IMG/VR virus record: IMGVR_UViG_3300028864_000014
Span: 171,319 to 235,318 of that record
Strand: one strand, 5' to 3'
DNA from: a virus
DNA: 64,000 bases
The notes beneath the pieces were generated by a model. It made no database searches. It saw only the letters and a program-made list of their open reading frames with translations, and was not told the DNA's origin. This document shows positions 1 to 64,000 of this stretch, piece by piece. The translations under genes and the position numbers were made by a program. The stretch's first letter is position 1; every line of letters starts with the position of its first letter.

Positions 1-1
1 A

Positions 2-142
2 TATGATGACTGTTCAGAATTTAATAGAATATTATCTGATTATGATGAATATCATAATAGTAATTGGGTAGGAGTGTATTATCCTGAAATTGGAAATAAA
101 AGAAACAAAATGAAAACTTTTGATATAAGTAAAATAAAATAA
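2..142 (+). CDS. 3' end of an unidentified gene cut by the window edge
   Basis: An open frame runs from the window edge to a TAA and encodes the last 46 residues of a protein whose start lies outside. The visible part is rich in Asp, Tyr and Asn and has a W-V-G-V-Y-Y segment. It ends one base before the next ATG, as expected inside a compact operon. No function can be suggested. Confidence 0.6.
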   Translation, partial: YDDCSEFNRILSDYDEYHNSNWVGVYYPEIGNKRNKMKTFDISKIK

Positions 143-143
143 G

Positions 144-530
144 ATGATAGAATTAGAAAAATATGAAAGTTCTCTAAGAGAGTGCTTATTAAATGAAACA
201 GGATTACCTTTTAATCAATGGATTCATGAAACCCGTTCTGAATTAGCTCAAGACTCAATTGATAAAGTTAATAGATTTAATAATGAAATTGAATTACACA
301 AAAACGAATTAGTTATTGACTTATCTAAAGTTGTTAGACTTGTTGATGTTGTTGATGGAGTAGAAGATTATTATTGGGTATATGATGAGTGGGTAGGCAT
401 GATGAATAGTAAAATATATGAAGCATCATGTGTAGGTCATCACACGTATTTAAAAGGATTTTTACCTGATGATAAATATAATGAATTAGTTAGAGTTTGG
501 AATTTAAACCAGTCAGAAAAAGCAGTTTAA
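144..530 (+). CDS. hypothetical protein, 128 aa
   Basis: The ATG follows the previous stop almost directly. The protein is acidic and mainly helical at the N-terminus (residues 1-60), followed by an aromatic stretch Y-Y-W-V-Y-D-E-W. There is no signal peptide, membrane segment or recognised catalytic motif. It is co-oriented with its neighbours and probably co-transcribed with them. I do not recognise the family. Confidence 0.75.
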   Translation: MIELEKYESSLRECLLNETGLPFNQWIHETRSELAQDSIDKVNRFNNEIELHKNELVIDLSKVVRLVDVVDGVEDYYWVYDEWVGMMNSKIYEASCVGHHTYLKGFLPDDKYNELVRVWNLNQSEKAV

Positions 531-563
531 TATTTTTTATAATCAATTTAAATAACTATTTGT

Positions 564-812
564 ATGGATAAATATATTGCATTAGAAATTCCAGAAAAAG
601 ATAATAGTGGACACCGTATTGCTTGGTGGGTACCTGATATGTGCTTAAAAGTAATTGAAATATTAGAAACAGAAAATCCAGATTATGAATTTTTTCAAAT
701 TGTAACTACAGGTAATATTTCATGCAGTAGCAAATTTGCATTGATGAAAATTAAAGATGAAAAAAAAATTAAAAATAAAGAAGTTCAGTTAATTGAAACT
801 GTAAAAAAATAA
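564..812 (+). CDS. hypothetical protein, 82 aa
   Basis: A small soluble protein with a Lys/Glu-rich tail from about residue 60. The G-H-R-I-A-W-W-V-P segment near residue 20 is distinctive but not diagnostic. It stops six bases before the YqeY-like gene and is probably translated from the same transcript. Function unknown. Confidence 0.72.
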   Translation: MDKYIALEIPEKDNSGHRIAWWVPDMCLKVIEILETENPDYEFFQIVTTGNISCSSKFALMKIKDEKKIKNKEVQLIETVKK

Positions 813-818
813 ATAAAT

Positions 819-1250
819 ATGATAGACTTATTATGCCTAATAAAAAAGGCAATGCTCGCAAGAAATACATTTGAATTAGGTGTATTAAGATTGATGAAAA
901 CTGAAATAGTTAATTTTGAAAATTCAGTAAATGCTACTAAACTAACAGATTCAGATGAAACAAAAATTATCATAAAAATGATAAAACAACGTAAAGATTC
1001 AGTTGAAAAATATAATGAAGCAAATCGTAATGATTTAGCTATTAAAGAGCAAGAAGAAATTAATTTTTTGAGTAAATTTTTACCAAAAGAATCATCAAAA
1101 GAAGATATTTTAGCATATGTAATTGAAGTTATTTCTAAGGGAGGTGGCAATATGGGCTCTTATATAAAAGAAGTCAAATTGAAATATCCTACATCTGACG
1201 GTAAATTTGTATCAGAAGAAGTTAAGAAAAATATGATAAAAAATTTATAA
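819..1250 (+). CDS. GatB/YqeY-domain protein
   Basis: The protein matches the YqeY family in length (143 aa against about 150) and pattern. A helical N-terminus with L-R-L-M-K-T-E-I is followed by K-M-I-K-Q-R-K-D-S and by E-x-E-I-N-F-L-S-K-F-L-P-K near residue 85, the family hallmark. A glycine-rich K-G-G-G-N-M-G turn then leads into the C-terminal helices. YqeY resembles the tail domain of the GatB amidotransferase subunit, which contacts tRNA; its own role is not settled. A phage copy could act in tRNA or translation biology, which is inference. Confidence 0.85.
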   Translation: MIDLLCLIKKAMLARNTFELGVLRLMKTEIVNFENSVNATKLTDSDETKIIIKMIKQRKDSVEKYNEANRNDLAIKEQEEINFLSKFLPKESSKEDILAYVIEVISKGGGNMGSYIKEVKLKYPTSDGKFVSEEVKKNMIKNL

Positions 1251-1281
1251 TATATAAGTCGAAAATAATGACTTATATAAA

Positions 1282-1476
1282 ATGGATTTAGAAAAAAAAG
1301 GAATGATTTTAAATCAAAATGAAAAATTAGTAATCTTAATAAGAACCAATTTAGAAAGAAATTTTGGATATTGTACATTTTCTCAACCTGATGTTTCATT
1401 ACATGATACAATATGTCCTTGTAAAAATTTTAGATTATATGATAAGTGCTATTGTAATCTTTATGTAAAAAAATAG
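1282..1476 (+). CDS. ferredoxin-thioredoxin reductase beta-like mini-protein
   Basis: This 64-residue protein has C31, C45-P-C47 and C56-Y-C58. The C-P-C, eight residues, C-x-C spacing followed by N-L-Y matches the second half of the FTR catalytic chain (CPC-x8-CHC-x-LF), which holds a 4Fe-4S cluster beside a redox disulphide. In FTR the first pair is also C-P-C; here G-Y-C is followed by T-F, so one of the two redox cysteines appears to be missing. It may bind a cluster without the normal reductase activity. The gene is followed by a strong terminator, so it ends the first operon. Confidence 0.6.
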   Translation: MDLEKKGMILNQNEKLVILIRTNLERNFGYCTFSQPDVSLHDTICPCKNFRLYDKCYCNLYVKK

Positions 1477-1503
1477 AAAGTAATTTAATTACTTTCTTTT
1501 TTT
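1475..1503 (+). terminator. intrinsic terminator after the first operon
   Basis: AGAAAGTAATT and AATTACTTTCT form a near-perfect hairpin (about 1475-1497) followed by a run of seven T. It overlaps the stop codon of the FTR-like gene. The G just after the T run supplies a TTTG that may serve as the upstream element of the next promoter. Confidence 0.85.
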
Positions 1504-1534
1504 GTGTATAATTAAATAAATAGCGTTATCTTTG
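1501..1534 (+). promoter_or_regulatory. Bacteroidota-type promoter
   Basis: TATCTTTG at 1527-1534 fits the TAnnTTTG element. A TTTG at 1501-1504 lies 22 bases upstream, slightly longer than the usual 19-21. It drives the operon starting at 1564. Confidence 0.7.
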
Positions 1535-1563
1535 TATTTATAATAATTATAAATTTATATGAT

Positions 1564-1815
1564 ATGGAAGCAATTTATAATACAAGCGATTATATTGAAA
1601 TGATATTTATGTTTGTGATGATGGTATTATTACTTATTGTTATTAAATATATACATGGAGACTATTCAGCAGAATCAATTGAAGAAATTAGTAAAGATGA
1701 ATTATCAATCACAAATGATAAAGGTGATGTAATAGGAAAAAAGTATATCAATACATATAAATACACATATAAAAATGGTAGTATTAAATATAAAACAAAA
1801 ACTATTAATTTATGA
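1564..1815 (+). CDS. single-pass membrane protein, 83 aa
   Basis: A hydrophobic helix spans about residues 12-30, followed by I-H-G-D-Y-S and a charged tail rich in Tyr, Thr and Lys. The tail should sit in the cytoplasm by the positive-inside rule. It is the first gene after a clear promoter and overlaps the next gene by four bases. Similar G-Y-S-x-E-S-I spacing after a membrane helix occurs in 6452-6646, so the two may be distant relatives. Function unknown. Confidence 0.75.
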   Translation: MEAIYNTSDYIEMIFMFVMMVLLLIVIKYIHGDYSAESIEEISKDELSITNDKGDVIGKKYINTYKYTYKNGSIKYKTKTINL

Positions 1816-2048
1816 TAACATCTCTAACCAATCTAACTAAATTGGATAATATTGCATATGAATTATATACTGATAATTATATTTCTAAAACATATGATCC
1901 TTTATCATTATTTTCGTTTCATTATATTTATTATAAGAAATGTAGTTGGGGAGGAACATCTTATGACGATGTTAAAAAAATTTATGATAACGCAAAAATT
2001 ACAATAAGAAAATTAAAATTAATTGAAATAGAAAATATTAAATTATGA
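1812..2048 (+). CDS. family A small protein with C-terminal RK-KL motif
   Basis: The protein has the family A motif D-N-I-A-Y-E-L-Y near residue 13, an aromatic centre and the tail A-K-I-T-I-R-K-L-K-L-I-E-I. The ATG overlaps the previous stop and its own stop overlaps the next ATG, so translation is probably coupled. It is a paralogue of the following gene (shared D-x-I-A-Y-x-L-Y and C-terminal helix). Predicted to be small, soluble and helical; function unknown. Confidence 0.78.
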   Translation: MITSLTNLTKLDNIAYELYTDNYISKTYDPLSLFSFHYIYYKKCSWGGTSYDDVKKIYDNAKITIRKLKLIEIENIKL

Positions 2049-2281
2049 TAACATCAAATAAATTAGACGATATTGCATATAAATTATATATGAATAGAAT
2101 TGATTTTGATTGCGTATATAATTCAATGAGTAAAAATGAATTTAAAAATATTCTTTATGATAAAAAATTTGACATTGATTATTATAACAGAGAAAGAACT
2201 GTTATAAAAAGTTTTTATTATAAAGCTAATATTATTTTAAGAAAAGAAAAACTTATAGAAATATCAAAAAATATAAAATGA
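2045..2281 (+). CDS. family A small protein with C-terminal RK-KL motif
   Basis: A paralogue of the upstream gene, with L-D-D-I-A-Y-K-L-Y at residues 7-15 and the tail Y-K-A-N-I-I-L-R-K-E-K-L-I-E-I. The same Y-x-K-A-x-x-I-L-R-K pattern recurs in 8301-8540 and 9009-9311 far away, so this is a dispersed family. It overlaps both neighbours by four bases. Confidence 0.78.
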   Translation: MITSNKLDDIAYKLYMNRIDFDCVYNSMSKNEFKNILYDKKFDIDYYNRERTVIKSFYYKANIILRKEKLIEISKNIK

Positions 2282-2526
2282 TATATCTTGATGATGTTAT
2301 ACATTATGTCAAACATAATAAAGTTCGTTTAGATATTGTATCTGATTATAAACATATTTATGATTATGATTTTCACATAGAAGAAAATACTGAAGTTTCA
2401 GTGTATTTACATTTAAATAAAAAACAATACGGCGGTGAAGTTTGTTATATTAAAATTATTAAAATTAAATTATCAGATATAATATCTCAAATAAGAAAAG
2501 AAAAACTCAAAAAAATAAAATCATGA
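2278..2526 (+). CDS. small protein with C-terminal RK-KL motif
   Basis: An 82-residue protein with no family A or B signature. A His/Tyr-rich N-terminal half leads into alternating hydrophobic strands (V-S-V-Y-L-H-L-N) and a helix ending Q-I-R-K-E-K-L-K-K-I. It shows that the RK-KL tail is attached to more than one kind of body. Overlaps both neighbours by four bases. Confidence 0.75.
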   Translation: MIYLDDVIHYVKHNKVRLDIVSDYKHIYDYDFHIEENTEVSVYLHLNKKQYGGEVCYIKIIKIKLSDIISQIRKEKLKKIKS

Positions 2527-2717
2527 CAATCTTTAAAGGAATAAAAATAAAAATATCAGAAACCACAAGTTATCCAACTCCTTATGGATATGAGTATAAC
2601 GCAAAGGGTTGTTATGTAAATAAAAAATTCTTAATTGTTGTTGGACATTTAGAACAAGACAACACAATAAGAATTAAATATCCAATGAAAGATATTATAA
2701 ATATAGAAATTATATAG
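2523..2717 (+). CDS. hypothetical protein, 64 aa
   Basis: A short, mostly beta-strand protein with G-Y-E-Y-N-A-K-G-C-Y-V centrally. It overlaps the preceding gene by four bases but lacks the RK-KL tail of its neighbours. The predicted fold is a small beta-barrel or sheet. Function unknown. Confidence 0.7.
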   Translation: MTIFKGIKIKISETTSYPTPYGYEYNAKGCYVNKKFLIVVGHLEQDNTIRIKYPMKDIINIEII

Positions 2718-2722
2718 TAATC

Positions 2723-2872
2723 ATGAAAACAAATAAGCAAAACACAGAAACCGTAAATGGTTTATCATTTAGACATGCTGCACAAATTGTCAGACGTAAA
2801 ATGATGACTAAGACTTATACCGAAAAAAATGAATACAACAGGAAAGATAAATCTTGGAAAAATTTACTTTAA
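2723..2872 (+). CDS. basic 49-aa hypothetical protein
   Basis: A complete ATG-to-TAA frame of 50 codons begins five bases after the previous stop. The product is strongly basic (F-R-H-A-A-Q-I-V-R-R-K-M-M) and hydrophilic, with a plausible central helix, so nucleic-acid or protein binding is possible. It is the last gene before a terminator. Confidence 0.6.
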   Translation: MKTNKQNTETVNGLSFRHAAQIVRRKMMTKTYTEKNEYNRKDKSWKNLL

Positions 2873-2890
2873 TAAATTGTAAAAAAAGTT

Positions 2891-2930
2891 AAATAGCTGA
2901 TTTATTTATATATAAATCAGCTATTTTTAT
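2891..2930 (+). terminator. long hairpin terminator
   Basis: AAATAGCTGATTTA pairs with TAAATCAGCTATTT (about 2891-2926), followed by T-rich sequence. It ends the operon, and the next promoter's TAnnTTTG begins directly after it. Confidence 0.85.
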
Positions 2931-2938
2931 TACCTTTG
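2931..2938 (+). promoter_or_regulatory. Bacteroidota-type -7 element
   Basis: TACCTTTG fits TAnnTTTG and sits about 28 bases before the ATG at 2966. A TTG inside this element is in frame with the next gene, but it cannot be the start codon if this is the promoter. Confidence 0.7.
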
Positions 2939-2965
2939 CACTTGATAATTAAACATTCAAATATT

Positions 2966-3697
2966 ATGGAAGATAACAAAATTTACTGTCCTGTTTGTGG
3001 TTCTGAGTTAAAAGTTACTCATCGTGATAATTATGAAGATATTCAAGATCATGTATCATGTGATGGCGGAACTCCATCTCTAAAAGATGGTTATCAATGT
3101 GTAAATAAAAAATGTTTAGCATCTGAATATGGTTTGACTTGGATTCAAGATGGTGATTTATATACTAACAGAGATTTTTTTCCACCTGATGTTACTTATT
3201 CAATGGTTAATTCAAGAATAAAAGAATTGTGCGAAAATGGTAATACATTTGCAAAAAATTCATGGAATTACTATTACAAAAAAGGCTGTGATGCTGTAAA
3301 AAAGAGAACTATTATAATTAATATTTTTAAATATAAAATTGATATTATTCCAAAAAGATATGGATATAAATATCCAAATAATAAACGTGAAATGCCAAGA
3401 TTAATTGGTTGGAAATTTGAATTTTGGAAGAAAACTGGAGATTATAGCTATAGTTGTATTGTTCCAATACACACAATGGTAAAGCACGATATCAGTACTT
3501 TTAAAAATGCAATAAAAAGATTAAAGAAAAGTGAAAACCCACTTAATATGAAATCTGATATTGATGAAGTTATAAATAAAATTAAAGGTAATAATCATTG
3601 GGGACAACCAGATGAAAGAAATTATGCTAAGATATCATCGTTTATTATAAACATTTTTTATAAGAAAGAAATTAATTTTATTTTAAATTTAAAATAA
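2966..3697 (+). CDS. zinc-ribbon protein, 243 aa
   Basis: I place the start at the ATG at 2966 because the in-frame TTG upstream lies within the promoter. C8-x-x-C11 and C45-x4-C50 form a probable zinc ribbon at the N-terminus. The rest (residues 60-243) has a W-N-Y-Y-Y-K-K-G-C-D-A-V-K-K-R segment and several aromatic strands, with no known catalytic motif. It is the first gene of its own unit. A nucleic-acid-binding role is possible but unproven. Confidence 0.78.
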   Translation: MEDNKIYCPVCGSELKVTHRDNYEDIQDHVSCDGGTPSLKDGYQCVNKKCLASEYGLTWIQDGDLYTNRDFFPPDVTYSMVNSRIKELCENGNTFAKNSWNYYYKKGCDAVKKRTIIINIFKYKIDIIPKRYGYKYPNNKREMPRLIGWKFEFWKKTGDYSYSCIVPIHTMVKHDISTFKNAIKRLKKSENPLNMKSDIDEVINKIKGNNHWGQPDERNYAKISSFIINIFYKKEINFILNLK

Positions 3698-3744
3698 ACT
3701 TCATTGTTATATTTTATATATAAATCTAAACAAATAAAATATAC

Positions 3745-4233
3745 ATGACAAAATTTGAAAAAAGATTAGACACGTCTTTAACTATATTGAACTCATATGT
3801 GTCATCAGGTAAAATATCAATAAATTCAACGAATGAGGTTATTGATGATTATGTAGTATTTTCAGTTAAACTTGCTGATAGACTTATTAATGAATTGACA
3901 ATATTGAATCCATATAAAGAACCTGTGATAATTAATGATAAATTTGATTATTATGATTTAGGAAATATAGAAGTTGATAGAATAATGGAGCTACCTTATG
4001 TTAATTCAGTGGTTATAAATTTAAAAGAAGAAATATTAAAACCAAATCTTAACATCAAAGAAAAATTTAAAGAAGACTATTATAGTCATTTAAATGCTCT
4101 ATTTTTGAATGTTCTTCTTAATAGATTGAATAGTTATCCAAATTATGAAAGTGCTGAAAATAGAGCATTAGACGCAAGAAAAGCTACTTCTGATATTATA
4201 CAAGATATTAGAGCGAAAATACAAAATAACTAA
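3745..4233 (+). CDS. hypothetical protein, 162 aa
   Basis: A predicted helical, soluble protein with K-L-A-D-R-L-I-N-E-L near residue 50 and a C-terminal amphipathic helix (A-L-D-A-R-K-A-T-S-D-I-I-Q-D-I). About 35 bases upstream lies TTTATATATAAATC, which resembles the AT-only element before the minus-strand structural genes. It may therefore be expressed with that class. Family unknown. Confidence 0.75.
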   Translation: MTKFEKRLDTSLTILNSYVSSGKISINSTNEVIDDYVVFSVKLADRLINELTILNPYKEPVIINDKFDYYDLGNIEVDRIMELPYVNSVVINLKEEILKPNLNIKEKFKEDYYSHLNALFLNVLLNRLNSYPNYESAENRALDARKATSDIIQDIRAKIQNN

Positions 4234-4250
4234 TTTAAATATTATTCTTA

Positions 4251-5033
4251 ATGATAAAAAAATTTGATAAATTTAATGATAATTCATATTTAGATTATTT
4301 TACATATCTATATGAACTTGCTCCAAAAGAATTGAAAGATTTAATTGATGCAACAAAAGGAGTTAATCAAAGTGAATTGTGGCACAGTGAAGGTGACGCA
4401 TACACTCATATCAGATTAGTTGTTAATCGCTTACATGATAAGTATCATGATATAAATTTAGATTTAGCAGGATTATATCATGATTTAGGAAAAGCTAGTA
4501 CTACTGAGTGGAGTGAGGAAAAAAATTCGTGGATTTCACCTGGACATGAATATGTTTCTTGTGAAATGTTAGATGATCAATCAAATTTTGTTAAAGAAAT
4601 GGGAGGAGATTATAAATTAATTTATTATATAGTTGAGAATCATATGAAAATTAAATATTTAGATAACTTTAGAATACAAAATAAAATTGATATTCTAAAT
4701 CATAAATATTTTAATGACTTGATGAAATTTGACACAGCAGATTTTGGCGGAACAGACTTGAATTGTAAGTCTGTTCGAGATTTGTCTAATATCAGAATAG
4801 AAATAAAAGAATATGATGAAATTGAACTTGAGAATAAAGAAATTTCTAAAAAGTTCAATGGAAATATAATAATGAATAACTATCCAGAATTAAAAGGTAA
4901 AGAGTTAGGAAACAAAATGACAAAATTTAAAGAATATATTTCAAATAAATTTAATACTAATCTTAGAATTTTTATTTTAAAAAATCATTCTAGCGATATT
5001 ATGAATGAATTTGATATATTTATGAAAAATTAA
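4251..5033 (+). CDS. HD-domain metal-dependent phosphohydrolase
   Basis: The pattern W-H45-S-E-G-D-x-x-x-H53, then L-Y-H77-D78-L-G-K, then P-G-H-E-Y and E-N-H-M-K matches the HD domain of the tRNA nucleotidyltransferase/poly(A) polymerase type, which hydrolyses 2',3'-cyclic or other phosphodiesters using bound metal. No nucleotidyltransferase domain is attached; the protein starts with a short M-I-K-K-F-D-K-F-N leader seen in many large-phage proteins. Residues 150-260 look helical. A nucleotide or RNA-end substrate is likely but cannot be fixed from sequence. Confidence 0.85.
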   Translation: MIKKFDKFNDNSYLDYFTYLYELAPKELKDLIDATKGVNQSELWHSEGDAYTHIRLVVNRLHDKYHDINLDLAGLYHDLGKASTTEWSEEKNSWISPGHEYVSCEMLDDQSNFVKEMGGDYKLIYYIVENHMKIKYLDNFRIQNKIDILNHKYFNDLMKFDTADFGGTDLNCKSVRDLSNIRIEIKEYDEIELENKEISKKFNGNIIMNNYPELKGKELGNKMTKFKEYISNKFNTNLRIFILKNHSSDIMNEFDIFMKN

Positions 5034-5057
5034 AATTGAATATTTAACTATAAAACA

Positions 5058-5089
5058 AACCAAATGATTGTATAATCATTTGGTTTTTT
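5058..5089 (+). terminator. intrinsic terminator after the HD gene
   Basis: AACCAAATGATT (5058-5069) pairs with AATCATTTGGTT (5074-5085), followed by a T run. The TTTG in its 3' arm (5079-5082) lies 20 bases from the next TATATTTG. Confidence 0.88.
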
Positions 5090-5110
5090 CATTTATTTTT
5101 CATATATTTG
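5079..5110 (+). promoter_or_regulatory. Bacteroidota-type promoter overlapping a terminator
   Basis: TATATTTG at 5103-5110 and TTTG at 5079-5082 are spaced by 20 bases, matching the Bacteroidota consensus. The TTTG lies within the terminator stem. It serves the operon starting at 5129. Confidence 0.75.
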
Positions 5111-5128
5111 TATAAATATAAAATATAA

Positions 5129-5296
5129 ATGGAGTCACATATAATTATACCAATAAGAGAAATTAAAGATAGAATGGCTCAAATAGAAAGTCAGATAGAG
5201 GTATTTAAACCCGATAGTGTATATTCATATGCATTATCTAAAATGCACTCATTATTGACAGAATTATTAGATACATCAAAAAAAATTGATTTATGA
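5129..5296 (+). CDS. small helical protein, 55 aa
   Basis: A 55-codon frame starts 19 bases after the promoter core and overlaps the next ATG by four bases. The product is predicted to be a helical hairpin (R-E-I-K-D-R-M-A-Q-I-E-S-Q-I and L-S-K-M-H-S-L-L-T-E-L-L). Likely a small oligomeric or partner protein; function unknown. Confidence 0.65.
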   Translation: MESHIIIPIREIKDRMAQIESQIEVFKPDSVYSYALSKMHSLLTELLDTSKKIDL

Positions 5297-5754
5297 AACT
5301 TACAAAATATACAATTGAATATATGCCATTGTATTGTAATGGTAATGACTTTAATGCTCCTTTATCTTATAGATTAAAGCTTGTGATATCAGGTGATGAA
5401 TTATTTTTAATAAAAGAATATTTTAAGTCTGGATTTAATGATAGTGAATGTTGGGATGATTGGTGGATTTGTAAAGGTTATCATTATATAAATTGGGTTT
5501 CTATTATAACTAGAAATTTTGATGAAAAGTATTTAAAAGAATTAGAAATTAAGATATTTGAAATGTTTTATGATGCATCAGAAAAAATGATAGCTGAAAT
5601 AAATGAAGAACTGTTAAAATCTATTACTACAATGAATAAACAATTATCTAAGCAAAAAGAAATATCAAAGTTTGCTGATACATTCAATAGAAGAAGAAAA
5701 TTAAAAAATATAAATAAAATAGATAAATATGAAAGTGATGCAAGTATCGTTTGA
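5293..5754 (+). CDS. hypothetical protein, 153 aa, with RK-KL-like tail
   Basis: The N-terminal half (1-80) is rich in Trp and Tyr (C-W-D-D-W-W-I-C-K-G-Y-H-Y) and the C-terminal half is a long helix. Near the end stands F-N-R-R-R-K-L-K-N-I-N-K, a version of the RK-KL motif, followed by about 12 more residues. It links this larger protein to the tiny-gene families. Starts with a four-base overlap. Confidence 0.78.
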   Translation: MKLTKYTIEYMPLYCNGNDFNAPLSYRLKLVISGDELFLIKEYFKSGFNDSECWDDWWICKGYHYINWVSIITRNFDEKYLKELEIKIFEMFYDASEKMIAEINEELLKSITTMNKQLSKQKEISKFADTFNRRRKLKNINKIDKYESDASIV

Positions 5755-5941
5755 TACATCAATAATAACAGTAATTATTGATGACAACGAAAGTTTAATA
5801 AATATATTAAAAGAAGAAGATGACTCATTCAAAGAAATTGGAAATAAAATTTGTTATGAGTATGAAACAGATTACAATGAAGAATGTGTAGTTAATGATG
5901 TAACAAATAAAAGAGGAATTATTCAATTTGAGAGTCATTAA
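5729..5941 (+). CDS. acidic hypothetical protein, about 70 aa
   Basis: The frame may start at 5729 or, more likely, at the ATG at 5738, which reduces overlap with the upstream gene. The product is acidic (E-E-D-D-S-F-K-E-I) with an N-terminal beta hairpin (V-S-F-D-T-S-I-I-T-V-I-I-D). It stops directly before the family D gene. Function unknown. Confidence 0.68.
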   Translation: MKVMQVSFDTSIITVIIDDNESLINILKEEDDSFKEIGNKICYEYETDYNEECVVNDVTNKRGIIQFESH

Positions 5942-6439
<498 letters not shown>

Positions 6440-6451
6440 TTATATTAAAAG

Positions 6452-6646
6452 ATGAAAACTGTACTACAGATAATATTATTAGTATTAATCATATTATATA
6501 TGATTTTTAGTTCTATAAACTTTTGTGACGGATATTCAAAAGAATCCATATCACAATTCAAATCAGAAAGAAATTCAAAATTAATATCAGCAACAATACT
6601 CATTATTATACTTTACTTTTGTGGTACATTTAGTAATATATTTTAA
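6452..6646 (+). CDS. two-helix membrane protein, 64 aa
   Basis: Hydrophobic helices lie at about residues 4-21 and 45-62, joined by a charged loop (F-C-D-G-Y-S-K-E-S). The topology is that of a hairpin in the inner membrane. Small membrane proteins in phage accessory regions often act as host-takeover or lysis modulators, but nothing here specifies a role. Confidence 0.7.
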   Translation: MKTVLQIILLVLIILYMIFSSINFCDGYSKESISQFKSERNSKLISATILIIILYFCGTFSNIF

Positions 6647-6672
6647 TAAACTTTATAATAATATATCTATAA

Positions 6673-6942
6673 ATGAAGGATGAAAAATTAATTTATAAAG
6701 AAACTGAAATATTAAATTATATTAGAAGTTATTGTAAAATAAAATATTATAGTACTACAAATTCAACGGATGAAAGAATACAGGTAGATTATAATCTCTA
6801 TTATTCAATGTATTATGATATAGAAACTGAAGGATTAATAAGATTCTATTATGGATATAAAGTTGATTTTATTGATTTATCAATAGAATTTAAGAAATAT
6901 CAAAGAAAAACAAAATTAGAAAATTTAAATAAAATATTATGA
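6673..6942 (+). CDS. small protein with RK-KL-like tail
   Basis: An 89-residue Tyr-rich protein ending Y-Q-R-K-T-K-L-E-N-L-N-K. The body has several Y-Y pairs and E-T-E repeats and does not match families A-C. The stop overlaps the next start by four bases. Confidence 0.75.
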   Translation: MKDEKLIYKETEILNYIRSYCKIKYYSTTNSTDERIQVDYNLYYSMYYDIETEGLIRFYYGYKVDFIDLSIEFKKYQRKTKLENLNKIL

Positions 6943-7208
6943 ACAAAGAATTATTGACCAAATTTATAGAAAAAAAGACAGGACTTAATATTAAAGAAAT
7001 ATCAAGTGTAGTATTAAAAGATACAGATGATGAATATGGCTGTATAGGAGAGCATTATGTTGTTGATTGTACAACTCAAAGTGATAACTATTTCATAGGT
7101 AATGATAATGAAATTGAAACTGAAATATATAAAAAAAAATGCTTAATTAGAGTAGATGAATATGATAGATATTTAAGCTCAATTAATTCTATAATTTGGC
7201 TAATCTAA
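6939..7208 (+). CDS. hypothetical protein, 89 aa
   Basis: A mixed alpha/beta protein with two cysteines (E-Y-G-C and V-D-C) and an acidic turn (G-N-D-N-E-I-E-T-E). It lacks the RK-KL tail although it sits between genes that carry it. Starts inside the previous stop. Function unknown. Confidence 0.72.
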   Translation: MNKELLTKFIEKKTGLNIKEISSVVLKDTDDEYGCIGEHYVVDCTTQSDNYFIGNDNEIETEIYKKKCLIRVDEYDRYLSSINSIIWLI

Positions 7209-7212
7209 AATA

Positions 7213-7458
7213 ATGGAACATTTAAAAGTTAGTGATAATTTAAAAATAGGTGATAAAATAATCATTTTAAATATAGAAGGAACAAGTTTAATTTATGGTC
7301 AATCTTGTACAATAATTGAGCCTTATCACAGAAGAATTGGATTAATAAGAATAAAAGAATTTCCTGATTTAACTTTATTTATAAGTAGGTTTTCTGATAT
7401 CAAAGTAGTCAGAAAATATAAATTAGAAAAAATAAATAAATATGCCATCAAAAAGTAA
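7213..7458 (+). CDS. family B small beta-barrel-like protein with RK-KL tail
   Basis: Family B signature L-K-I-G-D-K-I-I-I-L at residues 10-19, then strands ending L-F-I-S-R-F, and a helix with V-R-K-Y-K-L-E-K-I-N-K. The G-D-x-V/I motif at the start of a short beta domain suggests an SH3/KOW-like barrel, as found in several translation and transcription factors. It overlaps the start of the next short gene by 17 bases. Confidence 0.78.
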   Translation: MEHLKVSDNLKIGDKIIILNIEGTSLIYGQSCTIIEPYHRRIGLIRIKEFPDLTLFISRFSDIKVVRKYKLEKINKYAIKK

Positions 7459-7621
7459 ATATTTGCCTGATTATTGGAGTAATGGTAATAATAAAGCGAC
7501 TGAAGTATATGAAATAATAAAAAATTCTTCAAATGAAGAAATAGTAGAAGTTTTGAATATGTTTGATATTAAAGATATAGAGAAATTTTTAAGAAATAAA
7601 AAATTAAAAAAATTAAAATGA
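7442..7621 (+). CDS. family C small protein with RK-KL tail, 59 aa
   Basis: A 59-codon ATG-to-TGA frame whose product ends M-F-D-I-K-D-I-E-K-F-L-R-N-K-K-L-K-K-L-K. The same ending recurs in the next two genes, which firmly supports it as coding. It overlaps the upstream gene by 17 bases and the next start by four. The body is probably two short helices followed by the motif helix. Confidence 0.75.
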   Translation: MPSKSKYLPDYWSNGNNKATEVYEIIKNSSNEEIVEVLNMFDIKDIEKFLRNKKLKKLK

Positions 7622-7836
7622 GAGAAATATCAAGAGTTTCTATGTCAGAATCAGAATTATATTCAACTATATCAAGAGCCATTAATTATGACATTGTTGG
7701 AGAAATACCAATTAGAATTGATAATCTTATTAAATATGCATCAAAAGAAGATATAAATGATTCTTTAGAAAAATTTGAAATTAAAGATATTGAGAAATTT
7801 TTAAGAACTAAGAAATTGAAAAATTTAAATAAATAA
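7618..7836 (+). CDS. family C small protein with RK-KL tail
   Basis: Contains S-K-E-D-I-N-D-S-L-E-K-F-E-I-K-D-I-E-K-F and then L-R-T-K-K-L-K-N-L. It aligns closely with the genes on both sides in its last 35 residues, while the N-termini differ. This is a tandem duplicate in which the C-terminal half is conserved. Function unknown. Confidence 0.8.
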   Translation: MREISRVSMSESELYSTISRAINYDIVGEIPIRIDNLIKYASKEDINDSLEKFEIKDIEKFLRTKKLKNLNK

Positions 7837-7838
7837 TT

Positions 7839-8045
7839 ATGTCATTTATGTCATTTGGAATTACAAATTCAATTAGAGATTCAATTAGAGATTATCTGAA
7901 TGTTCATGAAGTCTCAGATAAAATTGGAGTACTTATTGAAAATTTATCAAAAGAAGAAATTAATAATTCTTTAGATAAATTTGATATTAAGGACATTGAA
8001 AAATATTTAAGAAACAAGAAGTTAAATAAATTATTAAATGACTAA
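7839..8045 (+). CDS. family C small protein with RK-KL tail
   Basis: Contains S-K-E-E-I-N-N-S-L-D-K-F-D-I-K-D-I-E-K-Y and then L-R-N-K-K-L-N-K-L. It is the third member of the tandem C set, and its N-terminus carries an internal repeat (N-S-I-R-D-S-I-R-D). It overlaps the next gene by eight bases. Confidence 0.8.
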   Translation: MSFMSFGITNSIRDSIRDYLNVHEVSDKIGVLIENLSKEEINNSLDKFDIKDIEKYLRNKKLNKLLND

Positions 8046-8304
8046 TTATAAAGGATATAAAGGTTATGGAAATTATGACTATACTATAGGAGTATGGAAT
8101 TTAGAAGATAATGATTTATATAATATATCATATCAGCTATATTTATTTTCTGACGGAAATGAGAATTATGTGAATATATCTTATGATCAAAATATATTTA
8201 TTAACATGATTGAAATTGGTGATCCTTATTGTAATAAATTTTTAAAAATCGCAAAATCATTAATAAGAAAAGAAAAATTAAATATTATAAATAACTTAAT
8301 ATGA
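8038..8304 (+). CDS. family A small protein with RK-KL tail
   Basis: The product has L-Y-N-I-S-Y-Q-L-Y-L-F near residue 28, corresponding to the D-I-A-x-x-L-Y motif, and ends K-S-L-I-R-K-E-K-L-N-I-I. A Gly/Tyr-rich leader (Y-K-G-Y-K-G-Y-G-N-Y) is unique to this copy. Overlaps both neighbours. Confidence 0.78.
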   Translation: MTNYKGYKGYGNYDYTIGVWNLEDNDLYNISYQLYLFSDGNENYVNISYDQNIFINMIEIGDPYCNKFLKIAKSLIRKEKLNIINNLI

Positions 8305-8540
8305 CAATTCAATTAGAATATGATATTGATAAAATTGCATATGGATTATATTTGATATATTGTAAAAAAAACCAAAATTGGGGTCCAACATTTATATTTG
8401 AGGATTATGTATATATCAAATCACAGATGAAAAATTATACTTCTGAATATGATAAAAAAATAATAGTCGATAACTATAATAAAGCTAATATAATTTTAAG
8501 AAAAATGAAATTAGAAAAATTAGAAAATGATAATAGATAA
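8301..8540 (+). CDS. family A small protein with RK-KL tail
   Basis: Family A motif D-K-I-A-Y-G-L-Y-L near residue 10 and tail Y-N-K-A-N-I-I-L-R-K-M-K-L-E-K-L. The tail matches that of 2045-2281 in both sequence and spacing. The frame runs 14 bases into the next gene. Confidence 0.78.
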   Translation: MTIQLEYDIDKIAYGLYLIYCKKNQNWGPTFIFEDYVYIKSQMKNYTSEYDKKIIVDNYNKANIILRKMKLEKLENDNR

Positions 8541-8775
8541 GACAAAAGGTAATTGGTGCAAAGAAGGTGAATCTGATTATATAGATGACATAGCTTTTCA
8601 ATTATATCTAAATTATTATTATAAAGAATATGGAGATTTTAATGATGATTCTCCTCAGAATAATTTTAAAACAGTAAGATATACTCATAATAGCCCGTGG
8701 TATTCATTTTATATTAAATCATTTAAAAATTTAAGAATTGAAAAATTAAAAAAATTAGAAAATGTTAATAGATAA
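8527..8775 (+). CDS. family A small protein with RK-KL tail
   Basis: It starts I-I-D-K-T-K-G-N-W-C and has D-D-I-A-F-Q-L-Y-L-N-Y, then ends L-R-I-E-K-L-K-K-L-E-N. The next gene begins with the same L/I-I-D-K-T-x-G-x-W-C leader, and the DNA around both gene junctions is nearly identical, so the pair arose by recent tandem duplication. Confidence 0.8.
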   Translation: MIIDKTKGNWCKEGESDYIDDIAFQLYLNYYYKEYGDFNDDSPQNNFKTVRYTHNSPWYSFYIKSFKNLRIEKLKKLENVNR

Positions 8776-9025
8776 AACAATAGGATATTGGTGTCAAAAC
8801 AATGAGTCTGATTGTGTAGATGATATTGCTTTTCAATTATATCTAAATTGTCATTTTGATATATATGGTTCAGTCTCTACTTCTGACCAAAATGACTTTA
8901 TGTGTTTAAGATATTATCATTCTATTTACTATTTATCTGGTTTTTATGAAAAAGCATTTAAAATTTCAAAAAATTTAATAAGAAAAGAAAAATTGAAAAA
9001 GTTGAAATATGAAATCAGTGCATGA
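8762..9025 (+). CDS. family A small protein with RK-KL tail
   Basis: Shares I-D-K-T-I-G-Y-W-C-Q-N-N-E-S-D and D-D-I-A-F-Q-L-Y-L-N with the previous gene and ends N-L-I-R-K-E-K-L-K-K-L-K. Two extra cysteines in the centre are not conserved in the family. It overlaps the next gene by 17 bases. Confidence 0.8.
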   Translation: MLIDKTIGYWCQNNESDCVDDIAFQLYLNCHFDIYGSVSTSDQNDFMCLRYYHSIYYLSGFYEKAFKISKNLIRKEKLKKLKYEISA

Positions 9026-9311
9026 AATTGAATATTCAAATATTCACATAGATAAATCAATAGGAAGATGGTCTAAAGATATTCTTTATTCTGAACTTGA
9101 AGATGTGTTTTATCAGATATACGTTCATTGGTATTATAATGAATATATTATTGAAAATGATTCTGAAAATCCTTTATTGTCTCAAACATATTTCATGTCT
9201 TATATGAATACTATTAAAGAAACTAAGAATCACCATTCTTATGATGATTATTATAATAAAGCAACTCACATATTACGAAAAATAAAATTAGAAAAATTGA
9301 AAAATGAATAG
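9009..9311 (+). CDS. family A small protein with RK-KL tail
   Basis: A 100-residue member with H-I-D-K-S-I-G-R-W-S, an E-D-V-F-Y-Q-I-Y-V-H-W motif in place of D-I-A-F-Q-L-Y, and the tail Y-N-K-A-T-H-I-L-R-K-I-K-L-E-K-L. It is the longest and most diverged of the local A genes. Overlaps the next start by eight bases. Confidence 0.78.
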   Translation: MKSVHEIEYSNIHIDKSIGRWSKDILYSELEDVFYQIYVHWYYNEYIIENDSENPLLSQTYFMSYMNTIKETKNHHSYDDYYNKATHILRKIKLEKLKNE

Positions 9312-9555
9312 TGATTTTAAAATAGGAGATAAGGTATTTTTATGTGATGCAAGAAATTGTTTTACTGCAGAGTTGAATAAACAATATACTATCATTAGCA
9401 TAAAATATGATGATTATAACAAATATACAAAAATAGCATTTAATGAAAATATATCTGAATCAGAAGAATTGTGTTATTTGGATTCCAGAAGATTTAAAAA
9501 AGATATAAAATATGAAAGAAAAATAAAATTAAAAGAAATATTAAATAATGATTAA
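9304..9555 (+). CDS. family B small beta-barrel-like protein with RK-KL tail
   Basis: F-K-I-G-D-K-V-F-L-C opens the protein, followed by L-N-K-Q-Y-T-I-I-S-I, the second strand pattern of family B, and a tail Y-E-R-K-I-K-L-K-E-I. Three cysteines are not shared with other members. The switch from family A to family B within one overlapping gene string shows the operon is a mosaic of small modules. Confidence 0.78.
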   Translation: MNSDFKIGDKVFLCDARNCFTAELNKQYTIISIKYDDYNKYTKIAFNENISESEELCYLDSRRFKKDIKYERKIKLKEILNND

Positions 9556-9775
9556 TAAATTTAAATCAGGAGATAAAGTTATATGTATAGATAATACAAA
9601 TGCTTTTGAATTAATACCTTATATAAAATCATACACAATATCTCATATAAAAACTATTTTTATTTTTTTAGTTGATGAAGAATCCAAATTTCCTTATGTT
9701 TATACTAGATTTGAATTCGATATTAAAACAATGAGAAAGGATAAATTGAAAAAAATACCTAATCATGAAAATTGA
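9548..9775 (+). CDS. family B small protein with RK-KL tail
   Basis: Family B features are F-K-S-G-D-K-V-I-C-I at residues 5-14, K-S-Y-T-I-S-H-I, R-F-E-F-D-I-K-T and M-R-K-D-K-L-K-K-I. The same R-F-x-x-D-I/L-K-T element recurs in the second B array at 19.9-20.6 kb. Predicted compact beta-barrel plus one helix. Confidence 0.78.
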   Translation: MINKFKSGDKVICIDNTNAFELIPYIKSYTISHIKTIFIFLVDEESKFPYVYTRFEFDIKTMRKDKLKKIPNHEN

Positions 9776-10004
9776 AAAAATTAAATGTAATTTAAAAATA
9801 GGAGAACAAATTGTTATAATTAAAGATACTATTGGTAATTCGGAATTAAAAATGAATAAAATTTACATAGTTGAATATATTCATGAATATGTTAATCATA
9901 TTAAGTTAGTAGGATTTGAAGAACGTATATATCAAAGTAAATTATTTAGCAATGATATTAGATTAATAAGAAAAATTAAAATAGAAGAATTAAATGAACA
10001 ATGA
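9765..10004 (+). CDS. family B small protein with RK-KL tail
   Basis: L-K-I-G-E-Q-I-V-I-I near residue 10, M-N-K-I-Y-I-V-E-Y-I next, and the ending L-I-R-K-I-K-I-E-E-L. It overlaps both neighbours by about 11 bases. Confidence 0.77.
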   Translation: MKIEKIKCNLKIGEQIVIIKDTIGNSELKMNKIYIVEYIHEYVNHIKLVGFEERIYQSKLFSNDIRLIRKIKIEELNEQ

Positions 10005-10185
10005 TATTGAGAATTACGATATGTTAGTTGAATATTTTAATCAAAAATTAAGTTTAGCGTCTGGTATTCCAAAAAAATATTTATATCCAGATCCACTTGA
10101 TTCAATTGATTTTGATGTCATATTAAAATATTTAAGAAAAAAGAAATTAGAATACATAAAAAATAACAATTTAAATAATGATTAA
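9994..10185 (+). CDS. family C-like small protein with RK-KL tail
   Basis: A 63-residue protein with D-S-I-D-F-D-V-I-L-K-Y-L-R-K-K-K-L-E-Y-I. The spacing of the acidic segment and Y-L-R-K places it with family C (compare 44240-44458). An N-L-N-N-D end overlaps the next gene by eight bases. Confidence 0.75.
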   Translation: MNNDIENYDMLVEYFNQKLSLASGIPKKYLYPDPLDSIDFDVILKYLRKKKLEYIKNNNLNND

Positions 10186-10339
10186 TGAAAATGAAGAATT
10201 AGAAATTATTAAATCAGAACTATCTGAACTGAAAATAAAATATGAACAATTGAAAAATGATTATGATTTTATAAAATCTCAAAATAATAATCTTAGAAAT
10301 GATATTACAGTAAATTATTGTATGGATAATCAACGTTAA
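10178..10339 (+). CDS. short coiled-coil protein, 53 aa
   Basis: A complete 53-codon frame overlapping the previous stop. The product is nearly all heptad-like (E-L-E-I-I-K-S-E-L-S-E-L-K-I-K-Y-E-Q-L), so a dimeric coiled coil is likely. It is the last gene of the operon, and its stop leads straight into a hairpin terminator. Confidence 0.7.
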   Translation: MINENEELEIIKSELSELKIKYEQLKNDYDFIKSQNNNLRNDITVNYCMDNQR

Positions 10340-10369
10340 ATAACTATAATTTGTTTTGATAGTTATTTA
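10338..10369 (+). terminator. hairpin terminator enclosing a promoter -33 element
   Basis: AAATAACTAT and ATAGTTATTT form a 10-bp stem (about 10338-10369). The loop contains TTTG at 10355-10358, which is spaced correctly for the next promoter. Confidence 0.75.
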
Positions 10370-10385
10370 TAATTTATTACTTTTG
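10355..10385 (+). promoter_or_regulatory. Bacteroidota-type promoter
   Basis: TTTG at 10355-10358 and TACTTTTG at 10378-10385 are separated by 19 bases, the consensus spacing. It drives the secreted-protein gene at 10420. Its upstream half lies in the loop of the preceding terminator. Confidence 0.78.
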
Positions 10386-10419
10386 TGAGTTAAATATAAA
10401 CAATTTAAAAAATAAATTT

Positions 10420-10884
10420 ATGAAAAAATTTTTGTTCTCTATTCTTATTATTCTACCATTTATGCTATCTGCAAGAGGTGGCGTGTCATGCTCTTCCCAT
10501 TCATCAATTTCTACCTCACATGTAAGTTCATCACATGTAAGTCCATCACATTCATTTACATCTGAATCACATTCATATCATCCAAGTTCAACAAGTAGGA
10601 ATAATAGTGAAGGTAACAGAGCAGTAAGAACATTCACTCATATAAATTCAGTTAGTCCATTTCATTCATCTGAACCTATTAATAAGATGACACCAAATAC
10701 TATTAAATTCTACAGTAATAACCCAAGTTATATTAGGTACAAAAATAATTATATTCCTTTCTATCAGCACAATTCATTTTTTTGGCATTACGTAATTCTT
10801 AATAATCGTAGACATCGAAATGATACAATCAGAGCAAAAAATAAAACTGACTTAATTCAAAAAGTTAATAATCATAAACAGTAA
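10420..10884 (+). CDS. secreted Ser/His-rich protein
   Basis: A clear signal peptide (M-K-K-F-L-F-S-I-L-I-I-L-P-F-M-L-S-A) is followed by a region of about 60 residues dominated by Ser, His and Thr, with S-S-H-V-S-P-S-H-S repeats. The C-terminal part is basic and aromatic. The His content might bind metal. The protein should be exported to the periplasm or surface; superinfection exclusion or envelope modification is possible but only inference. It has its own strong promoter. Confidence 0.8.
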   Translation: MKKFLFSILIILPFMLSARGGVSCSSHSSISTSHVSSSHVSPSHSFTSESHSYHPSSTSRNNSEGNRAVRTFTHINSVSPFHSSEPINKMTPNTIKFYSNNPSYIRYKNNYIPFYQHNSFFWHYVILNNRRHRNDTIRAKNKTDLIQKVNNHKQ

Positions 10885-10890
10885 TTTAAT

Positions 10891-11133
10891 ATGAATGATA
10901 AAAAACTATCATTAATATATGATAAAAGACAAAAAGATTTTGTAGTTAAATATCCACTACGTTGTGATGGTGCATTAATATTAAATCATATTTGTGGTGA
11001 TGTTCTTAAATATAATATCAGCAAAGATTATCCTTATAATTTTGATAATTTTAATTTAAAAGAAGAATTAGAAAAAAGAGGATATGATTTATCAACTTTA
11101 AAATTTAGCATTGAACTAAAAAAAGATGCTTAA
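10891..11133 (+). CDS. hypothetical protein, 80 aa
   Basis: It begins six bases after the secreted protein stop. The C-terminal L-K-E-E-L-E-K-R-G-Y-D-L-S-T-L-K-F-S-I resembles a common ending in small Bacteroidota phage proteins (a family impression, not a search result). Two cysteines lie near the middle. Cytoplasmic, no known function. Confidence 0.75.
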   Translation: MNDKKLSLIYDKRQKDFVVKYPLRCDGALILNHICGDVLKYNISKDYPYNFDNFNLKEELEKRGYDLSTLKFSIELKKDA

Positions 11134-11146
11134 AATTCATAATAAA

Positions 11147-11178
11147 TTTGGTTTGTATTTAAAATTATATTATCTTTG
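11147..11178 (+). promoter_or_regulatory. Bacteroidota-type promoter
   Basis: TTTG at 11147-11150 and TATCTTTG at 11171-11178 are spaced by 20 bases. The first ATG downstream is at 11206. Confidence 0.78.
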
Positions 11179-11205
11179 TGAATAATAATAAAACAACAAA
11201 TATTT

Positions 11206-11412
11206 ATGGATTGGTTAATAATGATATTAAGTTTATCTTCGTATTACTTGATTTGTGTTAAAAAGAAAATTGGGTTTATAGTTGGCTTAATAGGAAGTAT
11301 AATAGGAATAATATATTTTTTAAATTCTAGTGTTTCTCTTGTTATTATGTATTTCTCTTTTGCTGTATTAAATATAATAGGACACTTAAAATGGAATAAA
11401 TCTAAAATCTAA
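11206..11412 (+). CDS. small membrane protein, PnuC-like
   Basis: A 68-residue protein with three closely packed hydrophobic helices and a K-K-K-I-G-F-I-V-G-L-I-G-S turn. It ends with N-I-I-G-H-L-K-W-N. The pattern resembles one repeat of the PnuC/SWEET-type three-helix bundle, and phages often carry PnuC-type nicotinamide riboside transporters. Here only one short bundle is present, so it would need to oligomerise. Assignment is tentative. Confidence 0.55.
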   Translation: MDWLIMILSLSSYYLICVKKKIGFIVGLIGSIIGIIYFLNSSVSLVIMYFSFAVLNIIGHLKWNKSKI

Positions 11413-11417
11413 ATATA

Positions 11418-11630
11418 ATGAAAATAGGAGATAAAATAACAATGTTTTTTCATGCTGCAGGTGTTACTTCAGAAGAAGTTTGTGAAGTTGTAGAATTCAC
11501 AGAAAATAGGGTATCTATTGATGATTATAATAGTGACAATGAATGTAGAGTTTTTAGTAGATTATCAGGAGTGTGCATAAATGATAATAATTCATTTGGT
11601 GCATCAAGGACGATTGACAGATGTGTATAA
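11418..11630 (+). CDS. small beta-barrel-like protein (K-I-G-D-K start)
   Basis: M-K-I-G-D-K-I-T-M-F followed by beta strands (V-C-E-V-V-E-F-T-E-N-R-V-S-I) suggests the same fold type as family B. The RK-KL tail is absent; the protein ends R-T-I-D-R-C-V. It may represent the ancestral form of the barrel without the tail. Confidence 0.72.
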   Translation: MKIGDKITMFFHAAGVTSEEVCEVVEFTENRVSIDDYNSDNECRVFSRLSGVCINDNNSFGASRTIDRCV

Positions 11631-11639
11631 ATTTAAAGA

Positions 11640-11830
11640 GGCTAGTCTTAGTTATTCAAATGAAAAATTCAATCTAATCAATTAGATGAAGTAATTTGAA
11701 TAGATACTAATAAATTAATTGTTAGGTCCTGGTTTACATAATAGCTAAGAATAATAGATGAAGAACACACCGACAAAGTATCAGGTGATTCTGAGATGAT
11801 AAAGGTGTGTTTGAATCTATGAATAATTAA
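11640..11830 (+). ncRNA. unidentified structured RNA 1
   Basis: Nested complementary arms suggest a folded RNA. TATTCAAAT (11653-11661) pairs perfectly with ATTTGAATA (11694-11702). Inside it ATCTAA-TCAA-TTAGAT (11672-11687) is a tetraloop hairpin. CTTAG (11647-11651) can pair with CTAAG (11745-11749). AACACACC (11764-11771) pairs with GGTGTGTT (11804-11811). There is no convincing reading frame on the plus strand; the minus-strand open frame here looks like a shadow. Strand is inferred from the flanking genes. It matches no riboswitch or ribozyme I can recall. Confidence 0.6.
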
Positions 11831-11839
11831 AAAATTAAT

Positions 11840-12028
11840 ATGATAAAAGTTAAAGCAACTCAAGACGAAAACGGACATTGGTATGTGTTACCAAATGAAG
11901 TAGTAGAAGATTTTGATAAAGATGGACAGAATGAAGATTTTGTAGATTCTGGTAAATTTGACAATAAATACAACAAATATAGAACTGGCGGAGATTTAAA
12001 TAACATACAATTATATGCTAACATCTAA
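11840..12028 (+). CDS. small phage protein (G-H-W-Y-V-L-P-N-E type)
   Basis: A 62-residue acidic protein with K-A-T-Q-D-E-N-G-H-W-Y-V-L-P-N-E at the N-terminus and Y-R-T-G-G-D-L-N-N-I-Q-L-Y at the end. I recognise this pattern from short proteins in Bacteroidota phages and prophages, but no function is established. It directly follows structured RNA 1. Confidence 0.8.
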   Translation: MIKVKATQDENGHWYVLPNEVVEDFDKDGQNEDFVDSGKFDNKYNKYRTGGDLNNIQLYANI

Positions 12029-12086
12029 TTATGTTATTCTATACATAAAAATTATGATATATTTTAAAAATTAAAAATTAAAATAA

Positions 12087-12692
12087 ATGGGAAAAATAAA
12101 GTTAGTTAATAGTTATGAACCATCTAATTCAGATATGGTAATTGATGTTGAATATATCTTAGATAAAGGAAATTCTTTGATGGCAATTTTAAGTATTGTT
12201 TTTTCCGATGTTAGTAGAATTTGTGGTATGAAAGATAATAGTTATCAAATCAAATTTGAGTTTGAATCATATAAAGAATCAATATCAAAAGGAATATCAA
12301 TGGATTCAGATTATTTTGATAAGAAAAAATTAAGAACAATTGATTGTAATGACTTTCAGGATCCAGAATATTTGATGAGTATTAATTTAAAAAATGTATC
12401 TTGCTCTATTAATGCAGTAAAAACATTAAGCTCGATTTTAAATAGATATAAGCAAATTTCAAATAAGGATGAATTTAAAATTGTTCTAATTGCATCAGAT
12501 TTTGAAATAAATACATATATTGATATTTATGAATTGTGTAATAAATATCTACGTCTTATAGATGGAATAGATATTGTTATTGTTGGCAATGAAAAAATAT
12601 TTTCAATCGCTCTTGATTCATATTTAACATATAAAAATGGTTTCAAAAATGACGGATTAGGTTCTAGTTTAGTATCTAAATTGATTAGATAA
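12087..12692 (+). CDS. hypothetical protein, 201 aa
   Basis: Alternating beta and alpha segments (V-I-D-V-E-Y-I-L, F-K-I-V-L-I-A-S-D-F, I-D-I-V-I-V-G-N-E) suggest a Rossmann-like alpha/beta fold. There is no clear nucleotide-binding glycine loop. It lies between two structured RNAs. Family not recognised. Confidence 0.75.
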   Translation: MGKIKLVNSYEPSNSDMVIDVEYILDKGNSLMAILSIVFSDVSRICGMKDNSYQIKFEFESYKESISKGISMDSDYFDKKKLRTIDCNDFQDPEYLMSINLKNVSCSINAVKTLSSILNRYKQISNKDEFKIVLIASDFEINTYIDIYELCNKYLRLIDGIDIVIVGNEKIFSIALDSYLTYKNGFKNDGLGSSLVSKLIR

Positions 12693-12713
12693 ATTTTTTC
12701 AATATAAAAATAA

Positions 12714-12791
12714 ATGGTTAGTGAAACTACAGTAAAGATTGTAATTATTAGATTAATTTTTGATGTTATGATTTGTAGATATAATCAGTGA
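12714..12791 (+). CDS. possible 25-aa leader peptide before RNA 2
   Basis: ATG to TGA encodes 25 residues with a hydrophobic centre (V-K-I-V-I-I-R-L-I-F-D-V-M-I-C). The stop lies at the first base of the first RNA 2 hairpin. It may be a leader peptide coupled to that RNA, or a chance frame. Confidence 0.35.
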   Translation: MVSETTVKIVIIRLIFDVMICRYNQ

Positions 12792-13015
12792 ATGGAGAGT
12801 CCATTGTGGCAAGTAAAGTTGGGGGGATGATATTAATACATAAGAAAGGATGTATTTTTAAACAAGCCCGCTACTGACAGCGGTGGAGGCATGGGTGAAA
12901 ATCCAGAACCAACCTAAAACGAGGCGTTGAATATCTAGTTTATTGAGCAGTTGCAAATGTTTAAGAAAACAAAATTTAGCTACGCCTATCCTTCATACCA
13001 TTTGTTTTTTATTTT
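12791..13015 (+). ncRNA. unidentified structured RNA 2
   Basis: This 225-base stretch is clearly richer in G and C than its surroundings and folds by inspection. AATGGA-GAG-TCCATT is a hairpin at 12791-12805. GTTGG (12818-12822) can pair with CCAAC (12909-12913), enclosing hairpins ATACAT/ATGTAT (12836-12855), CCGCT/AGCGG (12868-12883) and GGGT-GAAA-ATCC (12893-12904) with a GNRA loop. AGGCGT (12922-12927) pairs with ACGCCT (12982-12987). A T-rich tail follows at 13002-13020. GGTGAAAATCC and CCCGCTACTGA recall cobalamin-riboswitch segments but in reversed order. Identity unknown. Confidence 0.72.
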
Positions 13016-13039
13016 TTTTAACTTATAATTTAAAAAGTC

Positions 13040-13384
13040 ATGGACAAAAAAACTTTATTATTATTCTCATTTTGTATTCTTCCAGGATTAGGAATGTTGT
13101 GGACACTAATTGATCCTCAATTTAGTAATGTTCAATCTACTGAATGGTTCACAACAGTTACAGCACGTATTATATTTACTATTTTTTGTATTGCAGTTTC
13201 AATAATATCAATAGTATTAATATTACTCAAAAAATATAGCACAGTTGATTCACTTCAAGATAGTAGAGATAAAGTTGAGATTGATAAAATAACAAGTTTT
13301 ATTGACAACTACTTATCAGAATCACATACGTTATCAGATAAAGAATCTATTAATGAATGGGTAACAAAGAACTTCAAAAAATAA
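13040..13384 (+). CDS. two-helix membrane protein, 114 aa
   Basis: Hydrophobic helices at about residues 5-24 and 43-64 flank a short external loop with W-F-T-T-V-T-A-R. The C-terminal 45 residues are charged and cytoplasmic, ending E-S-I-N-E-W-V-T-K-N-F. It is the first gene downstream of structured RNA 2 and could be regulated by it if the RNA is a cis element. Confidence 0.75.
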   Translation: MDKKTLLLFSFCILPGLGMLWTLIDPQFSNVQSTEWFTTVTARIIFTIFCIAVSIISIVLILLKKYSTVDSLQDSRDKVEIDKITSFIDNYLSESHTLSDKESINEWVTKNFKK

Positions 13385-13390
13385 TAATTT

Positions 13391-13843
13391 ATGGCTGTTA
13401 ATAAATATATAATAAGTGGTAAAGGTTTTTTAGAAGATGTAAAAGGGGATAAAAATTCTGAATGCGTTTGGACTAAAAGCATAAGAACTGCAAAATCATT
13501 CACTTTTAATCAAGCTAACTCTTTTATTGAATTCATAAAAAATAATACTACTTTTCATGATGATTGTTTTATATGGTCACCGTTTGAAGAAAACTATGTA
13601 AAGGGTTTGTATGAAGTTGTTAGAAGAAGTACATATTATAGTATTTTGGATGATAATGAATGTGATGTATTAGAATGGTATGCTAAAAAAGTATCATCAG
13701 CAGATAGTGATTTTATATTCCTTAATAGTTCAAAAGAAATCAAAAAAGAGTCAAAATATTATTCTTATGAAGAAGCTACTGAAATTGCTAAATCAAAAAA
13801 CATTAGAATATTAAAGGCTATATCAAAAATTGTAAATAATTAA
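13391..13843 (+). CDS. hypothetical protein, 150 aa
   Basis: The protein has a K-Y-I-I-S-G-K-G-F-L start, then W-T-K-S-I-R-T-A-K-S-F, a pattern similar to small phage proteins that begin with a strand and a basic helix. C-terminal helix Y-E-E-A-T-E-I-A-K-S-K-N-I-R. No catalytic motif. It follows the membrane protein by six bases. Confidence 0.75.
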   Translation: MAVNKYIISGKGFLEDVKGDKNSECVWTKSIRTAKSFTFNQANSFIEFIKNNTTFHDDCFIWSPFEENYVKGLYEVVRRSTYYSILDDNECDVLEWYAKKVSSADSDFIFLNSSKEIKKESKYYSYEEATEIAKSKNIRILKAISKIVNN

Positions 13844-13853
13844 AAATTACAAA

Positions 13854-14102
13854 ATGAAAAATAATAATCCTAATAATATAAACATCAATGATTATATCAG
13901 TCAGATTAGCAATGATGATTTGTTGTTATGCGTTGAAGATTATTTATATTGGCAAAAAACAGGAGAAAGAAAATTTGATCACACAGAATTAGATGTTATT
14001 TATGATATGTATTTTGCTTGGCTTGAAGAAAATAGAATGTTTGGTACATATGATGTTATTACAAGAGAAATTTCTAAAAGATTATTTAATAAACAAATTT
14101 AA
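13854..14102 (+). CDS. hypothetical acidic protein, 82 aa
   Basis: Mostly helical, with I-S-N-D-D-L-L-L-C-V-E-D-Y-L-Y-W and a central Y-D-M-Y-F-A-W-L-E-E-N-R-M. It is the last gene before a terminator. Function unknown. Confidence 0.74.
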   Translation: MKNNNPNNININDYISQISNDDLLLCVEDYLYWQKTGERKFDHTELDVIYDMYFAWLEENRMFGTYDVITREISKRLFNKQI

Positions 14103-14116
14103 ATATATTTAACCAC

Positions 14117-14147
14117 AAAAAATTCTACTTATGTAGAATTTTTTTTG
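14117..14147 (+). terminator. intrinsic terminator
   Basis: AAAATTCTAC and GTAGAATTTT (about 14117-14142) form a short stem with loop TTAT, followed by a T run ending in G. The next -7 element begins immediately after. Confidence 0.85.
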
Positions 14148-14155
14148 TATCTTTG
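14148..14155 (+). promoter_or_regulatory. Bacteroidota-type -7 element
   Basis: TATCTTTG directly abuts the preceding terminator's T run and lies 18 bases before the ATG at 14174. No good TTTG is seen at the usual upstream distance, so the upstream element is weak. Confidence 0.68.
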
Positions 14156-14173
14156 TATAAATAAAATATTGAA

Positions 14174-14371
14174 ATGTGGGAGGTAGGAAATAAAATAATT
14201 AGTGATGATAAATATTCAAAAGAACAAATAGGTATTATTTGGAAAATTACTGATGAAGCTGTTCATGTTAAATTTGGTACTAATATAGAAAATATCACAT
14301 TTCAAAAATTCTTTTTTTATCCAAAACATCATATGCAATCAAACATATTAGATATAAAACCATATAATTAA
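14174..14371 (+). CDS. small SH3-like hypothetical protein, 65 aa
   Basis: W-E-V-G-N-K-I-I-S-D-D-K-Y, then Q-I-G-I-I-W-K-I-T-D-E-A-V-H-V-K-F, reads as the strands of a small SH3/KOW-type barrel. It is the first gene of the operon that includes the radical SAM gene. No RK-KL tail. Confidence 0.72.
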   Translation: MWEVGNKIISDDKYSKEQIGIIWKITDEAVHVKFGTNIENITFQKFFFYPKHHMQSNILDIKPYN

Positions 14372-14372
14372 T

Positions 14373-14564
14373 ATGAAAAAAGAAAATCAATATGGTCCAG
14401 CAAATTGTATGATATGCGGAAATCCATGTGATATAACAGAAATACTAAATATAAATACAGATGAAGAAGAAGGCTGGTGTTATTGTAAAAAATGTAAAAT
14501 AGATACTTTTATTAGGCCACTTACAGAAGAAGAAATTGAAGAATTAGAAAATAAAATAAAATAA
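14373..14564 (+). CDS. zinc-ribbon mini-protein, 63 aa
   Basis: C12-x-x-C15 and C38-x-x-C41 form a four-cysteine zinc ribbon, with additional C19 and C36. The tail is strongly acidic (T-E-E-E-I-E-E-L-E-N). The protein is probably a structural zinc module or a small regulator. It starts two bases after the preceding stop. Confidence 0.75.
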   Translation: MKKENQYGPANCMICGNPCDITEILNINTDEEEGWCYCKKCKIDTFIRPLTEEEIEELENKIK

Positions 14565-14573
14565 AATAATAAT

Positions 14574-14741
14574 ATGACATCATCCGTACATTTAAAATCA
14601 CAATCACAACCTATCAAATTTATAGATGTTATAAATACATATACAAAAGATGGTTTATATTGTGTATATACAATTGATGAATTAGTGTATAAATTTCCTA
14701 TTTTAGATATTTTTCAAATAGTAGAATCTTATAAAAAATAA
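14574..14741 (+). CDS. hypothetical protein, 55 aa
   Basis: A complete 55-codon frame that fills the gap before the radical SAM gene. The product is S-Q-S-Q-P-I-K-F-I-D-V-I then strands G-L-Y-C-V-Y-T-I and E-L-V-Y-K-F-P. It ends in a short helix with E-S-Y-K-K. Confidence 0.6.
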   Translation: MTSSVHLKSQSQPIKFIDVINTYTKDGLYCVYTIDELVYKFPILDIFQIVESYKK

Positions 14742-14748
14742 TAATGTT

Positions 14749-15660
14749 ATGAATATTCAAAGTTTAAGTATTGTAGTACCAACGAATAACAAGTGTGTAA
14801 ATCATTGTCAATTTTGTGTGAGTAGAACTCACACCAATCCGTATGTTGATAAGATAAATTATGTTGTCAATGAGTACATTGAAGGAAGTGACATCATTGA
14901 AAATTCAATTGAATATAAAGATTATTTCAATCGTTTACAGTTTGCCAGAGACAATGGATGTAATGTTGTAGTTCTTACTGGAACAGGTGAGCCAGTTCAA
15001 AATAGAGATTTCTTAGACTTTTTTTCAGAGATGAATTCTAAACTTCATACTCCTTTTAAAAGTATAGAAGTTCAAACAACTGGTGTTCTATTGACAGATG
15101 AATATCTTGGACATTTGAGAGAAATTGGAATTACAACTATTTCCTTTTCAATCTCTAATATTTTTGATAATGATAAAAATTTGAAAATTATAGGTTGTAA
15201 TGAAAAATTAAAATTTGATGTTTTTGATACTATTAAATTAGTTAAAAATCATGACTTCAATTTGAGATTATCATTAAATATGGTTAATGATTATGATGAA
15301 CACACAGTAGATGAGGTTCTATTGAGATGTAAAGAACTTGGTGCAGATCAAATAACTTTCAGAAAATTGTACAAATCTGAATTAAATAATGGTATTGATA
15401 AATGGATAGAAAATAATGCAAGTAAGATTTTTTATGATAGATTGATTTCATATATGAATGTATATGAAAATCGTAACGCTAATAAATTTTTAGGCACTCT
15501 TCCTTTTGGTCCTAAAATTTATGATGTTAATGATATGTCTGTTTCTATTGATTCTGATTGTATGAATTTAATGAAAAAAGATACATACAAATATCTCATT
15601 TTAAGAGAGAATGCAAAACTGTATTTTCTTTGGAATACACCATCCAGTTTGATATTTTGA
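14749..15660 (+). CDS. radical SAM enzyme
   Basis: C16-x3-C20-x2-C23 near the N-terminus binds the 4Fe-4S cluster of radical SAM enzymes, and G-T-G-E-P (78-82) is the SAM-contact motif. The TIM-barrel-like core runs to about residue 215 with I-T-F-R-K-L. At 303 residues it is of typical length for the superfamily but lacks a C-terminal auxiliary-cluster Cys array. Substrate unknown. Candidates include nucleotide or peptide modification in a defence or counter-defence role; nothing nearby fixes this. Confidence 0.88.
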   Translation: MNIQSLSIVVPTNNKCVNHCQFCVSRTHTNPYVDKINYVVNEYIEGSDIIENSIEYKDYFNRLQFARDNGCNVVVLTGTGEPVQNRDFLDFFSEMNSKLHTPFKSIEVQTTGVLLTDEYLGHLREIGITTISFSISNIFDNDKNLKIIGCNEKLKFDVFDTIKLVKNHDFNLRLSLNMVNDYDEHTVDEVLLRCKELGADQITFRKLYKSELNNGIDKWIENNASKIFYDRLISYMNVYENRNANKFLGTLPFGPKIYDVNDMSVSIDSDCMNLMKKDTYKYLILRENAKLYFLWNTPSSLIF

Positions 15661-15685
15661 AAAAATTAAAAATAAATTTAAAAAT

Positions 15686-16522
15686 ATGAATGAACAAGAA
15701 ATTACATTACAGCATGAAATTGCAGAACAAAATAAAATTGTATTACAAATTCATGAAGCCATAGACACCGCTCAAGATAGATTATTAGAAAGAGCAAGAA
15801 CTATATTAAGTGAGAATAGTATAAAAACTTCACTTTTAGATAAAGTACTGAGGCTTAAAAGATTAGGCTTCGTCAATACTACTGAAGTTGTTGAAACTGA
15901 TAAAAAAATTGCATTTATTGATATGACTGAAAAAGAAGCAAAAATTATTCAGCATTATAAACAAACTTATATAGATCTAAAATTCTTACCAATTGAAGAA
16001 TTTGATAAAATTTGTGATAAATATAATTTGATTTATGCACCAGTTTCAAATTATAAAAATGATGTTCCAGAACAGAATTTAATTGAAATTGAATCAGCAA
16101 AATCATTAAAGAAATCTGATTCATATGAAAATTATTATAAGTATGTCATATCATCATATTGGCGTGGAGTACCTGAAGAAGCAAAAAATTGGATAAATAA
16201 TAATATGTTTGATAGTCCAGATTATAGTGAATTTGATATCGCAAAAATGTGTCCGATAAAAATAAAATCATATGTATATGATACAGGAGGGTTAAAAATA
16301 GTTAAAATTGGTAGTAATGAACTATTTATTGCTGCTCCTAAATCTCATTTCATTCTTGAAAATTTGGTTTTTGATAATACTAAAGGATATTATGACTCAA
16401 GAAATGCAGTAGAACCAAAGGATCCTATTGTTTTTAGATACGTTGTTGGAGGAATACAAATTTTATCTAAATGGGGAATTGAATCTTTGGATCAAAGATT
16501 GAATATATCTAATATTAATTAA
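15686..16522 (+). CDS. hypothetical protein, 278 aa
   Basis: An N-terminal coiled-coil segment (residues 1-50, Q-H-E-I-A-E-Q-N-K-I-V-L-Q-I) is followed by a globular alpha/beta region with P-E-E-A-K-N-W-I-N-N-N-M-F and strands near the end. No catalytic motif stands out. It lies 25 bases after the radical SAM gene and might be its partner, but this is only positional. Confidence 0.76.
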   Translation: MNEQEITLQHEIAEQNKIVLQIHEAIDTAQDRLLERARTILSENSIKTSLLDKVLRLKRLGFVNTTEVVETDKKIAFIDMTEKEAKIIQHYKQTYIDLKFLPIEEFDKICDKYNLIYAPVSNYKNDVPEQNLIEIESAKSLKKSDSYENYYKYVISSYWRGVPEEAKNWINNNMFDSPDYSEFDIAKMCPIKIKSYVYDTGGLKIVKIGSNELFIAAPKSHFILENLVFDNTKGYYDSRNAVEPKDPIVFRYVVGGIQILSKWGIESLDQRLNISNIN

Positions 16523-16523
16523 T

Positions 16524-16859
16524 ATGAATATAGTTAGACATAGCATAGGAGATAAAGTTGTTGCATTAACAAATCCATTAAATAATTTGTGTCAAAATAG
16601 AGTGAAAGGAACAGTGTATACTGTTCTTGATTATACATATTGTTCTAAGTGTGGAATTCAATCAATTAATATTGGAGTATTTACAACTCTTGAAAAATCT
16701 GAATGTAGTTGTGGAAATATTTCATTGAGTAAAGGTAAATATTGGACAGATTCTTTTCATTTTGCGAACGTTGATAATATTAAAGAAGCACTATCAGAAT
16801 CAATAAAAACAGAAAATTACGAATTATCATCATTATTAAGAGACATTAATATAATTTAA
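16524..16859 (+). CDS. barrel, zinc-ribbon and UVR-like protein (copy 1)
   Basis: S-I-G-D-K-V-V-A-L-T opens a family B-like barrel. Cys pairs C-S-K-C-G (about residue 40) and C-S-C-G (about residue 66) probably bind zinc. The end I-K-T-E-N-Y-E-L-S-S-L-L-R-D-I matches the UVR helix-hairpin pattern seen in UvrB and McsA. It is a tandem paralogue of the next gene with about half of positions shared. Role unknown. Confidence 0.78.
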   Translation: MNIVRHSIGDKVVALTNPLNNLCQNRVKGTVYTVLDYTYCSKCGIQSINIGVFTTLEKSECSCGNISLSKGKYWTDSFHFANVDNIKEALSESIKTENYELSSLLRDINII

Positions 16860-16873
16860 AAAAAATTTAAAAT

Positions 16874-17215
16874 ATGAAAAAAGAATTTAACATTGGTGAT
16901 GAAGTAGTATCTTTATCAAATACAACTAACATTAAAAGTCAATTACGGATTGAAGGTAAAAAATACATTGTTATGGATGCTATGTATTGTCCAACATGTG
17001 GAGCACAGTGTATTAATATTGGAGGTGTTGCAAAATATCGTCAGGTAAAATGTGGATGTGGAGATGTTCAAGATAGTCGTGGTAAATCTTGGACTAATTC
17101 TACTGAGTTCTCTAAAGTTAATCACATTGAGAAAGAAATGTTAGATGCAGTTAAAATTGAAAATTACGAAGAAGCTGCAGTATTAAGAGATATTATGAAA
17201 GTTATGAATGCTTAA
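16874..17215 (+). CDS. barrel, zinc-ribbon and UVR-like protein (copy 2)
   Basis: N-I-G-D-E-V-V-S-L-S, then C39-P-T-C and a C-G-C-G pair near residue 62, then V-K-I-E-N-Y-E-E-A-A-V-L-R-D-I-M-K, a clear UVR-type motif. UVR motifs usually mediate protein-protein contact (UvrB-UvrC, McsA-McsB). The combination with a zinc pair resembles McsA, but the barrel at the front is unusual. Tandem duplicate of the upstream gene. Confidence 0.78.
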   Translation: MKKEFNIGDEVVSLSNTTNIKSQLRIEGKKYIVMDAMYCPTCGAQCINIGGVAKYRQVKCGCGDVQDSRGKSWTNSTEFSKVNHIEKEMLDAVKIENYEEAAVLRDIMKVMNA

Positions 17216-17218
17216 TTT

Positions 17219-17371
17219 ATGACAATATTTCATCTTTGTACTATTTTTTCTGTAATAGGTTCTGGTATAATGATTCTTTTTTTTATTGTTGCTATATTGT
17301 CTGCCTTAACTAATCCATCTAAATTTGTATTAGGTGATATGTTATATGATAATAATTTATCTGAAAAATGA
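17219..17371 (+). CDS. small membrane protein, 50 aa
   Basis: ATG-to-TGA frame with a long hydrophobic helix (I-F-S-V-I-G-S-G-I-M-I-L-F-F-I-V-A-I-L) and a short polar tail. It overlaps the next ATG as ATGA. Probably an inner-membrane single-pass protein. Confidence 0.65.
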   Translation: MTIFHLCTIFSVIGSGIMILFFIVAILSALTNPSKFVLGDMLYDNNLSEK

Positions 17372-17578
17372 ATTTTTATATTTCTTATTTTTAATATAAT
17401 ATGTTTTTTGTTTTATAAAAAAATAAAAACATTAAGACGTATAGATTTATATAAGAATAAAATATCTTATTATAAAGATTTATTATATAAAGATTATATT
17501 ACTCTACGTGAGAAAAAAGAATACAATAAAGAAATTAGTAAATATTCAAGATTATTAAAATTGAAATTGTTAAAATAA
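17368..17578 (+). pseudogene. probable frameshifted membrane/helical gene
   Basis: From ATG 17368 the frame stops after eight codons. The next frame, reached by dropping one T from the run of five at 17373-17377, stays open to TAA 17578 and encodes about 69 residues: a hydrophobic helix (I-F-L-I-F-N-I-I-C-F-L-F-Y) and a basic helical tail ending Y-S-R-L-L-K-L-K-L-L-K. The ATGA start and following gene spacing fit a real gene. It could be a pseudogene, a sequencing error in the T run, or slippage. Confidence 0.6.
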
Positions 17579-17583
17579 AAATT

Positions 17584-17970
17584 ATGAAAATCAAAAAAGA
17601 AGATTTAAAGATGTATTTAAAAGTTATTGAAACTTTTCAATTGATGTCATTGTTTGCGATTATTGTCACATATATTCTTGATTTTAAACATATTCAATTA
17701 AATTCAATGAATTATATCACAGATTCAATTATTATTCAATTGTCAATGCTTATTATTCCTGTATTATCTTGTTTGGTTTTTTATTTTTTAAAACATCATT
17801 ATGATAATAAATATGAAGAATTCAGAAAAAATATTCCTGAATATGTTTATAAAAATGAATATTATTCAACAGAGCCTTTATCAGATAAGTCTGAAAAAAT
17901 AAAAATAACCAACATAAAGGAAAAATGTAATATAAATGGTTATGGATATTATGATCCTAATAACTCTTAA
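17584..17970 (+). CDS. two-helix membrane protein with conserved tail
   Basis: Two hydrophobic helices (about 12-32 and 48-65) precede a cytoplasmic tail with I-P-E-Y-V-Y, I-K-I-T-N-I-K-E-K-C and I-N-G-Y-G-Y-Y. The next gene encodes the same tail without the membrane part, so the tail behaves as a module. Confidence 0.76.
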   Translation: MKIKKEDLKMYLKVIETFQLMSLFAIIVTYILDFKHIQLNSMNYITDSIIIQLSMLIIPVLSCLVFYFLKHHYDNKYEEFRKNIPEYVYKNEYYSTEPLSDKSEKIKITNIKEKCNINGYGYYDPNNS

Positions 17971-17973
17971 TAT

Positions 17974-18183
17974 ATGATAACAACTAATAGTTTAAATATT
18001 CCTGAATATGTTTATATGCACAGTGTTGTACATAATAAAGAAACAATTTCATCAGCATCATCATTTGATGACGGCTTAATTATAATATCAATTAAGCCTT
18101 TAAATGATGATGCAATAAAGGTAAAATTAACAACTATTAAAAAGAAGTGTTATATTAATGGTTATGGTATTTATGAACCATAA
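17974..18183 (+). CDS. soluble paralogue of the preceding protein's tail, 69 aa
   Basis: N-I-P-E-Y-V-Y, then I-K-V-K-L-T-T-I-K-K-K-C-Y-I-N-G-Y-G-I-Y-E repeats the C-terminal module of the upstream membrane protein. The pair probably arose by partial duplication. Might interact with or compete for the same partner; inference only. Confidence 0.74.
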   Translation: MITTNSLNIPEYVYMHSVVHNKETISSASSFDDGLIIISIKPLNDDAIKVKLTTIKKKCYINGYGIYEP

Positions 18184-18197
18184 AAAATATTAAAAAT

Positions 18198-18569
18198 ATG
18201 AATTATTGTTGGATTAGATTTGAACTTGATTTATTTAATCATAAGCAAAAAATTTTAAAATCATTAGGCACTGATGATATAGAATATGAATTGAAAAAAC
18301 GCAAAGAATCTGATATTTACGTTAAAGATAGAAGTATTTTATATACAGAAATAGATTTAGAATTGAGTGATTATGATTCAGAGATATTATATGACTTGAC
18401 TGATGATGAAATGTTAAATGAATTGAAAATAAGGGGTTATAAGGTATTTAACAAAAATGAATATCCATCATTAGATTTGGCTACAAAAGAAGATATTTGC
18501 ACTATTTTAGGATTGAAAAAATGGGCAACAAAAGAGCAAATTTTATCTGAACTAAATATAATATTATGA
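18198..18569 (+). CDS. hypothetical protein, 123 aa
   Basis: Predicted helical, with an internal repeat: L-G-T-D-D-I-E-Y-E-L-K-K-R and L-T-D-D-E-M-L-N-E-L-K-I-R-G-Y are related halves. The C-terminus (K-E-D-I-C-T-I-L-G-L-K-K-W-A-T-K-E-Q-I) resembles a small helical binding domain. Function unknown. Confidence 0.74.
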   Translation: MNYCWIRFELDLFNHKQKILKSLGTDDIEYELKKRKESDIYVKDRSILYTEIDLELSDYDSEILYDLTDDEMLNELKIRGYKVFNKNEYPSLDLATKEDICTILGLKKWATKEQILSELNIIL

Positions 18570-18703
18570 TTATAAACTATAATAAACCATATGTTCATAT
18601 TAGGCAACTATCTAAATCTACAGAATCTGAAATAAAATTTAAGATTAATATGATGTTAAGAAAACAGAAGCTTTTAAATATTAAAAACTGTAATGAAAAC
18701 TGA
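18566..18703 (+). CDS. 45-aa protein with RK-KL tail
   Basis: An ATGA-coupled frame of 45 codons whose last third is M-M-L-R-K-Q-K-L-L-N-I-K-N. The match to the RK-KL motif and the overlap on both sides support it as a genuine gene. The N-terminus is short and basic. Confidence 0.65.
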   Translation: MIINYNKPYVHIRQLSKSTESEIKFKINMMLRKQKLLNIKNCNEN

Positions 18704-18818
18704 AAGTAAAATTGTTCTGAATGCAGTACAGACTTTAAAATATTACTGTTTAATGCTGAAGAATAAAAAAAGAAAACAGAAACTTAAAAAACTGAGTAAT
18801 GTTCAATTTAGGAGATAA
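18693..18818 (+). CDS. 41-aa protein with RK-KL tail
   Basis: A short frame with K-K-R-K-Q-K-L-K-K-L-S-N near the end. The DNA for this tail (18771-18799) is identical over 29 bases to the tail of the next gene (18958-18986), showing a recent duplication of the motif-coding segment. The stop lies 20 bases inside the next gene. Confidence 0.6.
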   Translation: MKTESKIVLNAVQTLKYYCLMLKNKKRKQKLKKLSNVQFRR

Positions 18819-18986
18819 AATTATTGATAAGTCATTTAGCAATGAAGTTTTTACATTTAAAAAATATAGTGCTAATAATATATTATCCCATTATTTTTTT
18901 ATATATGAAGATGAATATTTTCATTATGTAGATAATTGCATTACATTATCAGAATTTAGAAAACAGAAACTTAAAAAACTGAGTAA
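18771..18986 (+). repeat. 29-bp direct repeat encoding the RK-KL tail
   Basis: Two identical 29-base copies at 18771-18799 and 18958-18986 both encode R-K-Q-K-L-K-K-L-S and precede a new start codon. Offset is 187 bases, about one gene length. Confidence 0.85.
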
Positions 18987-18993
18987 ATGTTAA
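18799..18993 (+). CDS. family B-like small protein with RK-KL tail
   Basis: F-N-L-G-D-K-I-I-D at the start, a beta core with I-Y-E-D-E-Y-F-H-Y-V, and the tail E-F-R-K-Q-K-L-K-K-L. It overlaps the next gene by seven bases. First of an unbroken string of B-type genes extending to 20604. Confidence 0.76.
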   Translation: MFNLGDKIIDKSFSNEVFTFKKYSANNILSHYFFIYEDEYFHYVDNCITLSEFRKQKLKKLSKC

Positions 18994-19175
18994 GAAAAGG
19001 AGATGTATTAAGGTACAGATATGACGATAATAAGATTGTTACATTTGATTCTTATGTACTTGATGATCCTAATTTCTTTTTCACTCAAGAAATTCCAGGT
19101 ATGTTTAATTATATTCCTAATTTTATAACAGCATCTGAAATTAGAAAGCATAAATTAGAAAAACTAAATAAATGA
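18987..19175 (+). CDS. family B-like small protein with RK-KL tail
   Basis: L-R-K-G-D-V-L-R-Y-R-Y, a strand region I-V-T-F-D-S-Y-V-L, then S-E-I-R-K-H-K-L-E-K-L-N-K. Shares the F-I-T-A/L-S-E motif before the tail with the preceding gene. 62 aa. Confidence 0.76.
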   Translation: MLRKGDVLRYRYDDNKIVTFDSYVLDDPNFFFTQEIPGMFNYIPNFITASEIRKHKLEKLNK

Positions 19176-19417
19176 TACAAAATATAGACATTAAAAATAT
19201 TCATATTAATGATACTGTTATTGCAGTTAATATAGGTAACACTAGTTTAGAATTAAATAAAAAATATTATATTAAAGAAATTGATTATTTTCATAGTATA
19301 GAGCAATACTATTTTAAATTATATCATATGGGAGATGAAGGATTTTTAATTAGTAGATTTGATATTGATTTGAATGATATTAGAAAAAATAAATTAGAAA
19401 AAATAAATAAATGCTAA
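19172..19417 (+). CDS. family B small protein with RK-KL tail
   Basis: I-H-I-N-D-T-V-I-A-V-N, L-E-L-N-K-K-Y-Y-I-K-E-I and F-L-I-S-R-F-D-I-D-L-N-D lead to I-R-K-N-K-L-E-K-I-N. These are the full family B hallmarks. Overlaps both neighbours. Confidence 0.8.
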   Translation: MIQNIDIKNIHINDTVIAVNIGNTSLELNKKYYIKEIDYFHSIEQYYFKLYHMGDEGFLISRFDIDLNDIRKNKLEKINKC

Positions 19418-19659
19418 AACCAATTGATATTAAAAATATACAAGTCAATTCTGAAGTTGTTGCAGTTTCTACTGATATGAGCAATTTAGAAATTGGTAAA
19501 ATATATAAAATCAAAGAAATTGTTCACATAGAAGAATTTAATGTATATCAATTTAAACTTTTCAAAATGAGAGATACTAGATATTTAATAGATAGATTTA
19601 ATTCTGATATTAAATCAATCAGGATGGAAAAATTAAATAAAATATCAAATCATGATTGA
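19411..19659 (+). CDS. family B small protein with RK-KL tail
   Basis: I-Q-V-N-S-E-V-V-A-V, L-E-I-G-K-I-Y-K-I-K-E-I, Y-L-I-D-R-F-N-S-D-I-K-S and I-R-M-E-K-L-N-K-I-S-N. Strong similarity to both neighbours over the whole length. Confidence 0.8.
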   Translation: MLKPIDIKNIQVNSEVVAVSTDMSNLEIGKIYKIKEIVHIEEFNVYQFKLFKMRDTRYLIDRFNSDIKSIRMEKLNKISNHD

Positions 19660-19888
19660 CATTAAAAAATTAAAAATAGGAAATAAAGTAATTGCAGTCA
19701 ATGTTAATTTTTCTGAATTAATATTAAATAAAAAATACACAATTAGTTATATTGATGTTTGTGATAATTCATGTAATGACCGAATTAGATTGATTGAGAC
19801 TGGTAATAAGTTATATTATGATTTTAGATTTGATATTGATTTAAACTACATCCGAAAGGAAAAATTAAATAAAATATCAAATGATTAA
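19652..19888 (+). CDS. family B small protein with RK-KL tail
   Basis: L-K-I-G-N-K-V-I-A-V-N, L-I-L-N-K-K-Y-T-I-S-Y-I, F-R-F-D-I-D-L-N-Y and I-R-K-E-K-L-N-K-I-S-N. A 25-base DNA segment for the tail (19858-19882) is identical to that of the previous gene (19626-19650). Confidence 0.8.
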   Translation: MIDIKKLKIGNKVIAVNVNFSELILNKKYTISYIDVCDNSCNDRIRLIETGNKLYYDFRFDIDLNYIRKEKLNKISND

Positions 19889-20126
19889 CCTCAAAACATC
19901 AAAAATTGGTGATAAAGTAATTGCTACTGATGTCACTCATTCTTTATTGACATTAAATAAAAAATATACAATTAGTGAAATTATTTATAATAACTCTGAT
20001 TTTGATGACTATAATTTTTGTGTAAGACTTAAAGAAACTGCATTAATTATATATTTTCCGTATAGATTTAAATATGATTTGAAAACATCAAGAAATAAAA
20101 AACTTAAACAACTATGCAAAAAATAA
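19881..20126 (+). CDS. family B small protein with RK-KL tail
   Basis: S-K-I-G-D-K-V-I-A-T, L-T-L-N-K-K-Y-T-I-S-E-I, Y-R-F-K-Y-D-L-K-T and S-R-N-K-K-L-K-Q-L. The tail is a variant (S-R-N in place of I-R-K). Overlaps the next gene by 13 bases. Confidence 0.8.
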   Translation: MINLKTSKIGDKVIATDVTHSLLTLNKKYTISEIIYNNSDFDDYNFCVRLKETALIIYFPYRFKYDLKTSRNKKLKQLCKK

Positions 20127-20365
20127 AATCTTTTAAAATTGGAGATAAAGTTATTGTTATTGATGATAGTAATAACAATTTAATTCTGACTAAAAAATAT
20201 ACAATTAGTGGAGTTTTTCATAGAGAATCATTAGATAATATTCCTGAACATAATCATTATTTAACATTCATAGAGTCTGGTGAACAAAAATATTTCAGTT
20301 ATAGATTTGATTTTGATTTAAAAACATCAAGAAAGAAAAAAATTGAAATCTTATGTCAAAAATAA
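20114..20365 (+). CDS. family B small protein with RK-KL tail
   Basis: F-K-I-G-D-K-V-I-V-I, L-I-L-T-K-K-Y-T-I-S-G-V, Y-R-F-D-F-D-L-K-T and S-R-K-K-K-I-E-I-L. The four array members from 19652 to 20604 are evenly sized, as expected of tandem duplication. Confidence 0.8.
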   Translation: MQKIKSFKIGDKVIVIDDSNNNLILTKKYTISGVFHRESLDNIPEHNHYLTFIESGEQKYFSYRFDFDLKTSRKKKIEILCQK

Positions 20366-20604
20366 AAATTGAATATTTGAAAATTGGTGATGATGTAGTT
20401 GTAATTAATAATAACAATACAATATTAGAATTTGGTAAAAAATATAAAATTAAACAAATTCATTTCAGTGTAAAATTTAATAAATATTACTTATCATTAG
20501 TAGGAAATTCCGATTTGAGATATAAAATTAAACGATTCAAATTAGATATTAAAACTGAAAGAAAACAAAAAATAGATAAACTTAAAGAATATGAAAGTAT
20601 ATAA
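20353..20604 (+). CDS. family B small protein with RK-KL tail
   Basis: L-K-I-G-D-D-V-V-V-I, L-E-F-G-K-K-Y-K-I-K-Q-I, K-R-F-K-L-D-I-K-T and E-R-K-Q-K-I-D-K-L-K-E. Last B gene of the run; ends E-Y-E-S-I, overlapping the next gene by 14 bases. Confidence 0.8.
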   Translation: MSKIKIEYLKIGDDVVVINNNNTILEFGKKYKIKQIHFSVKFNKYYLSLVGNSDLRYKIKRFKLDIKTERKQKIDKLKEYESI

Positions 20605-20887
20605 AATTTACGAAATATCATATAGATATGGAGATGAACAAACCCCAGATGAAACGATCTTCACAACACCAGAAGTTAGAGATGAGTATTTTAAAGAACT
20701 TCTTAAAATTAGCAAAGAAAATGATCGTCTAACTGAAAGATTAGATTCAACAACAGAAAATGAATTTGTATTTGATGATGGCGGTAAATGGTCATATGAA
20801 ACTAAAAAATCAGATGAAGATATGAAAATAATTGAATCATTTACCATTAATGAAAAAGGATTGTTTAGGTTTTCATATATGAAATAA
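20591..20887 (+). CDS. hypothetical protein, 98 aa
   Basis: Y-K-I-Y-E-I-S-Y-R-Y-G-D-E-Q at the N-terminus and a charged helix (S-K-E-N-D-R-L-T-E-R-L) in the middle. It breaks the B run and carries no RK-KL tail. The opposite-strand open frame over it is a shadow. Confidence 0.74.
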   Translation: MKVYKIYEISYRYGDEQTPDETIFTTPEVRDEYFKELLKISKENDRLTERLDSTTENEFVFDDGGKWSYETKKSDEDMKIIESFTINEKGLFRFSYMK

Positions 20888-20888
20888 T

Positions 20889-21137
20889 ATGGTAATTGAT
20901 AAACAATTTGGAATATGGGATTATAATGTTTCAACTTTATTAGATGATTTAGCATATTTCTTCTGTATTCAAGATTTTCATTCTGAAAATTATTATGAAG
21001 AGAAAATACCAACACAAAATCAATTTATTAAATGGTATAAGAGAAGTGATTATGGAATTAAAATGTATAAAAAAGCAAATAAATATCATTATAGAGAATT
21101 AATAAAACAAAAAATAGAAACTTTGAATAACATATAA
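20889..21137 (+). CDS. family A small protein with degenerate RK-KL tail
   Basis: V-I-D-K-Q-F-G-I-W matches the I-D-K-x-x-G-x-W leader of the A genes at 8.5-9.3 kb. L-L-D-D-L-A-Y-F-F corresponds to D-I-A-F-Q-L, and the end is Y-R-E-L-I-K-Q-K-I-E-T-L-N. It is a diverged family A member separated by about 12 kb from the others. Confidence 0.77.
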   Translation: MVIDKQFGIWDYNVSTLLDDLAYFFCIQDFHSENYYEEKIPTQNQFIKWYKRSDYGIKMYKKANKYHYRELIKQKIETLNNI

Positions 21138-21139
21138 TA

Positions 21140-21259
21140 ATGTCAGAAACTACAGATCAAATAAAATTATTAAGAGAATTGGCAATTAAACTTCACAAGA
21201 AATTTGTCAATAATATCAGAAAAAATAAATTACAAAAACTAAATGATAAGTTATGCTGA
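21140..21259 (+). CDS. 39-aa protein with RK-KL tail
   Basis: A tiny helical protein, mostly motif: V-N-N-I-R-K-N-K-L-Q-K-L-N-D. Little more than one amphipathic helix precedes it (L-L-R-E-L-A-I-K-L-H-K-K-F). It overlaps the next gene by seven bases. A minimal carrier of the motif. Confidence 0.62.
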   Translation: MSETTDQIKLLRELAIKLHKKFVNNIRKNKLQKLNDKLC

Positions 21260-21390
21260 TTAGTAAAAAAATAAATGGAGTTCCAGATATTGATAAAAAA
21301 ATCTTAGAAGAATTTACAAGGAAAATGAATAAACATTTCCGTAATAAAGATAGGAAAGAAAAATTAAATAAATTAAATGAAAAAAGATAA
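21253..21390 (+). CDS. 45-aa protein with RK-KL-like tail
   Basis: Ends H-F-R-N-K-D-R-K-E-K-L-N-K-L-N-E, again the motif at the C-terminus, preceded by a short helix D-I-D-K-K-I-L-E-E-F. Overlaps the next gene by 14 bases. Confidence 0.62.
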   Translation: MLISKKINGVPDIDKKILEEFTRKMNKHFRNKDRKEKLNKLNEKR

Positions 21391-21559
21391 AACATTTGCA
21401 TGGTTTCCATTATTGACAGAAGATAATGAATTGATTTGGCTAAAACATCTAAACGTAGAAGATAAACATTTTGAGCACAATTTTGAATTTTGGTGGTTTG
21501 GCGAATATATGAATTTATGTATTGGTTATAATAGAAATGTGTTTTCTAAAATAAAATAA
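21377..21559 (+). CDS. hypothetical aromatic protein, 60 aa
   Basis: W-F-P-L-L-T-E-D-N-E-L-I-W-L-K-H-L and F-E-F-W-W-F-G-E-Y-M are notably Trp-rich. No RK-KL tail. Probably a small beta-rich globule. Function unknown. Confidence 0.7.
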   Translation: MKKDKTFAWFPLLTEDNELIWLKHLNVEDKHFEHNFEFWWFGEYMNLCIGYNRNVFSKIK

Positions 21560-21561
21560 TA

Positions 21562-21759
21562 ATGGCAGCATCAAAAACAAAAGTTAAAATAGACGATGGT
21601 ATTTATAATGCTATTTGGATATCAGATAATTTAACTATATTATCTAATGATAATAAAGAATTAGTTACAATTAAATCTATTATGAGAATAATTGGTGATA
21701 ATCTTCAAAAAGAAAAAGTTGAGATAATAAAAGGTATTGTGAGTTTTTACTATAAATAA
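21562..21759 (+). CDS. small paralogue pair, copy 1 (Y-N-A-I-W)
   Basis: V-K-I-D-D-G-I-Y-N-A-I-W and L-T-I-L-S-N-D-N-K-E align with the next gene's D-I-K-N-G-E-Y-N-A-L-W and L-E-I-L-S-N-E-D. Predicted small beta fold. The N-terminus is basic. Confidence 0.73.
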   Translation: MAASKTKVKIDDGIYNAIWISDNLTILSNDNKELVTIKSIMRIIGDNLQKEKVEIIKGIVSFYYK

Positions 21760-21768
21760 AAAATAAAT

Positions 21769-21972
21769 ATGAAAAACAGTTTATCAAAAAGAAATGTAGA
21801 TATTAAAAATGGAGAGTACAATGCTCTTTGGAGTGGATATGAGTTAGAAATATTATCAAATGAAGATGTGTCAGATGATATATTAGCAATCATTCCAACT
21901 ATCAATGGAGTGAGAGGGATGAACTGTAAGGTTCGAGTTGAGGTTATTGATGGATTAGTTTATGAGTTATAA
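21769..21972 (+). CDS. small paralogue pair, copy 2 (Y-N-A-L-W)
   Basis: Shares the G-x-Y-N-A-x-W and I-L-S-N motifs, and V-x-V-I-D/K-G-L/I-V near the end, with the preceding gene. It is the last gene before a hairpin terminator. Confidence 0.73.
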   Translation: MKNSLSKRNVDIKNGEYNALWSGYELEILSNEDVSDDILAIIPTINGVRGMNCKVRVEVIDGLVYEL

Positions 21973-21989
21973 AAATATTAAATAAATAG

Positions 21990-22020
21990 ATAAATAGAAA
22001 TATTTAACTATTTATTTTTC
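21990..22020 (+). terminator. weak hairpin terminator
   Basis: ATAAATAG (21990-21997) and CTATTTAT (22008-22015) form an 8-bp stem followed by T-rich sequence. Confidence 0.65.
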
Positions 22021-22040
22021 TTTATATGATAACTATTTAC

Positions 22041-22048
22041 TATCTTCG
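22041..22048 (+). promoter_or_regulatory. variant -7 element
   Basis: TATCTTCG, one base off TAnnTTTG, lies about 50 bases before the ATG at 22101 and just after a terminator. Weaker than the other promoters. Confidence 0.5.
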
Positions 22049-22100
22049 TAATATATCAAAATCGTTTTTTATCTAGTATAAATTATCAAATCTTTATAAT

Positions 22101-22349
22101 ATGAAAGCAAAAAAAGTAAATTCTGTTTTCCCTATAAATTTCAATTATAAAAAATCAGTTGATGCATTTGATAATTATATTAAATCTAATAGTGATTGGA
22201 TTAAATTCAAAAACAAATATAAAATTCCAGATAAATATATCACAGATGAAAATAAAGATTTATTTATTTTCATGAAAAATTCTGGATTGAACGCTGAACA
22301 AGCATTTTTAAGTAAAATTAAAGAAATAGAAAATATATGCAAAAAATAA
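22101..22349 (+). CDS. hypothetical protein, 82 aa
   Basis: Mostly helical, with F-D-N-Y-I-K-S-N-S-D-W-I-K-F-K-N-K-Y-K-I-P near the centre. First gene of its operon. Overlaps the next by 13 bases. Not recognised. Confidence 0.73.
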   Translation: MKAKKVNSVFPINFNYKKSVDAFDNYIKSNSDWIKFKNKYKIPDKYITDENKDLFIFMKNSGLNAEQAFLSKIKEIENICKK

Positions 22350-22504
22350 CAAGTTTGTTAGACATCAATTATATTATTAATAATAAAGTTGATTTAAAAG
22401 ACGATAGAGGTTATGTGATACCTTTTATGAGATTTATGAGTTATTCATTAATTCAAGTTGTTAGATTAATTAATTCTGGAAATCATACATACAATTTAAA
22501 ATAA
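22337..22504 (+). CDS. hypothetical protein, 55 aa
   Basis: A complete 55-codon frame overlapping the previous gene and ending just before the next. Contains L-L-D-I-N-Y-I-I-N-N-K and F-M-R-F-M-S-Y-S-L-I-Q-V-V-R-L-I. Reading it as a gene accounts for the otherwise empty gap. Confidence 0.6.
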   Translation: MQKITSLLDINYIINNKVDLKDDRGYVIPFMRFMSYSLIQVVRLINSGNHTYNLK

Positions 22505-22506
22505 AT

Positions 22507-22737
22507 ATGCGGAAAGGAAAAATTTTTACATCTGAAATGGTTAAAAATGGAGTTTTTGAAAAAGTAAAAAATAGACTTGATATCATAACTGTCAATTATC
22601 ACATCAAAAATAATATAATATATTTTGATGAAAAAGAATTGATAAAATTACCTACTTATGAAAAAGAATATTATATTCCATATGATGATGAAACTGGATA
22701 TAGTATATATACAATACACGAAAAAGATTTAATATAA
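22507..22737 (+). CDS. hypothetical protein, 76 aa
   Basis: A small basic N-terminus (R-K-G-K-I-F-T-S-E-M-V-K) followed by Tyr-rich strands (Y-E-K-E-Y-Y-I-P-Y-D-D). No recognised motif. Separated by five bases from the next gene. Confidence 0.72.
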   Translation: MRKGKIFTSEMVKNGVFEKVKNRLDIITVNYHIKNNIIYFDEKELIKLPTYEKEYYIPYDDETGYSIYTIHEKDLI

Positions 22738-22742
22738 AAATA

Positions 22743-23159
22743 ATGGAAAAAGAAGAATTAATAACATTTGAGACCGCAAATTTAGCAAAGAAAAAAGGCT
22801 ATAACATACCAAGTAAATATTATTTCGAAGACCTTACTGATTGCATTTTCAGCGAAGAAAACAAAGAAGACTCAATATTTGAAAGTAGATTTGAACATCC
22901 AAATATATATGCAAGACCTACACAATCAGAACTACAATCTTGGCTAAGAAAACAAAAACAGATTTTTTTAGAGATTGATACTGATTGTACAACAGCTCCT
23001 AAATTTTGCTTTAGTATCGATAAATTTATTGGTAATCCATTGGACTTAACTGAAAAAGAATGGTGCTGGTATCATCACAAAGATTTTGAATTTTCACTTT
23101 ATAGAAAATATGAAGAAGCCTTTGAATATGGACTTAAAGAAGCACTTAAAATTATATAA
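22743..23159 (+). CDS. Bacteroidota phage small protein (E-E-A-F-E-x-G type)
   Basis: I-T-F-E-T-A-N-L-A-K-K-K-G-Y begins the protein, T-Q-S-E-L-Q-S-W-L-R-K-Q lies in the centre and Y-E-E-A-F-E-Y-G-L-K-E-A-L-K closes it. I recognise this three-part layout from many uncharacterised proteins of Bacteroidota phages and prophages. It supports the host assignment. Function not established. Confidence 0.82.
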   Translation: MEKEELITFETANLAKKKGYNIPSKYYFEDLTDCIFSEENKEDSIFESRFEHPNIYARPTQSELQSWLRKQKQIFLEIDTDCTTAPKFCFSIDKFIGNPLDLTEKEWCWYHHKDFEFSLYRKYEEAFEYGLKEALKII

Positions 23160-23162
23160 ATT

Positions 23163-23681
23163 ATGAATGAAAACGATTGTGTTTTAATAAAAAACAAAGA
23201 TTTAGAAGCACTAAAAGAACCTTATTATGTTGCTAAAAAAGAATTTGATTTATCACTAAAAGAACAAAAAAAATTATATCAGGAGGAAGAAACAAAACTA
23301 CGTAATGAAATTTACGAGTTAAAAATGAAAATAAAAAATAATCCTCCTTCTATTGATCCAATGAAAATTAAAATTATTTTTGAGGATTATAATCGTGAAC
23401 GTAATTATAATGATCGTACTACTCCTTATAATTATATTGACCCAGTTAATATAAAATTAGATCAACCTTTACATAGACAAATCAATAGAATACTTTCTAG
23501 TTTTTCTGAAAAATTGTTTAATAAATCAATTGAAAAATCAGAAGAAATAAAGAAAATTAATATTAAAACATTAACAGAAGAAGTACAAAAGAAATGTTAC
23601 ACTGAAGTTTCAAACATGGAGTACTTTGAAAGAAGAAACTTTTTAAAGAAATTTAAAATTAAACGAACAGAAAAAGTATGA
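23163..23681 (+). CDS. coiled-coil hypothetical protein, 172 aa
   Basis: A coiled coil at about residues 20-60 (L-K-E-Q-K-K-L-Y-Q-E-E-E-T-K-L-R-N-E) precedes a linker with repeated Asn, Asp and Pro and a charged C-terminal helix. Overlaps the next start by four bases. Confidence 0.75.
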   Translation: MNENDCVLIKNKDLEALKEPYYVAKKEFDLSLKEQKKLYQEEETKLRNEIYELKMKIKNNPPSIDPMKIKIIFEDYNRERNYNDRTTPYNYIDPVNIKLDQPLHRQINRILSSFSEKLFNKSIEKSEEIKKINIKTLTEEVQKKCYTEVSNMEYFERRNFLKKFKIKRTEKV

Positions 23682-23977
23682 AAAAACTAAAAATATATTG
23701 TGGAGTAACAATCGAAGATTTGTGTGATAAACAACGTCATCCTTTAACTGAAGTAATAAATGCTGAATTTTTAGTTAGAAATTTGAAAGATAAATCAGAT
23801 GGTATTGCATATTCAAATAGTCCAGACTTTGTATCAACTGTTAAACATTTATCTTATAAGTATAATATTGAAACTGAGTTCTTCCTTGATGGAATTTCAA
23901 CTGGTGAAGACATAGATGATATATTTGAAGACTTTAATAAATCATATGAATTAATGGATAAACTAATAGAACAATAA
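23678..23977 (+). CDS. hypothetical acidic protein, 99 aa
   Basis: K-I-Y-C-G-V-T-I-E-D-L-C-D-K at the start and an acidic tail (D-I-D-D-I-F-E-D-F). Starts within the previous stop. No known family. Confidence 0.74.
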   Translation: MKKLKIYCGVTIEDLCDKQRHPLTEVINAEFLVRNLKDKSDGIAYSNSPDFVSTVKHLSYKYNIETEFFLDGISTGEDIDDIFEDFNKSYELMDKLIEQ

Positions 23978-23978
23978 A

Positions 23979-24110
23979 ATGAACAATGAATTTAATTTAA
24001 AAAAATTACAAGAAGTAAGTAGTATTGTAATGTTTATTTATTTGTGGTCCCTTACAAAAGAGGATCACAATAATAAAAATAATCATAATGAAGAAGAAGA
24101 AGGATATTGA
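23979..24110 (+). CDS. 43-aa protein with acidic tail
   Basis: A short frame with K-K-L-Q-E-V-S-S-I-V-M-F-I-Y-L-W and an N-H-N-E-E-E-E-G-Y tail. Last gene of the long plus-strand accessory region, just before a bidirectional terminator. Confidence 0.58.
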   Translation: MNNEFNLKKLQEVSSIVMFIYLWSLTKEDHNNKNNHNEEEEGY

Positions 24111-24136
24111 CTTTTTTTCGAAATAAAAATGATTAA

Positions 24137-24172
24137 AAAAAGAGAGCAAATTAATTTGCTCTCTTTTTTTTT
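24137..24172. terminator. bidirectional terminator between convergent operons
   Basis: AGAGAGCAAATT and AATTTGCTCTCT (24141-24164) with A runs before and T runs after can end both the plus-strand operon and the minus-strand fibre gene at 24174. Confidence 0.9.
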
Positions 24173-24173
24173 G

Positions 24174-26069
<1,896 letters not shown>

Positions 26070-26082
26070 TTATTATTATTTT

Positions 26083-26099
26083 TATTGTATATATTAAAT
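26083..26099 (-). promoter_or_regulatory. putative late promoter element of the 24174 fibre
   Basis: Minus-strand TTTAATATATACAATAA lies just upstream of the ATG. It matches the AT-only element found before other minus-strand structural genes. Confidence 0.55.
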
Positions 26100-26126
26100 A
26101 ATAAAATTGAAAAAATGAATAAAAAA

Positions 26127-26155
26127 AGAGAGCAAATTATTTGCTCTCTTTTTTA
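26127..26155 (-). terminator. hairpin terminator of the 26153 operon
   Basis: AGAGAGCAAAT and ATTTGCTCTCT (26127-26149) form a stem that resembles the terminator at 24141; on the minus strand a T run follows. It overlaps the stop of the family D gene. Confidence 0.82.
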
Positions 26156-26584
26156 TCTAATTGAATAATCAATTATTTTTAATTCTTTGAATGATTTTAA
26201 TAATAGAATTTTATTCATCTCATGATCATAATAACCAAAATAATTATAATCATTAAATTCCTTCTTATTGATTAATATTTTCTCAATTAATATATTTATC
26301 TTATACTCATTTTCATTATAATTCGATTCTAAAAAATTCCAAATATATTTATGATCACACCAAATGAATTTATTGTCTGTATCTTGAATGAATAAACATT
26401 CTCCATTTATTTTATGATTTAATAAATCATCATTAGAAATATTATTCAATTTTAATAATTTATTTTTCCTTATATAAGATTCATCATAATACCAATAAAT
26501 TTGATGATATAAATTTTCACTAACCACTGGATAACATGACAACAATTTGTCTAATAACCAATTTCTTAAATCATCTGTTGACAT
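26153..26584 (-). CDS. family D protein, minus-strand copy
   Basis: Has N-W-L-L-D-K-L-L-S-C-Y-P-V, I-Y-W-Y-Y-D-E and Y-I-R-K-N-K-L-L-K-L-N-N, then C-L-F-I-Q-D and I-W-C-D-H, all family D hallmarks. It sits among minus-strand genes, away from the plus-strand array, and lies one base from the next gene. Confidence 0.82.
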   Translation of the reverse strand: MSTDDLRNWLLDKLLSCYPVVSENLYHQIYWYYDESYIRKNKLLKLNNISNDDLLNHKINGECLFIQDTDNKFIWCDHKYIWNFLESNYNENEYKINILIEKILINKKEFNDYNYFGYYDHEMNKILLLKSFKELKIIDYSIR

Positions 26585-26585
26585 A

Positions 26586-27197
26586 TCAAATATTATTGTC
26601 AGTTTTAAATTTACTTAAATATTCTACTTGCTTGTAATGAGATGAATTAATCAAATCTTTTATGATATAATATACATCAGTAGTAGAATATTTAAGAATA
26701 TTATTTTCAGATTCGATATCAATATTTTTATTTGAAATTTTTATGTCAATTTCTTTTTTTATTTTTTCTTCTTCTTTCTTCTTATTTTCTTTAATACTTA
26801 AAAAATAAACAGACATAAATAAATGATTTAATTCAACTATACTATTTTTAGTTATAATATTTTTATCACTACTACCAATAATTTTACTTGAATCATCTTT
26901 ACCCCAATAAAACTCTTTACCTCTAATATCTACTATATATTCGACATGATTTCCTATTATATCTAATCTTAGAACCTTTGCTATTATATTGGCTGTGCTT
27001 GGATAATATGAATAAATCCAATCACCTGGTACTACATCAGATTCATCATCTAAAACATACATATTAAAATTATTATTTTTAACATCAAGATATCTCTTTG
27101 ATGCAAAATAATTATTATTTATGTCAGTATGCACATAAGACTTACCAATAGTAGGTAATATAACTATATCAGTATATTCTTCAATTTGTTTCATCAT
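26586..27197 (-). CDS. hypothetical protein, 203 aa
   Basis: A mostly beta N-terminal half (D-I-V-I-L-P-T-I-G-K-S-Y-V, V-P-G-D-W-I-Y-S-Y-Y-P) precedes a charged helix (K-E-N-K-K-K-E-E-E-K-I-K-K-E). The V-P-G-D-W motif hints at a small barrel. Overlaps the membrane-protein gene by four bases. Confidence 0.74.
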   Translation of the reverse strand: MMKQIEEYTDIVILPTIGKSYVHTDINNNYFASKRYLDVKNNNFNMYVLDDESDVVPGDWIYSYYPSTANIIAKVLRLDIIGNHVEYIVDIRGKEFYWGKDDSSKIIGSSDKNIITKNSIVELNHLFMSVYFLSIKENKKKEEEKIKKEIDIKISNKNIDIESENNILKYSTTDVYYIIKDLINSSHYKQVEYLSKFKTDNNI

Positions 27198-27547
27198 TTA
27201 ATTTTTTTATTAGAAAACTTAACTTTTATTCTCTGAAGTAAATTTAACTTATTATTATATTCTGATTTATATTTATTCATATCTCCAATATTATATATAT
27301 TAAGAGTGTTTTCTTCACTCATTATGTCCCTGTCAAATTTATAAACTTTCAACTGAATCAATATAAAAGAAAACTGAATAATGATAAATAGCCATGCAAT
27401 TAATCTTATTGTATTATTATTTGTGAATGTTGCAATTATATTTAATATAATTGATATTAAACAACAAACCCAAGTCATTAAAACATAAACTGGTTGCTTC
27501 TTAACAAATACTAAAATTTTCTTCATAACTAATAAAAAATTCTTCAT
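27194..27547 (-). CDS. two-helix membrane protein, 117 aa
   Basis: I start it at the ATG at 27547; an in-frame TTG 18 bases upstream lies in a promoter-like TATATTTG. Two hydrophobic helices at about 20-40 and 48-65 are followed by a charged tail containing N-L-L-Q-R-I-K-V-K-F. Membrane protein of unknown role. Confidence 0.74.
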   Translation of the reverse strand: MKNFLLVMKKILVFVKKQPVYVLMTWVCCLISIILNIIATFTNNNTIRLIAWLFIIIQFSFILIQLKVYKFDRDIMSEENTLNIYNIGDMNKYKSEYNNKLNLLQRIKVKFSNKKIK

Positions 27548-27562
27548 AATATATATTTTGTG

Positions 27563-27570
27563 CAAATATA
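27563..27570 (-). promoter_or_regulatory. Bacteroidota-type -7 element, minus strand
   Basis: TATATTTG on the minus strand lies 15 bases before the chosen start at 27547. It suggests that the 26153-27547 genes are transcribed by host-type polymerase, unlike the fibre genes. Confidence 0.6.
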
Positions 27571-27604
27571 CTAATTAAATTTCAAATATGAAAACATATT
27601 TATA

Positions 27605-27710
27605 AAAAAAGAGAGATAAATTATTATCTCTCTTTAATTTGTTGTTTCTTATGAACAACTATGCTTTCTTGGCTTTGTCAAAGTTCGTGATGTTTTATAT
27701 CATCACAAAT
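27605..27710 (-). ncRNA. possible small RNA made of consecutive hairpins
   Basis: On the minus strand GTGATG/CATCAC (27687-27706), a short TTGA/CCAA arm near 27670-27685 and GTTGTT/AACAAC (27641-27659) are followed by a terminator hairpin at about 27610-27633 with a T run. No reading frame fills the segment. It could be a 3' untranslated region or a stable small RNA released from the upstream operon. Confidence 0.45.
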
Positions 27711-27752
27711 TAACTACATTAATTTATATCTCTATTTTATTTAAAAGTTTAA

Positions 27753-28085
27753 TTAAATGTTGAATTTGTTAGTATCAAATATATTCTTTAATTCTTCTTT
27801 GTTCTTGGACCAATTGATTATTTCAAATCTTGAAAATGGTATTGTATTTGAATATTTATAATCTCTAACATTTTTATATTTTCTTAAAGAATCTGGAACG
27901 TTAATGAAATGTACTTGATAAGGTTCTACTCTATTATCTTCATTATCAATTCCTATTATTTTTCCTATTTGATTACTAAGATATAAATTCAAATCAGGAC
28001 TATATTTGGTATTACAAATTACATAATCACCAACTTCTGGTTCTCCTTCATTAAAAGATTCGTATAGTTTAAATCCTGTTATCAT
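27753..28085 (-). CDS. small triplicated protein, copy 3 (G-E-P-E-V-G-D-Y-V)
   Basis: F-K-L-Y-E-S-F-N-E-G-E-P-E-V-G-D-Y-V-I-C opens the protein, probably a barrel start. The end N-I-F-D-T-N-K-F-N-I is shared with the two upstream genes. The K-L-Y-E-S-F leader resembles that of many large-phage proteins. Three overlapping paralogues form one small operon. Confidence 0.8.
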   Translation of the reverse strand: MITGFKLYESFNEGEPEVGDYVICNTKYSPDLNLYLSNQIGKIIGIDNEDNRVEPYQVHFINVPDSLRKYKNVRDYKYSNTIPFSRFEIINWSKNKEELKNIFDTNKFNI

Positions 28086-28408
28086 ATATTAAATTTATTT
28101 GCATTTATTAAATATTCTAAATCTTCTTTTTTTTCAGAATAACCAACCATTTGAGAATGATAAAATGGTTTTATATATCCACTATCAATCTTTGTGAAAA
28201 ACTGAACTAATTCTTCTGGTACATTATCATATCTTATAACTAAGTTTTTTTTATCGTATTCTTCACCATATAAAACTCCTATTGTGCTATCAATAAATCC
28301 TTTCAAATTATATAGTATATCATTTCCACTATTCCAATTATATTCAATTACTATATAATCTCCAACTTTATATTTAGATAACCTTTCAAATTGTTTTATG
28401 TATTTCAT
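28082..28408 (-). CDS. small triplicated protein, copy 2
   Basis: K-Y-I-K-Q-F-E-R-L-S-K-Y-K-V-G-D-Y-I-V-I and the ending L-I-N-A-N-K-F-N-I align with the flanking copies. It lacks the G-E-P-E segment. Four-base overlap on both sides. Confidence 0.8.
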   Translation of the reverse strand: MKYIKQFERLSKYKVGDYIVIEYNWNSGNDILYNLKGFIDSTIGVLYGEEYDKKNLVIRYDNVPEELVQFFTKIDSGYIKPFYHSQMVGYSEKKEDLEYLINANKFNI

Positions 28409-28692
28409 ATATTAAATTTGTTTGATTGTAGTAAAGGTTCTAATTCTTTTGAATTTTTTGCCCAATATATTATATTTTTTCTATTTACGAACCAAGTACC
28501 TGAAAAATCAATAACATATGAAGTAGAGTTAGCTTCATATAGTATATCAATTAATCTATGAATACCATTATTCACTAAGTCAATTGTTCCTTTTTGATAA
28601 TATGTATCATCTTCGATATCAACAATTACAAAGTCACCTTTCTCTGGCTCTCCTTCATTTATTGATTCATATATTTTAAATTTTGTAATCAT
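28405..28692 (-). CDS. small triplicated protein, copy 1
   Basis: F-K-I-Y-E-S-I-N-E-G-E-P-E-K-G-D-F-V-I-V and L-L-Q-S-N-K-F-N-I. The first gene of the triplicate, preceded by an AT-rich element with TATATATAATAT. Function unknown. Confidence 0.8.
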   Translation of the reverse strand: MITKFKIYESINEGEPEKGDFVIVDIEDDTYYQKGTIDLVNNGIHRLIDILYEANSTSYVIDFSGTWFVNRKNIIYWAKNSKELEPLLQSNKFNI

Positions 28693-28730
28693 ATATTATA
28701 TATATTAATTTTTTATATTAAAAATAAAAA

Positions 28731-28757
28731 AGAGTAGATTTTAAATCTACTCTTTTT
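28731..28757. terminator. terminator after the last C-type fibre partner
   Basis: AGAGTAGATTT and AAATCTACTCT (28731-28753) make a perfect stem with T runs on both strands. Confidence 0.88.
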
Positions 28758-28760
28758 ATG

Positions 28761-28967
28761 TTAATTGAATTGATATTCTATTACACTCTGTTCTGCATTA
28801 GTTAATCCAATTCCTAATATATTAATTCTTCCTCTATAAAAATTCTTAGGTGGTATAACACCATAATCTAACTTAATACTCATCGTATGTAATTTACCAA
28901 CTACTTTATTTAATGGTTGAATAACACCCATGTCTAACGATATATTCAAATTGTTTATTTTAGTCAT
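28761..28967 (-). CDS. short tail-gene partner ending I-E-Y-Q-F-N (copy 3)
   Basis: A 68-residue protein with an internal duplication (N-I-S-L-D-M-G-V-I-Q-P and S-I-K-L-D-Y-G-V-I-P-P) that ends S-V-I-E-Y-Q-F-N. The ending matches 30990-31211 and 32736-32918. It follows the beta-helix gene 28991-30703, as the other copies follow their own. Possibly a small capping or accessory tail protein. Confidence 0.8.
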   Translation of the reverse strand: MTKINNLNISLDMGVIQPLNKVVGKLHTMSIKLDYGVIPPKNFYRGRINILGIGLTNAEQSVIEYQFN

Positions 28968-28990
28968 TATTTTATTTTATTTTATTTTTA

Positions 28991-30703
28991 TTAAGCGTAA
29001 TCTTCATCAAAATGAGCATTTAGTTCAATTCTAAAAAATTTAATAGCTGGAATTTTATAATAATAATTAACAGAATCAGCAGATAAAATAACAAATTCAT
29101 TGTCTGCAGTTGTAATTGCATAATCACTATAATACGATATTTTATCACTTGTTATTTCACTAAATAACACAGGTAAATCTATTCTATCTCCTATTTTATG
29201 AAATAACATTAACACAATTCCGAAAAAAGGACAGCTAAATTTAGGAAAGCTAACAGAAGGAGTATTAATGTCGTCATAAGGTATAATTTCTTCTGATTCA
29301 AATGGAATGCTCAACACTTTACGTACTATTGTACCAGATCCTTCATTTAACAATGAATAGTTTAGAACATCAGTTCCTGTTTTGAAAAAATAATCTGGTA
29401 AATATTGAGTACCATTATATAATACTGCTGAAAATACGTCCTTAATTGTATTACACACTTTGTATAATGTATCGGCTTCTAAAGTACTTCCAGTTGTTAA
29501 TATAGTAATATCCAATAGATTTTGTTTTTTACCGAAGTAATAACCAAATGCACTACCATCATCTTCCATTGATTGACTACCTTTAAATTTAACACCGTTA
29601 GGTATAGATATTGTGGTATGACTTCTCATTCTATTCCATATTTGATCAGATGCTGTATTAAAATCAAAAGTATTATCAACATTACCTCTGAGTAAAGTAG
29701 CTGCATTAACTACATCATCAGAACCATCAGAATTAACATTAATTTGAACATCTAAATCTGTAGGTAATATAGGATTAGCAGGACCAAAACATCCTACATA
29801 TCCACCTAAGTCAGATGCATATAACGCTTCATTATTCGACTGCGGATTTAAAGAATAATCTAATATACTACCATCAGTATTATACATATTGAAAATGTTG
29901 CCTGATGTTCCGCCATTTCTTGATTCTTTTATAATTCTACAAGTTTCATTTCCAAAAGAATCTATCATAAAAAGAGAATCTAAGTTTTGCTGGCTCATTC
30001 CAGATTCTAAATATAGATTTCTAATTATCTGTATATTTGTTTTTGAATCATTAGTCCATTCAGGCTGTATTAATGGAATATTATTATATTTAAATATACA
30101 AGTTGATGGGAATACAACATATTTATTTGTTCCATTACTTGTATTAATCCAATTATATTCAGATACTTGAATACAATTTTTTATTGTACAACTACCTATT
30201 TCGTTTCCTAAAAAAGTAGATTGTAATATATTCCTGTCTCTTCTACCATCATTAGAAGAACCACGAGCGATATTCTCAACTAATAAATAACTAAAATTAT
30301 TTAATGATGAAACATTATATGATTTTATTATTGAATGAGACCAAGCTCTACTATTAACTGATCCACTCACGGAATCTACTGTCATATTATTGCAAAATGG
30401 TCCTTCATATATAACTGGATTATAATTTAAGAATAATAATTGTTGATTAATATCATCTCCAATTAAATTTTTATTATTTAATTGAAAATATTCATTTATT
30501 ACACCTCTAAAAATTATATATGTTACTCCAATTTTTTGATTAGCCTTAAATATAGATTTATATGGATATTCACGAGTACCATCTCCTGAAAAATCATCTC
30601 CAATATAAGTATGTACAAATACAGTATTTATATTAGTTATTTGTGTGACTGAATCTGTACCATCATCATTTGGAACGAAACGTGTTTTAAATAAATTTGT
30701 CAT
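28991..30703 (-). CDS. beta-helix tail protein, B-type (copy 3)
   Basis: Y-I-G-D-D-F-S-G-D-G-T-R-E-Y-P-Y-K-S-I-F near residue 35 is the usual opening of a right-handed parallel beta-helix. The conserved C-terminal part has I-N-V-N-S-D-G-S-D-D, Q-I-W-N-R-M-R-S-H, F-G-Y-Y-F-G-K and E-I-I-P-Y-D-D, shared with the two other B-type genes. Probable adhesin or depolymerase; no catalytic residues are evident. Confidence 0.85.
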   Translation of the reverse strand: MTNLFKTRFVPNDDGTDSVTQITNINTVFVHTYIGDDFSGDGTREYPYKSIFKANQKIGVTYIIFRGVINEYFQLNNKNLIGDDINQQLLFLNYNPVIYEGPFCNNMTVDSVSGSVNSRAWSHSIIKSYNVSSLNNFSYLLVENIARGSSNDGRRDRNILQSTFLGNEIGSCTIKNCIQVSEYNWINTSNGTNKYVVFPSTCIFKYNNIPLIQPEWTNDSKTNIQIIRNLYLESGMSQQNLDSLFMIDSFGNETCRIIKESRNGGTSGNIFNMYNTDGSILDYSLNPQSNNEALYASDLGGYVGCFGPANPILPTDLDVQINVNSDGSDDVVNAATLLRGNVDNTFDFNTASDQIWNRMRSHTTISIPNGVKFKGSQSMEDDGSAFGYYFGKKQNLLDITILTTGSTLEADTLYKVCNTIKDVFSAVLYNGTQYLPDYFFKTGTDVLNYSLLNEGSGTIVRKVLSIPFESEEIIPYDDINTPSVSFPKFSCPFFGIVLMLFHKIGDRIDLPVLFSEITSDKISYYSDYAITTADNEFVILSADSVNYYYKIPAIKFFRIELNAHFDEDYA

Positions 30704-30705
30704 AA

Positions 30706-30972
30706 TTAATTAATTTTTATTTTTATTTGTAAATCTGAGCAAGCCCAACTACTTTGATCACTATAAATATATTGAGGATAAATTGTTATTGTAAATTTAT
30801 CAAATATAACGGTATAAGAAATTGGTCTATTAAATATATCTAAAGAATCTGGAATTAGTTTATCATTAATTAAAATATTAACATTCTTATTATACCATTC
30901 TTTAAATTCTGAACTTTGCATAGATAGTAGTTTGGTTTCATCAAACTCTGTTGTGCCTGTTATTTGTATCAT
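30706..30972 (-). CDS. short partner beginning M-I-Q-I-T (copy 2)
   Basis: M-I-Q-I-T-G-T-T-E-F-D-E-T-K and an F-K-E-W-Y motif match 34482-34748. It directly precedes a B-type beta-helix gene, as in the other copy. The predicted fold is beta-rich. Function unknown; perhaps a linker or assembly factor. Confidence 0.8.
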   Translation of the reverse strand: MIQITGTTEFDETKLLSMQSSEFKEWYNKNVNILINDKLIPDSLDIFNRPISYTVIFDKFTITIYPQYIYSDQSSWACSDLQIKIKIN

Positions 30973-30989
30973 TTTTTTTTATATTTTTT

Positions 30990-31211
30990 TTAATTAAATT
31001 GATATTCTATTATACTTGGTGGAGCCACATCACAACTAGGTCCAAATGTACTAAGAGTACAAATAATAGGTTTATCTACACTTATACCTAAAAACATCAT
31101 TTCAGGTTTATGTATAATACTAGTTGATAATCCTAAAAAACCCAATTCATGATCATGTGCAGCATTAGTTGATAATCCTAAAAAATTCAATGAAAGGTTA
31201 TTATTCCGCAT
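30990..31211 (-). CDS. short tail-gene partner ending I-E-Y-Q-F-N (copy 2)
   Basis: Three internal repeats of N/G/M-F-L-G-L/I-S (L-N-F-L-G-L-S-T, L-G-F-L-G-L-S-T, M-F-L-G-I-S-V-D) and the ending P-S-I-I-E-Y-Q-F-N. It overlaps the stop of the upstream B-type gene by 11 bases. The repeats suggest a short beta-solenoid or stacked sheet. Confidence 0.8.
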   Translation of the reverse strand: MRNNNLSLNFLGLSTNAAHDHELGFLGLSTSIIHKPEMMFLGISVDKPIICTLSTFGPSCDVAPPSIIEYQFN

Positions 31212-32712
31212 AATTTAAATTTAATTCTATTTTAATATAAACTATAACTTGGGGTCTTAATGTAACTCCTGTTATAAAATTTAAATCAAATGATTCATTA
31301 TCAGCATTTGTTACTGCCCAATTTCCATATTCAGTTAAATTTATATCTGAAATTACACCTAATTCAGACAATTCATTAAATAGAACAGGAACATTCGCAT
31401 CTATGTGATACCAAATTTGACAGATATCATTAAATGGTGTTGAATATCTTGGATAAGAACTAATTTGTGTTAAAGAATCATAAGGTATAATTTCAACACT
31501 TTCACAAGGAACTGATGATGTTGTAAATGTTCTATTCTTTCCAAAATAAAATCTATCTATTAACCCACTTTTTAGTTGAGCTTGACCACCTCCAGGTTTC
31601 ATACCTCTTGCATATGATAATACGTTACTTCTTGTTCTATTTCTAGTTTGAATAGAATCTTGTGAAGCGTAGAATCCAACTTTTCCGTTGCTAATCAATA
31701 AATCTGGTGTTGTTACTAAATCGTCACTACCATCTGAATTAACATTGTTTATATCACCAAACACTAATGGATTACTACTAAACTCACCAGATATATTAGG
31801 TTTGTAACAACCAACATACTGATGATCAAGTAATGTAGGATTAGCCATATAAAGAGCAATATTATTTCCATTAACATTAAGAGTATAATCAGATATAGAT
31901 CCATCAACATTATACCTATTAAATATTGGATATATAGAATCATCTACAATCTTATTAGTTTGTCCTATAGATATATCTGAATAAAATGATGTGTCTATTA
32001 ATAACCTCATATAAGTTTGAGATGTGCCAGATAATGTATTAGTAGCATAATTAGTTAATGATGATAACAACTCAGGTATTGAATTTATATTATCAGTATC
32101 TGGAATTATTTCTCCATTCCATTTCCAAACAGTTGTTTTTCTAAATAAACAATATTTGAATATTGGATAACAACTTAATGCTACTCTTGGAAATAAATCA
32201 ATCATTGATACATATATATTAGAATCCTGTATCATACCAGTTGAATCTGTCCAATTATCAAAATTTAAAAATGTTGTATTAGAATCACCATTAGAATAAG
32301 ATGCAGCTCGTGATGATGATTCTACAAAATTAAAACTATTTTGTCCATATGAACCTAATCCTTTTCTAGTAACGAAACAATTTTTTACTTCTCCATAATT
32401 GCCTGTAACTTCTAATACTCTAAGATTATATAAATTTGCGGTATAACTTCCATTACATATTCCATTAATATCAGCAGATACATTATCACCTATTATATCA
32501 ACATATGATGATATATTTTCTATTGTAGGACCGCTTAAAACAATTGATGATGCTGTACCCATAGCGGATATAGCCTTGGTTAAAGTGGCATATGGCAACT
32601 CTCTTGTTCCTGGATTAGTGTTTAATCCAACTATTGTACTAACAAATTTAGTGTTTGTATTTGTTAGTACAATGTTACTTTTTGGATGATAGTATATTCT
32701 AAATATTCCCAT
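31201..32712 (-). CDS. beta-helix tail protein, B-type (copy 2)
   Basis: M-G-I-F-R-I-Y-Y-H-P at the N-terminus and G-L-N-T-N-P-G-T-R-E-L-P-Y-A-T-L-T-K as the beta-helix opening. Shared C-terminal blocks are N-V-N-S-D-G-S-D-D-L-V-T, I-Q-T-R-N-R-T-R-S-N-V, F-Y-F-G-K, E-I-I-P-Y-D-S and L-T-E-Y-G-N-W-A-V-T-N-A-D. It pairs with the C-type gene at 30990. Confidence 0.86.
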   Translation of the reverse strand: MGIFRIYYHPKSNIVLTNTNTKFVSTIVGLNTNPGTRELPYATLTKAISAMGTASSIVLSGPTIENISSYVDIIGDNVSADINGICNGSYTANLYNLRVLEVTGNYGEVKNCFVTRKGLGSYGQNSFNFVESSSRAASYSNGDSNTTFLNFDNWTDSTGMIQDSNIYVSMIDLFPRVALSCYPIFKYCLFRKTTVWKWNGEIIPDTDNINSIPELLSSLTNYATNTLSGTSQTYMRLLIDTSFYSDISIGQTNKIVDDSIYPIFNRYNVDGSISDYTLNVNGNNIALYMANPTLLDHQYVGCYKPNISGEFSSNPLVFGDINNVNSDGSDDLVTTPDLLISNGKVGFYASQDSIQTRNRTRSNVLSYARGMKPGGGQAQLKSGLIDRFYFGKNRTFTTSSVPCESVEIIPYDSLTQISSYPRYSTPFNDICQIWYHIDANVPVLFNELSELGVISDINLTEYGNWAVTNADNESFDLNFITGVTLRPQVIVYIKIELNLNYAE

Positions 32713-32735
32713 AAATTATATATTTTTTATTATTT

Positions 32736-32918
32736 TTAATTAAATTGATATTCTATTATACTTGGTAATGCAGGATCTGTACTTATACCAAAAAATGTTA
32801 TATCACCTGGTACTAATGTTTCAACTGTTATGTTGATAAGTGATATTTCTGCAGGCATACCGCTAACAAATTGAGTGCAAGAAATAAAATCTATTGATAT
32901 GTTATTAATACGTTCCAT
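32736..32918 (-). CDS. short tail-gene partner ending I-E-Y-Q-F-N (copy 1)
   Basis: A 60-residue protein ending P-S-I-I-E-Y-Q-F-N, with I-T-F-F-G-I-S-T-D like the F-L-G-I-S repeats of copy 2. It overlaps the upstream gene by one base. Confidence 0.8.
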   Translation of the reverse strand: MERINNISIDFISCTQFVSGMPAEISLINITVETLVPGDITFFGISTDPALPSIIEYQFN

Positions 32919-34495
32919 TATAAATAATAATTAAGATTTATTTCTACTTTAGCATAATAGATTTTTATGTTATTTAGTTTTATACCAGGTAATGAGCTTA
33001 ATAAAAAACTTTCATAATCAGCATTTGTAACAGCCCAATTTCCGTACTCAGTTAAATTTTTATCAGTCACTATTCCAAATGATAAAAGATCATTAAATAA
33101 AATAGGTAAATTTGTTGTTGAGTTATACCACATTTGACACACACCATTAAACATAACTGAAAATCTCGGAAATGATGAAGGTTCTGTCATACTGTCATAT
33201 GGAATAATCTCTAATGATTCTTGAGGTAAAGATGGAGAATCTGTCACATTATATGCTTGAAATTTACCAAAAGAGAATCTACTTTCTAATCCAGATTTAA
33301 CTTGTCCTTGCATTCCAGCTAAAGAAAAACCACGTTTAAAAGTAAATACATTAGAACGAATTCTATTTCTTATCTGAACTGAATCAGCGGAACTAACAGT
33401 AAAATTACTATTGCCATTAAAAACTAGCATATCAGGAATTGTAACTAAGTCGTCAGAACCATCAGAATTCACATTTAATACATTGTTAAATGTTATCACA
33501 TCAGCATTTGCTTTGTAACATCCAACATAGTTTTTTTGATCGCTCATAGTTAAAGCAATGTTTTCAGAATTCAAAAACAAAGAATAATCAATAGGATTGT
33601 CATTTGTGTATCTATTAAATATTTTTTTGCTTCCTTCAATAGATGGTCTATCCTCAACTACCTTACATGTTTGTCCATTAATATCTATGTAAAATAAAGG
33701 AGACGTAATTTCATTTGGAAACATAGTCTGACAGTATGCTTTTTCCGTTGCATCTACAATGGTATTAGAAAAAATATACCATGCTGAAATTACATCTGTC
33801 ATATAATCATTCAATATATTACCATAAGTACCATAGTTAATAGGAACTATAATACCTTTCCATTTCCAAATTATTGTTTTTCTAAATAAACAATATTTGA
33901 AAATTTGAAAATTTGATATATTTGATACTGATGTATAATTATATAAATCTACTTCAATAACAAATATGAAATTTAATAAATTGACACCTGATATTTTACA
34001 ATAATTTTTAAAATTTAATACTGTATTATTTTTAATATTCAATCCATTACTTATTCCATTATTTGAACCTCCTTCTACTAAGCTATTGTAATTGTTAATA
34101 AAGTTACTCTCAACTATTGATGAACTCATTAACATTGTGTTTATACTTGAATTTATTATACCTCCAAGTCCAGTGAATTGTAATATTTTTATACCATAAA
34201 AAATGCTTGATCCATAATAATTACATGTCCAACTACCATTTAAATATGCATCTTCTCCATCTCCTATTAAATATCCATGAAAAAATGATGCTGGATTTTC
34301 AATAGTTTCTCCTCTATATAATATATTACGAGCATTATCATCATATAATGATGTAAATTTTGTCAATGTCGCAATTGGAAATTCTCTTGTTCCTGGATTA
34401 TTGTTGTTGCCAGTTATTGAACATACAAATGTGGTGTTTGCATCAGTGAGAACAGTATTTGTAACTGGATTATAGTATCTTTTAAATATTCCCAT
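32918..34495 (-). CDS. beta-helix tail protein, B-type (copy 1)
   Basis: M-G-I-F-K-R-Y-Y-N-P, then G-N-N-N-N-P-G-T-R-E-F-P-I-A-T-L-T-K. The shared blocks are as in copy 2 (N-V-N-S-D-G-S-D-D-L-V-T, I-R-N-R-I-R-S-N-V-F, E-I-I-P-Y-D-S, L-T-E-Y-G-N-W-A-V-T-N-A-D). The middle region differs between copies while both ends are conserved, suggesting exchange of the receptor-contacting part. Confidence 0.86.
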   Translation of the reverse strand: MGIFKRYYNPVTNTVLTDANTTFVCSITGNNNNPGTREFPIATLTKFTSLYDDNARNILYRGETIENPASFFHGYLIGDGEDAYLNGSWTCNYYGSSIFYGIKILQFTGLGGIINSSINTMLMSSSIVESNFINNYNSLVEGGSNNGISNGLNIKNNTVLNFKNYCKISGVNLLNFIFVIEVDLYNYTSVSNISNFQIFKYCLFRKTIIWKWKGIIVPINYGTYGNILNDYMTDVISAWYIFSNTIVDATEKAYCQTMFPNEITSPLFYIDINGQTCKVVEDRPSIEGSKKIFNRYTNDNPIDYSLFLNSENIALTMSDQKNYVGCYKANADVITFNNVLNVNSDGSDDLVTIPDMLVFNGNSNFTVSSADSVQIRNRIRSNVFTFKRGFSLAGMQGQVKSGLESRFSFGKFQAYNVTDSPSLPQESLEIIPYDSMTEPSSFPRFSVMFNGVCQMWYNSTTNLPILFNDLLSFGIVTDKNLTEYGNWAVTNADYESFLLSSLPGIKLNNIKIYYAKVEINLNYYL

Positions 34496-34748
34496 AAACT
34501 AGATATTTTTTAAAATTAAAATCTTGATTTCCAACAATTGGATAATATTCAGCCTCTACTGTTATATTACCAAATATCCAAGTCGATGGTCTTCCAAATT
34601 TATCAAATGTTGAACAAGTTTTTGATTCATCATTCTTAAAATTTATTTTACTTAAGCATTCAGTTTGAAACCATATCGTAAATCCAGATGATTGAAATTC
34701 TAAATCTTTAGATTCATCAAACTCTATTGTGTCTGTTATTTGTATCAT
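34482..34748 (-). CDS. short partner beginning M-I-Q-I-T (copy 1)
   Basis: M-I-Q-I-T-D-T-I-E-F-D-E-S-K and F-T-I-W-F align with 30706-30972. It overlaps the downstream B-type gene by 14 bases. Confidence 0.8.
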   Translation of the reverse strand: MIQITDTIEFDESKDLEFQSSGFTIWFQTECLSKINFKNDESKTCSTFDKFGRPSTWIFGNITVEAEYYPIVGNQDFNFKKYLVYGNI

Positions 34749-34762
34749 ATTTTATTTGTTTT

Positions 34763-37700
34763 TTAGAAAATTATAATCGCATTAGCATTGTCATATCCAG
34801 TTTGTATTGCAATATCTAAAATAACTAAGTCAGTTAAAGCAGGTAAAGTTACTCCAACTAATGTTATTTCATCGTAAGTAATATCACTAATTGAAACAGT
34901 TACTCCTGAACAGTTAGTTGTTAATAATACTCTTGATATTGTTTTATCTGTTATCCATTGAAATCTTTGAGGACTTGGTGTGCTATTTGCTCCAATTTTA
35001 CTTAAAGATAAACTTTGAGGTATAATTGATGAATCAACAGTAATTCCATTTCCGTCAATACAAAGATGAATTTCACCACCATTAATAGGAGTAGGGTAAG
35101 AACCATCATTTTTCTTACAATAATATAATTTTCCTCCTGATATTTCAACAAACTGTCCTACACAATTATTATAAGTACCTCCATTTATCGTAGTAAATGA
35201 AGAAGATAATCCTTCACAATTAGTAAAAGTACCAGAGCAAATTCCATTAAAACTACCGTTATTCCCTTTACAATTTAAAAATGTACCAGTTAAATTATTT
35301 ACTTGAAAAATTAATACAGAATTTACATCTGTAAATGTTCCAGATAATGTATCAATTGAACTTGAAAATAATGGCAAATTATTAGAACTGAATATGTTTT
35401 TGAAAATACCTGAGCAATTAAAAATACCTGAAAACCCAGATCCCATTGTAATATTTATATTCTTAAATGTTCCAGATGCAGTAACATCACCATTAGTAGT
35501 ATCAGCTTGAATTTGTCCAGAGCAATTTTCAATATATAATTCTGGAAAATTTCCTGTTAGTTTTAAGCCACCGTCAATAAAGTTAATACCATTTATTTTT
35601 ATTTTATTATTAGTAATTATAACACCAGAACCACCAATATTTACATCGATATTTCCAGTAGATGAAACTAAATTTATATTTTGAGTATCTAAATTAAGAC
35701 TATCAGTTAGAAAACTATAATATCCAGGATATATAATAATATTAACTGGACTATCTGGTGCTGGTACTATAGCTTTCGCTATATTATACACATTTTGCAA
35801 TTCATTTCCATTTATTCCAGGATTACTATTTCCACCTTTTACTGTTAAAAATTGAGTTCCTATTGTTGGAGCAAAATCACCTCCCCCAATTATTTTTCCA
35901 TAACCGTCAATACATAATATAATTGTACCTCCACTTGAAGGTATTTCAAATGTACCTGGAGTAGTCAATCTACAATTATATAAACTTCCTGTTAATGCTC
36001 CACCTCGTGTAGAGTCACCAAAAGATTTACTTTTTGCTGTACAATTTATAAATGTTCCAGATGCAATACCATCAATTCCAAATGAAGTATTTCCAGCAGT
36101 ACAATTTATAAATGTTCCAGATACATTTGCTCCAACTTCATTTGTTCCAAATGAGAAATCTCCAGAATTACAATTAATAAATGTACCAGATAAAGATGTT
36201 GAAGAAAATCCAGTTTCAGCAGTACAATTTATAAATCTTCCAGATAAATCTCCATTCTCTCCATTAAACAACGCACCGTCTGATGTTATATTTTCAAAAT
36301 GACCAGGAAAGTCAGAAACACCTGATCCAAATGTGTTATTTGTTAATTTTAAATTTTTAAATGTTCCAGATAAAATAGTACTATTATCAATTGTGCTACC
36401 TTTAATTTGTCCTGAACAATTTTCAATCCTTAATCCAGGAAAATTTCCTCTTATTTCTAATCCCATACCTGTAAAATTTATACCAATTAATTTAATATTA
36501 TCTGTGATAATTAATATACCACTATAACCAATTTCAATATCTAATTCCCCTGTTGAAGAAATTAAATTTATATAAGGAGTATCTAAACTAATTAATGATG
36601 TCATTCCATAATAACCAGGATAAATAATTATATTAATTGGACTAATTATTGTTGGATTTAAAGCCTTAGCTATATTATAAACATTCTGTAACTCAGCTCC
36701 ATTTGTTCCAGGATCACTACTGATTCCTTTAACTGTTAAATATTGATTTCCATCTGATGGAGCAAAATCTCCTGCTCCTATTACTGCTCCATAACCGTCA
36801 ATACATAACAGAATAGTACCTCCACTTGAAGGAAGTCCAAATGTACCTGGCGTAGTCAATCTACAATTATATAAACTACCTGTTAATGTTCCACCTTGTT
36901 TAGAATCACCAAAAGATCCAGTATTACCTTTTGCTGTACAATTCACAAATGTTCCAGATGTCATACAATGAGCACCAAATGAAGAATTTCCAGCATTACA
37001 ATTAATAAATGTACCAGACACTTCTATTCCACTATTACCAAATGAATTATCACCAGAATTGCAATTAATAAAAGTAGTTCCAGATGATATAATACAACCT
37101 CCTCCTCCTCCAAATCCAGCATCATCACATGTACAATTTTCAAATGTCGCACCAGATGATATGACAGCTCCTCCTACACCAAATCCGTTTGCAGCATTAC
37201 AATTTTTGAATATACCAGATATAATTTTAGTATCATAAAATAAATTTCCACCTTTATGATATATATTTTCAAAATATCCAGATGCTTCTTGTATATAACC
37301 AAATCCATTACCATTAACTAAATTTATATCTTTAAAAGTTCCAGATAAATTAGTATCTGGATACGTTAAAATATTACCCCCATCTATCATTCCTGAACAA
37401 TTTTCAATCCATAACCCTGGAAAATTTCCAGTGAGTTTTAATCCACTACCTCCAAAAAATATACCTGTCAATTTAATATTATCTGAAATAACAATAGCGC
37501 CAGCAAATTCAATTTTAACATCTAATTCTCCTGTTGCTGATATTAAATTTATATAAGGAGTATCTAAACTAAGTCCATTAGACATTCCGTAATATCCAGG
37601 ATATATAATTATGTTTATAGGATTATTTGAACTCGGATTTATAGATTTTGCTAAATCATATACAGTTTGTAATTCCTCTCCATTTATTCCAGAATCAACA

Positions 37701-38770
37701 TTTTTTCCTTCAACAGTTAAATATTGAGCACCATCAGATGGAGCATAATTAGTTGGAATTCCAACTACATTAGTTGCTGATATATTTGTTATTTTTGATC
37801 CATCTCCACTCATTGTACCACCACTTACAACTAAATTACAATCTACTATTACATATCCAGTACTATTAATAGGTTTTATTGCTTCATAATCTGCATGTCT
37901 TATTGACTTTAATGCATCGCCAACATTATCTATTGTTATATTTGGATTGACACTTATCATATAAGACGTCATTGTTTCAAAATCAGAATTTAAAGGTACT
38001 CTCCAACCATCTGGATTATTTTGTATTAATGTGTTAGCTGCAAATAAGCAATATATTCTACCGTATATAACATTTATATCATTTTGAGTATATCCACTAG
38101 GCATGGTAAAAGGTAAATTAAATATTGCATAATCTTCTATAATATTTTCAATTGGATATTCAGCATAAGCAGGATATTGAGTACTAGTATTATACCACCA
38201 ATCATGATCATCCAAAGTTACTAATGAAGTTGTTGCAGATGATGCATAATCATATCCATTTATAACTCTTAAATTTTCTCTAGTCCAAATTTGAGTACCA
38301 ATTTTAACACAACTATATACATTTCCGTCTATATCTGTGAATCCAGATGAAATTATTTCTCCATCAGATAATAATGTTTCACCTGAAGTCGCTTCACGAG
38401 TTAGTCTTATTGAAAATCCATTATATCCAGACCATTCATTATATGAAATAGTAGATAATTGATTATCTAAAAGTGCAGCATAAAATTTAGTAGATGTACT
38501 ACCTGGTGTTGAAGTTCCAAAATAAGTTGAAAATCCGTTATTAAAATAAACTCCTTGGTTTCCTCTAATACCTGCTGTTACAGCGTCAAAATTATAATAA
38601 TCTTTTCCATATATATTATAATCCCCACTATACCACCAAAGAGGAAATTCAGTTGTAGTTCCAATAGTTGGTGGTACTTTTTCCCAATAACTTGCAGAAC
38701 TACTTCCAGTTAATCCGCTTTCAAATCCTCTAACCCATTCCTGACTAGCTAAATATATTATTTCACTCAT
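34763..38770 (-). CDS. giant modular tail adhesin, 1335 aa
   Basis: I-I-Y-L-A-S-Q-E-W-V at the N-terminus is the shared anchor. Residues about 145-310 match the Fib_succ_major domain (D-I-D-G-N-V-Y-S-C-V-K-I-G, W-T-R-E-N-L-R, D-G-W-R-V-P), common in Bacteroidota surface proteins. Three ~300-residue modules follow, each with D-F/Y-A-P, Q-Y-L-T-V-K-G, I-Y-P-G-Y-Y, G-N-F-P-G-L-x-I-E-N-C-S-G and G-T-F-I-N-C repeats, forming parallel beta-helices. A beta-rich domain ends it. Probably the longest fibre, contacting the host surface. Confidence 0.88.
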   Translation of the reverse strand: MSEIIYLASQEWVRGFESGLTGSSSASYWEKVPPTIGTTTEFPLWWYSGDYNIYGKDYYNFDAVTAGIRGNQGVYFNNGFSTYFGTSTPGSTSTKFYAALLDNQLSTISYNEWSGYNGFSIRLTREATSGETLLSDGEIISSGFTDIDGNVYSCVKIGTQIWTRENLRVINGYDYASSATTSLVTLDDHDWWYNTSTQYPAYAEYPIENIIEDYAIFNLPFTMPSGYTQNDINVIYGRIYCLFAANTLIQNNPDGWRVPLNSDFETMTSYMISVNPNITIDNVGDALKSIRHADYEAIKPINSTGYVIVDCNLVVSGGTMSGDGSKITNISATNVVGIPTNYAPSDGAQYLTVEGKNVDSGINGEELQTVYDLAKSINPSSNNPINIIIYPGYYGMSNGLSLDTPYINLISATGELDVKIEFAGAIVISDNIKLTGIFFGGSGLKLTGNFPGLWIENCSGMIDGGNILTYPDTNLSGTFKDINLVNGNGFGYIQEASGYFENIYHKGGNLFYDTKIISGIFKNCNAANGFGVGGAVISSGATFENCTCDDAGFGGGGGCIISSGTTFINCNSGDNSFGNSGIEVSGTFINCNAGNSSFGAHCMTSGTFVNCTAKGNTGSFGDSKQGGTLTGSLYNCRLTTPGTFGLPSSGGTILLCIDGYGAVIGAGDFAPSDGNQYLTVKGISSDPGTNGAELQNVYNIAKALNPTIISPINIIIYPGYYGMTSLISLDTPYINLISSTGELDIEIGYSGILIITDNIKLIGINFTGMGLEIRGNFPGLRIENCSGQIKGSTIDNSTILSGTFKNLKLTNNTFGSGVSDFPGHFENITSDGALFNGENGDLSGRFINCTAETGFSSTSLSGTFINCNSGDFSFGTNEVGANVSGTFINCTAGNTSFGIDGIASGTFINCTAKSKSFGDSTRGGALTGSLYNCRLTTPGTFEIPSSGGTIILCIDGYGKIIGGGDFAPTIGTQFLTVKGGNSNPGINGNELQNVYNIAKAIVPAPDSPVNIIIYPGYYSFLTDSLNLDTQNINLVSSTGNIDVNIGGSGVIITNNKIKINGINFIDGGLKLTGNFPELYIENCSGQIQADTTNGDVTASGTFKNINITMGSGFSGIFNCSGIFKNIFSSNNLPLFSSSIDTLSGTFTDVNSVLIFQVNNLTGTFLNCKGNNGSFNGICSGTFTNCEGLSSSFTTINGGTYNNCVGQFVEISGGKLYYCKKNDGSYPTPINGGEIHLCIDGNGITVDSSIIPQSLSLSKIGANSTPSPQRFQWITDKTISRVLLTTNCSGVTVSISDITYDEITLVGVTLPALTDLVILDIAIQTGYDNANAIIIF

Positions 38771-38812
38771 AATTAATATTTTTTTTTATTTTCTTTATTT
38801 TTGAATATAAAT

Positions 38813-39172
38813 TTATTCAGTAACATAAGGAAATTCAAGATCTATTTTATTTATTTCAGAAAGCCATAAATCTTTTGATTGATTAGCTTTATCTATATTA
38901 TTAAGAGCCAGATATTTTTGATATGCCATATAATATGAATCACTTCTATCTTTATACGCCATACTTCTTTTAAATTTTATCTCATCATTATTATCAATGT
39001 GAGTTGGCATTCCAACAAAAACATTTAAATCATCTTCATAAACAGTTGTTGTTCCTGTTACATATATAACTTCTTTATATCCGTTTTCAATTGAATATGT
39101 TGTTGAATCTCCTAACAGCCAATTTGGTTGTGTAAAAAATTCTATTTTTCCTTCTATTAATTTTGCTTTCAT
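38813..39172 (-). CDS. short tail accessory protein (I-E-N-G-Y-K-E type)
   Basis: I-E-N-G-Y-K-E-V-I-Y-V-T-G near residue 28 is also found in 52942-53334. The C-terminal half is helical (S-Y-Y-M-A-Y-Q-K-Y-L-A-L). The layout resembles small tail-fibre assembly or connector proteins of other phages. It lies just upstream of the giant adhesin gene. Confidence 0.76.
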   Translation of the reverse strand: MKAKLIEGKIEFFTQPNWLLGDSTTYSIENGYKEVIYVTGTTTVYEDDLNVFVGMPTHIDNNDEIKFKRSMAYKDRSDSYYMAYQKYLALNNIDKANQSKDLWLSEINKIDLEFPYVTE

Positions 39173-39192
39173 ATTATCAATTAATTTTTATA

Positions 39193-39936
39193 TTATATTC
39201 CAAATCTGGATCTTATAGCAGTAAAATTATTCATAATTTCACTATCATTTAATGCTCTATTATATCTTCTTTGAGTTGCAATATACCCAGAAAAATGCTC
39301 TTGCATTGAATTGTATGCTCCAACATAATGTCCAGATGTATCTGAAAATGGTGTTGCTGGATTATATGGAACAGAATTTGAATTTACTAATTCACCATTT
39401 ATATAAATTCTGAATCCAGTATCACTTAATACTGCTGCTACATATGTCCAGGTATTTAAATATATATGACCACCAGACATCTCTCCATTATTTGTACAAT
39501 AAATCCATAAACTTCCATTATTCTGTACTCTGAATCTATATTGATATCCAAACCCTTTTGAACATATTTGTCTATTATCATTTAAATTATCACAATAAAT
39601 AACAGAATCTAATGTTATGTTGGTATTTAATGAACTAAAATCTGGTGAGACACCAACACCCATTCCTTGTGTTCCGTCAAACCTCATGCTACCTCCTCCT
39701 ATTGTTTGAAATTCATTTCCAGTATTTAGATACGCATTATTTTCTCTTCCTGTTAAATCATACCAAATATTTCCAGATTTAGGATAAGATGCTAGATTTC
39801 CTGCATCCAAATCTAAAACTGTTATTCCAGTTGTAGTGATACCAGTTATAATATCTGCTGATGCCCATAAATTATCTACACCTTTAAATGGTATAATTTC
39901 TTCTGGGTTAAATAATTCTCCGCTATAATATTTCAT
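39193..39936 (-). CDS. LamG/concanavalin-like tail protein
   Basis: V-L-D-L-D-A-G-N, I-W-Y-D-L-T-G-R-E-N-N-A and S-M-R-F-D-G-T-Q-G start a jelly-roll fold, and W-T-Y-V-A-A-V-L-S and F-R-I-Y-I-N-G-E-L-V are classic laminin-G-like strands. Ending: Q-R-R-Y-N-R-A-L-N-D-S-E-I. This domain binds sugars in many phage and Bacteroidota surface proteins. Probable glycan-binding tail component. Confidence 0.87.
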   Translation of the reverse strand: MKYYSGELFNPEEIIPFKGVDNLWASADIITGITTTGITVLDLDAGNLASYPKSGNIWYDLTGRENNAYLNTGNEFQTIGGGSMRFDGTQGMGVGVSPDFSSLNTNITLDSVIYCDNLNDNRQICSKGFGYQYRFRVQNNGSLWIYCTNNGEMSGGHIYLNTWTYVAAVLSDTGFRIYINGELVNSNSVPYNPATPFSDTSGHYVGAYNSMQEHFSGYIATQRRYNRALNDSEIMNNFTAIRSRFGI

Positions 39937-39937
39937 A

Positions 39938-40354
39938 TTAAATGTTTTTAATTGCTACTGCATAAATTTCAAAAGCAGTTTCTGTAAATACCTGTTCATA
40001 AACAATTGTCCAAGTAGAATTGATTCCTAAAATAGGAATATTTCCACGCCAAACAACTCCAGTCGGTTGATAAATTGTAGGTACTGAGCTTCCTGTTTTG
40101 AATATTAAAATTGATTCATTAACTAACCCATTTGCTGGAGTAGGAAGAATAACAGTTATTGTGTTTCCACTCGATATTGTTCCAATATATGTTTCAGTCC
40201 AATTATCTAAATTTAAATTTCCAGTAGGAGAATTTATTTTTTTATATTTATATACAGTATTGATTGTGACTCCACTACCAATTGCAACAGTTAATCCACT
40301 GAAAATATCACTAACCCATTCTTCACTTGCTAAATGTATTATATCTGAAGCCAT
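39938..40354 (-). CDS. small tail protein with I-x-L-A-S-E-E-W-V anchor
   Basis: I-I-H-L-A-S-E-E-W-V-S-D-I-F-S-G-L-T-V at the N-terminus is the shared anchor. The rest is beta-rich (T-V-I-L-P-T-P-A-N-G-L-V-N-E). It stands one base from the LamG gene and may attach it to the virion. Confidence 0.82.
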   Translation of the reverse strand: MASDIIHLASEEWVSDIFSGLTVAIGSGVTINTVYKYKKINSPTGNLNLDNWTETYIGTISSGNTITVILPTPANGLVNESILIFKTGSSVPTIYQPTGVVWRGNIPILGINSTWTIVYEQVFTETAFEIYAVAIKNI

Positions 40355-40357
40355 AGA

Positions 40358-40687
40358 TTAAAATGTTATTTTATTTATAACGCCATTCATCATATAATTT
40401 ATAAATCCAGTTACTGTATCACCTTCGATCGTTACTGCAGATGCGATAAATTTATACACATCAGTTGGATTTACTAATGCTGGTTTTTTCAAATTATATG
40501 CTAATATTGCTTTGCTTACATCAGAAGGATTTGCAGTGTTTCCAGATGCGATTAATGCTAATATATCATTTTTAGCTGCAGTATCTCCAGAATTTGTACT
40601 TGATAATATTTTTTTCTGATCTTCTGTTGGAAATACTCGATCTTTTGGCATCCAAACTCCTTCACTTAGGGATATTAAATTTGTCAT
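40358..40687 (-). CDS. small structural protein with related N-terminus
   Basis: L-I-S-L-S-E-G-V-W-M matches the anchor loosely (I-x-L-A-S-E-E-W-V). The remainder is helical with alternating Gly/Ser linkers (N-S-G-D-T-A-A-K-N-D-I-L-A-L-I-A-S-G-N-T). It is preceded by a TATATATA-containing element. Confidence 0.78.
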   Translation of the reverse strand: MTNLISLSEGVWMPKDRVFPTEDQKKILSSTNSGDTAAKNDILALIASGNTANPSDVSKAILAYNLKKPALVNPTDVYKFIASAVTIEGDTVTGFINYMMNGVINKITF

Positions 40688-40710
40688 TTTTGTTATATTT
40701 TTTTTTGTTT

Positions 40711-40726
40711 ATAATAGTATATATAA
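40711..40726 (-). promoter_or_regulatory. putative late promoter element before 40358-40687
   Basis: Minus-strand TTATATATACTATTAT lies about 25 bases before the ATG at 40687. Same core as the other late elements but at a longer distance. Confidence 0.5.
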
Positions 40727-40763
40727 AAAACTCAAAGCAAAATAAGTCTATAATGATAAAAAA

Positions 40764-40796
40764 AAACTCAATTAACTATTATTAACTGAGTTTCTT
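40764..40796. terminator. repeated-type terminator (CTCA..TTAA)
   Basis: AACTCAATTAA and TTAACTGAGTT form a stem with one mismatch. It follows the fibre 40812-43469 on the minus strand. Confidence 0.72.
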
Positions 40797-40811
40797 ATCT
40801 ATTTTTATATT

Positions 40812-43469
40812 TTATAAATTTGCATCTACAATAACCATTTTATCATAAATTAATTTTTGCTCTCCGTTTGAATTAACAAATAATTCTTTTGTGTAAGTAT
40901 TATAAATATACGTTGATGATGTTAAATCTAAATTAAAATAATTAAAATTGTCACATACAGTATTCATATTAAAATTACTACCAATTATAATATTTTGAAA
41001 ACTACTACCAATTGTGTTATTATTAAAACTATCACCAATAGTATTCTCAGAAAAATTACTACCAACAATATTATTCTTAAAATCTTCTCCAACTGTATTA
41101 GATTGAGAATAATTATTAATAGTATTATTTTTAAAATTATTTCCTACTGTAAATTCACAGCCACTACCGAATGTATTATATTGAAAATTGTCTAATGTTG
41201 TTAAATTACATTGACTTCCAATTGTATTATTTTGAAAATTACTACCGATTGTAAAATTGCATTGTCCAACAAATGTATTATTATAACAATTATCAGAAAT
41301 AGAACCGTTAATCTGACTACCAAAATTATTATTTGAAAATTGACTTCCTATTGTCAAATTACATTGATTTCCAAATACATTATCATAACAATTATCTCCA
41401 ATTGACAAATTACATTGACTACCAAATATATTATTAGAAAATCCTGATCCTCCTAATGACAAATTACATGAACTATTAAAAATATTATTGGAATAATTAT
41501 CACCTAGATTACATTTAGCCTGACTACCAAATGTATTATAACTAAAATAATTACCTAAAATACTATCTACAATAATTCCACCAAATATATTATACTGACA
41601 ATAATTTCCAATTTTGTTACGCACAAAATTGTTTTCAATTGTATTATTCCAAAAATCAGTACCAATTGTATCAAATTGACAATAATTTTTAAATGTATTA
41701 TATTTACTATTATTGCCTATATTAATCGTATTACATTGAATACCAAATATATTACCTTGTCCATTTAATATAGTAATATTTGAAGAGTTGCTTCCAATTG
41801 AATTATTAAAGCAACTACCAGAAAATATATTAAAGCTACATTGATATTCAATAACATTATTACTACAATTACCATCAAATGTATTATTCATACTATAACT
41901 TTCAATCGTATTATTAACATTATTAATACCAAATGTGTTACGAGAACATGAGTTTTTAATGATATTACTATTATTACCATTTCCAAATATATTATTACTG
42001 CACATGTTGCCTATTATATTATCATGAAAACTATTTCCTATTGTATTATATTGACAATCATGATCAATAATATTATCTTTACTATCATTACCAATTATAT
42101 TATAACTAAACTGGTGATTAATATTATTTTGATAAAAAGTAGTTCCAATTGTATTATTATAAAATGAATCTCCAATTGTATTATTATTAAAATTAGTATC
42201 TGTGGTATTATTACGATACTCATTTTTTATATTATTATATTGAAAATAATCTCTGTTTTTATTACTACCAAAATTATTTCCAATTATATTATCTGAAAAA
42301 TAGCTTTTGATATTATTATCTCCAAAATAATTTCCAGTTGTATTTGATACAAAATAATATCCAATACTATTATTTTGAAAACTTTTTCCAATATTATTAA
42401 AAATAAAATTATAGCTAATACTATTCTGATTGAAACTATTTTCTATTGTATTATTTTGAAAATCCATACCAATATTATTATTATAATATTGATTTATAAT
42501 ATTATTAAAAATAAAATTATTTCCAATAATATTATCAAAAATATAATCACCAATATTATTATTTTGAAAAAAATCACCAACACTATTATTATTAAAATAA
42601 TTTCCAATTATATTATTTTGAAAATAACCACCTATGCTATTATTAATAAAATTATTTCCAATAATTTTATTATATTGAAAATAACTTCCAAAAATTATAG
42701 TATTTTTATTGCTTATAATATCACCATTATTGGTATTACTATTATGTTGTTCTATCTTATTAGAATGAGAATAATTATAATTATTAATATCAGACCACAT
42801 ATTATAGTCAGTGTAACCTGTACTACATGAAATGTTTGAATTCCCAATGCTCCATACATTTTCAGTTGGACTCACATAAGACAAGTTATTCCATTTAAAT
42901 TGATTCCAATTATATGAAAAATTATTATCTCCAATAGTATTATTATATAAACAAATATAAATTGATCCATTGTATAAAACAACATCATTTTTTTGATATG
43001 TTGTTCCTGAATTCCAAACATTATTTACAATTATCTGCCATCTTCTAAATTTAACTTGTCTAAAATCAAATGATATATCATTATCTTGAATCGTATCTAT
43101 TCTTCTATAAATATATCCATATTGACAGCCAGGTACCATATTAGAATCATTTCTATAATTATAATATATTATATCCTGAGGATATAAACTTGAATGAGCC
43201 TCAACATTTAATGTATTAAAACTACTTGATATTACCAATAACGGTTCATTTATACCGTAATTAATATCACTTGTGTTTGTTATCTGATGTACTGTTTGAT
43301 AATCAGTAATCAAATATGCTTGGTTAGGAATTAAACTATTCGAGTTAATTAAATTTAGTAAATCATTATAAGTTAAATCTATAACTGATGTTCCGCCAGA
43401 ACCTCCACCTGTGGATCCAGTCAATTGACTATTAACCCACTCTTCACTAGCTAATTGAATATTTATCAT
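40812..43469 (-). CDS. long nonapeptide-solenoid tail fibre, 885 aa
   Basis: I-Q-L-A-S-E-E-W-V at the start, then the ITDYQT domain (about 50-170) with L-I-T-D-Y-Q-T-V-H and [12 protein letters not shown]. From about 255 to 830 runs a solenoid of roughly 60 nine-residue units, F-x-x-N-x-I-G-x-x, with a variant having C in place of F (N-x-F-G-x-x-C) in the second half. The end has Y-T-K-E-L-F-V-N-S and I-Y-D-K-M-V-I-V-D. It has no collagen-like region. Probable receptor-binding fibre; longest solenoid of the set. Confidence 0.9.
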   Translation of the reverse strand: MINIQLASEEWVNSQLTGSTGGGSGGTSVIDLTYNDLLNLINSNSLIPNQAYLITDYQTVHQITNTSDINYGINEPLLVISSSFNTLNVEAHSSLYPQDIIYYNYRNDSNMVPGCQYGYIYRRIDTIQDNDISFDFRQVKFRRWQIIVNNVWNSGTTYQKNDVVLYNGSIYICLYNNTIGDNNFSYNWNQFKWNNLSYVSPTENVWSIGNSNISCSTGYTDYNMWSDINNYNYSHSNKIEQHNSNTNNGDIISNKNTIIFGSYFQYNKIIGNNFINNSIGGYFQNNIIGNYFNNNSVGDFFQNNNIGDYIFDNIIGNNFIFNNIINQYYNNNIGMDFQNNTIENSFNQNSISYNFIFNNIGKSFQNNSIGYYFVSNTTGNYFGDNNIKSYFSDNIIGNNFGSNKNRDYFQYNNIKNEYRNNTTDTNFNNNTIGDSFYNNTIGTTFYQNNINHQFSYNIIGNDSKDNIIDHDCQYNTIGNSFHDNIIGNMCSNNIFGNGNNSNIIKNSCSRNTFGINNVNNTIESYSMNNTFDGNCSNNVIEYQCSFNIFSGSCFNNSIGSNSSNITILNGQGNIFGIQCNTINIGNNSKYNTFKNYCQFDTIGTDFWNNTIENNFVRNKIGNYCQYNIFGGIIVDSILGNYFSYNTFGSQAKCNLGDNYSNNIFNSSCNLSLGGSGFSNNIFGSQCNLSIGDNCYDNVFGNQCNLTIGSQFSNNNFGSQINGSISDNCYNNTFVGQCNFTIGSNFQNNTIGSQCNLTTLDNFQYNTFGSGCEFTVGNNFKNNTINNYSQSNTVGEDFKNNIVGSNFSENTIGDSFNNNTIGSSFQNIIIGSNFNMNTVCDNFNYFNLDLTSSTYIYNTYTKELFVNSNGEQKLIYDKMVIVDANL

Positions 43470-43483
43470 ATATTAAAAAATTA

Positions 43484-43500
43484 TTTATTCTATATATTAA
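43484..43500 (-). promoter_or_regulatory. putative late promoter element of the 885-aa fibre
   Basis: Minus-strand TTAATATATAGAATAAA precedes the ATG at 43469 by about 15 bases. It matches the late-type core. Confidence 0.6.
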
Positions 43501-43594
43501 AAATTAGAAATAAAAATAATTTTTTAAGAAGATTTAACTATTGATAATTGTCAATTTTTTAAAAGGAGTTTATGGTATAAATATATATACTTAT

Positions 43595-43897
43595 ATGAAT
43601 GGAATATATAAAAACCCAAGAGTAGGGGTCAATCAGTATGGTAACAATGTTGCTCCTATTAAACAGACAGATGAATTTAATTATTTAATTAATCTAAATG
43701 TAAATAGCATTATAAATTTTGATAACGGTACTGATGAGTTGAAAGATAGCGGAGAAATAATACTTCCTAGAAAATATCATATATTTGTAGGTACTAAGGA
43801 CGATGAATTGAAATTTAAACCTTATGAATATGATCAATATAGAATTGTAGTTACCACTTATAAAGATATTATAATTAGTATAGATTCATTAGGATAA
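43595..43897 (+). CDS. hypothetical protein, 100 aa
   Basis: The frame could start further upstream at a TTG, but the ATG at 43595 is preceded by TATATATAC, similar to the late element, so I choose it. The product has N-P-R-V-G-V-N-Q-Y-G-N-N-V-A-P and I-L-P-R-K-Y-H-I-F-V-G-T-K. It is an isolated plus-strand gene between minus-strand operons. Confidence 0.68.
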   Translation: MNGIYKNPRVGVNQYGNNVAPIKQTDEFNYLINLNVNSIINFDNGTDELKDSGEIILPRKYHIFVGTKDDELKFKPYEYDQYRIVVTTYKDIIISIDSLG

Positions 43898-43916
43898 TTT
43901 TAAATTGTTTTACAAA

Positions 43917-43970
43917 AAAATGGTATGCATTATATCCCTATAAAAGGTATTTATTGCATACCATTTTATA
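43917..43970. terminator. long-loop terminator between convergent genes
   Basis: AAAATGGTATGCA (43917-43929) pairs with TGCATACCATTTT (43955-43967). The sequence is A-rich before and T-rich after, so it may act in both directions. Confidence 0.8.
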
Positions 43971-43974
43971 ATTA

Positions 43975-44235
43975 TTATAATTTAAAACTTTCATCATCAT
44001 CAAAATCAAATTCATCACATGGTTCATCATCAAATAAATCCAAATTAAAATCCAAATTATCTAACTTAATTTTATTAGGTAGATTAAGTGGTATAGTTGT
44101 AGATGCTGAATTAATAATAACAGAATTTGAATTATTTATTTCTTCAAGTTTTCTTCTACGAATATATTGTTCAAGATCCTTTACATCAATTGAATTCAAT
44201 ATATCATCTATGTCAATGTTTACATTTAAGTTCAT
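43975..44235 (-). CDS. family C protein with acidic tail
   Basis: I-D-D-I-L-N-S-I-D-V-K-D-L-E-Q-Y-I-R-R-R-K-L-E-E-I-N is the family C core with the RK-KL motif, here internal. A long acidic tail follows (L-F-D-D-E-P-C-D-E-F-D-F-D-D-D). A close relative is the next gene upstream. The acidic tail might mimic nucleic acid or contact a basic partner; inference. Confidence 0.8.
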   Translation of the reverse strand: MNLNVNIDIDDILNSIDVKDLEQYIRRRKLEEINNSNSVIINSASTTIPLNLPNKIKLDNLDFNLDLFDDEPCDEFDFDDDESFKL

Positions 44236-44239
44236 TTTA

Positions 44240-44458
44240 TTATATATTAACGTATGTGTTTTGATATGAGTTTAAAGGAAAATCTATATTATAATCATCT
44301 GTACAAAATATAGGGTTTAATTCAAGTGGAGGTAGTTCAGTAGGATTTAAACAGTTTTCTAATTTTTTATTGCGAAGATACCTTTCAATAAGTCTTGGAT
44401 CAATTGAATTAAGTACCTGATCAACGTCTTCTAAATCAATTTCAAATTTTAATTTCAT
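44240..44458 (-). CDS. family C protein with RK-KL motif
   Basis: V-D-Q-V-L-N-S-I-D-P-R-L-I-E-R-Y, then L-R-N-K-K-L-E-N-C-L-N. The C-terminal half is Pro-rich (P-T-E-L-P-P-L-E-L-N-P). It shares the N-S-I-D-x-x-x-x-E-x-Y block with the downstream gene. Preceded by the hairpin RNA region. Confidence 0.8.
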   Translation of the reverse strand: MKLKFEIDLEDVDQVLNSIDPRLIERYLRNKKLENCLNPTELPPLELNPIFCTDDYNIDFPLNSYQNTYVNI

Positions 44459-44483
44459 GTTTTTTAGTTTTAATAAATGCCTA

Positions 44484-44566
44484 AAAAGCTATCACTTTTA
44501 CATGATAGCTTTTGTCCCTGGCGAGGAAGTCACATGATTATCGAGGTTTCATGTAACCGTGAATAT
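44484..44566 (-). ncRNA. small hairpin RNA with strong terminator
   Basis: On the minus strand GGTT-ACATGA-AACC (44545-44558) inside TCAC/GTGA arms (44530-44533 with 44559-44562) is followed by a GC-rich CCTCGCCAGG-containing stretch and then an 11-bp hairpin (44484-44513) with a T run. The segment is G+C-rich compared with its flanks and has no reading frame. It might be a stable RNA or a structured 3' end. Confidence 0.5.
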
Positions 44567-44568
44567 TT

Positions 44569-44784
44569 TTAATTAGATACGCAAGATCTTAAATTGTTCT
44601 CTTTAATATCATCAATTGAATTTTGATAATCTTTTAATTTATAATCAAATTCATTATACAATTCTCTGAGATGATCATCTTCTATATTATCTCTTTTCAA
44701 AACATTAAATGCTTTTCCAATTCCATCTCTGGCTTCAGTTAATAACTTAATCTCTTTCTCTAATAATTCAATTGTTTTTGTCAT
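44569..44784 (-). CDS. coiled-coil protein, 71 aa
   Basis: I-E-L-L-E-K-E-I-K-L-L-T-E-A-R-D-G-I is heptad-like, and a second helix (Y-N-E-F-D-Y-K-L-K-D-Y-Q-N-S-I) could pack against it. Probably a helical hairpin dimer. Function unknown. Confidence 0.74.
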   Translation of the reverse strand: MTKTIELLEKEIKLLTEARDGIGKAFNVLKRDNIEDDHLRELYNEFDYKLKDYQNSIDDIKENNLRSCVSN

Positions 44785-44838
44785 ATTTATTATATGAGAT
44801 GTTTATAAAAAAGTTTTTCAATTATTAGTTAATAATAT

Positions 44839-45358
<520 letters not shown>

Positions 45359-45443
45359 TCAACTAATTTTTTAATATGATTTAAAAATTAAACACAGAAA
45401 ACGAACTATGCTCAAAATATTGTATGATTATATTATAAAAAAG

Positions 45444-45474
45444 TTTATTAATCAGATTTATTTTTGTATCTTTG
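45444..45474 (+). promoter_or_regulatory. promoter of the family D array
   Basis: TATCTTTG (45467-45474) with TTTA at 45444-45447 and 19 bases between. It is the only recognisable promoter for the 13 genes up to 51091. Confidence 0.72.
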
Positions 45475-45492
45475 TAAATTAAATATTATCAT

Positions 45493-46266
<774 letters not shown>

Positions 46267-46267
<1 letters not shown>

Positions 46268-46677
46268 TGACAAAAGAAGAATTAAGTGATTTTATATTGG
46301 AGACATTAAAAAAATGCTATAAAGTTAAACATGAGGATTATCCAAGTATAATTTTTTGGATATATGATGAACAATTCATTAGAAAAATTAAATTAGGCAA
46401 AATAAATAATCAAGACATAAAAATTACAAATGAAATTAACGGAACTTGTATATTTCAACAAGATTTTAAAAAATTAAAATTTCGTTGTAATGATGATATT
46501 TGGACTTTTTTATTCAGATACTATTCCGATGATTACTATGATAATCAGAAATTCATGAAAGATATACTAAAAAATATTACTAATTTAAATATGTATTTAC
46601 CAACAATGAATTCATCAACAGCTAATATATCATTGAAAAATTACAAGAAAATAAGTTTATATTTAAATGATGTATAA
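46267..46677 (+). CDS. family D array gene 3
   Basis: I-L-E-T-L-K-K-C-Y-K-V, Y-P-S-I-I-F-W-I-Y-D-E-Q and F-I-R-K-I-K-L-G-K-I-N-N-Q-D, then C-I-F-Q-Q-D. The start overlaps the previous stop by one base. C-terminus K-K-I-S-L-Y-L-N. Confidence 0.84.
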
Positions 46678-47065
46678 AAAAGATTTATATGATTGGTTCT
46701 GGAATAAATATAATTCCTGCTATCAAGTTAAAGTAGAATTATATCCAGATAGTGTATTCTTAGTTTATGACGAAAAATATATAAGAAAACTTAAATTGTT
46801 TAAATTAAATAATACAGAAGAGTTAATTTCAATTAATAATGTTGAAGGAACATTTTTATTTAATCAGGATAATAAATTTAGAATTTTATGGCTGAGTGAA
46901 GAATTGTGGAAGTTCTTTGAAAAAAACTATTCATATGACTACTATGATATTCAAAAACTAATAAAAAAACTACTAAAAGATCATCCAATTTTATTCGATT
47001 ATAATCCTTTACCTGGTATGATTAAAAATATATATGAAAATAGTATTATAAAATCAAGATTATAA
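46670..47065 (+). CDS. family D array gene 4
   Basis: I take the second of two adjacent ATGs, which aligns with the other starts. D-W-F-W-N-K-Y-N-S-C-Y-Q-V, Y-P-D-S-V-F-L-V-Y-D-E and Y-I-R-K-L-K-L-F-K-L-N-N-T-E. It overlaps the previous gene by eight bases. Confidence 0.83.
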   Translation: MYKKDLYDWFWNKYNSCYQVKVELYPDSVFLVYDEKYIRKLKLFKLNNTEELISINNVEGTFLFNQDNKFRILWLSEELWKFFEKNYSYDYYDIQKLIKKLLKDHPILFDYNPLPGMIKNIYENSIIKSRL

Positions 47066-47985
<920 letters not shown>

Positions 47986-47989
47986 TAAT

Positions 47990-50626
<2,637 letters not shown>

Positions 50627-50634
<8 letters not shown>

Positions 50635-51091
50635 AGAAGAATTATCAAATTGGTTGATTAGCAAAATTTTATATTGCTATCCAGTAGTAGATAAAGAATG
50701 GAATGATTACGTTTTTTATTTCTATGACGAACAATATATTAGAAAACTTAAATTGTTTAAGTTATATAATATAAAAATAACATCGCCAAATCAAGTTAAT
50801 GGAATATGCTTATTTAGTTTAAATATTAAATATAAAATTATTTACTTTCATTATGAATATGTTTGGAAATTCTTTGAAAATAATTATATAAATAATTATA
50901 TACAAATTGAAAAATTTATAACTGAAATTATAAATGATTATAAACAACTAAATAAGTATTCACCAAAAAAAAATTCACAAGGATTTAGATATCCTGAACT
51001 AATAAGAAGTAAGAAAAATTTAGAAATTAGAGAAGCTGATTGGTCATCTCTACTTCCAAGTTCATATAAAAAATTAATAGTATTGAAATAA
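50627..51091 (+). CDS. family D array gene 13
   Basis: N-W-L-I-S-K-I-L-Y-C-Y-P-V, V-F-Y-F-Y-D-E-Q and Y-I-R-K-L-K-L-F-K-L-Y-N-I-K, then C-L-F-S-L. Last gene of the array. Ends against a bidirectional terminator. Confidence 0.84.
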
Positions 51092-51092
51092 A

Positions 51093-51120
51093 AAAACTCA
51101 GTTAAATTAACTGAGTTTTT
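51093..51120. terminator. bidirectional terminator (CTCAGTTAA type)
   Basis: AACTCAGTTAA and TTAACTGAGTT (51095-51117) between the array and the fibre operon. Nearly the same hairpin recurs at 52911, 55360, 57251 and 58912. Confidence 0.9.
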
Positions 51121-51124
51121 TATT

Positions 51125-52870
51125 TTATGCATTTGCATTAACAATAGTATTTCTATCGTATGCTAACTTTTGAATCACAGATGAATCAACATATAAATCT
51201 TTTGTGTAACTATTATAAATATATGTAGATGCTGTAAAATCTGATAAATGATAATTGTTAATACCAACATCATAATTACCAATATTGAAATTATCACAAA
51301 CATTATTCATCTTAAAATTGCTACCAATTACATTACGATTAAACGCGTTACCAATAGTATTATAGCTAAAAACATTTCCAATGTTATTGATGTCAAATCC
51401 ATTTCCAATAGTATTAAATTGAAAATAATTCCCAATAATATTACCATTAAAATATCCACCAAAAGAATTTCCTGTATTATTATTTTGAAAATTAGAACCA
51501 ATCCTATTATTTTGCGAGCCATTTCCAATAGTATTACATAGAGCAGCATATCCAATACTATTATAACTAAAATATGATTCAATAGTATTACGAGAAAACG
51601 CTTCACCAATATAATTATGAATAAAATATTCTCCAATACTATTATAAAAAAACACATCTGAAATAGTATTATATTGAAACATGCTTCTTATTGTATTATT
51701 ATAAAAACTAGCTCCAATACTATTATTCATAATATTACTTTCAATTGTATTAAATGTAAAATTAACTCCGATACTATTGTGTTCAAAATTTCCTCCTATT
51801 GTATTATTAAAAAAACTAGCTCCAATACTATTATAACTAAAATATGATTCAATTGTATTGCAGTTAATATTATTTCCAAAAAATACAGTATTATTACAAT
51901 TAAGTATATCTCCATCTCCAATGTAATCTTGTTTTATTCTATTAGAATAAATTGTACTATCATATGTATTAAACATCAGATAATCAGTATATAAAGTGGA
52001 TGTTGGAATACTAAAATAAAGATACCAATTTGTTATATTTGGACTAGAATAACTTAAATTAGCCCATTCAAAACGTTTCCAAATAATTTGATTTGTTTGT
52101 GTTGATGGATTCACACCAATTACATTATCAATTAAACATATATAAATTTGTGTTGTCCCACTGATTAAAACAACATCACTTCTCATATATGTTGATCCTG
52201 AATTCCAAATGTTTGTAACATTCAATTGCCATCTTCTAAATTTTACTTGTCTGAAGTCAAATGGAATATCATTATTTTTTAATGTATCAACTCTTCTATA
52301 AATATATCCTTTTGCACATCCAGGCATCATACTTTGATTATTATTGAAATCATAATATATTATATCATTCGGATATAATCTTGAATACGTCTCAGGCTTT
52401 AATGTATTAACACTACTTGCAGTTACTAATAAAGGTTCTGTTGTTCCTGAATTTATAATAGTTGTTTCAGGTATTCTATGTATAGTTTGATAATCAGTAA
52501 TTAAATATGCTTGATTAGTAGTTAATCCACTATTATTAATTAATGTTACTAATCCACTATATGTGACATTTGTAACTGAATTTGTACCTCCACTAGAACT
52601 TATACTAATACCTGATGTTCCTGATGTACCATTTTGTCCAGAACTTCCATATCCAACTGAACCATTCTGTCCTGAAGTTCCTGACGTTCCTGAATTACCG
52701 GAACTTCCTGTGTTTCCAGTTGATCCATTCTGTCCAGATGTTCCAGATTTACCTGCTGTTCCACTAGTCCCATTTTGACCTGATGTACCAGAGGTGCCTG
52801 TTGATCCACCTGTTGTTCCAGATAATCTTCCTTCAACCCATTCTTCACTCGCTAACTGTATATTTACCAT
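51125..52870 (-). CDS. tail fibre with collagen-like region, 581 aa
   Basis: Anchor I-Q-L-A-S-E-E-W-V-E-G-R-L-S-G-T-T-G, a G-T-S/Q-N-G collagen-like stretch (about 18-95), the ITDYQT domain, a solenoid of F-x-x-N-x-I-G repeats (about 325-520) and the C-terminal Y-T-K-D-L-Y-V-D-S and I-V-N-A-N-A. The first 75 or so residues are almost identical to those of 55407-57197. Probable receptor-binding fibre. Confidence 0.9.
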   Translation of the reverse strand: MVNIQLASEEWVEGRLSGTTGGSTGTSGTSGQNGTSGTAGKSGTSGQNGSTGNTGSSGNSGTSGTSGQNGSVGYGSSGQNGTSGTSGISISSSGGTNSVTNVTYSGLVTLINNSGLTTNQAYLITDYQTIHRIPETTIINSGTTEPLLVTASSVNTLKPETYSRLYPNDIIYYDFNNNQSMMPGCAKGYIYRRVDTLKNNDIPFDFRQVKFRRWQLNVTNIWNSGSTYMRSDVVLISGTTQIYICLIDNVIGVNPSTQTNQIIWKRFEWANLSYSSPNITNWYLYFSIPTSTLYTDYLMFNTYDSTIYSNRIKQDYIGDGDILNCNNTVFFGNNINCNTIESYFSYNSIGASFFNNTIGGNFEHNSIGVNFTFNTIESNIMNNSIGASFYNNTIRSMFQYNTISDVFFYNSIGEYFIHNYIGEAFSRNTIESYFSYNSIGYAALCNTIGNGSQNNRIGSNFQNNNTGNSFGGYFNGNIIGNYFQFNTIGNGFDINNIGNVFSYNTIGNAFNRNVIGSNFKMNNVCDNFNIGNYDVGINNYHLSDFTASTYIYNSYTKDLYVDSSVIQKLAYDRNTIVNANA

Positions 52871-52880
52871 TAATTTTTTT

Positions 52881-52897
52881 TATTTGTATATATTAAA
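52881..52897 (-). promoter_or_regulatory. putative late promoter element (51125 fibre)
   Basis: Minus-strand TTTAATATATACAAATA is followed by A-rich sequence and the ATG at 52870. Confidence 0.6.
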
Positions 52898-52910
52898 AAA
52901 CAATAAATAA

Positions 52911-52940
52911 AAAACTCAGTTAAATTAACTGAGTTTTTTT
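52911..52940. terminator. repeated-type terminator
   Basis: AACTCAGTTAA and TTAACTGAGTT with T run. Ends the 52942 gene on the minus strand. Confidence 0.85.
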
Positions 52941-52941
52941 A

Positions 52942-53334
52942 TTAATTTCCTATGATTTTAAGTTTTATACTTTTTTTACATATCTCACAAAATACATTAA
53001 ATTGATTAAAAATTGCTTCATCTATTCCAGCTAATTTTTTTCGTTGAATTGCTAATTGCTGATCATATGTATATTCAGAATTAATAAGTCCTGATACTTG
53101 TGATTCATATGATAAAGAATCATATTCATATAATCCTTCTTGAATATAATCACCCATATCAGTGTAAATTTTCCAACCAGTACTTCCAGATGAAAATCTC
53201 AATTCTTTGTAACCATTTTCAATACATAAATCAGAATTGTTATTAAATCCAACTATTCCATCTTTACTTTTTGGTGCTTTTTCGATAGTAACTTTATCTA
53301 TCATTTTTACATACGTTCTTTTAAATATATTCAT
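52942..53334 (-). CDS. short tail accessory protein (I-E-N-G-Y-K-E type), copy 2
   Basis: I-E-N-G-Y-K-E-L-R-F-S-S-G-S-T-G-W matches 38813-39172. The second half contains Y-T-Y-D-Q-Q-L-A-I-Q-R-K-K, a pattern typical of small phage tail assembly proteins. It follows the adhesin gene 53344-55305 on the same transcript. Confidence 0.77.
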   Translation of the reverse strand: MNIFKRTYVKMIDKVTIEKAPKSKDGIVGFNNNSDLCIENGYKELRFSSGSTGWKIYTDMGDYIQEGLYEYDSLSYESQVSGLINSEYTYDQQLAIQRKKLAGIDEAIFNQFNVFCEICKKSIKLKIIGN

Positions 53335-53343
53335 AATTATTAT

Positions 53344-55305
53344 TTATTTTTGAAATTCATAAGCTCCAATATCAATAGTAGTTCCACTAATTCTATTATT
53401 TGATTTTACATCAAAAACAGATCCATAACCAGAAGTATTATCGCTATTTATTCCGTTGTCTATTAAAAAAGATTGTTCTGAAATATTAAGATTACAAACT
53501 AATACATCATCTACTACTCCTGAATTTAAAGATATTATATCAAAATAAGGACTATTAGTATCTCCACTATTATTAGTAGAAATTGATATATTTCCAATAC
53601 CTGGTCGTTCGTCATTTTCAAATGCAGAATATTCTTCAATACTTGAATTTGTATTAACTACATTATTTTGAGTTCCAGCTATTGATTTATTTCCCCAAAC
53701 TACAGTATTCTTTAATACACAGTTATTTGTACCACCTCCTGAATTTCTGACAACTGAACAATTTATAAGATTAGCAGATTCTGCTCCTCCAACTAGACTT
53801 GCTCCGTAGTTGTTAAAAATTGAGCATGATATTAATGTTCCACCACTTACTCCTCCTACATTACCATTTGAATAATTATTATATACAATTGAACTGATCA
53901 AATTTGAATTATATGATCCTGCTGAGTAACTTAAATAGTTAAGAGATTCATTAGAGTTAATAGAGCAATTTACTAAATTCGAAATAAAAAGTGTTGTTCC
54001 TTTAGCAGCAGTGCTAATGTTTTTATTTATATCAGAATTTGAAAATGATGATAAAAAACCTGCTGAAACACTTCCAACTGTAGAATTATTACTTATAAAG
54101 CAGTTCGTTAGTGATGAATTTATTGCTCCTGCTGATCCACTATATCCATATCGGTCTCCCATATCAGAATTAACTGTTCCAGTATTAACATTACTTGAAA
54201 TTATAGAATTACTAATTGATGAATTTATAACTCCTACTCCACCATTTATATTTCCAATTGATGAATTAAAAGATACTAAGCAGTTATTAAGATTTGCTCC
54301 ATAAACACCACTCCATGATGAATACCAGTAATCGTAAGATTCAATATTATTAATTATTTGACAATTTGATAATATTAATGTACCTGAAGAATGAATTCCT
54401 GCACATAAATATGGTATTGAGTCATTGAAAGAATCCGATATTTGAAATCCGTTTACAACTGATTTTATACCTGAACTACAATAAAGAGTAGTATATGAAG
54501 AAGTTATCTGAGAACCTAATAAATTACCAGACATTATACTTTTATTTTTTGGTACAGGAACAAATAAATCTATATTTCCAGATGGTAATCTTAATATTTC
54601 TTTGTAAGATACCATATCACGCTCATATAGAGAACTTTCAGTACCAATAAATCCTCCGAATATATTTATTCCAGTCTTAAGAAGAAATGATGCAGATCTG
54701 GCATCTCCAATTGTTCTTAATGTAGTAGGTAAATAAGTAATTCCACTTTCAGATCCTTTAACAAAAATTGCATCACCAGAATTTGACAAATCAATAGCTG
54801 TTTGAATATTCTTATACGAATTTGTCCATGATAATCCATCATTAGTATCTAATCCATTATCTCCATCAACATATCTTATAACTGAACCTATTATCTCAAA
54901 TCCATTTTCATCAATTCCAACAGTAGCGATATTTTTATAAATAAGTCCTAGCCTCCAAGTAATGCCATTATCTGATGATGACATTGTATACATATATTCA
55001 CCTACTTCTGTTGGATATTCTAAATTGTCAAATAAAAAATTATTTGGAAAACTTAATGACACATAATCGTTAAGTTTAATTTTTAAATATAATTGAACAT
55101 ATTTACTCATATCAACATTTCCTGTATTTACAGTTACTGTTAATCCTGACGCTGTTGATATATCATATACTTTAATATTCTTGTCTAATATAATAGAACC
55201 TGATACAACTTGTTCAGTGTTATATTGAATTGTGTTACCATCTGTTAAATTTCCTACTATATCAGTTACCCAGTTTTGATTAGCTAAATATATTATTTCA
55301 TCCAT
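53344..55305 (-). CDS. PMP-like beta-helix tail adhesin, 653 aa
   Basis: I-I-Y-L-A-N-Q-N-W-V anchor. From about residue 140: R-Y-V-D-G-D-N-G-L-D-T-N-D-G-L-S-W, I-Q-T-A-I-D, G-D-A-I-F-V-K-G and I-N-I-F-G-G-F-I-G-T-E, the standard opening of Bacteroidota outer-membrane right-handed beta-helix proteins. Repeated S/N-C-x-I/V-x-x-N units follow to about 560. The end D-I-G-A-Y-E-F is also typical of those proteins. Probably acquired from a host gene. Confidence 0.9.
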   Translation of the reverse strand: MDEIIYLANQNWVTDIVGNLTDGNTIQYNTEQVVSGSIILDKNIKVYDISTASGLTVTVNTGNVDMSKYVQLYLKIKLNDYVSLSFPNNFLFDNLEYPTEVGEYMYTMSSSDNGITWRLGLIYKNIATVGIDENGFEIIGSVIRYVDGDNGLDTNDGLSWTNSYKNIQTAIDLSNSGDAIFVKGSESGITYLPTTLRTIGDARSASFLLKTGINIFGGFIGTESSLYERDMVSYKEILRLPSGNIDLFVPVPKNKSIMSGNLLGSQITSSYTTLYCSSGIKSVVNGFQISDSFNDSIPYLCAGIHSSGTLILSNCQIINNIESYDYWYSSWSGVYGANLNNCLVSFNSSIGNINGGVGVINSSISNSIISSNVNTGTVNSDMGDRYGYSGSAGAINSSLTNCFISNNSTVGSVSAGFLSSFSNSDINKNISTAAKGTTLFISNLVNCSINSNESLNYLSYSAGSYNSNLISSIVYNNYSNGNVGGVSGGTLISCSIFNNYGASLVGGAESANLINCSVVRNSGGGTNNCVLKNTVVWGNKSIAGTQNNVVNTNSSIEEYSAFENDERPGIGNISISTNNSGDTNSPYFDIISLNSGVVDDVLVCNLNISEQSFLIDNGINSDNTSGYGSVFDVKSNNRISGTTIDIGAYEFQK

Positions 55306-55314
55306 TTATATTTT

Positions 55315-55332
55315 TATTTCTATATATAAATT
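55315..55332 (-). promoter_or_regulatory. putative late promoter element (53344 adhesin)
   Basis: Minus-strand TTTATATATAGAAATAAA a few bases before the ATG at 55305. Confidence 0.62.
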
Positions 55333-55359
55333 AAATAAAATTAACAATTGAAAATAAAA

Positions 55360-55390
55360 AACTCAGTTAAAATATTTTAACTGAGTTTTT
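55360..55390. terminator. repeated-type terminator
   Basis: AACTCAGTTAAAA and TTTTAACTGAGTT with T run. Confidence 0.85.
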
Positions 55391-55406
55391 TTAGGTATTT
55401 TATGAG

Positions 55407-57197
55407 TTAAGCATTTGCACTCACAATAACAGTCTTATCATATATTAACTTTAACTGTGATGAAGAATTACTAAATATTTCTTTTGTATATGAATTATAA
55501 ACATAAGTAGATGATAAAAAATTTGTTCCAGTAACACCACATTGAATAAAATTGTGAGCAAAATTACTTCCTATTGTATTACCACTAAATGTCTCTATTA
55601 TTGAATTATTTGTAAAATAATTTCCTACTGTATTAATACCAAAATAATTTGATATTGAATTATGTCCAAAATCAGTTCCTATTATATTAGTACCAAATCC
55701 ACTTTTTATTGTATTATACATAAAATTAGTTCCTATTGTATTAGCACCAAAATTACTTCCTATTGAATTATATCCAAAATTAGTTCCTATTTTATTATTA
55801 CCAAAATTTCCTCCTATTACATTCAAAGAAGAATTGTTTCCTATCGTGTTAGTACCAAAATTTCCTCCTACCACATTTAAAGTGAAAGCGTTTCCTATTA
55901 TATTATATCCAAAATTGATATCTATAATATTATTAGTGAGTCCATATCCTATAAAATTAAATTGACAATTACGTTCAATTGAATTATAAGTAAAACTATC
56001 ACCTATTACATTAAAATTAAAACTATTTCCTATTGTATTATCAGAAAAACTTCCTCCTATTGAATTAATAGCGAAACTGTTTCCTAATTTATTTTTATTA
56101 AATGCATATGAAATAGAATTATTATAAAAACTATCTCCTATTGTATTAGTATTAAAACTATTTCCTATTGTGTTCTCATAAAAATTGTTTCCTATAGTAT
56201 TATTATAAAAACCAGATCCAAGTGTGACTGAATTATTGTTTGATATTATATTTGTTGATGACTGTTCAATTGAAATATTGAAACTCGATGAATAATCCCA
56301 AAACATATTATAATCTGTATATCCAGTCGAACATGGAATATTAACACTGAACAAAGCCCAACTATTTTTATATGGACTTGTGTAACTTAAATTACCCCAT
56401 TCAAATAATTTCCAAATTGAATCAATGGATGGATCAATTCCAGTCACAAGATTATTCATACAAATATAAATCTTAGTTGTTCCACCACTTAAAACAACAT
56501 CATTCTTATTGTATGTCGTACTATTATTCCAAATGTTAGTAACATTCAATTGAAATCTTCTGAACTTTACCTTTCTAAAATCAAAAGGTATGTCATTAAC
56601 CTGAATTGTGTCTATCCTTCTATAAATATATCCTTTAGTACAACCAGATACCATACTTTGATTATTAGTATAATTATAATAAATAATATCCTGAGGATAT
56701 AATGCTGAATATGCTTCTGGTTTTAATGAATTAATACCACTTGCTGTAACTAATAAAGGTTCTGTTGTTCCTGAACTTAACTCAGTTGTTTTAGGAATTA
56801 CATATACTGTCTGATAATCTGTTATTAAATATTGATTACCTATTGTTAATCCATTTGAAGATATTAAATTAGATAAACTATTATATGTCAAATTTGTAAC
56901 TGTACTTGTACTTCCACTAGGAGAATTACCAGATGTTCCAGATGTTCCTGAACCTGATGTACCAGAAGTTCCTGAATTTCCAGCAGATCCATTCTGTCCT
57001 GAAGTTCCTGACGTTCCTGAATTACCAGAACTTCCTGTGTTTCCAGTTGATCCATTCTGTCCAGATGTGCCTGATCTACCTGCTGTTCCACTAGTTCCAT
57101 TTTGACCTGATGTACCAGACGTACCTGTTGATCCACCTGTTGTTCCAGATAACCTTCCTTCAACCCATTCTTCACTCACCAATTGAATATTTATCAT
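55407..57197 (-). CDS. tail fibre with collagen-like region, 596 aa
   Basis: Anchor I-Q-L-V-S-E-E-W-V, long G-T-S/Q-N-G triplet region (about 18-100), ITDYQT domain and R-R-I-D-T-I-Q, solenoid repeats (about 335-550) with many N-F-G units, and the end Y-T-K-E-I-F and V-I-V-S-A-N-A. N-terminal quarter nearly identical to 51125-52870, the solenoid different. Probable receptor-binding fibre. Confidence 0.9.
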   Translation of the reverse strand: MINIQLVSEEWVEGRLSGTTGGSTGTSGTSGQNGTSGTAGRSGTSGQNGSTGNTGSSGNSGTSGTSGQNGSAGNSGTSGTSGSGTSGTSGNSPSGSTSTVTNLTYNSLSNLISSNGLTIGNQYLITDYQTVYVIPKTTELSSGTTEPLLVTASGINSLKPEAYSALYPQDIIYYNYTNNQSMVSGCTKGYIYRRIDTIQVNDIPFDFRKVKFRRFQLNVTNIWNNSTTYNKNDVVLSGGTTKIYICMNNLVTGIDPSIDSIWKLFEWGNLSYTSPYKNSWALFSVNIPCSTGYTDYNMFWDYSSSFNISIEQSSTNIISNNNSVTLGSGFYNNTIGNNFYENTIGNSFNTNTIGDSFYNNSISYAFNKNKLGNSFAINSIGGSFSDNTIGNSFNFNVIGDSFTYNSIERNCQFNFIGYGLTNNIIDINFGYNIIGNAFTLNVVGGNFGTNTIGNNSSLNVIGGNFGNNKIGTNFGYNSIGSNFGANTIGTNFMYNTIKSGFGTNIIGTDFGHNSISNYFGINTVGNYFTNNSIIETFSGNTIGSNFAHNFIQCGVTGTNFLSSTYVYNSYTKEIFSNSSSQLKLIYDKTVIVSANA

Positions 57198-57206
57198 AGT
57201 TAATTT

Positions 57207-57224
57207 TATTTCTATATATAAATT
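57207..57224 (-). promoter_or_regulatory. putative late promoter element (55407 fibre)
   Basis: Minus-strand TTTATATATAGAAATAAA upstream of the ATG at 57197. Confidence 0.62.
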
Positions 57225-57250
57225 AAACTAACTGATTAAACAATAAATAA

Positions 57251-57280
57251 AAAACTCAGTTAAATTAACTGAGTTTTTAA
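57251..57280. terminator. repeated-type terminator
   Basis: AACTCAGTTAA and TTAACTGAGTT with T run. Confidence 0.85.
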
Positions 57281-57296
57281 TTTTTTATAAATCTAA

Positions 57297-58874
57297 TTAT
57301 TCAATGACATCTACTATTGTTGTCACATCATATACTAACTTGTTAAGCCCTGTTGAATCAACATATAAGTTTTTAGTATAGGCTAAATAGATATATGTTG
57401 ATGATGATAAATCTAATCCAGATCCAAAATTATCACATATATTGTTCATAGTAAAATTACTTCCAATTGTATTAGTATTAAAGTTACTTCCAATTGAATT
57501 ATTTTGAAAGTTACTTCCAATTGAATTATAATTAAAATCACTTACAATTGTATTACCACTAAAAATACTTTCAATAGAATTATTATTAAAATTACTTCCA
57601 ATTGCATTTCTTTCAAATCCATATCCAATTGAAGTATTAGTATTAAAATCACTTCCAATTGAATTTTTTTGAAAGTTACTTAATATAGTATTATATTGAA
57701 AGTTGCTTCCTATATTATTATATTGATAATAATTATCCACACTATTAAAATTGAAATTATTTGAAATTGTATTATAGTTGAAATTTGCGCCAATTGTATC
57801 ATTATTGGAAAATAGACTTCCAATTGAATTATTATTAAAATTATTTCCAATATTAGAGTTGGAACTAAAATCTGCTCCAATTAAATTATTATAAAAACTA
57901 CTTGCAATATTATTACTAGTAAAATTACCTCCAATTATATTATTGTAAAAATTATTTGAAATTGTATTATAGTTGAAATTATTTGAAATTGTATTACCAC
58001 TAAAATTAATATCAATATTATTATTTTGAAAATATGATTCAATATTATTAGAGTTAAAATTATCTCCTATGTTGTCATTTTTATTAAAATCACTTCCAAT
58101 TATATTATTGTAAAAATTATTTGAAATTGTATTATGGTAAAAATTATTTGAAATTGTATTACCACTAAAAAATTTTCCAATTGAATTATACATAAAGTAA
58201 TTTTCAATACTATTATCATTAAAATTGTCTCCTATTGTATTACCTGAAAAACCAGTTCCTATTTTATTATTCTTAAAATTGCTTCCTATTGTATTACTAT
58301 TAAAACCATCTCCTATTGTATTATCACGAAAATTACTTCCTAAAATTATAGAATTATTTTGATCTATTCTATAATTTAGTGCTCCTATTTTATTATTAAA
58401 AGCAGTTGAATAATCAACAAAAAAATTATAAACTGTAACTCCACTACTTATATAATTATTTACAATCTTAAAATTTCTAAAATCAAAAGGCATATCATTA
58501 TTCTGTATTGTATCTATCCTTCTATAAATATATCCTTTAGTAGAACCATGTATAACATTAGTATTATTATTGAAATCATAATATATAATATCCTTAGGAT
58601 ATAATGCTGAATATGCTTCTGGTTTTAATGTATTAACTCCACTAGCTGTTACTAATAAAGGTTCAATTATACCAGTGAAAGTATTTCCATAATATGCATC
58701 AATATAAATAGTCTGATAATCTGTAATCAAATACTGACTTCCAATTGTTAATACACTATTATTAATCAAATCGCCCAATTCATTATATGTAACATTAGTT
58801 ACTGAAGAACCACCAGTACCTCCGCCTAATTGTCCTTCAACCCACTCTTCACTTGCTAATTGTATATTTATCAT
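57297..58874 (-). CDS. tail fibre without collagen-like region, 525 aa
   Basis: Anchor I-Q-L-A-S-E-E-W-V-E-G-Q-L-G-G-G-T-G, then directly the ITDYQT domain (about 25-130). The solenoid (about 165-480) has highly regular F-x-x-N-x-I/S-I-G-x units and includes repeated near-identical blocks. The end has Y-T-K-N-L-Y-V-D-S. The W-Q-x-N-V-x-N-V-W-N-S segment found in the other fibres is missing, so part of the connector has been deleted. Confidence 0.9.
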   Translation of the reverse strand: MINIQLASEEWVEGQLGGGTGGSSVTNVTYNELGDLINNSVLTIGSQYLITDYQTIYIDAYYGNTFTGIIEPLLVTASGVNTLKPEAYSALYPKDIIYYDFNNNTNVIHGSTKGYIYRRIDTIQNNDMPFDFRNFKIVNNYISSGVTVYNFFVDYSTAFNNKIGALNYRIDQNNSIILGSNFRDNTIGDGFNSNTIGSNFKNNKIGTGFSGNTIGDNFNDNSIENYFMYNSIGKFFSGNTISNNFYHNTISNNFYNNIIGSDFNKNDNIGDNFNSNNIESYFQNNNIDINFSGNTISNNFNYNTISNNFYNNIIGGNFTSNNIASSFYNNLIGADFSSNSNIGNNFNNNSIGSLFSNNDTIGANFNYNTISNNFNFNSVDNYYQYNNIGSNFQYNTILSNFQKNSIGSDFNTNTSIGYGFERNAIGSNFNNNSIESIFSGNTIVSDFNYNSIGSNFQNNSIGSNFNTNTIGSNFTMNNICDNFGSGLDLSSSTYIYLAYTKNLYVDSTGLNKLVYDVTTIVDVIE

Positions 58875-58883
58875 TTATCATTT

Positions 58884-58900
58884 TATTTCTATATATAAAT
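58884..58900 (-). promoter_or_regulatory. putative late promoter element (57297 fibre)
   Basis: Minus-strand ATTTATATATAGAAATA before the ATG at 58874. Confidence 0.62.
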
Positions 58901-58911
58901 TAACAAACTAA

Positions 58912-58944
58912 AAAACTCAGTTAAATTATTTTAACTGAGTTTTT
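58912..58944. terminator. repeated-type terminator
   Basis: AACTCAGTTAAA and TTTAACTGAGTT with T run; ends the glycosyltransferase gene. Confidence 0.85.
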
Positions 58945-58946
58945 GT

Positions 58947-59561
58947 TTAATTAATATCAGATGTTATATTTAACGATTGATCAAATATTCCCTCACAATA
59001 CATATACTTATTGTCCAATTTTATAATATATAAAATACTATCAATATTTAAATCAGATGATGCAAAATCCTTTATACATTTAAAAGATTCTTTATGAATA
59101 GCATAACTATGAGTGAATAATTTACCTGGAATTTTTTCAATTCCTTTATGTACTTTATCTCTGAATATTCCTTTAATGATATTATTCTCCTTCCTGAATT
59201 GTATCATATTATCAAAATAAAATAAATTCCAATTATTGTTCTTTAAAAAATTAAAACAAATATCTAAATGATAATCTAATTTTTTTTCAATCTCTATGTT
59301 ATCCTGATTAAAACAAACATCATCCTCAAATATAAATATCTTATCATAATCATTTTCTATAGCATCATCTATACAACTAATATGAGATGATTTACAAGAT
59401 TTAGTAGAACTAATATCATCAGTGATAGGAACAATTTTCTTATATTTAGTTATATTTAATATTCTAAACATATTCATTATGTTATCATATCTATCAGTCC
59501 TAATTGGTAAATTTATAAAATATACCATATCAAAATATTCAAAATAATTATGCAGTAGCAT
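58947..59561 (-). CDS. family 25-type glycosyltransferase
   Basis: V-Y-F-I-N-L-P-I-R-T-D-R (13-24) is the hallmark opening of GT25 (LPS biosynthesis, procollagen galactosyltransferase) enzymes. S-S-H-I-S-C-I-D-D-A-I near residue 60 corresponds to the family's C-x-x-S-H segment. F-I-F-E-D-D-V (76-82) is the metal-binding acidic motif. Full length is 204, short but complete for phage forms. It starts inside the fibre gene 59548-61074, so the two are coupled. It may glycosylate fibres or alter host glycans. Confidence 0.85.
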   Translation of the reverse strand: MLLHNYFEYFDMVYFINLPIRTDRYDNIMNMFRILNITKYKKIVPITDDISSTKSCKSSHISCIDDAIENDYDKIFIFEDDVCFNQDNIEIEKKLDYHLDICFNFLKNNNWNLFYFDNMIQFRKENNIIKGIFRDKVHKGIEKIPGKLFTHSYAIHKESFKCIKDFASSDLNIDSILYIIKLDNKYMYCEGIFDQSLNITSDIN

Positions 59562-61074
59562 CTACTATTGTTACTTTATCATAAATTAATTTTCTTTGAC
59601 CTGATGAATTAACAAATAAATCTTTAGAATATTGATTATAAACATGAGTGGATGATGTGAAATTTAATCCACTATGATCAAAATTAAAATAATCACAAAC
59701 ATTATTCATTGTAAAATTGCTTCCAATTGTATTACTATTAAAATAACTTCCAATTGTATTATATTGAAAATTACTTCCAATTGTATTACTATTAAAATAA
59801 CTTTCTATACTATTATTTTGAAAATACATTATAATATTATTAAATGTAAATACATTTTCAATCGTATTATTTTGAAAATTACTTCCGATAGTATTATAAT
59901 AAAAATTACCAAAAATAGTATTATTATTAAATAAACTTCCTATACTATTATTTTGAAAAGCATTTCCAATTGTATTATACTGAAAATTATTCAAAATTGT
60001 ATTCCAATTAATCATACCTCCAATTGTATTAAATCTAAAATTTATTCCAATAATATTACTGTCAAAATAATCATCTATTGAATTATTTTGAAAAAAATCA
60101 TCTAATAAATTATCAGAAAAATTGTTTTTTATTGAATTATTATTAAATCCAAAACCAATCAAATTATTGAAAAAATATGAACCTATTTTATTAAAACTAA
60201 ATGAATTAAAAATAGTATTGTTGAAAAAATATGAACCTATTTTATTGTTATTAAATTGATAACCAAATATTACATTATTTGAATATGTAATCATATCTGA
60301 TCCATATATATTTGACATAGGAATTAAAAATTGTTTATCTATAATATTATTAAAACTAGTATTATAATCATTCCAATTACTCCACATATTATAATCTGTA
60401 TAACCAGTAGAACAAGGTAAATATAAAGCATTAAACTGATATCCTACACTTGTCGTACTTACATATGATTTGTTACTTATCATATAAAATGTATTCCAAT
60501 AATTAGTATTACTTAACTGATTACCTGTATTTCCACTTACTATACTAACATACAGAATATTATTTGTATTACCGCTTAAAACAACATTATTACGATTATA
60601 TGTTGTTCCAGAATTCCAAACTTCACTAACATTTATTTGCCATCTTCTAAACTTAACATTCCTAAAATCAAAAGGAATATCATTGTTCTGTGCAGTATCT
60701 ATCCTTCTATAAATGTAACCTTTAGTACATCCAATTACCATAGTCTGATCACTATAGTAATTATAGTAAATTATATCCTGAGGAAATAAACTTGAATATG
60801 CCTCAGGCTTTAATTTATTAACTCCACTTGCTGTAACTAATAAAGGTTCTGTCATTCCACTATTTATATCAGTTGTATTAGGTATCTTATGTACTGTTTG
60901 ATAATCAGTAATTAAATATTGTCCACCAATAGTTAAATTATTAGTATTAATTAATGATGTTAATTCATTATATGTAACATCAGTTACTGAATTTGTGTTG
61001 CCTGTTGATCCACCAGTACCTCCGCCAAACTGTTCCTCAACCCATTCTTCACTTGCTAATTGTATATTTATCAT
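59548..61074 (-). CDS. tail fibre coupled to the glycosyltransferase, 508 aa
   Basis: Anchor I-Q-L-A-S-E-E-W-V-E-E-Q-F-G-G-G-T-G, ITDYQT domain (about 30-165), W-Q-I-N-V-S-E-V-W-N-S connector, solenoid (about 265-465), then Y-S-K-D-L-F-V-N-S and V-T-I-V-D-A-T-A. The stop region overlaps the glycosyltransferase start by 14 bases. No collagen-like region. Confidence 0.9.
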   Translation of the reverse strand: MINIQLASEEWVEEQFGGGTGGSTGNTNSVTDVTYNELTSLINTNNLTIGGQYLITDYQTVHKIPNTTDINSGMTEPLLVTASGVNKLKPEAYSSLFPQDIIYYNYYSDQTMVIGCTKGYIYRRIDTAQNNDIPFDFRNVKFRRWQINVSEVWNSGTTYNRNNVVLSGNTNNILYVSIVSGNTGNQLSNTNYWNTFYMISNKSYVSTTSVGYQFNALYLPCSTGYTDYNMWSNWNDYNTSFNNIIDKQFLIPMSNIYGSDMITYSNNVIFGYQFNNNKIGSYFFNNTIFNSFSFNKIGSYFFNNLIGFGFNNNSIKNNFSDNLLDDFFQNNSIDDYFDSNIIGINFRFNTIGGMINWNTILNNFQYNTIGNAFQNNSIGSLFNNNTIFGNFYYNTIGSNFQNNTIENVFTFNNIIMYFQNNSIESYFNSNTIGSNFQYNTIGSYFNSNTIGSNFTMNNVCDYFNFDHSGLNFTSSTHVYNQYSKDLFVNSSGQRKLIYDKVTIVDATA

Positions 61075-61085
61075 TTATTATTTTT

Positions 61086-61102
61086 ATTTCTATATATAAA
61101 AT
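61086..61102 (-). promoter_or_regulatory. putative late promoter element (59548 fibre)
   Basis: Minus-strand ATTTTATATATAGAAAT upstream of the ATG at 61074. Confidence 0.62.
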
Positions 61103-61118
61103 CTTATATTTGAAGAAC

Positions 61119-61198
61119 AGCCTAATCAATTAGAGACGCGTTCCCCAAAAGTCATCAATTACACTCAAGCCTAATCAATTAGAGACGCGTTCCCCAAA
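61119..61198. repeat. 31-bp direct repeat pair
   Basis: Identical 31-base copies at 61119-61149 and 61168-61198, separated by 18 bases. Each contains the near-palindrome CTAATCAATTAG and GACGCGTTCCCC. They are G+C-richer than their surroundings. They lie in the leader between a 27-residue gene and a fibre gene, so a regulatory or RNA role is plausible. The rest of 61199-61307 shows nothing clear. Confidence 0.85.
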
Positions 61199-61307
61199 CT
61201 ACCAACTCTGAACACTTGAAATAACCTCACCTTATGACTAACACAACACGCAAAATAAACCCACCATGAAATATATGATGAGCAACTTCAATAGCTTAAA
61301 AATGTTT

Positions 61308-61391
61308 TTAACCTACTACAATAGGATCATCTCCAGGTGAAGTTCCCTTAAATGCCTTAGTAGTCGTACTGGTTGTGATAATGTCTTCCAT
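61308..61391 (-). CDS. 27-aa protein at the head of the fibre operon
   Basis: A complete ATG-to-TAA frame encodes 27 residues (M-E-D-I-I-T-T-S-T-T-T-K-A-F-K-G and P-G-D-D-P-I-V-V-G). It has a late-type element in the usual place upstream, which supports it as a real gene. Possibly a leader peptide or small virion protein. Confidence 0.55.
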   Translation of the reverse strand: MEDIITTSTTTKAFKGTSPGDDPIVVG

Positions 61392-61401
61392 ATTACTTTT
61401 C

Positions 61402-61418
61402 TTCTATATATAAAAAAA
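61402..61418 (-). promoter_or_regulatory. putative late promoter element (27-aa gene)
   Basis: Minus-strand TTTTTATATATAGAAGA, about 12 bases before the ATG at 61391. Confidence 0.6.
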
Positions 61419-61464
61419 CCTTCTATTATACTTCAGATAATTTTTTTATTCCAAAATTTTTTAT

Positions 61465-61472
61465 TACCTTTA
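61465..61472 (+). promoter_or_regulatory. weak -7 element before 61491
   Basis: TACCTTTA, one base off TAnnTTTG, lies 19 bases before the ATG. It diverges from the minus-strand late element at 61402. Confidence 0.5.
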
Positions 61473-61490
61473 TAACTTAAATATAATTGT

Positions 61491-62683
<1,193 letters not shown>

Positions 62684-62689
62684 CACTGA

Positions 62690-63080
62690 GAATAATACCT
62701 CAAATTTTTTTCCCAAAAAAATTTTTTGATTCCTAAATATAACTCTTTATTGTACAAAATTACTTAACATAAAAAAACTCTGAGAAATAACTCTAAAATT
62801 TTTCCCCAAAAAAAAATTTTGAATTTAACATATAGTAACAATTTAACTGGGTAAAATAACTCTAAATTTTTACCAAAAAAAATTTTTTGAATTTCAATAT
62901 CCAACTTAATTTATTTAAAAAATACTCTGATACAAAATACTCAAAAAATTTCCAAAAAAAAAAAATTGATTTCTCATATTTCAATATTTTAACTGGGTAA
63001 AATACCTCTAAAATTTTTCCAAAAAAAAAATTCAAATATTGATATAAAAAACACATGGGGAATTTTTCAAATATTAACAT
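62690..63080. repeat. degenerate AT-rich tandem repeats
   Basis: Five related units at about 62690, 62780, 62850, 62925 and 62990 carry CTCTGAG- or CTGGGTAAAATA-like starts, CTCTAAATTTTTCCCC-like centres and long A runs with ATTTTGAATTT ends. No credible coding frame is present; the open frame on the other strand is an artefact of composition. Could be an origin or termination region. Confidence 0.75.
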
Positions 63081-63104
63081 ACTCAAATATTAACAATTTT
63101 TCGC

Positions 63105-63530
63105 CATGGCTGCCCTATACCTGCATACACACTCTACACGCGCAAGTCGCTCAACACCATCACCAAGTCTAGTAGGCAAGTGTTCATGAACATCCGACTC
63201 AAGTGCGAATTCGTATTAACACTTAGTAAGTCACGGCCGACTTTCGCGCGTCGTCATCTCCGACAAATGTTCATGAACTTCTTCGCTCCCTCTCTTGATG
63301 GACAACCTTGTGAAGAACTCTTTAAAAATTTCTAAGATTTCTATCATGGTACTTAGATACCTTAGCAGCAGTATTGATATGTTGATACCAGATACCACCC
63401 AGTGGATAGCACCCCAGTAGTACCCAAGTATTACACACAACCTGTGTATATCATTCATCCACCATGACAACATAGTTATAACTATGCATAGTATTATAAT
63501 CAATGACATCAGTATAGTTATATGTATAAG
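63105..63530. other. non-coding segment of atypical composition
   Basis: The sequence from about 63105 to 63530 is visibly richer in G and C than the rest of the window and contains GTTCATGAAC palindromes at about 63183 and 63269. Open frames on the minus strand have no start context and poor composition. I see no recognisable gene, tRNA or rRNA. Confidence 0.6.
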
Positions 63531-63564
63531 CATACAAGTATGATAGACTACTGTATATTATATT

Positions 63565-63830
63565 TATATACATATAAAGATATACTGTGTAGTGTATAGA
63601 AAACAATAAACTTTTTATTAATGTAGATACATATGTATAATAAATTAAACTTATTAATAAAATGTATCTATACATTTTATATAGGGTTGAGTTCACCCGA
63701 ATTAACGCATCAGGAGAGTAAGTTCATTAGACCCTCGTTGAATGATGAAAGAAAAGTATATCACATGATGTGGTGTTACGGAACTATATACATATAAAGA
63801 TATACTGTGTAGTGTATAGAAAACAATAAA
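63565..63830. repeat. 46-bp direct repeat pair
   Basis: Identical 46-base copies at 63565-63610 and 63785-63830, 220 bases apart. Between them lie inverted arms ATGTAGATACAT/ATGTATCTATACAT (about 63620-63680) and GGGT/ACCC. Confidence 0.85.
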
Positions 63831-63870
63831 TGCTCTCAACAAATAAAATGTTAAGAGCATTTATTGTGTA
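63823..63870. terminator. 14-bp perfect hairpin
   Basis: ACAATAAATGCTCT (63823-63836) pairs with AGAGCATTTATTGT (63854-63867). It overlaps the end of the second 46-bp repeat. Terminator or origin structure. Confidence 0.7.
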
Positions 63871-63914
63871 GATAATGTTCAGGACATTTATATGTACGTG
63901 TTGTCCTTATGATA

Positions 63915-63983
63915 TGTTAAGGTATATGTCTATGGCATTTGTGTGGTCACGTGTGAATAATGTTAAGGTATGTGTTAAGGTAT
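63915..63983. repeat. iterated TGTTAAGGTAT
   Basis: Exact copies at 63915-63925, 63961-63971 and 63973-63983; the last two are 12 bases apart. The series may continue past the window end. Confidence 0.65.
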
Positions 63984-64000
63984 GTACATATGTAATGGTA

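Follow-up and report, generated by a model that had tools for sequence, protein, structure and literature searches.

Short peptides at the extreme N-terminus dock receptor-binding proteins in several phages. The tailspikes of K1E, K1-5 and SP6 carry such peptides, 7-11 residues long, ahead of otherwise unrelated receptor-binding bodies; in K1-5 both tailspikes are seated on an adapter through MAKLTKP and MIQRLGSSLVK (Leiman 2007, as cited in PMC6872550). These tailspikes are enzymatic, and each peptide has one site and one tailspike per virus. Different phage groups have different docking peptides, that proposed for KP34-like phages being MALxxLV (PMC6872550). Klebsiella phages of the KP34/KP32, Menlow and PhiK64-1 group likewise re-use short heads on swapped bodies in a multi-fibre branched apparatus, some of them being jumbo phages, and co-encode an anchor with T4 gp10-like docking domains 2/3 (PMC6872550). 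The jumbo phage phiKp24 has 14 predicted fibres in a hyperbranched set, grouped by head length; one of them is proposed to attach through a short peptide of 51 aa at its N-terminus (PMC9700779). In T4, about 10 N-terminal residues, the capsid-targeting sequence, suffice to direct unrelated proteins to one virion place (PMC9026906); this sequence sits on internal head proteins, leads into the head and is cleaved.

Here we analyse a 64,000-nucleotide stretch of an uncultured virus (the window), in which one nonapeptide, I-x-L-A-S-E/Q-E/N-W-V (the tag), heads eight proteins. Two traits of peptide-docked secondary receptor-binding proteins are present, namely a short conserved peptide (such peptides have about 7-20 residues) at the extreme N-terminus and variable, exchangeable bodies. 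Unlike the K1E, K1-5 and SP6 arrangement, one peptide is found on at least ten proteins of one virus, and without recognisable enzyme domains. Compared by eye, the tag has no sequence relation to MAKLTKP, MIQRLGSSLVK or MALxxLV; as the peptide differs between phage groups (PMC6872550), this does not speak against the mechanism. From the Klebsiella phages our case differs in host, sequence and bodies; as to their anchor, our search covered the T4 gp9/gp10 N-terminal domain (PF07880), which was found. The fibres of phiKp24 have no shared nonapeptide head and have predicted enzymatic beta-helices, unlike those described here. The T4 capsid-targeting sequence fits the tag neither in sequence nor in cleavage residue, and the tag bodies are, by sequence, fibre- or adhesin-like modules. 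A first-pass annotation had called the tag unusually small, which is not a novelty since peptides of 7 and 11 residues are described for K1-5, K1E and SP6, and short ones proposed for KP34-like phages.

DATA AND SEARCHES

The window comprises positions 171319-235318 (G000:C1) of IMG/VR record IMGVR_UViG_3300028864_000014, here G000, and is the right-hand end of this 235-kb virus record; coordinates refer to the window unless prefixed. GC content is 24%. The record is incomplete, because an overlapping contig, G003, matches the window end over 14,450 bases at 100% identity and runs on beyond it; a search of G000 for the terminase PF03237 found none, which fits an incomplete record. The virus group is known only from metagenomic fragments (environmental DNA).

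Gene content identifies the virus as a contractile-tailed phage, since G000 encodes a tail sheath as well as a baseplate protein that is gp5-like and has a peptidase domain. The sheath shares 50% identity with its counterpart in a 735-kb uncultured phage, 35-47% with those of other huge phages and ~29-32% with those of Flavobacterium and Prevotella phages. From the Fib_succ_major domains and these nearest relatives, the host group is probably Bacteroidota.

Degenerate DNA patterns for the tag were run over IMG/VR and over full records. Conservation counts were taken over 19 distinct tag proteins, from the window and from overlapping and related contigs.

RESULTS

Tag proteins in the window

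All eight proteins lie on the - strand between 34763 and 61074 and have the tag within residues 4-14 (Table 1). Among 386 predicted genes (72,383 residues) the tag pattern has eight N-terminal matches and no internal one, with 0.0 expected from 200 residue shuffles, and a pattern-free clustering of all N-termini returned the same eight proteins, and no others, as one cluster. The genome-wide search proposed in the first-pass annotation thus adds nothing to the eight within these genes, although G003, with nine pattern matches and an LVSEEW copy, raises the number of tag genes in this virus to at least ten. The patch said to be common to nonapeptide fibres, Fib_succ_major, PMP-like and small beta proteins does start all eight of them. 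Its given form, I-x-L-A-S-E-E-W-V, suits the nonapeptide fibres (pattern M[IV]NIQL[AV]SEEWV), but two of the three unrelated proteins are substituted (SQE, NQN). Nor do all nonapeptide fibres begin with it: five at 40812-61074 do, and the fibre at 24174-26066, which starts with 23 other residues (not shown), does not. The tag is also absent from the LamG protein at 39193-39936 and from nearby proteins of 503, 525 and 570 aa.

Table 1. Features of the tag locus (window coordinates)
Feature	Position	Strand	Remarks
Fib_succ_major with repeated beta-helix-like units, 1335 aa, N-terminus MSEIIYLASQEWV	34763..38770	-	body Pfam PF09603, E 6.6e-11
Tag IYLASQEWV, residues 5-13 of Fib_succ_major adhesin	38732..38758	-	
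Small beta protein, 138 aa, N-terminus MASDIIHLASEEWV	39938..40354	-	no family match
Tag IHLASEEWV, residues 6-14 of small beta protein	40313..40339	-	
Degenerate tag-like ISLSEGVWM, residues 5-13 of 109-aa protein 40358-40687	40649..40675	-	
Tag IQLASEEWV	43434..43460	-	nonapeptide fibre 40812-43469, 885 aa
Tag IQLASEEWV	52835..52861	-	nonapeptide fibre 51125-52870, 581 aa, Gly/Thr/Ser collagen-like linker
PMP-like adhesin, 653 aa, N-terminus MDEIIYLANQNWV	53344-55305	-	tag IYLANQNWV 55267..55293
Promoter-like element TTTATATATAGAAATAAAA just upstream of tag gene	55312..55330	-	pattern match
Tag IQLVSEEWV	57162..57188	-	nonapeptide fibre 55407-57197, 596 aa
Tag IQLASEEWV	58839..58865	-	nonapeptide fibre 57297-58874, 525 aa
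Family-25 glycosyltransferase gene, flanked by tag fibre genes; may encode a fibre-modifying enzyme	58947..59561	-	PF01755, E 5.2e-8
Tag IQLASEEWV	61039..61065	-	nonapeptide fibre 59548-61074, 508 aa
Untagged nonapeptide fibre, head NDGTGD..., counter-example and possible partner	24174..26066	-	T4 gp9/gp10 N-terminal domain, Pfam PF07880

Distribution among viruses

Eleven of the 19 distinct tag proteins come from overlapping and related virus contigs, which are AT-rich; in every one the tag is N-terminal, within the first 15 residues. The degenerate pattern gave 7, 5, 2, 9, 3 and 2 matches per record, and a reversed-pattern control gave none. The tag pattern is absent from the megaphages LR756500-502, LR756504 and LR745206, from phage PAU and from Flavobacterium phage MaF61, and the peptide matched nothing by tblastn against named phages. 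The nonapeptide body does have matches among named phages, only Sphingomonas phage PAU and LR756504, both without the tag. By these searches the tag marks one virus group.

Matches in IMG/VR contigs of GC 0.36-0.60 had the patch internally and were taken as chance. Of seven pattern stretches in bacterial contigs, the six placed in ORFs were all internal (five Pseudomonas, one Marinicella) and the seventh was from Halieaceae (L070); all were likewise attributed to chance. In a collagen-like protein of GC 0.36, L064 MEQVINLAEEEWI, the match is N-terminal, but its kinship to the tag is unproven.

Conservation of the tag

I, W and V are present in 19/19 tag proteins, L and A in 18/19 each, S in 17/19 and each E in 16/19, and substitutions outside I, W and V are mostly conservative. 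Two sub-forms occur, NIQLASEEWV and IIYLASEEWV. The earlier statement that the proteins have nothing in common past the patch overstates the case. Conservation extends into a G-x-T linker: 15/19 members have Gly at W+7 and 15/19 have Thr at W+9, unrelated ones included, and Gly/Ser/Thr-rich sequence follows in most. Three Fib_succ forms have lost this stretch, and their domain begins immediately. An AlphaFold2 model of the fibre at 59548-61074 has a helix at residues 9-16 and disorder after it, with very low confidence in the tag region (pLDDT ~29-34).

Third codon positions vary at the A, E and V codons of the tag while I, W and V are fixed, which suggests that selection acts on the peptide. 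The codon of the serine at position 5 is AGT in 17/17, and this uniformity suggests a single origin of the tag, spread by recombination, over convergence.

Bodies behind the tag

Six types of body stand behind the tag: LITDY/nonapeptide solenoid, Fib_succ_major, beta-helix, PMP-like, small beta, and a 333-aa protein without identification. Compared with the tag removed, LITDY/nonapeptide, Fib_succ_major and beta-helix modules are joined by chimaeras, and three singleton bodies are similar to no other. The LITDY/nonapeptide body also follows three heads other than the tag, in G000 or a related record: NDGTGD (24174-26066 and G000 143364-145166), VATIPALGG (G000 69092-71476) and MKKIQPKIF (related contig L063 3339-8621). 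The tag called universal is so within this fibre cluster, then, but at least three other head types occur on the same kind of body. Judged from these combinations, head and body recombine independently, because one tag is found on six body types and one body with four heads.

A Pfam family search recognised no enzymatic families or depolymerase domains in the tag bodies, and Foldseek with the fibre model gave weak beta-helix matches only, none at E <= 0.001.

T4 gp9/gp10-like heads are present in G000. In a search of six tag-bearing records, PF07880 was found on NDGTGD-headed fibres in five, one of these below the curated cut-off, and not in G002, a 36-kb fragment. The NDGTGD-headed fibres are a candidate primary layer, but may simply be a parallel set. 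PHROGs searches of tail-region proteins found no hub for the tag.

Upstream element and neighbouring genes

The promoter-like element TTWATATATANAAATAAAA has 13 matches in the window (<=2 mismatches) against 3.95 expected. Besides that at 55312, exact pattern matches are at 52878, 57204, 58881 and 61082; together with matches at 26079 and 43482, these stand just upstream of fibre genes on the - strand. The small beta gene begins directly behind the 109-aa gene. A 109-aa gene immediately precedes a fibre or tag gene in 3/3 places (40358-40687, G000 143003-143329, L063 2344-2673), and its protein has no relative among named phages.

Other protein families of the genome

Several further families were seen. 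A second N-terminal tag, MKYIKxFE and variants, is found on ~40-60 small, otherwise different proteins (for example window 27753-28085, 28082-28408 and 28405-28692; G000 1088-1911, 50402-53880, 138025-150701 and others), and also in the 636-kb phage LR756504 (L074). The C-terminus KF[NS][IL] occurs in 33/386 genes against 0.05 expected; many MKYIKxFE proteins end in KFN[IL], and by the patterns used 23 genes have both this head and the KF[NS][IL] end. MKYIKxFE may be a capsid-targeting sequence of the T4 kind, with a partner at the C-terminus. Tandem leucine-rich-repeat proteins with this head, many with a KFNI tail, lie beside the fibre locus of related contigs L035, L036 and L052.

About 18 paralogous proteins of 115-220 aa (20 residues, not shown, then ...FYDExxIRKxKLCKLNN) are encoded at 45493-51091, 61491-62683, 5942-6439 and 26153-26584; most of these genes form a single tandem array, which lies on the other strand from the fibres. 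Upstream of the second 109-aa gene, G000 141016-142404 (L016 1016-2404) encodes long TTTTTTLVP repeats and a C-terminal domain that by eye looks like a Hint/intein type.

DISCUSSION

A separable N-terminal module of attachment type is well supported: the tag is on six body types, one body has four heads, the position is always N-terminal, and amino acids are conserved while third positions vary. The double independence of head and body is the strongest evidence that the head is functional. Our preferred reading, which we hold to be probable, is that the nine residues and the flexible Gly/Ser/Thr linker form a modular virion-docking peptide. The tagged proteins would be virion fibres, and the tag would bind one kind of socket. 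I-x-L would form a short strand and A-S-E-E-W-V the first helix turns, together a plug for a socket that all of them share on the virion and that probably belongs to the baseplate or a primary fibre. The first-pass annotation, which had each protein docked at the same baseplate or hub site, is thus supported in part. Many different receptor-binding bodies could so be mounted at the same site, and exchanged through recombination in or just behind the tag. We count against docking that recognisable depolymerase domains are missing from the bodies, whereas tailspikes known to be docked by a peptide have them, that AlphaFold2 confidence in the tag region is very low, and that the tail-region search gave no hub.

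Alternatively, the role of the tag could lie in folding, in modification or with a chaperone. Most phage fibres are trimers, and the weakly predicted helix at residues 9-16 could begin an element for trimerisation or folding, an N-terminal short helix gathering three chains with no specific external partner; we think this unlikely, as such an element is missing where that body type has other heads, and I, W and V are invariant across very differently built proteins, beyond the needs of a generic helix start.

The peptide might also be a by-product of gene shuffling, if a 5' end (promoter, ribosome site and first codons) were copied with new bodies, the peptide being functionless or its codons mattering for translation start. 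Consistent with copying, the element just upstream is common to five tag genes, and codon identity in the tag, 0.68, exceeds the 0.52 expected from codon usage. Upstream DNA does not account for the tag, however, because the small beta and Fib_succ genes are tagged with no such element upstream; as third positions vary, yet I, W and V and almost every L and A are fixed across viruses, we regard a mere by-product as quite unlikely.

A signal for a non-virion assembly partner, such as a chaperone of the fibres or the family-25 glycosyltransferase whose gene lies among theirs, seems improbable. This glycosyltransferase gene does adjoin collagen-like/nonapeptide fibres in G000 (twice, in the window and at G000 145162-145791), L052 (6146-6760) and L063 (2714-3352), and behind the LamG and PMP-like genes come small genes that match no family. 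But enzyme and tag do not track each other, because the G000 145162-145791 copy comes after an untagged NDGTGD fibre, and a similar gene in LR756504 (L074 13567-14196), which has no family assignment, after an untagged LITDY fibre. A prohead-protease site or capsid-targeting sequence, cut as LASE/E, is hardly credible: LASE conforms in most members to the T4 gp21 cleavage rule, L/I-x-x-E, but Q replaces E at the putative cleavage residue in 3/19 (LASQ, LANQ, LATQ), and the same genome has a distinct, much larger N-terminal family like the T4 capsid-targeting sequence.

Returning to the docking peptide, the short form is a known principle, but in the few phages known to have such plugs each serves one or two fibres. 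In a limited literature search, nothing described a single short tag carried by ten bodies of the same virus; one tag on ten diverse proteins in a single virus looks like a new form of the principle. More tentatively, at least ten interchangeable adhesins might be mounted at one site by a single nonapeptide, individual particles then differing in their mix of receptor-binding proteins (mosaic or bet-hedging virions), and a new adhesin being gained by fusion behind the tag. The tag offers a sequence signature for recognising receptor-binding proteins of an uncultured large-phage group, whatever the body, and a testable plug-and-socket rule for mounting many adhesins together. Were a single socket to accept them all, fibres would be predicted to vary from particle to particle.
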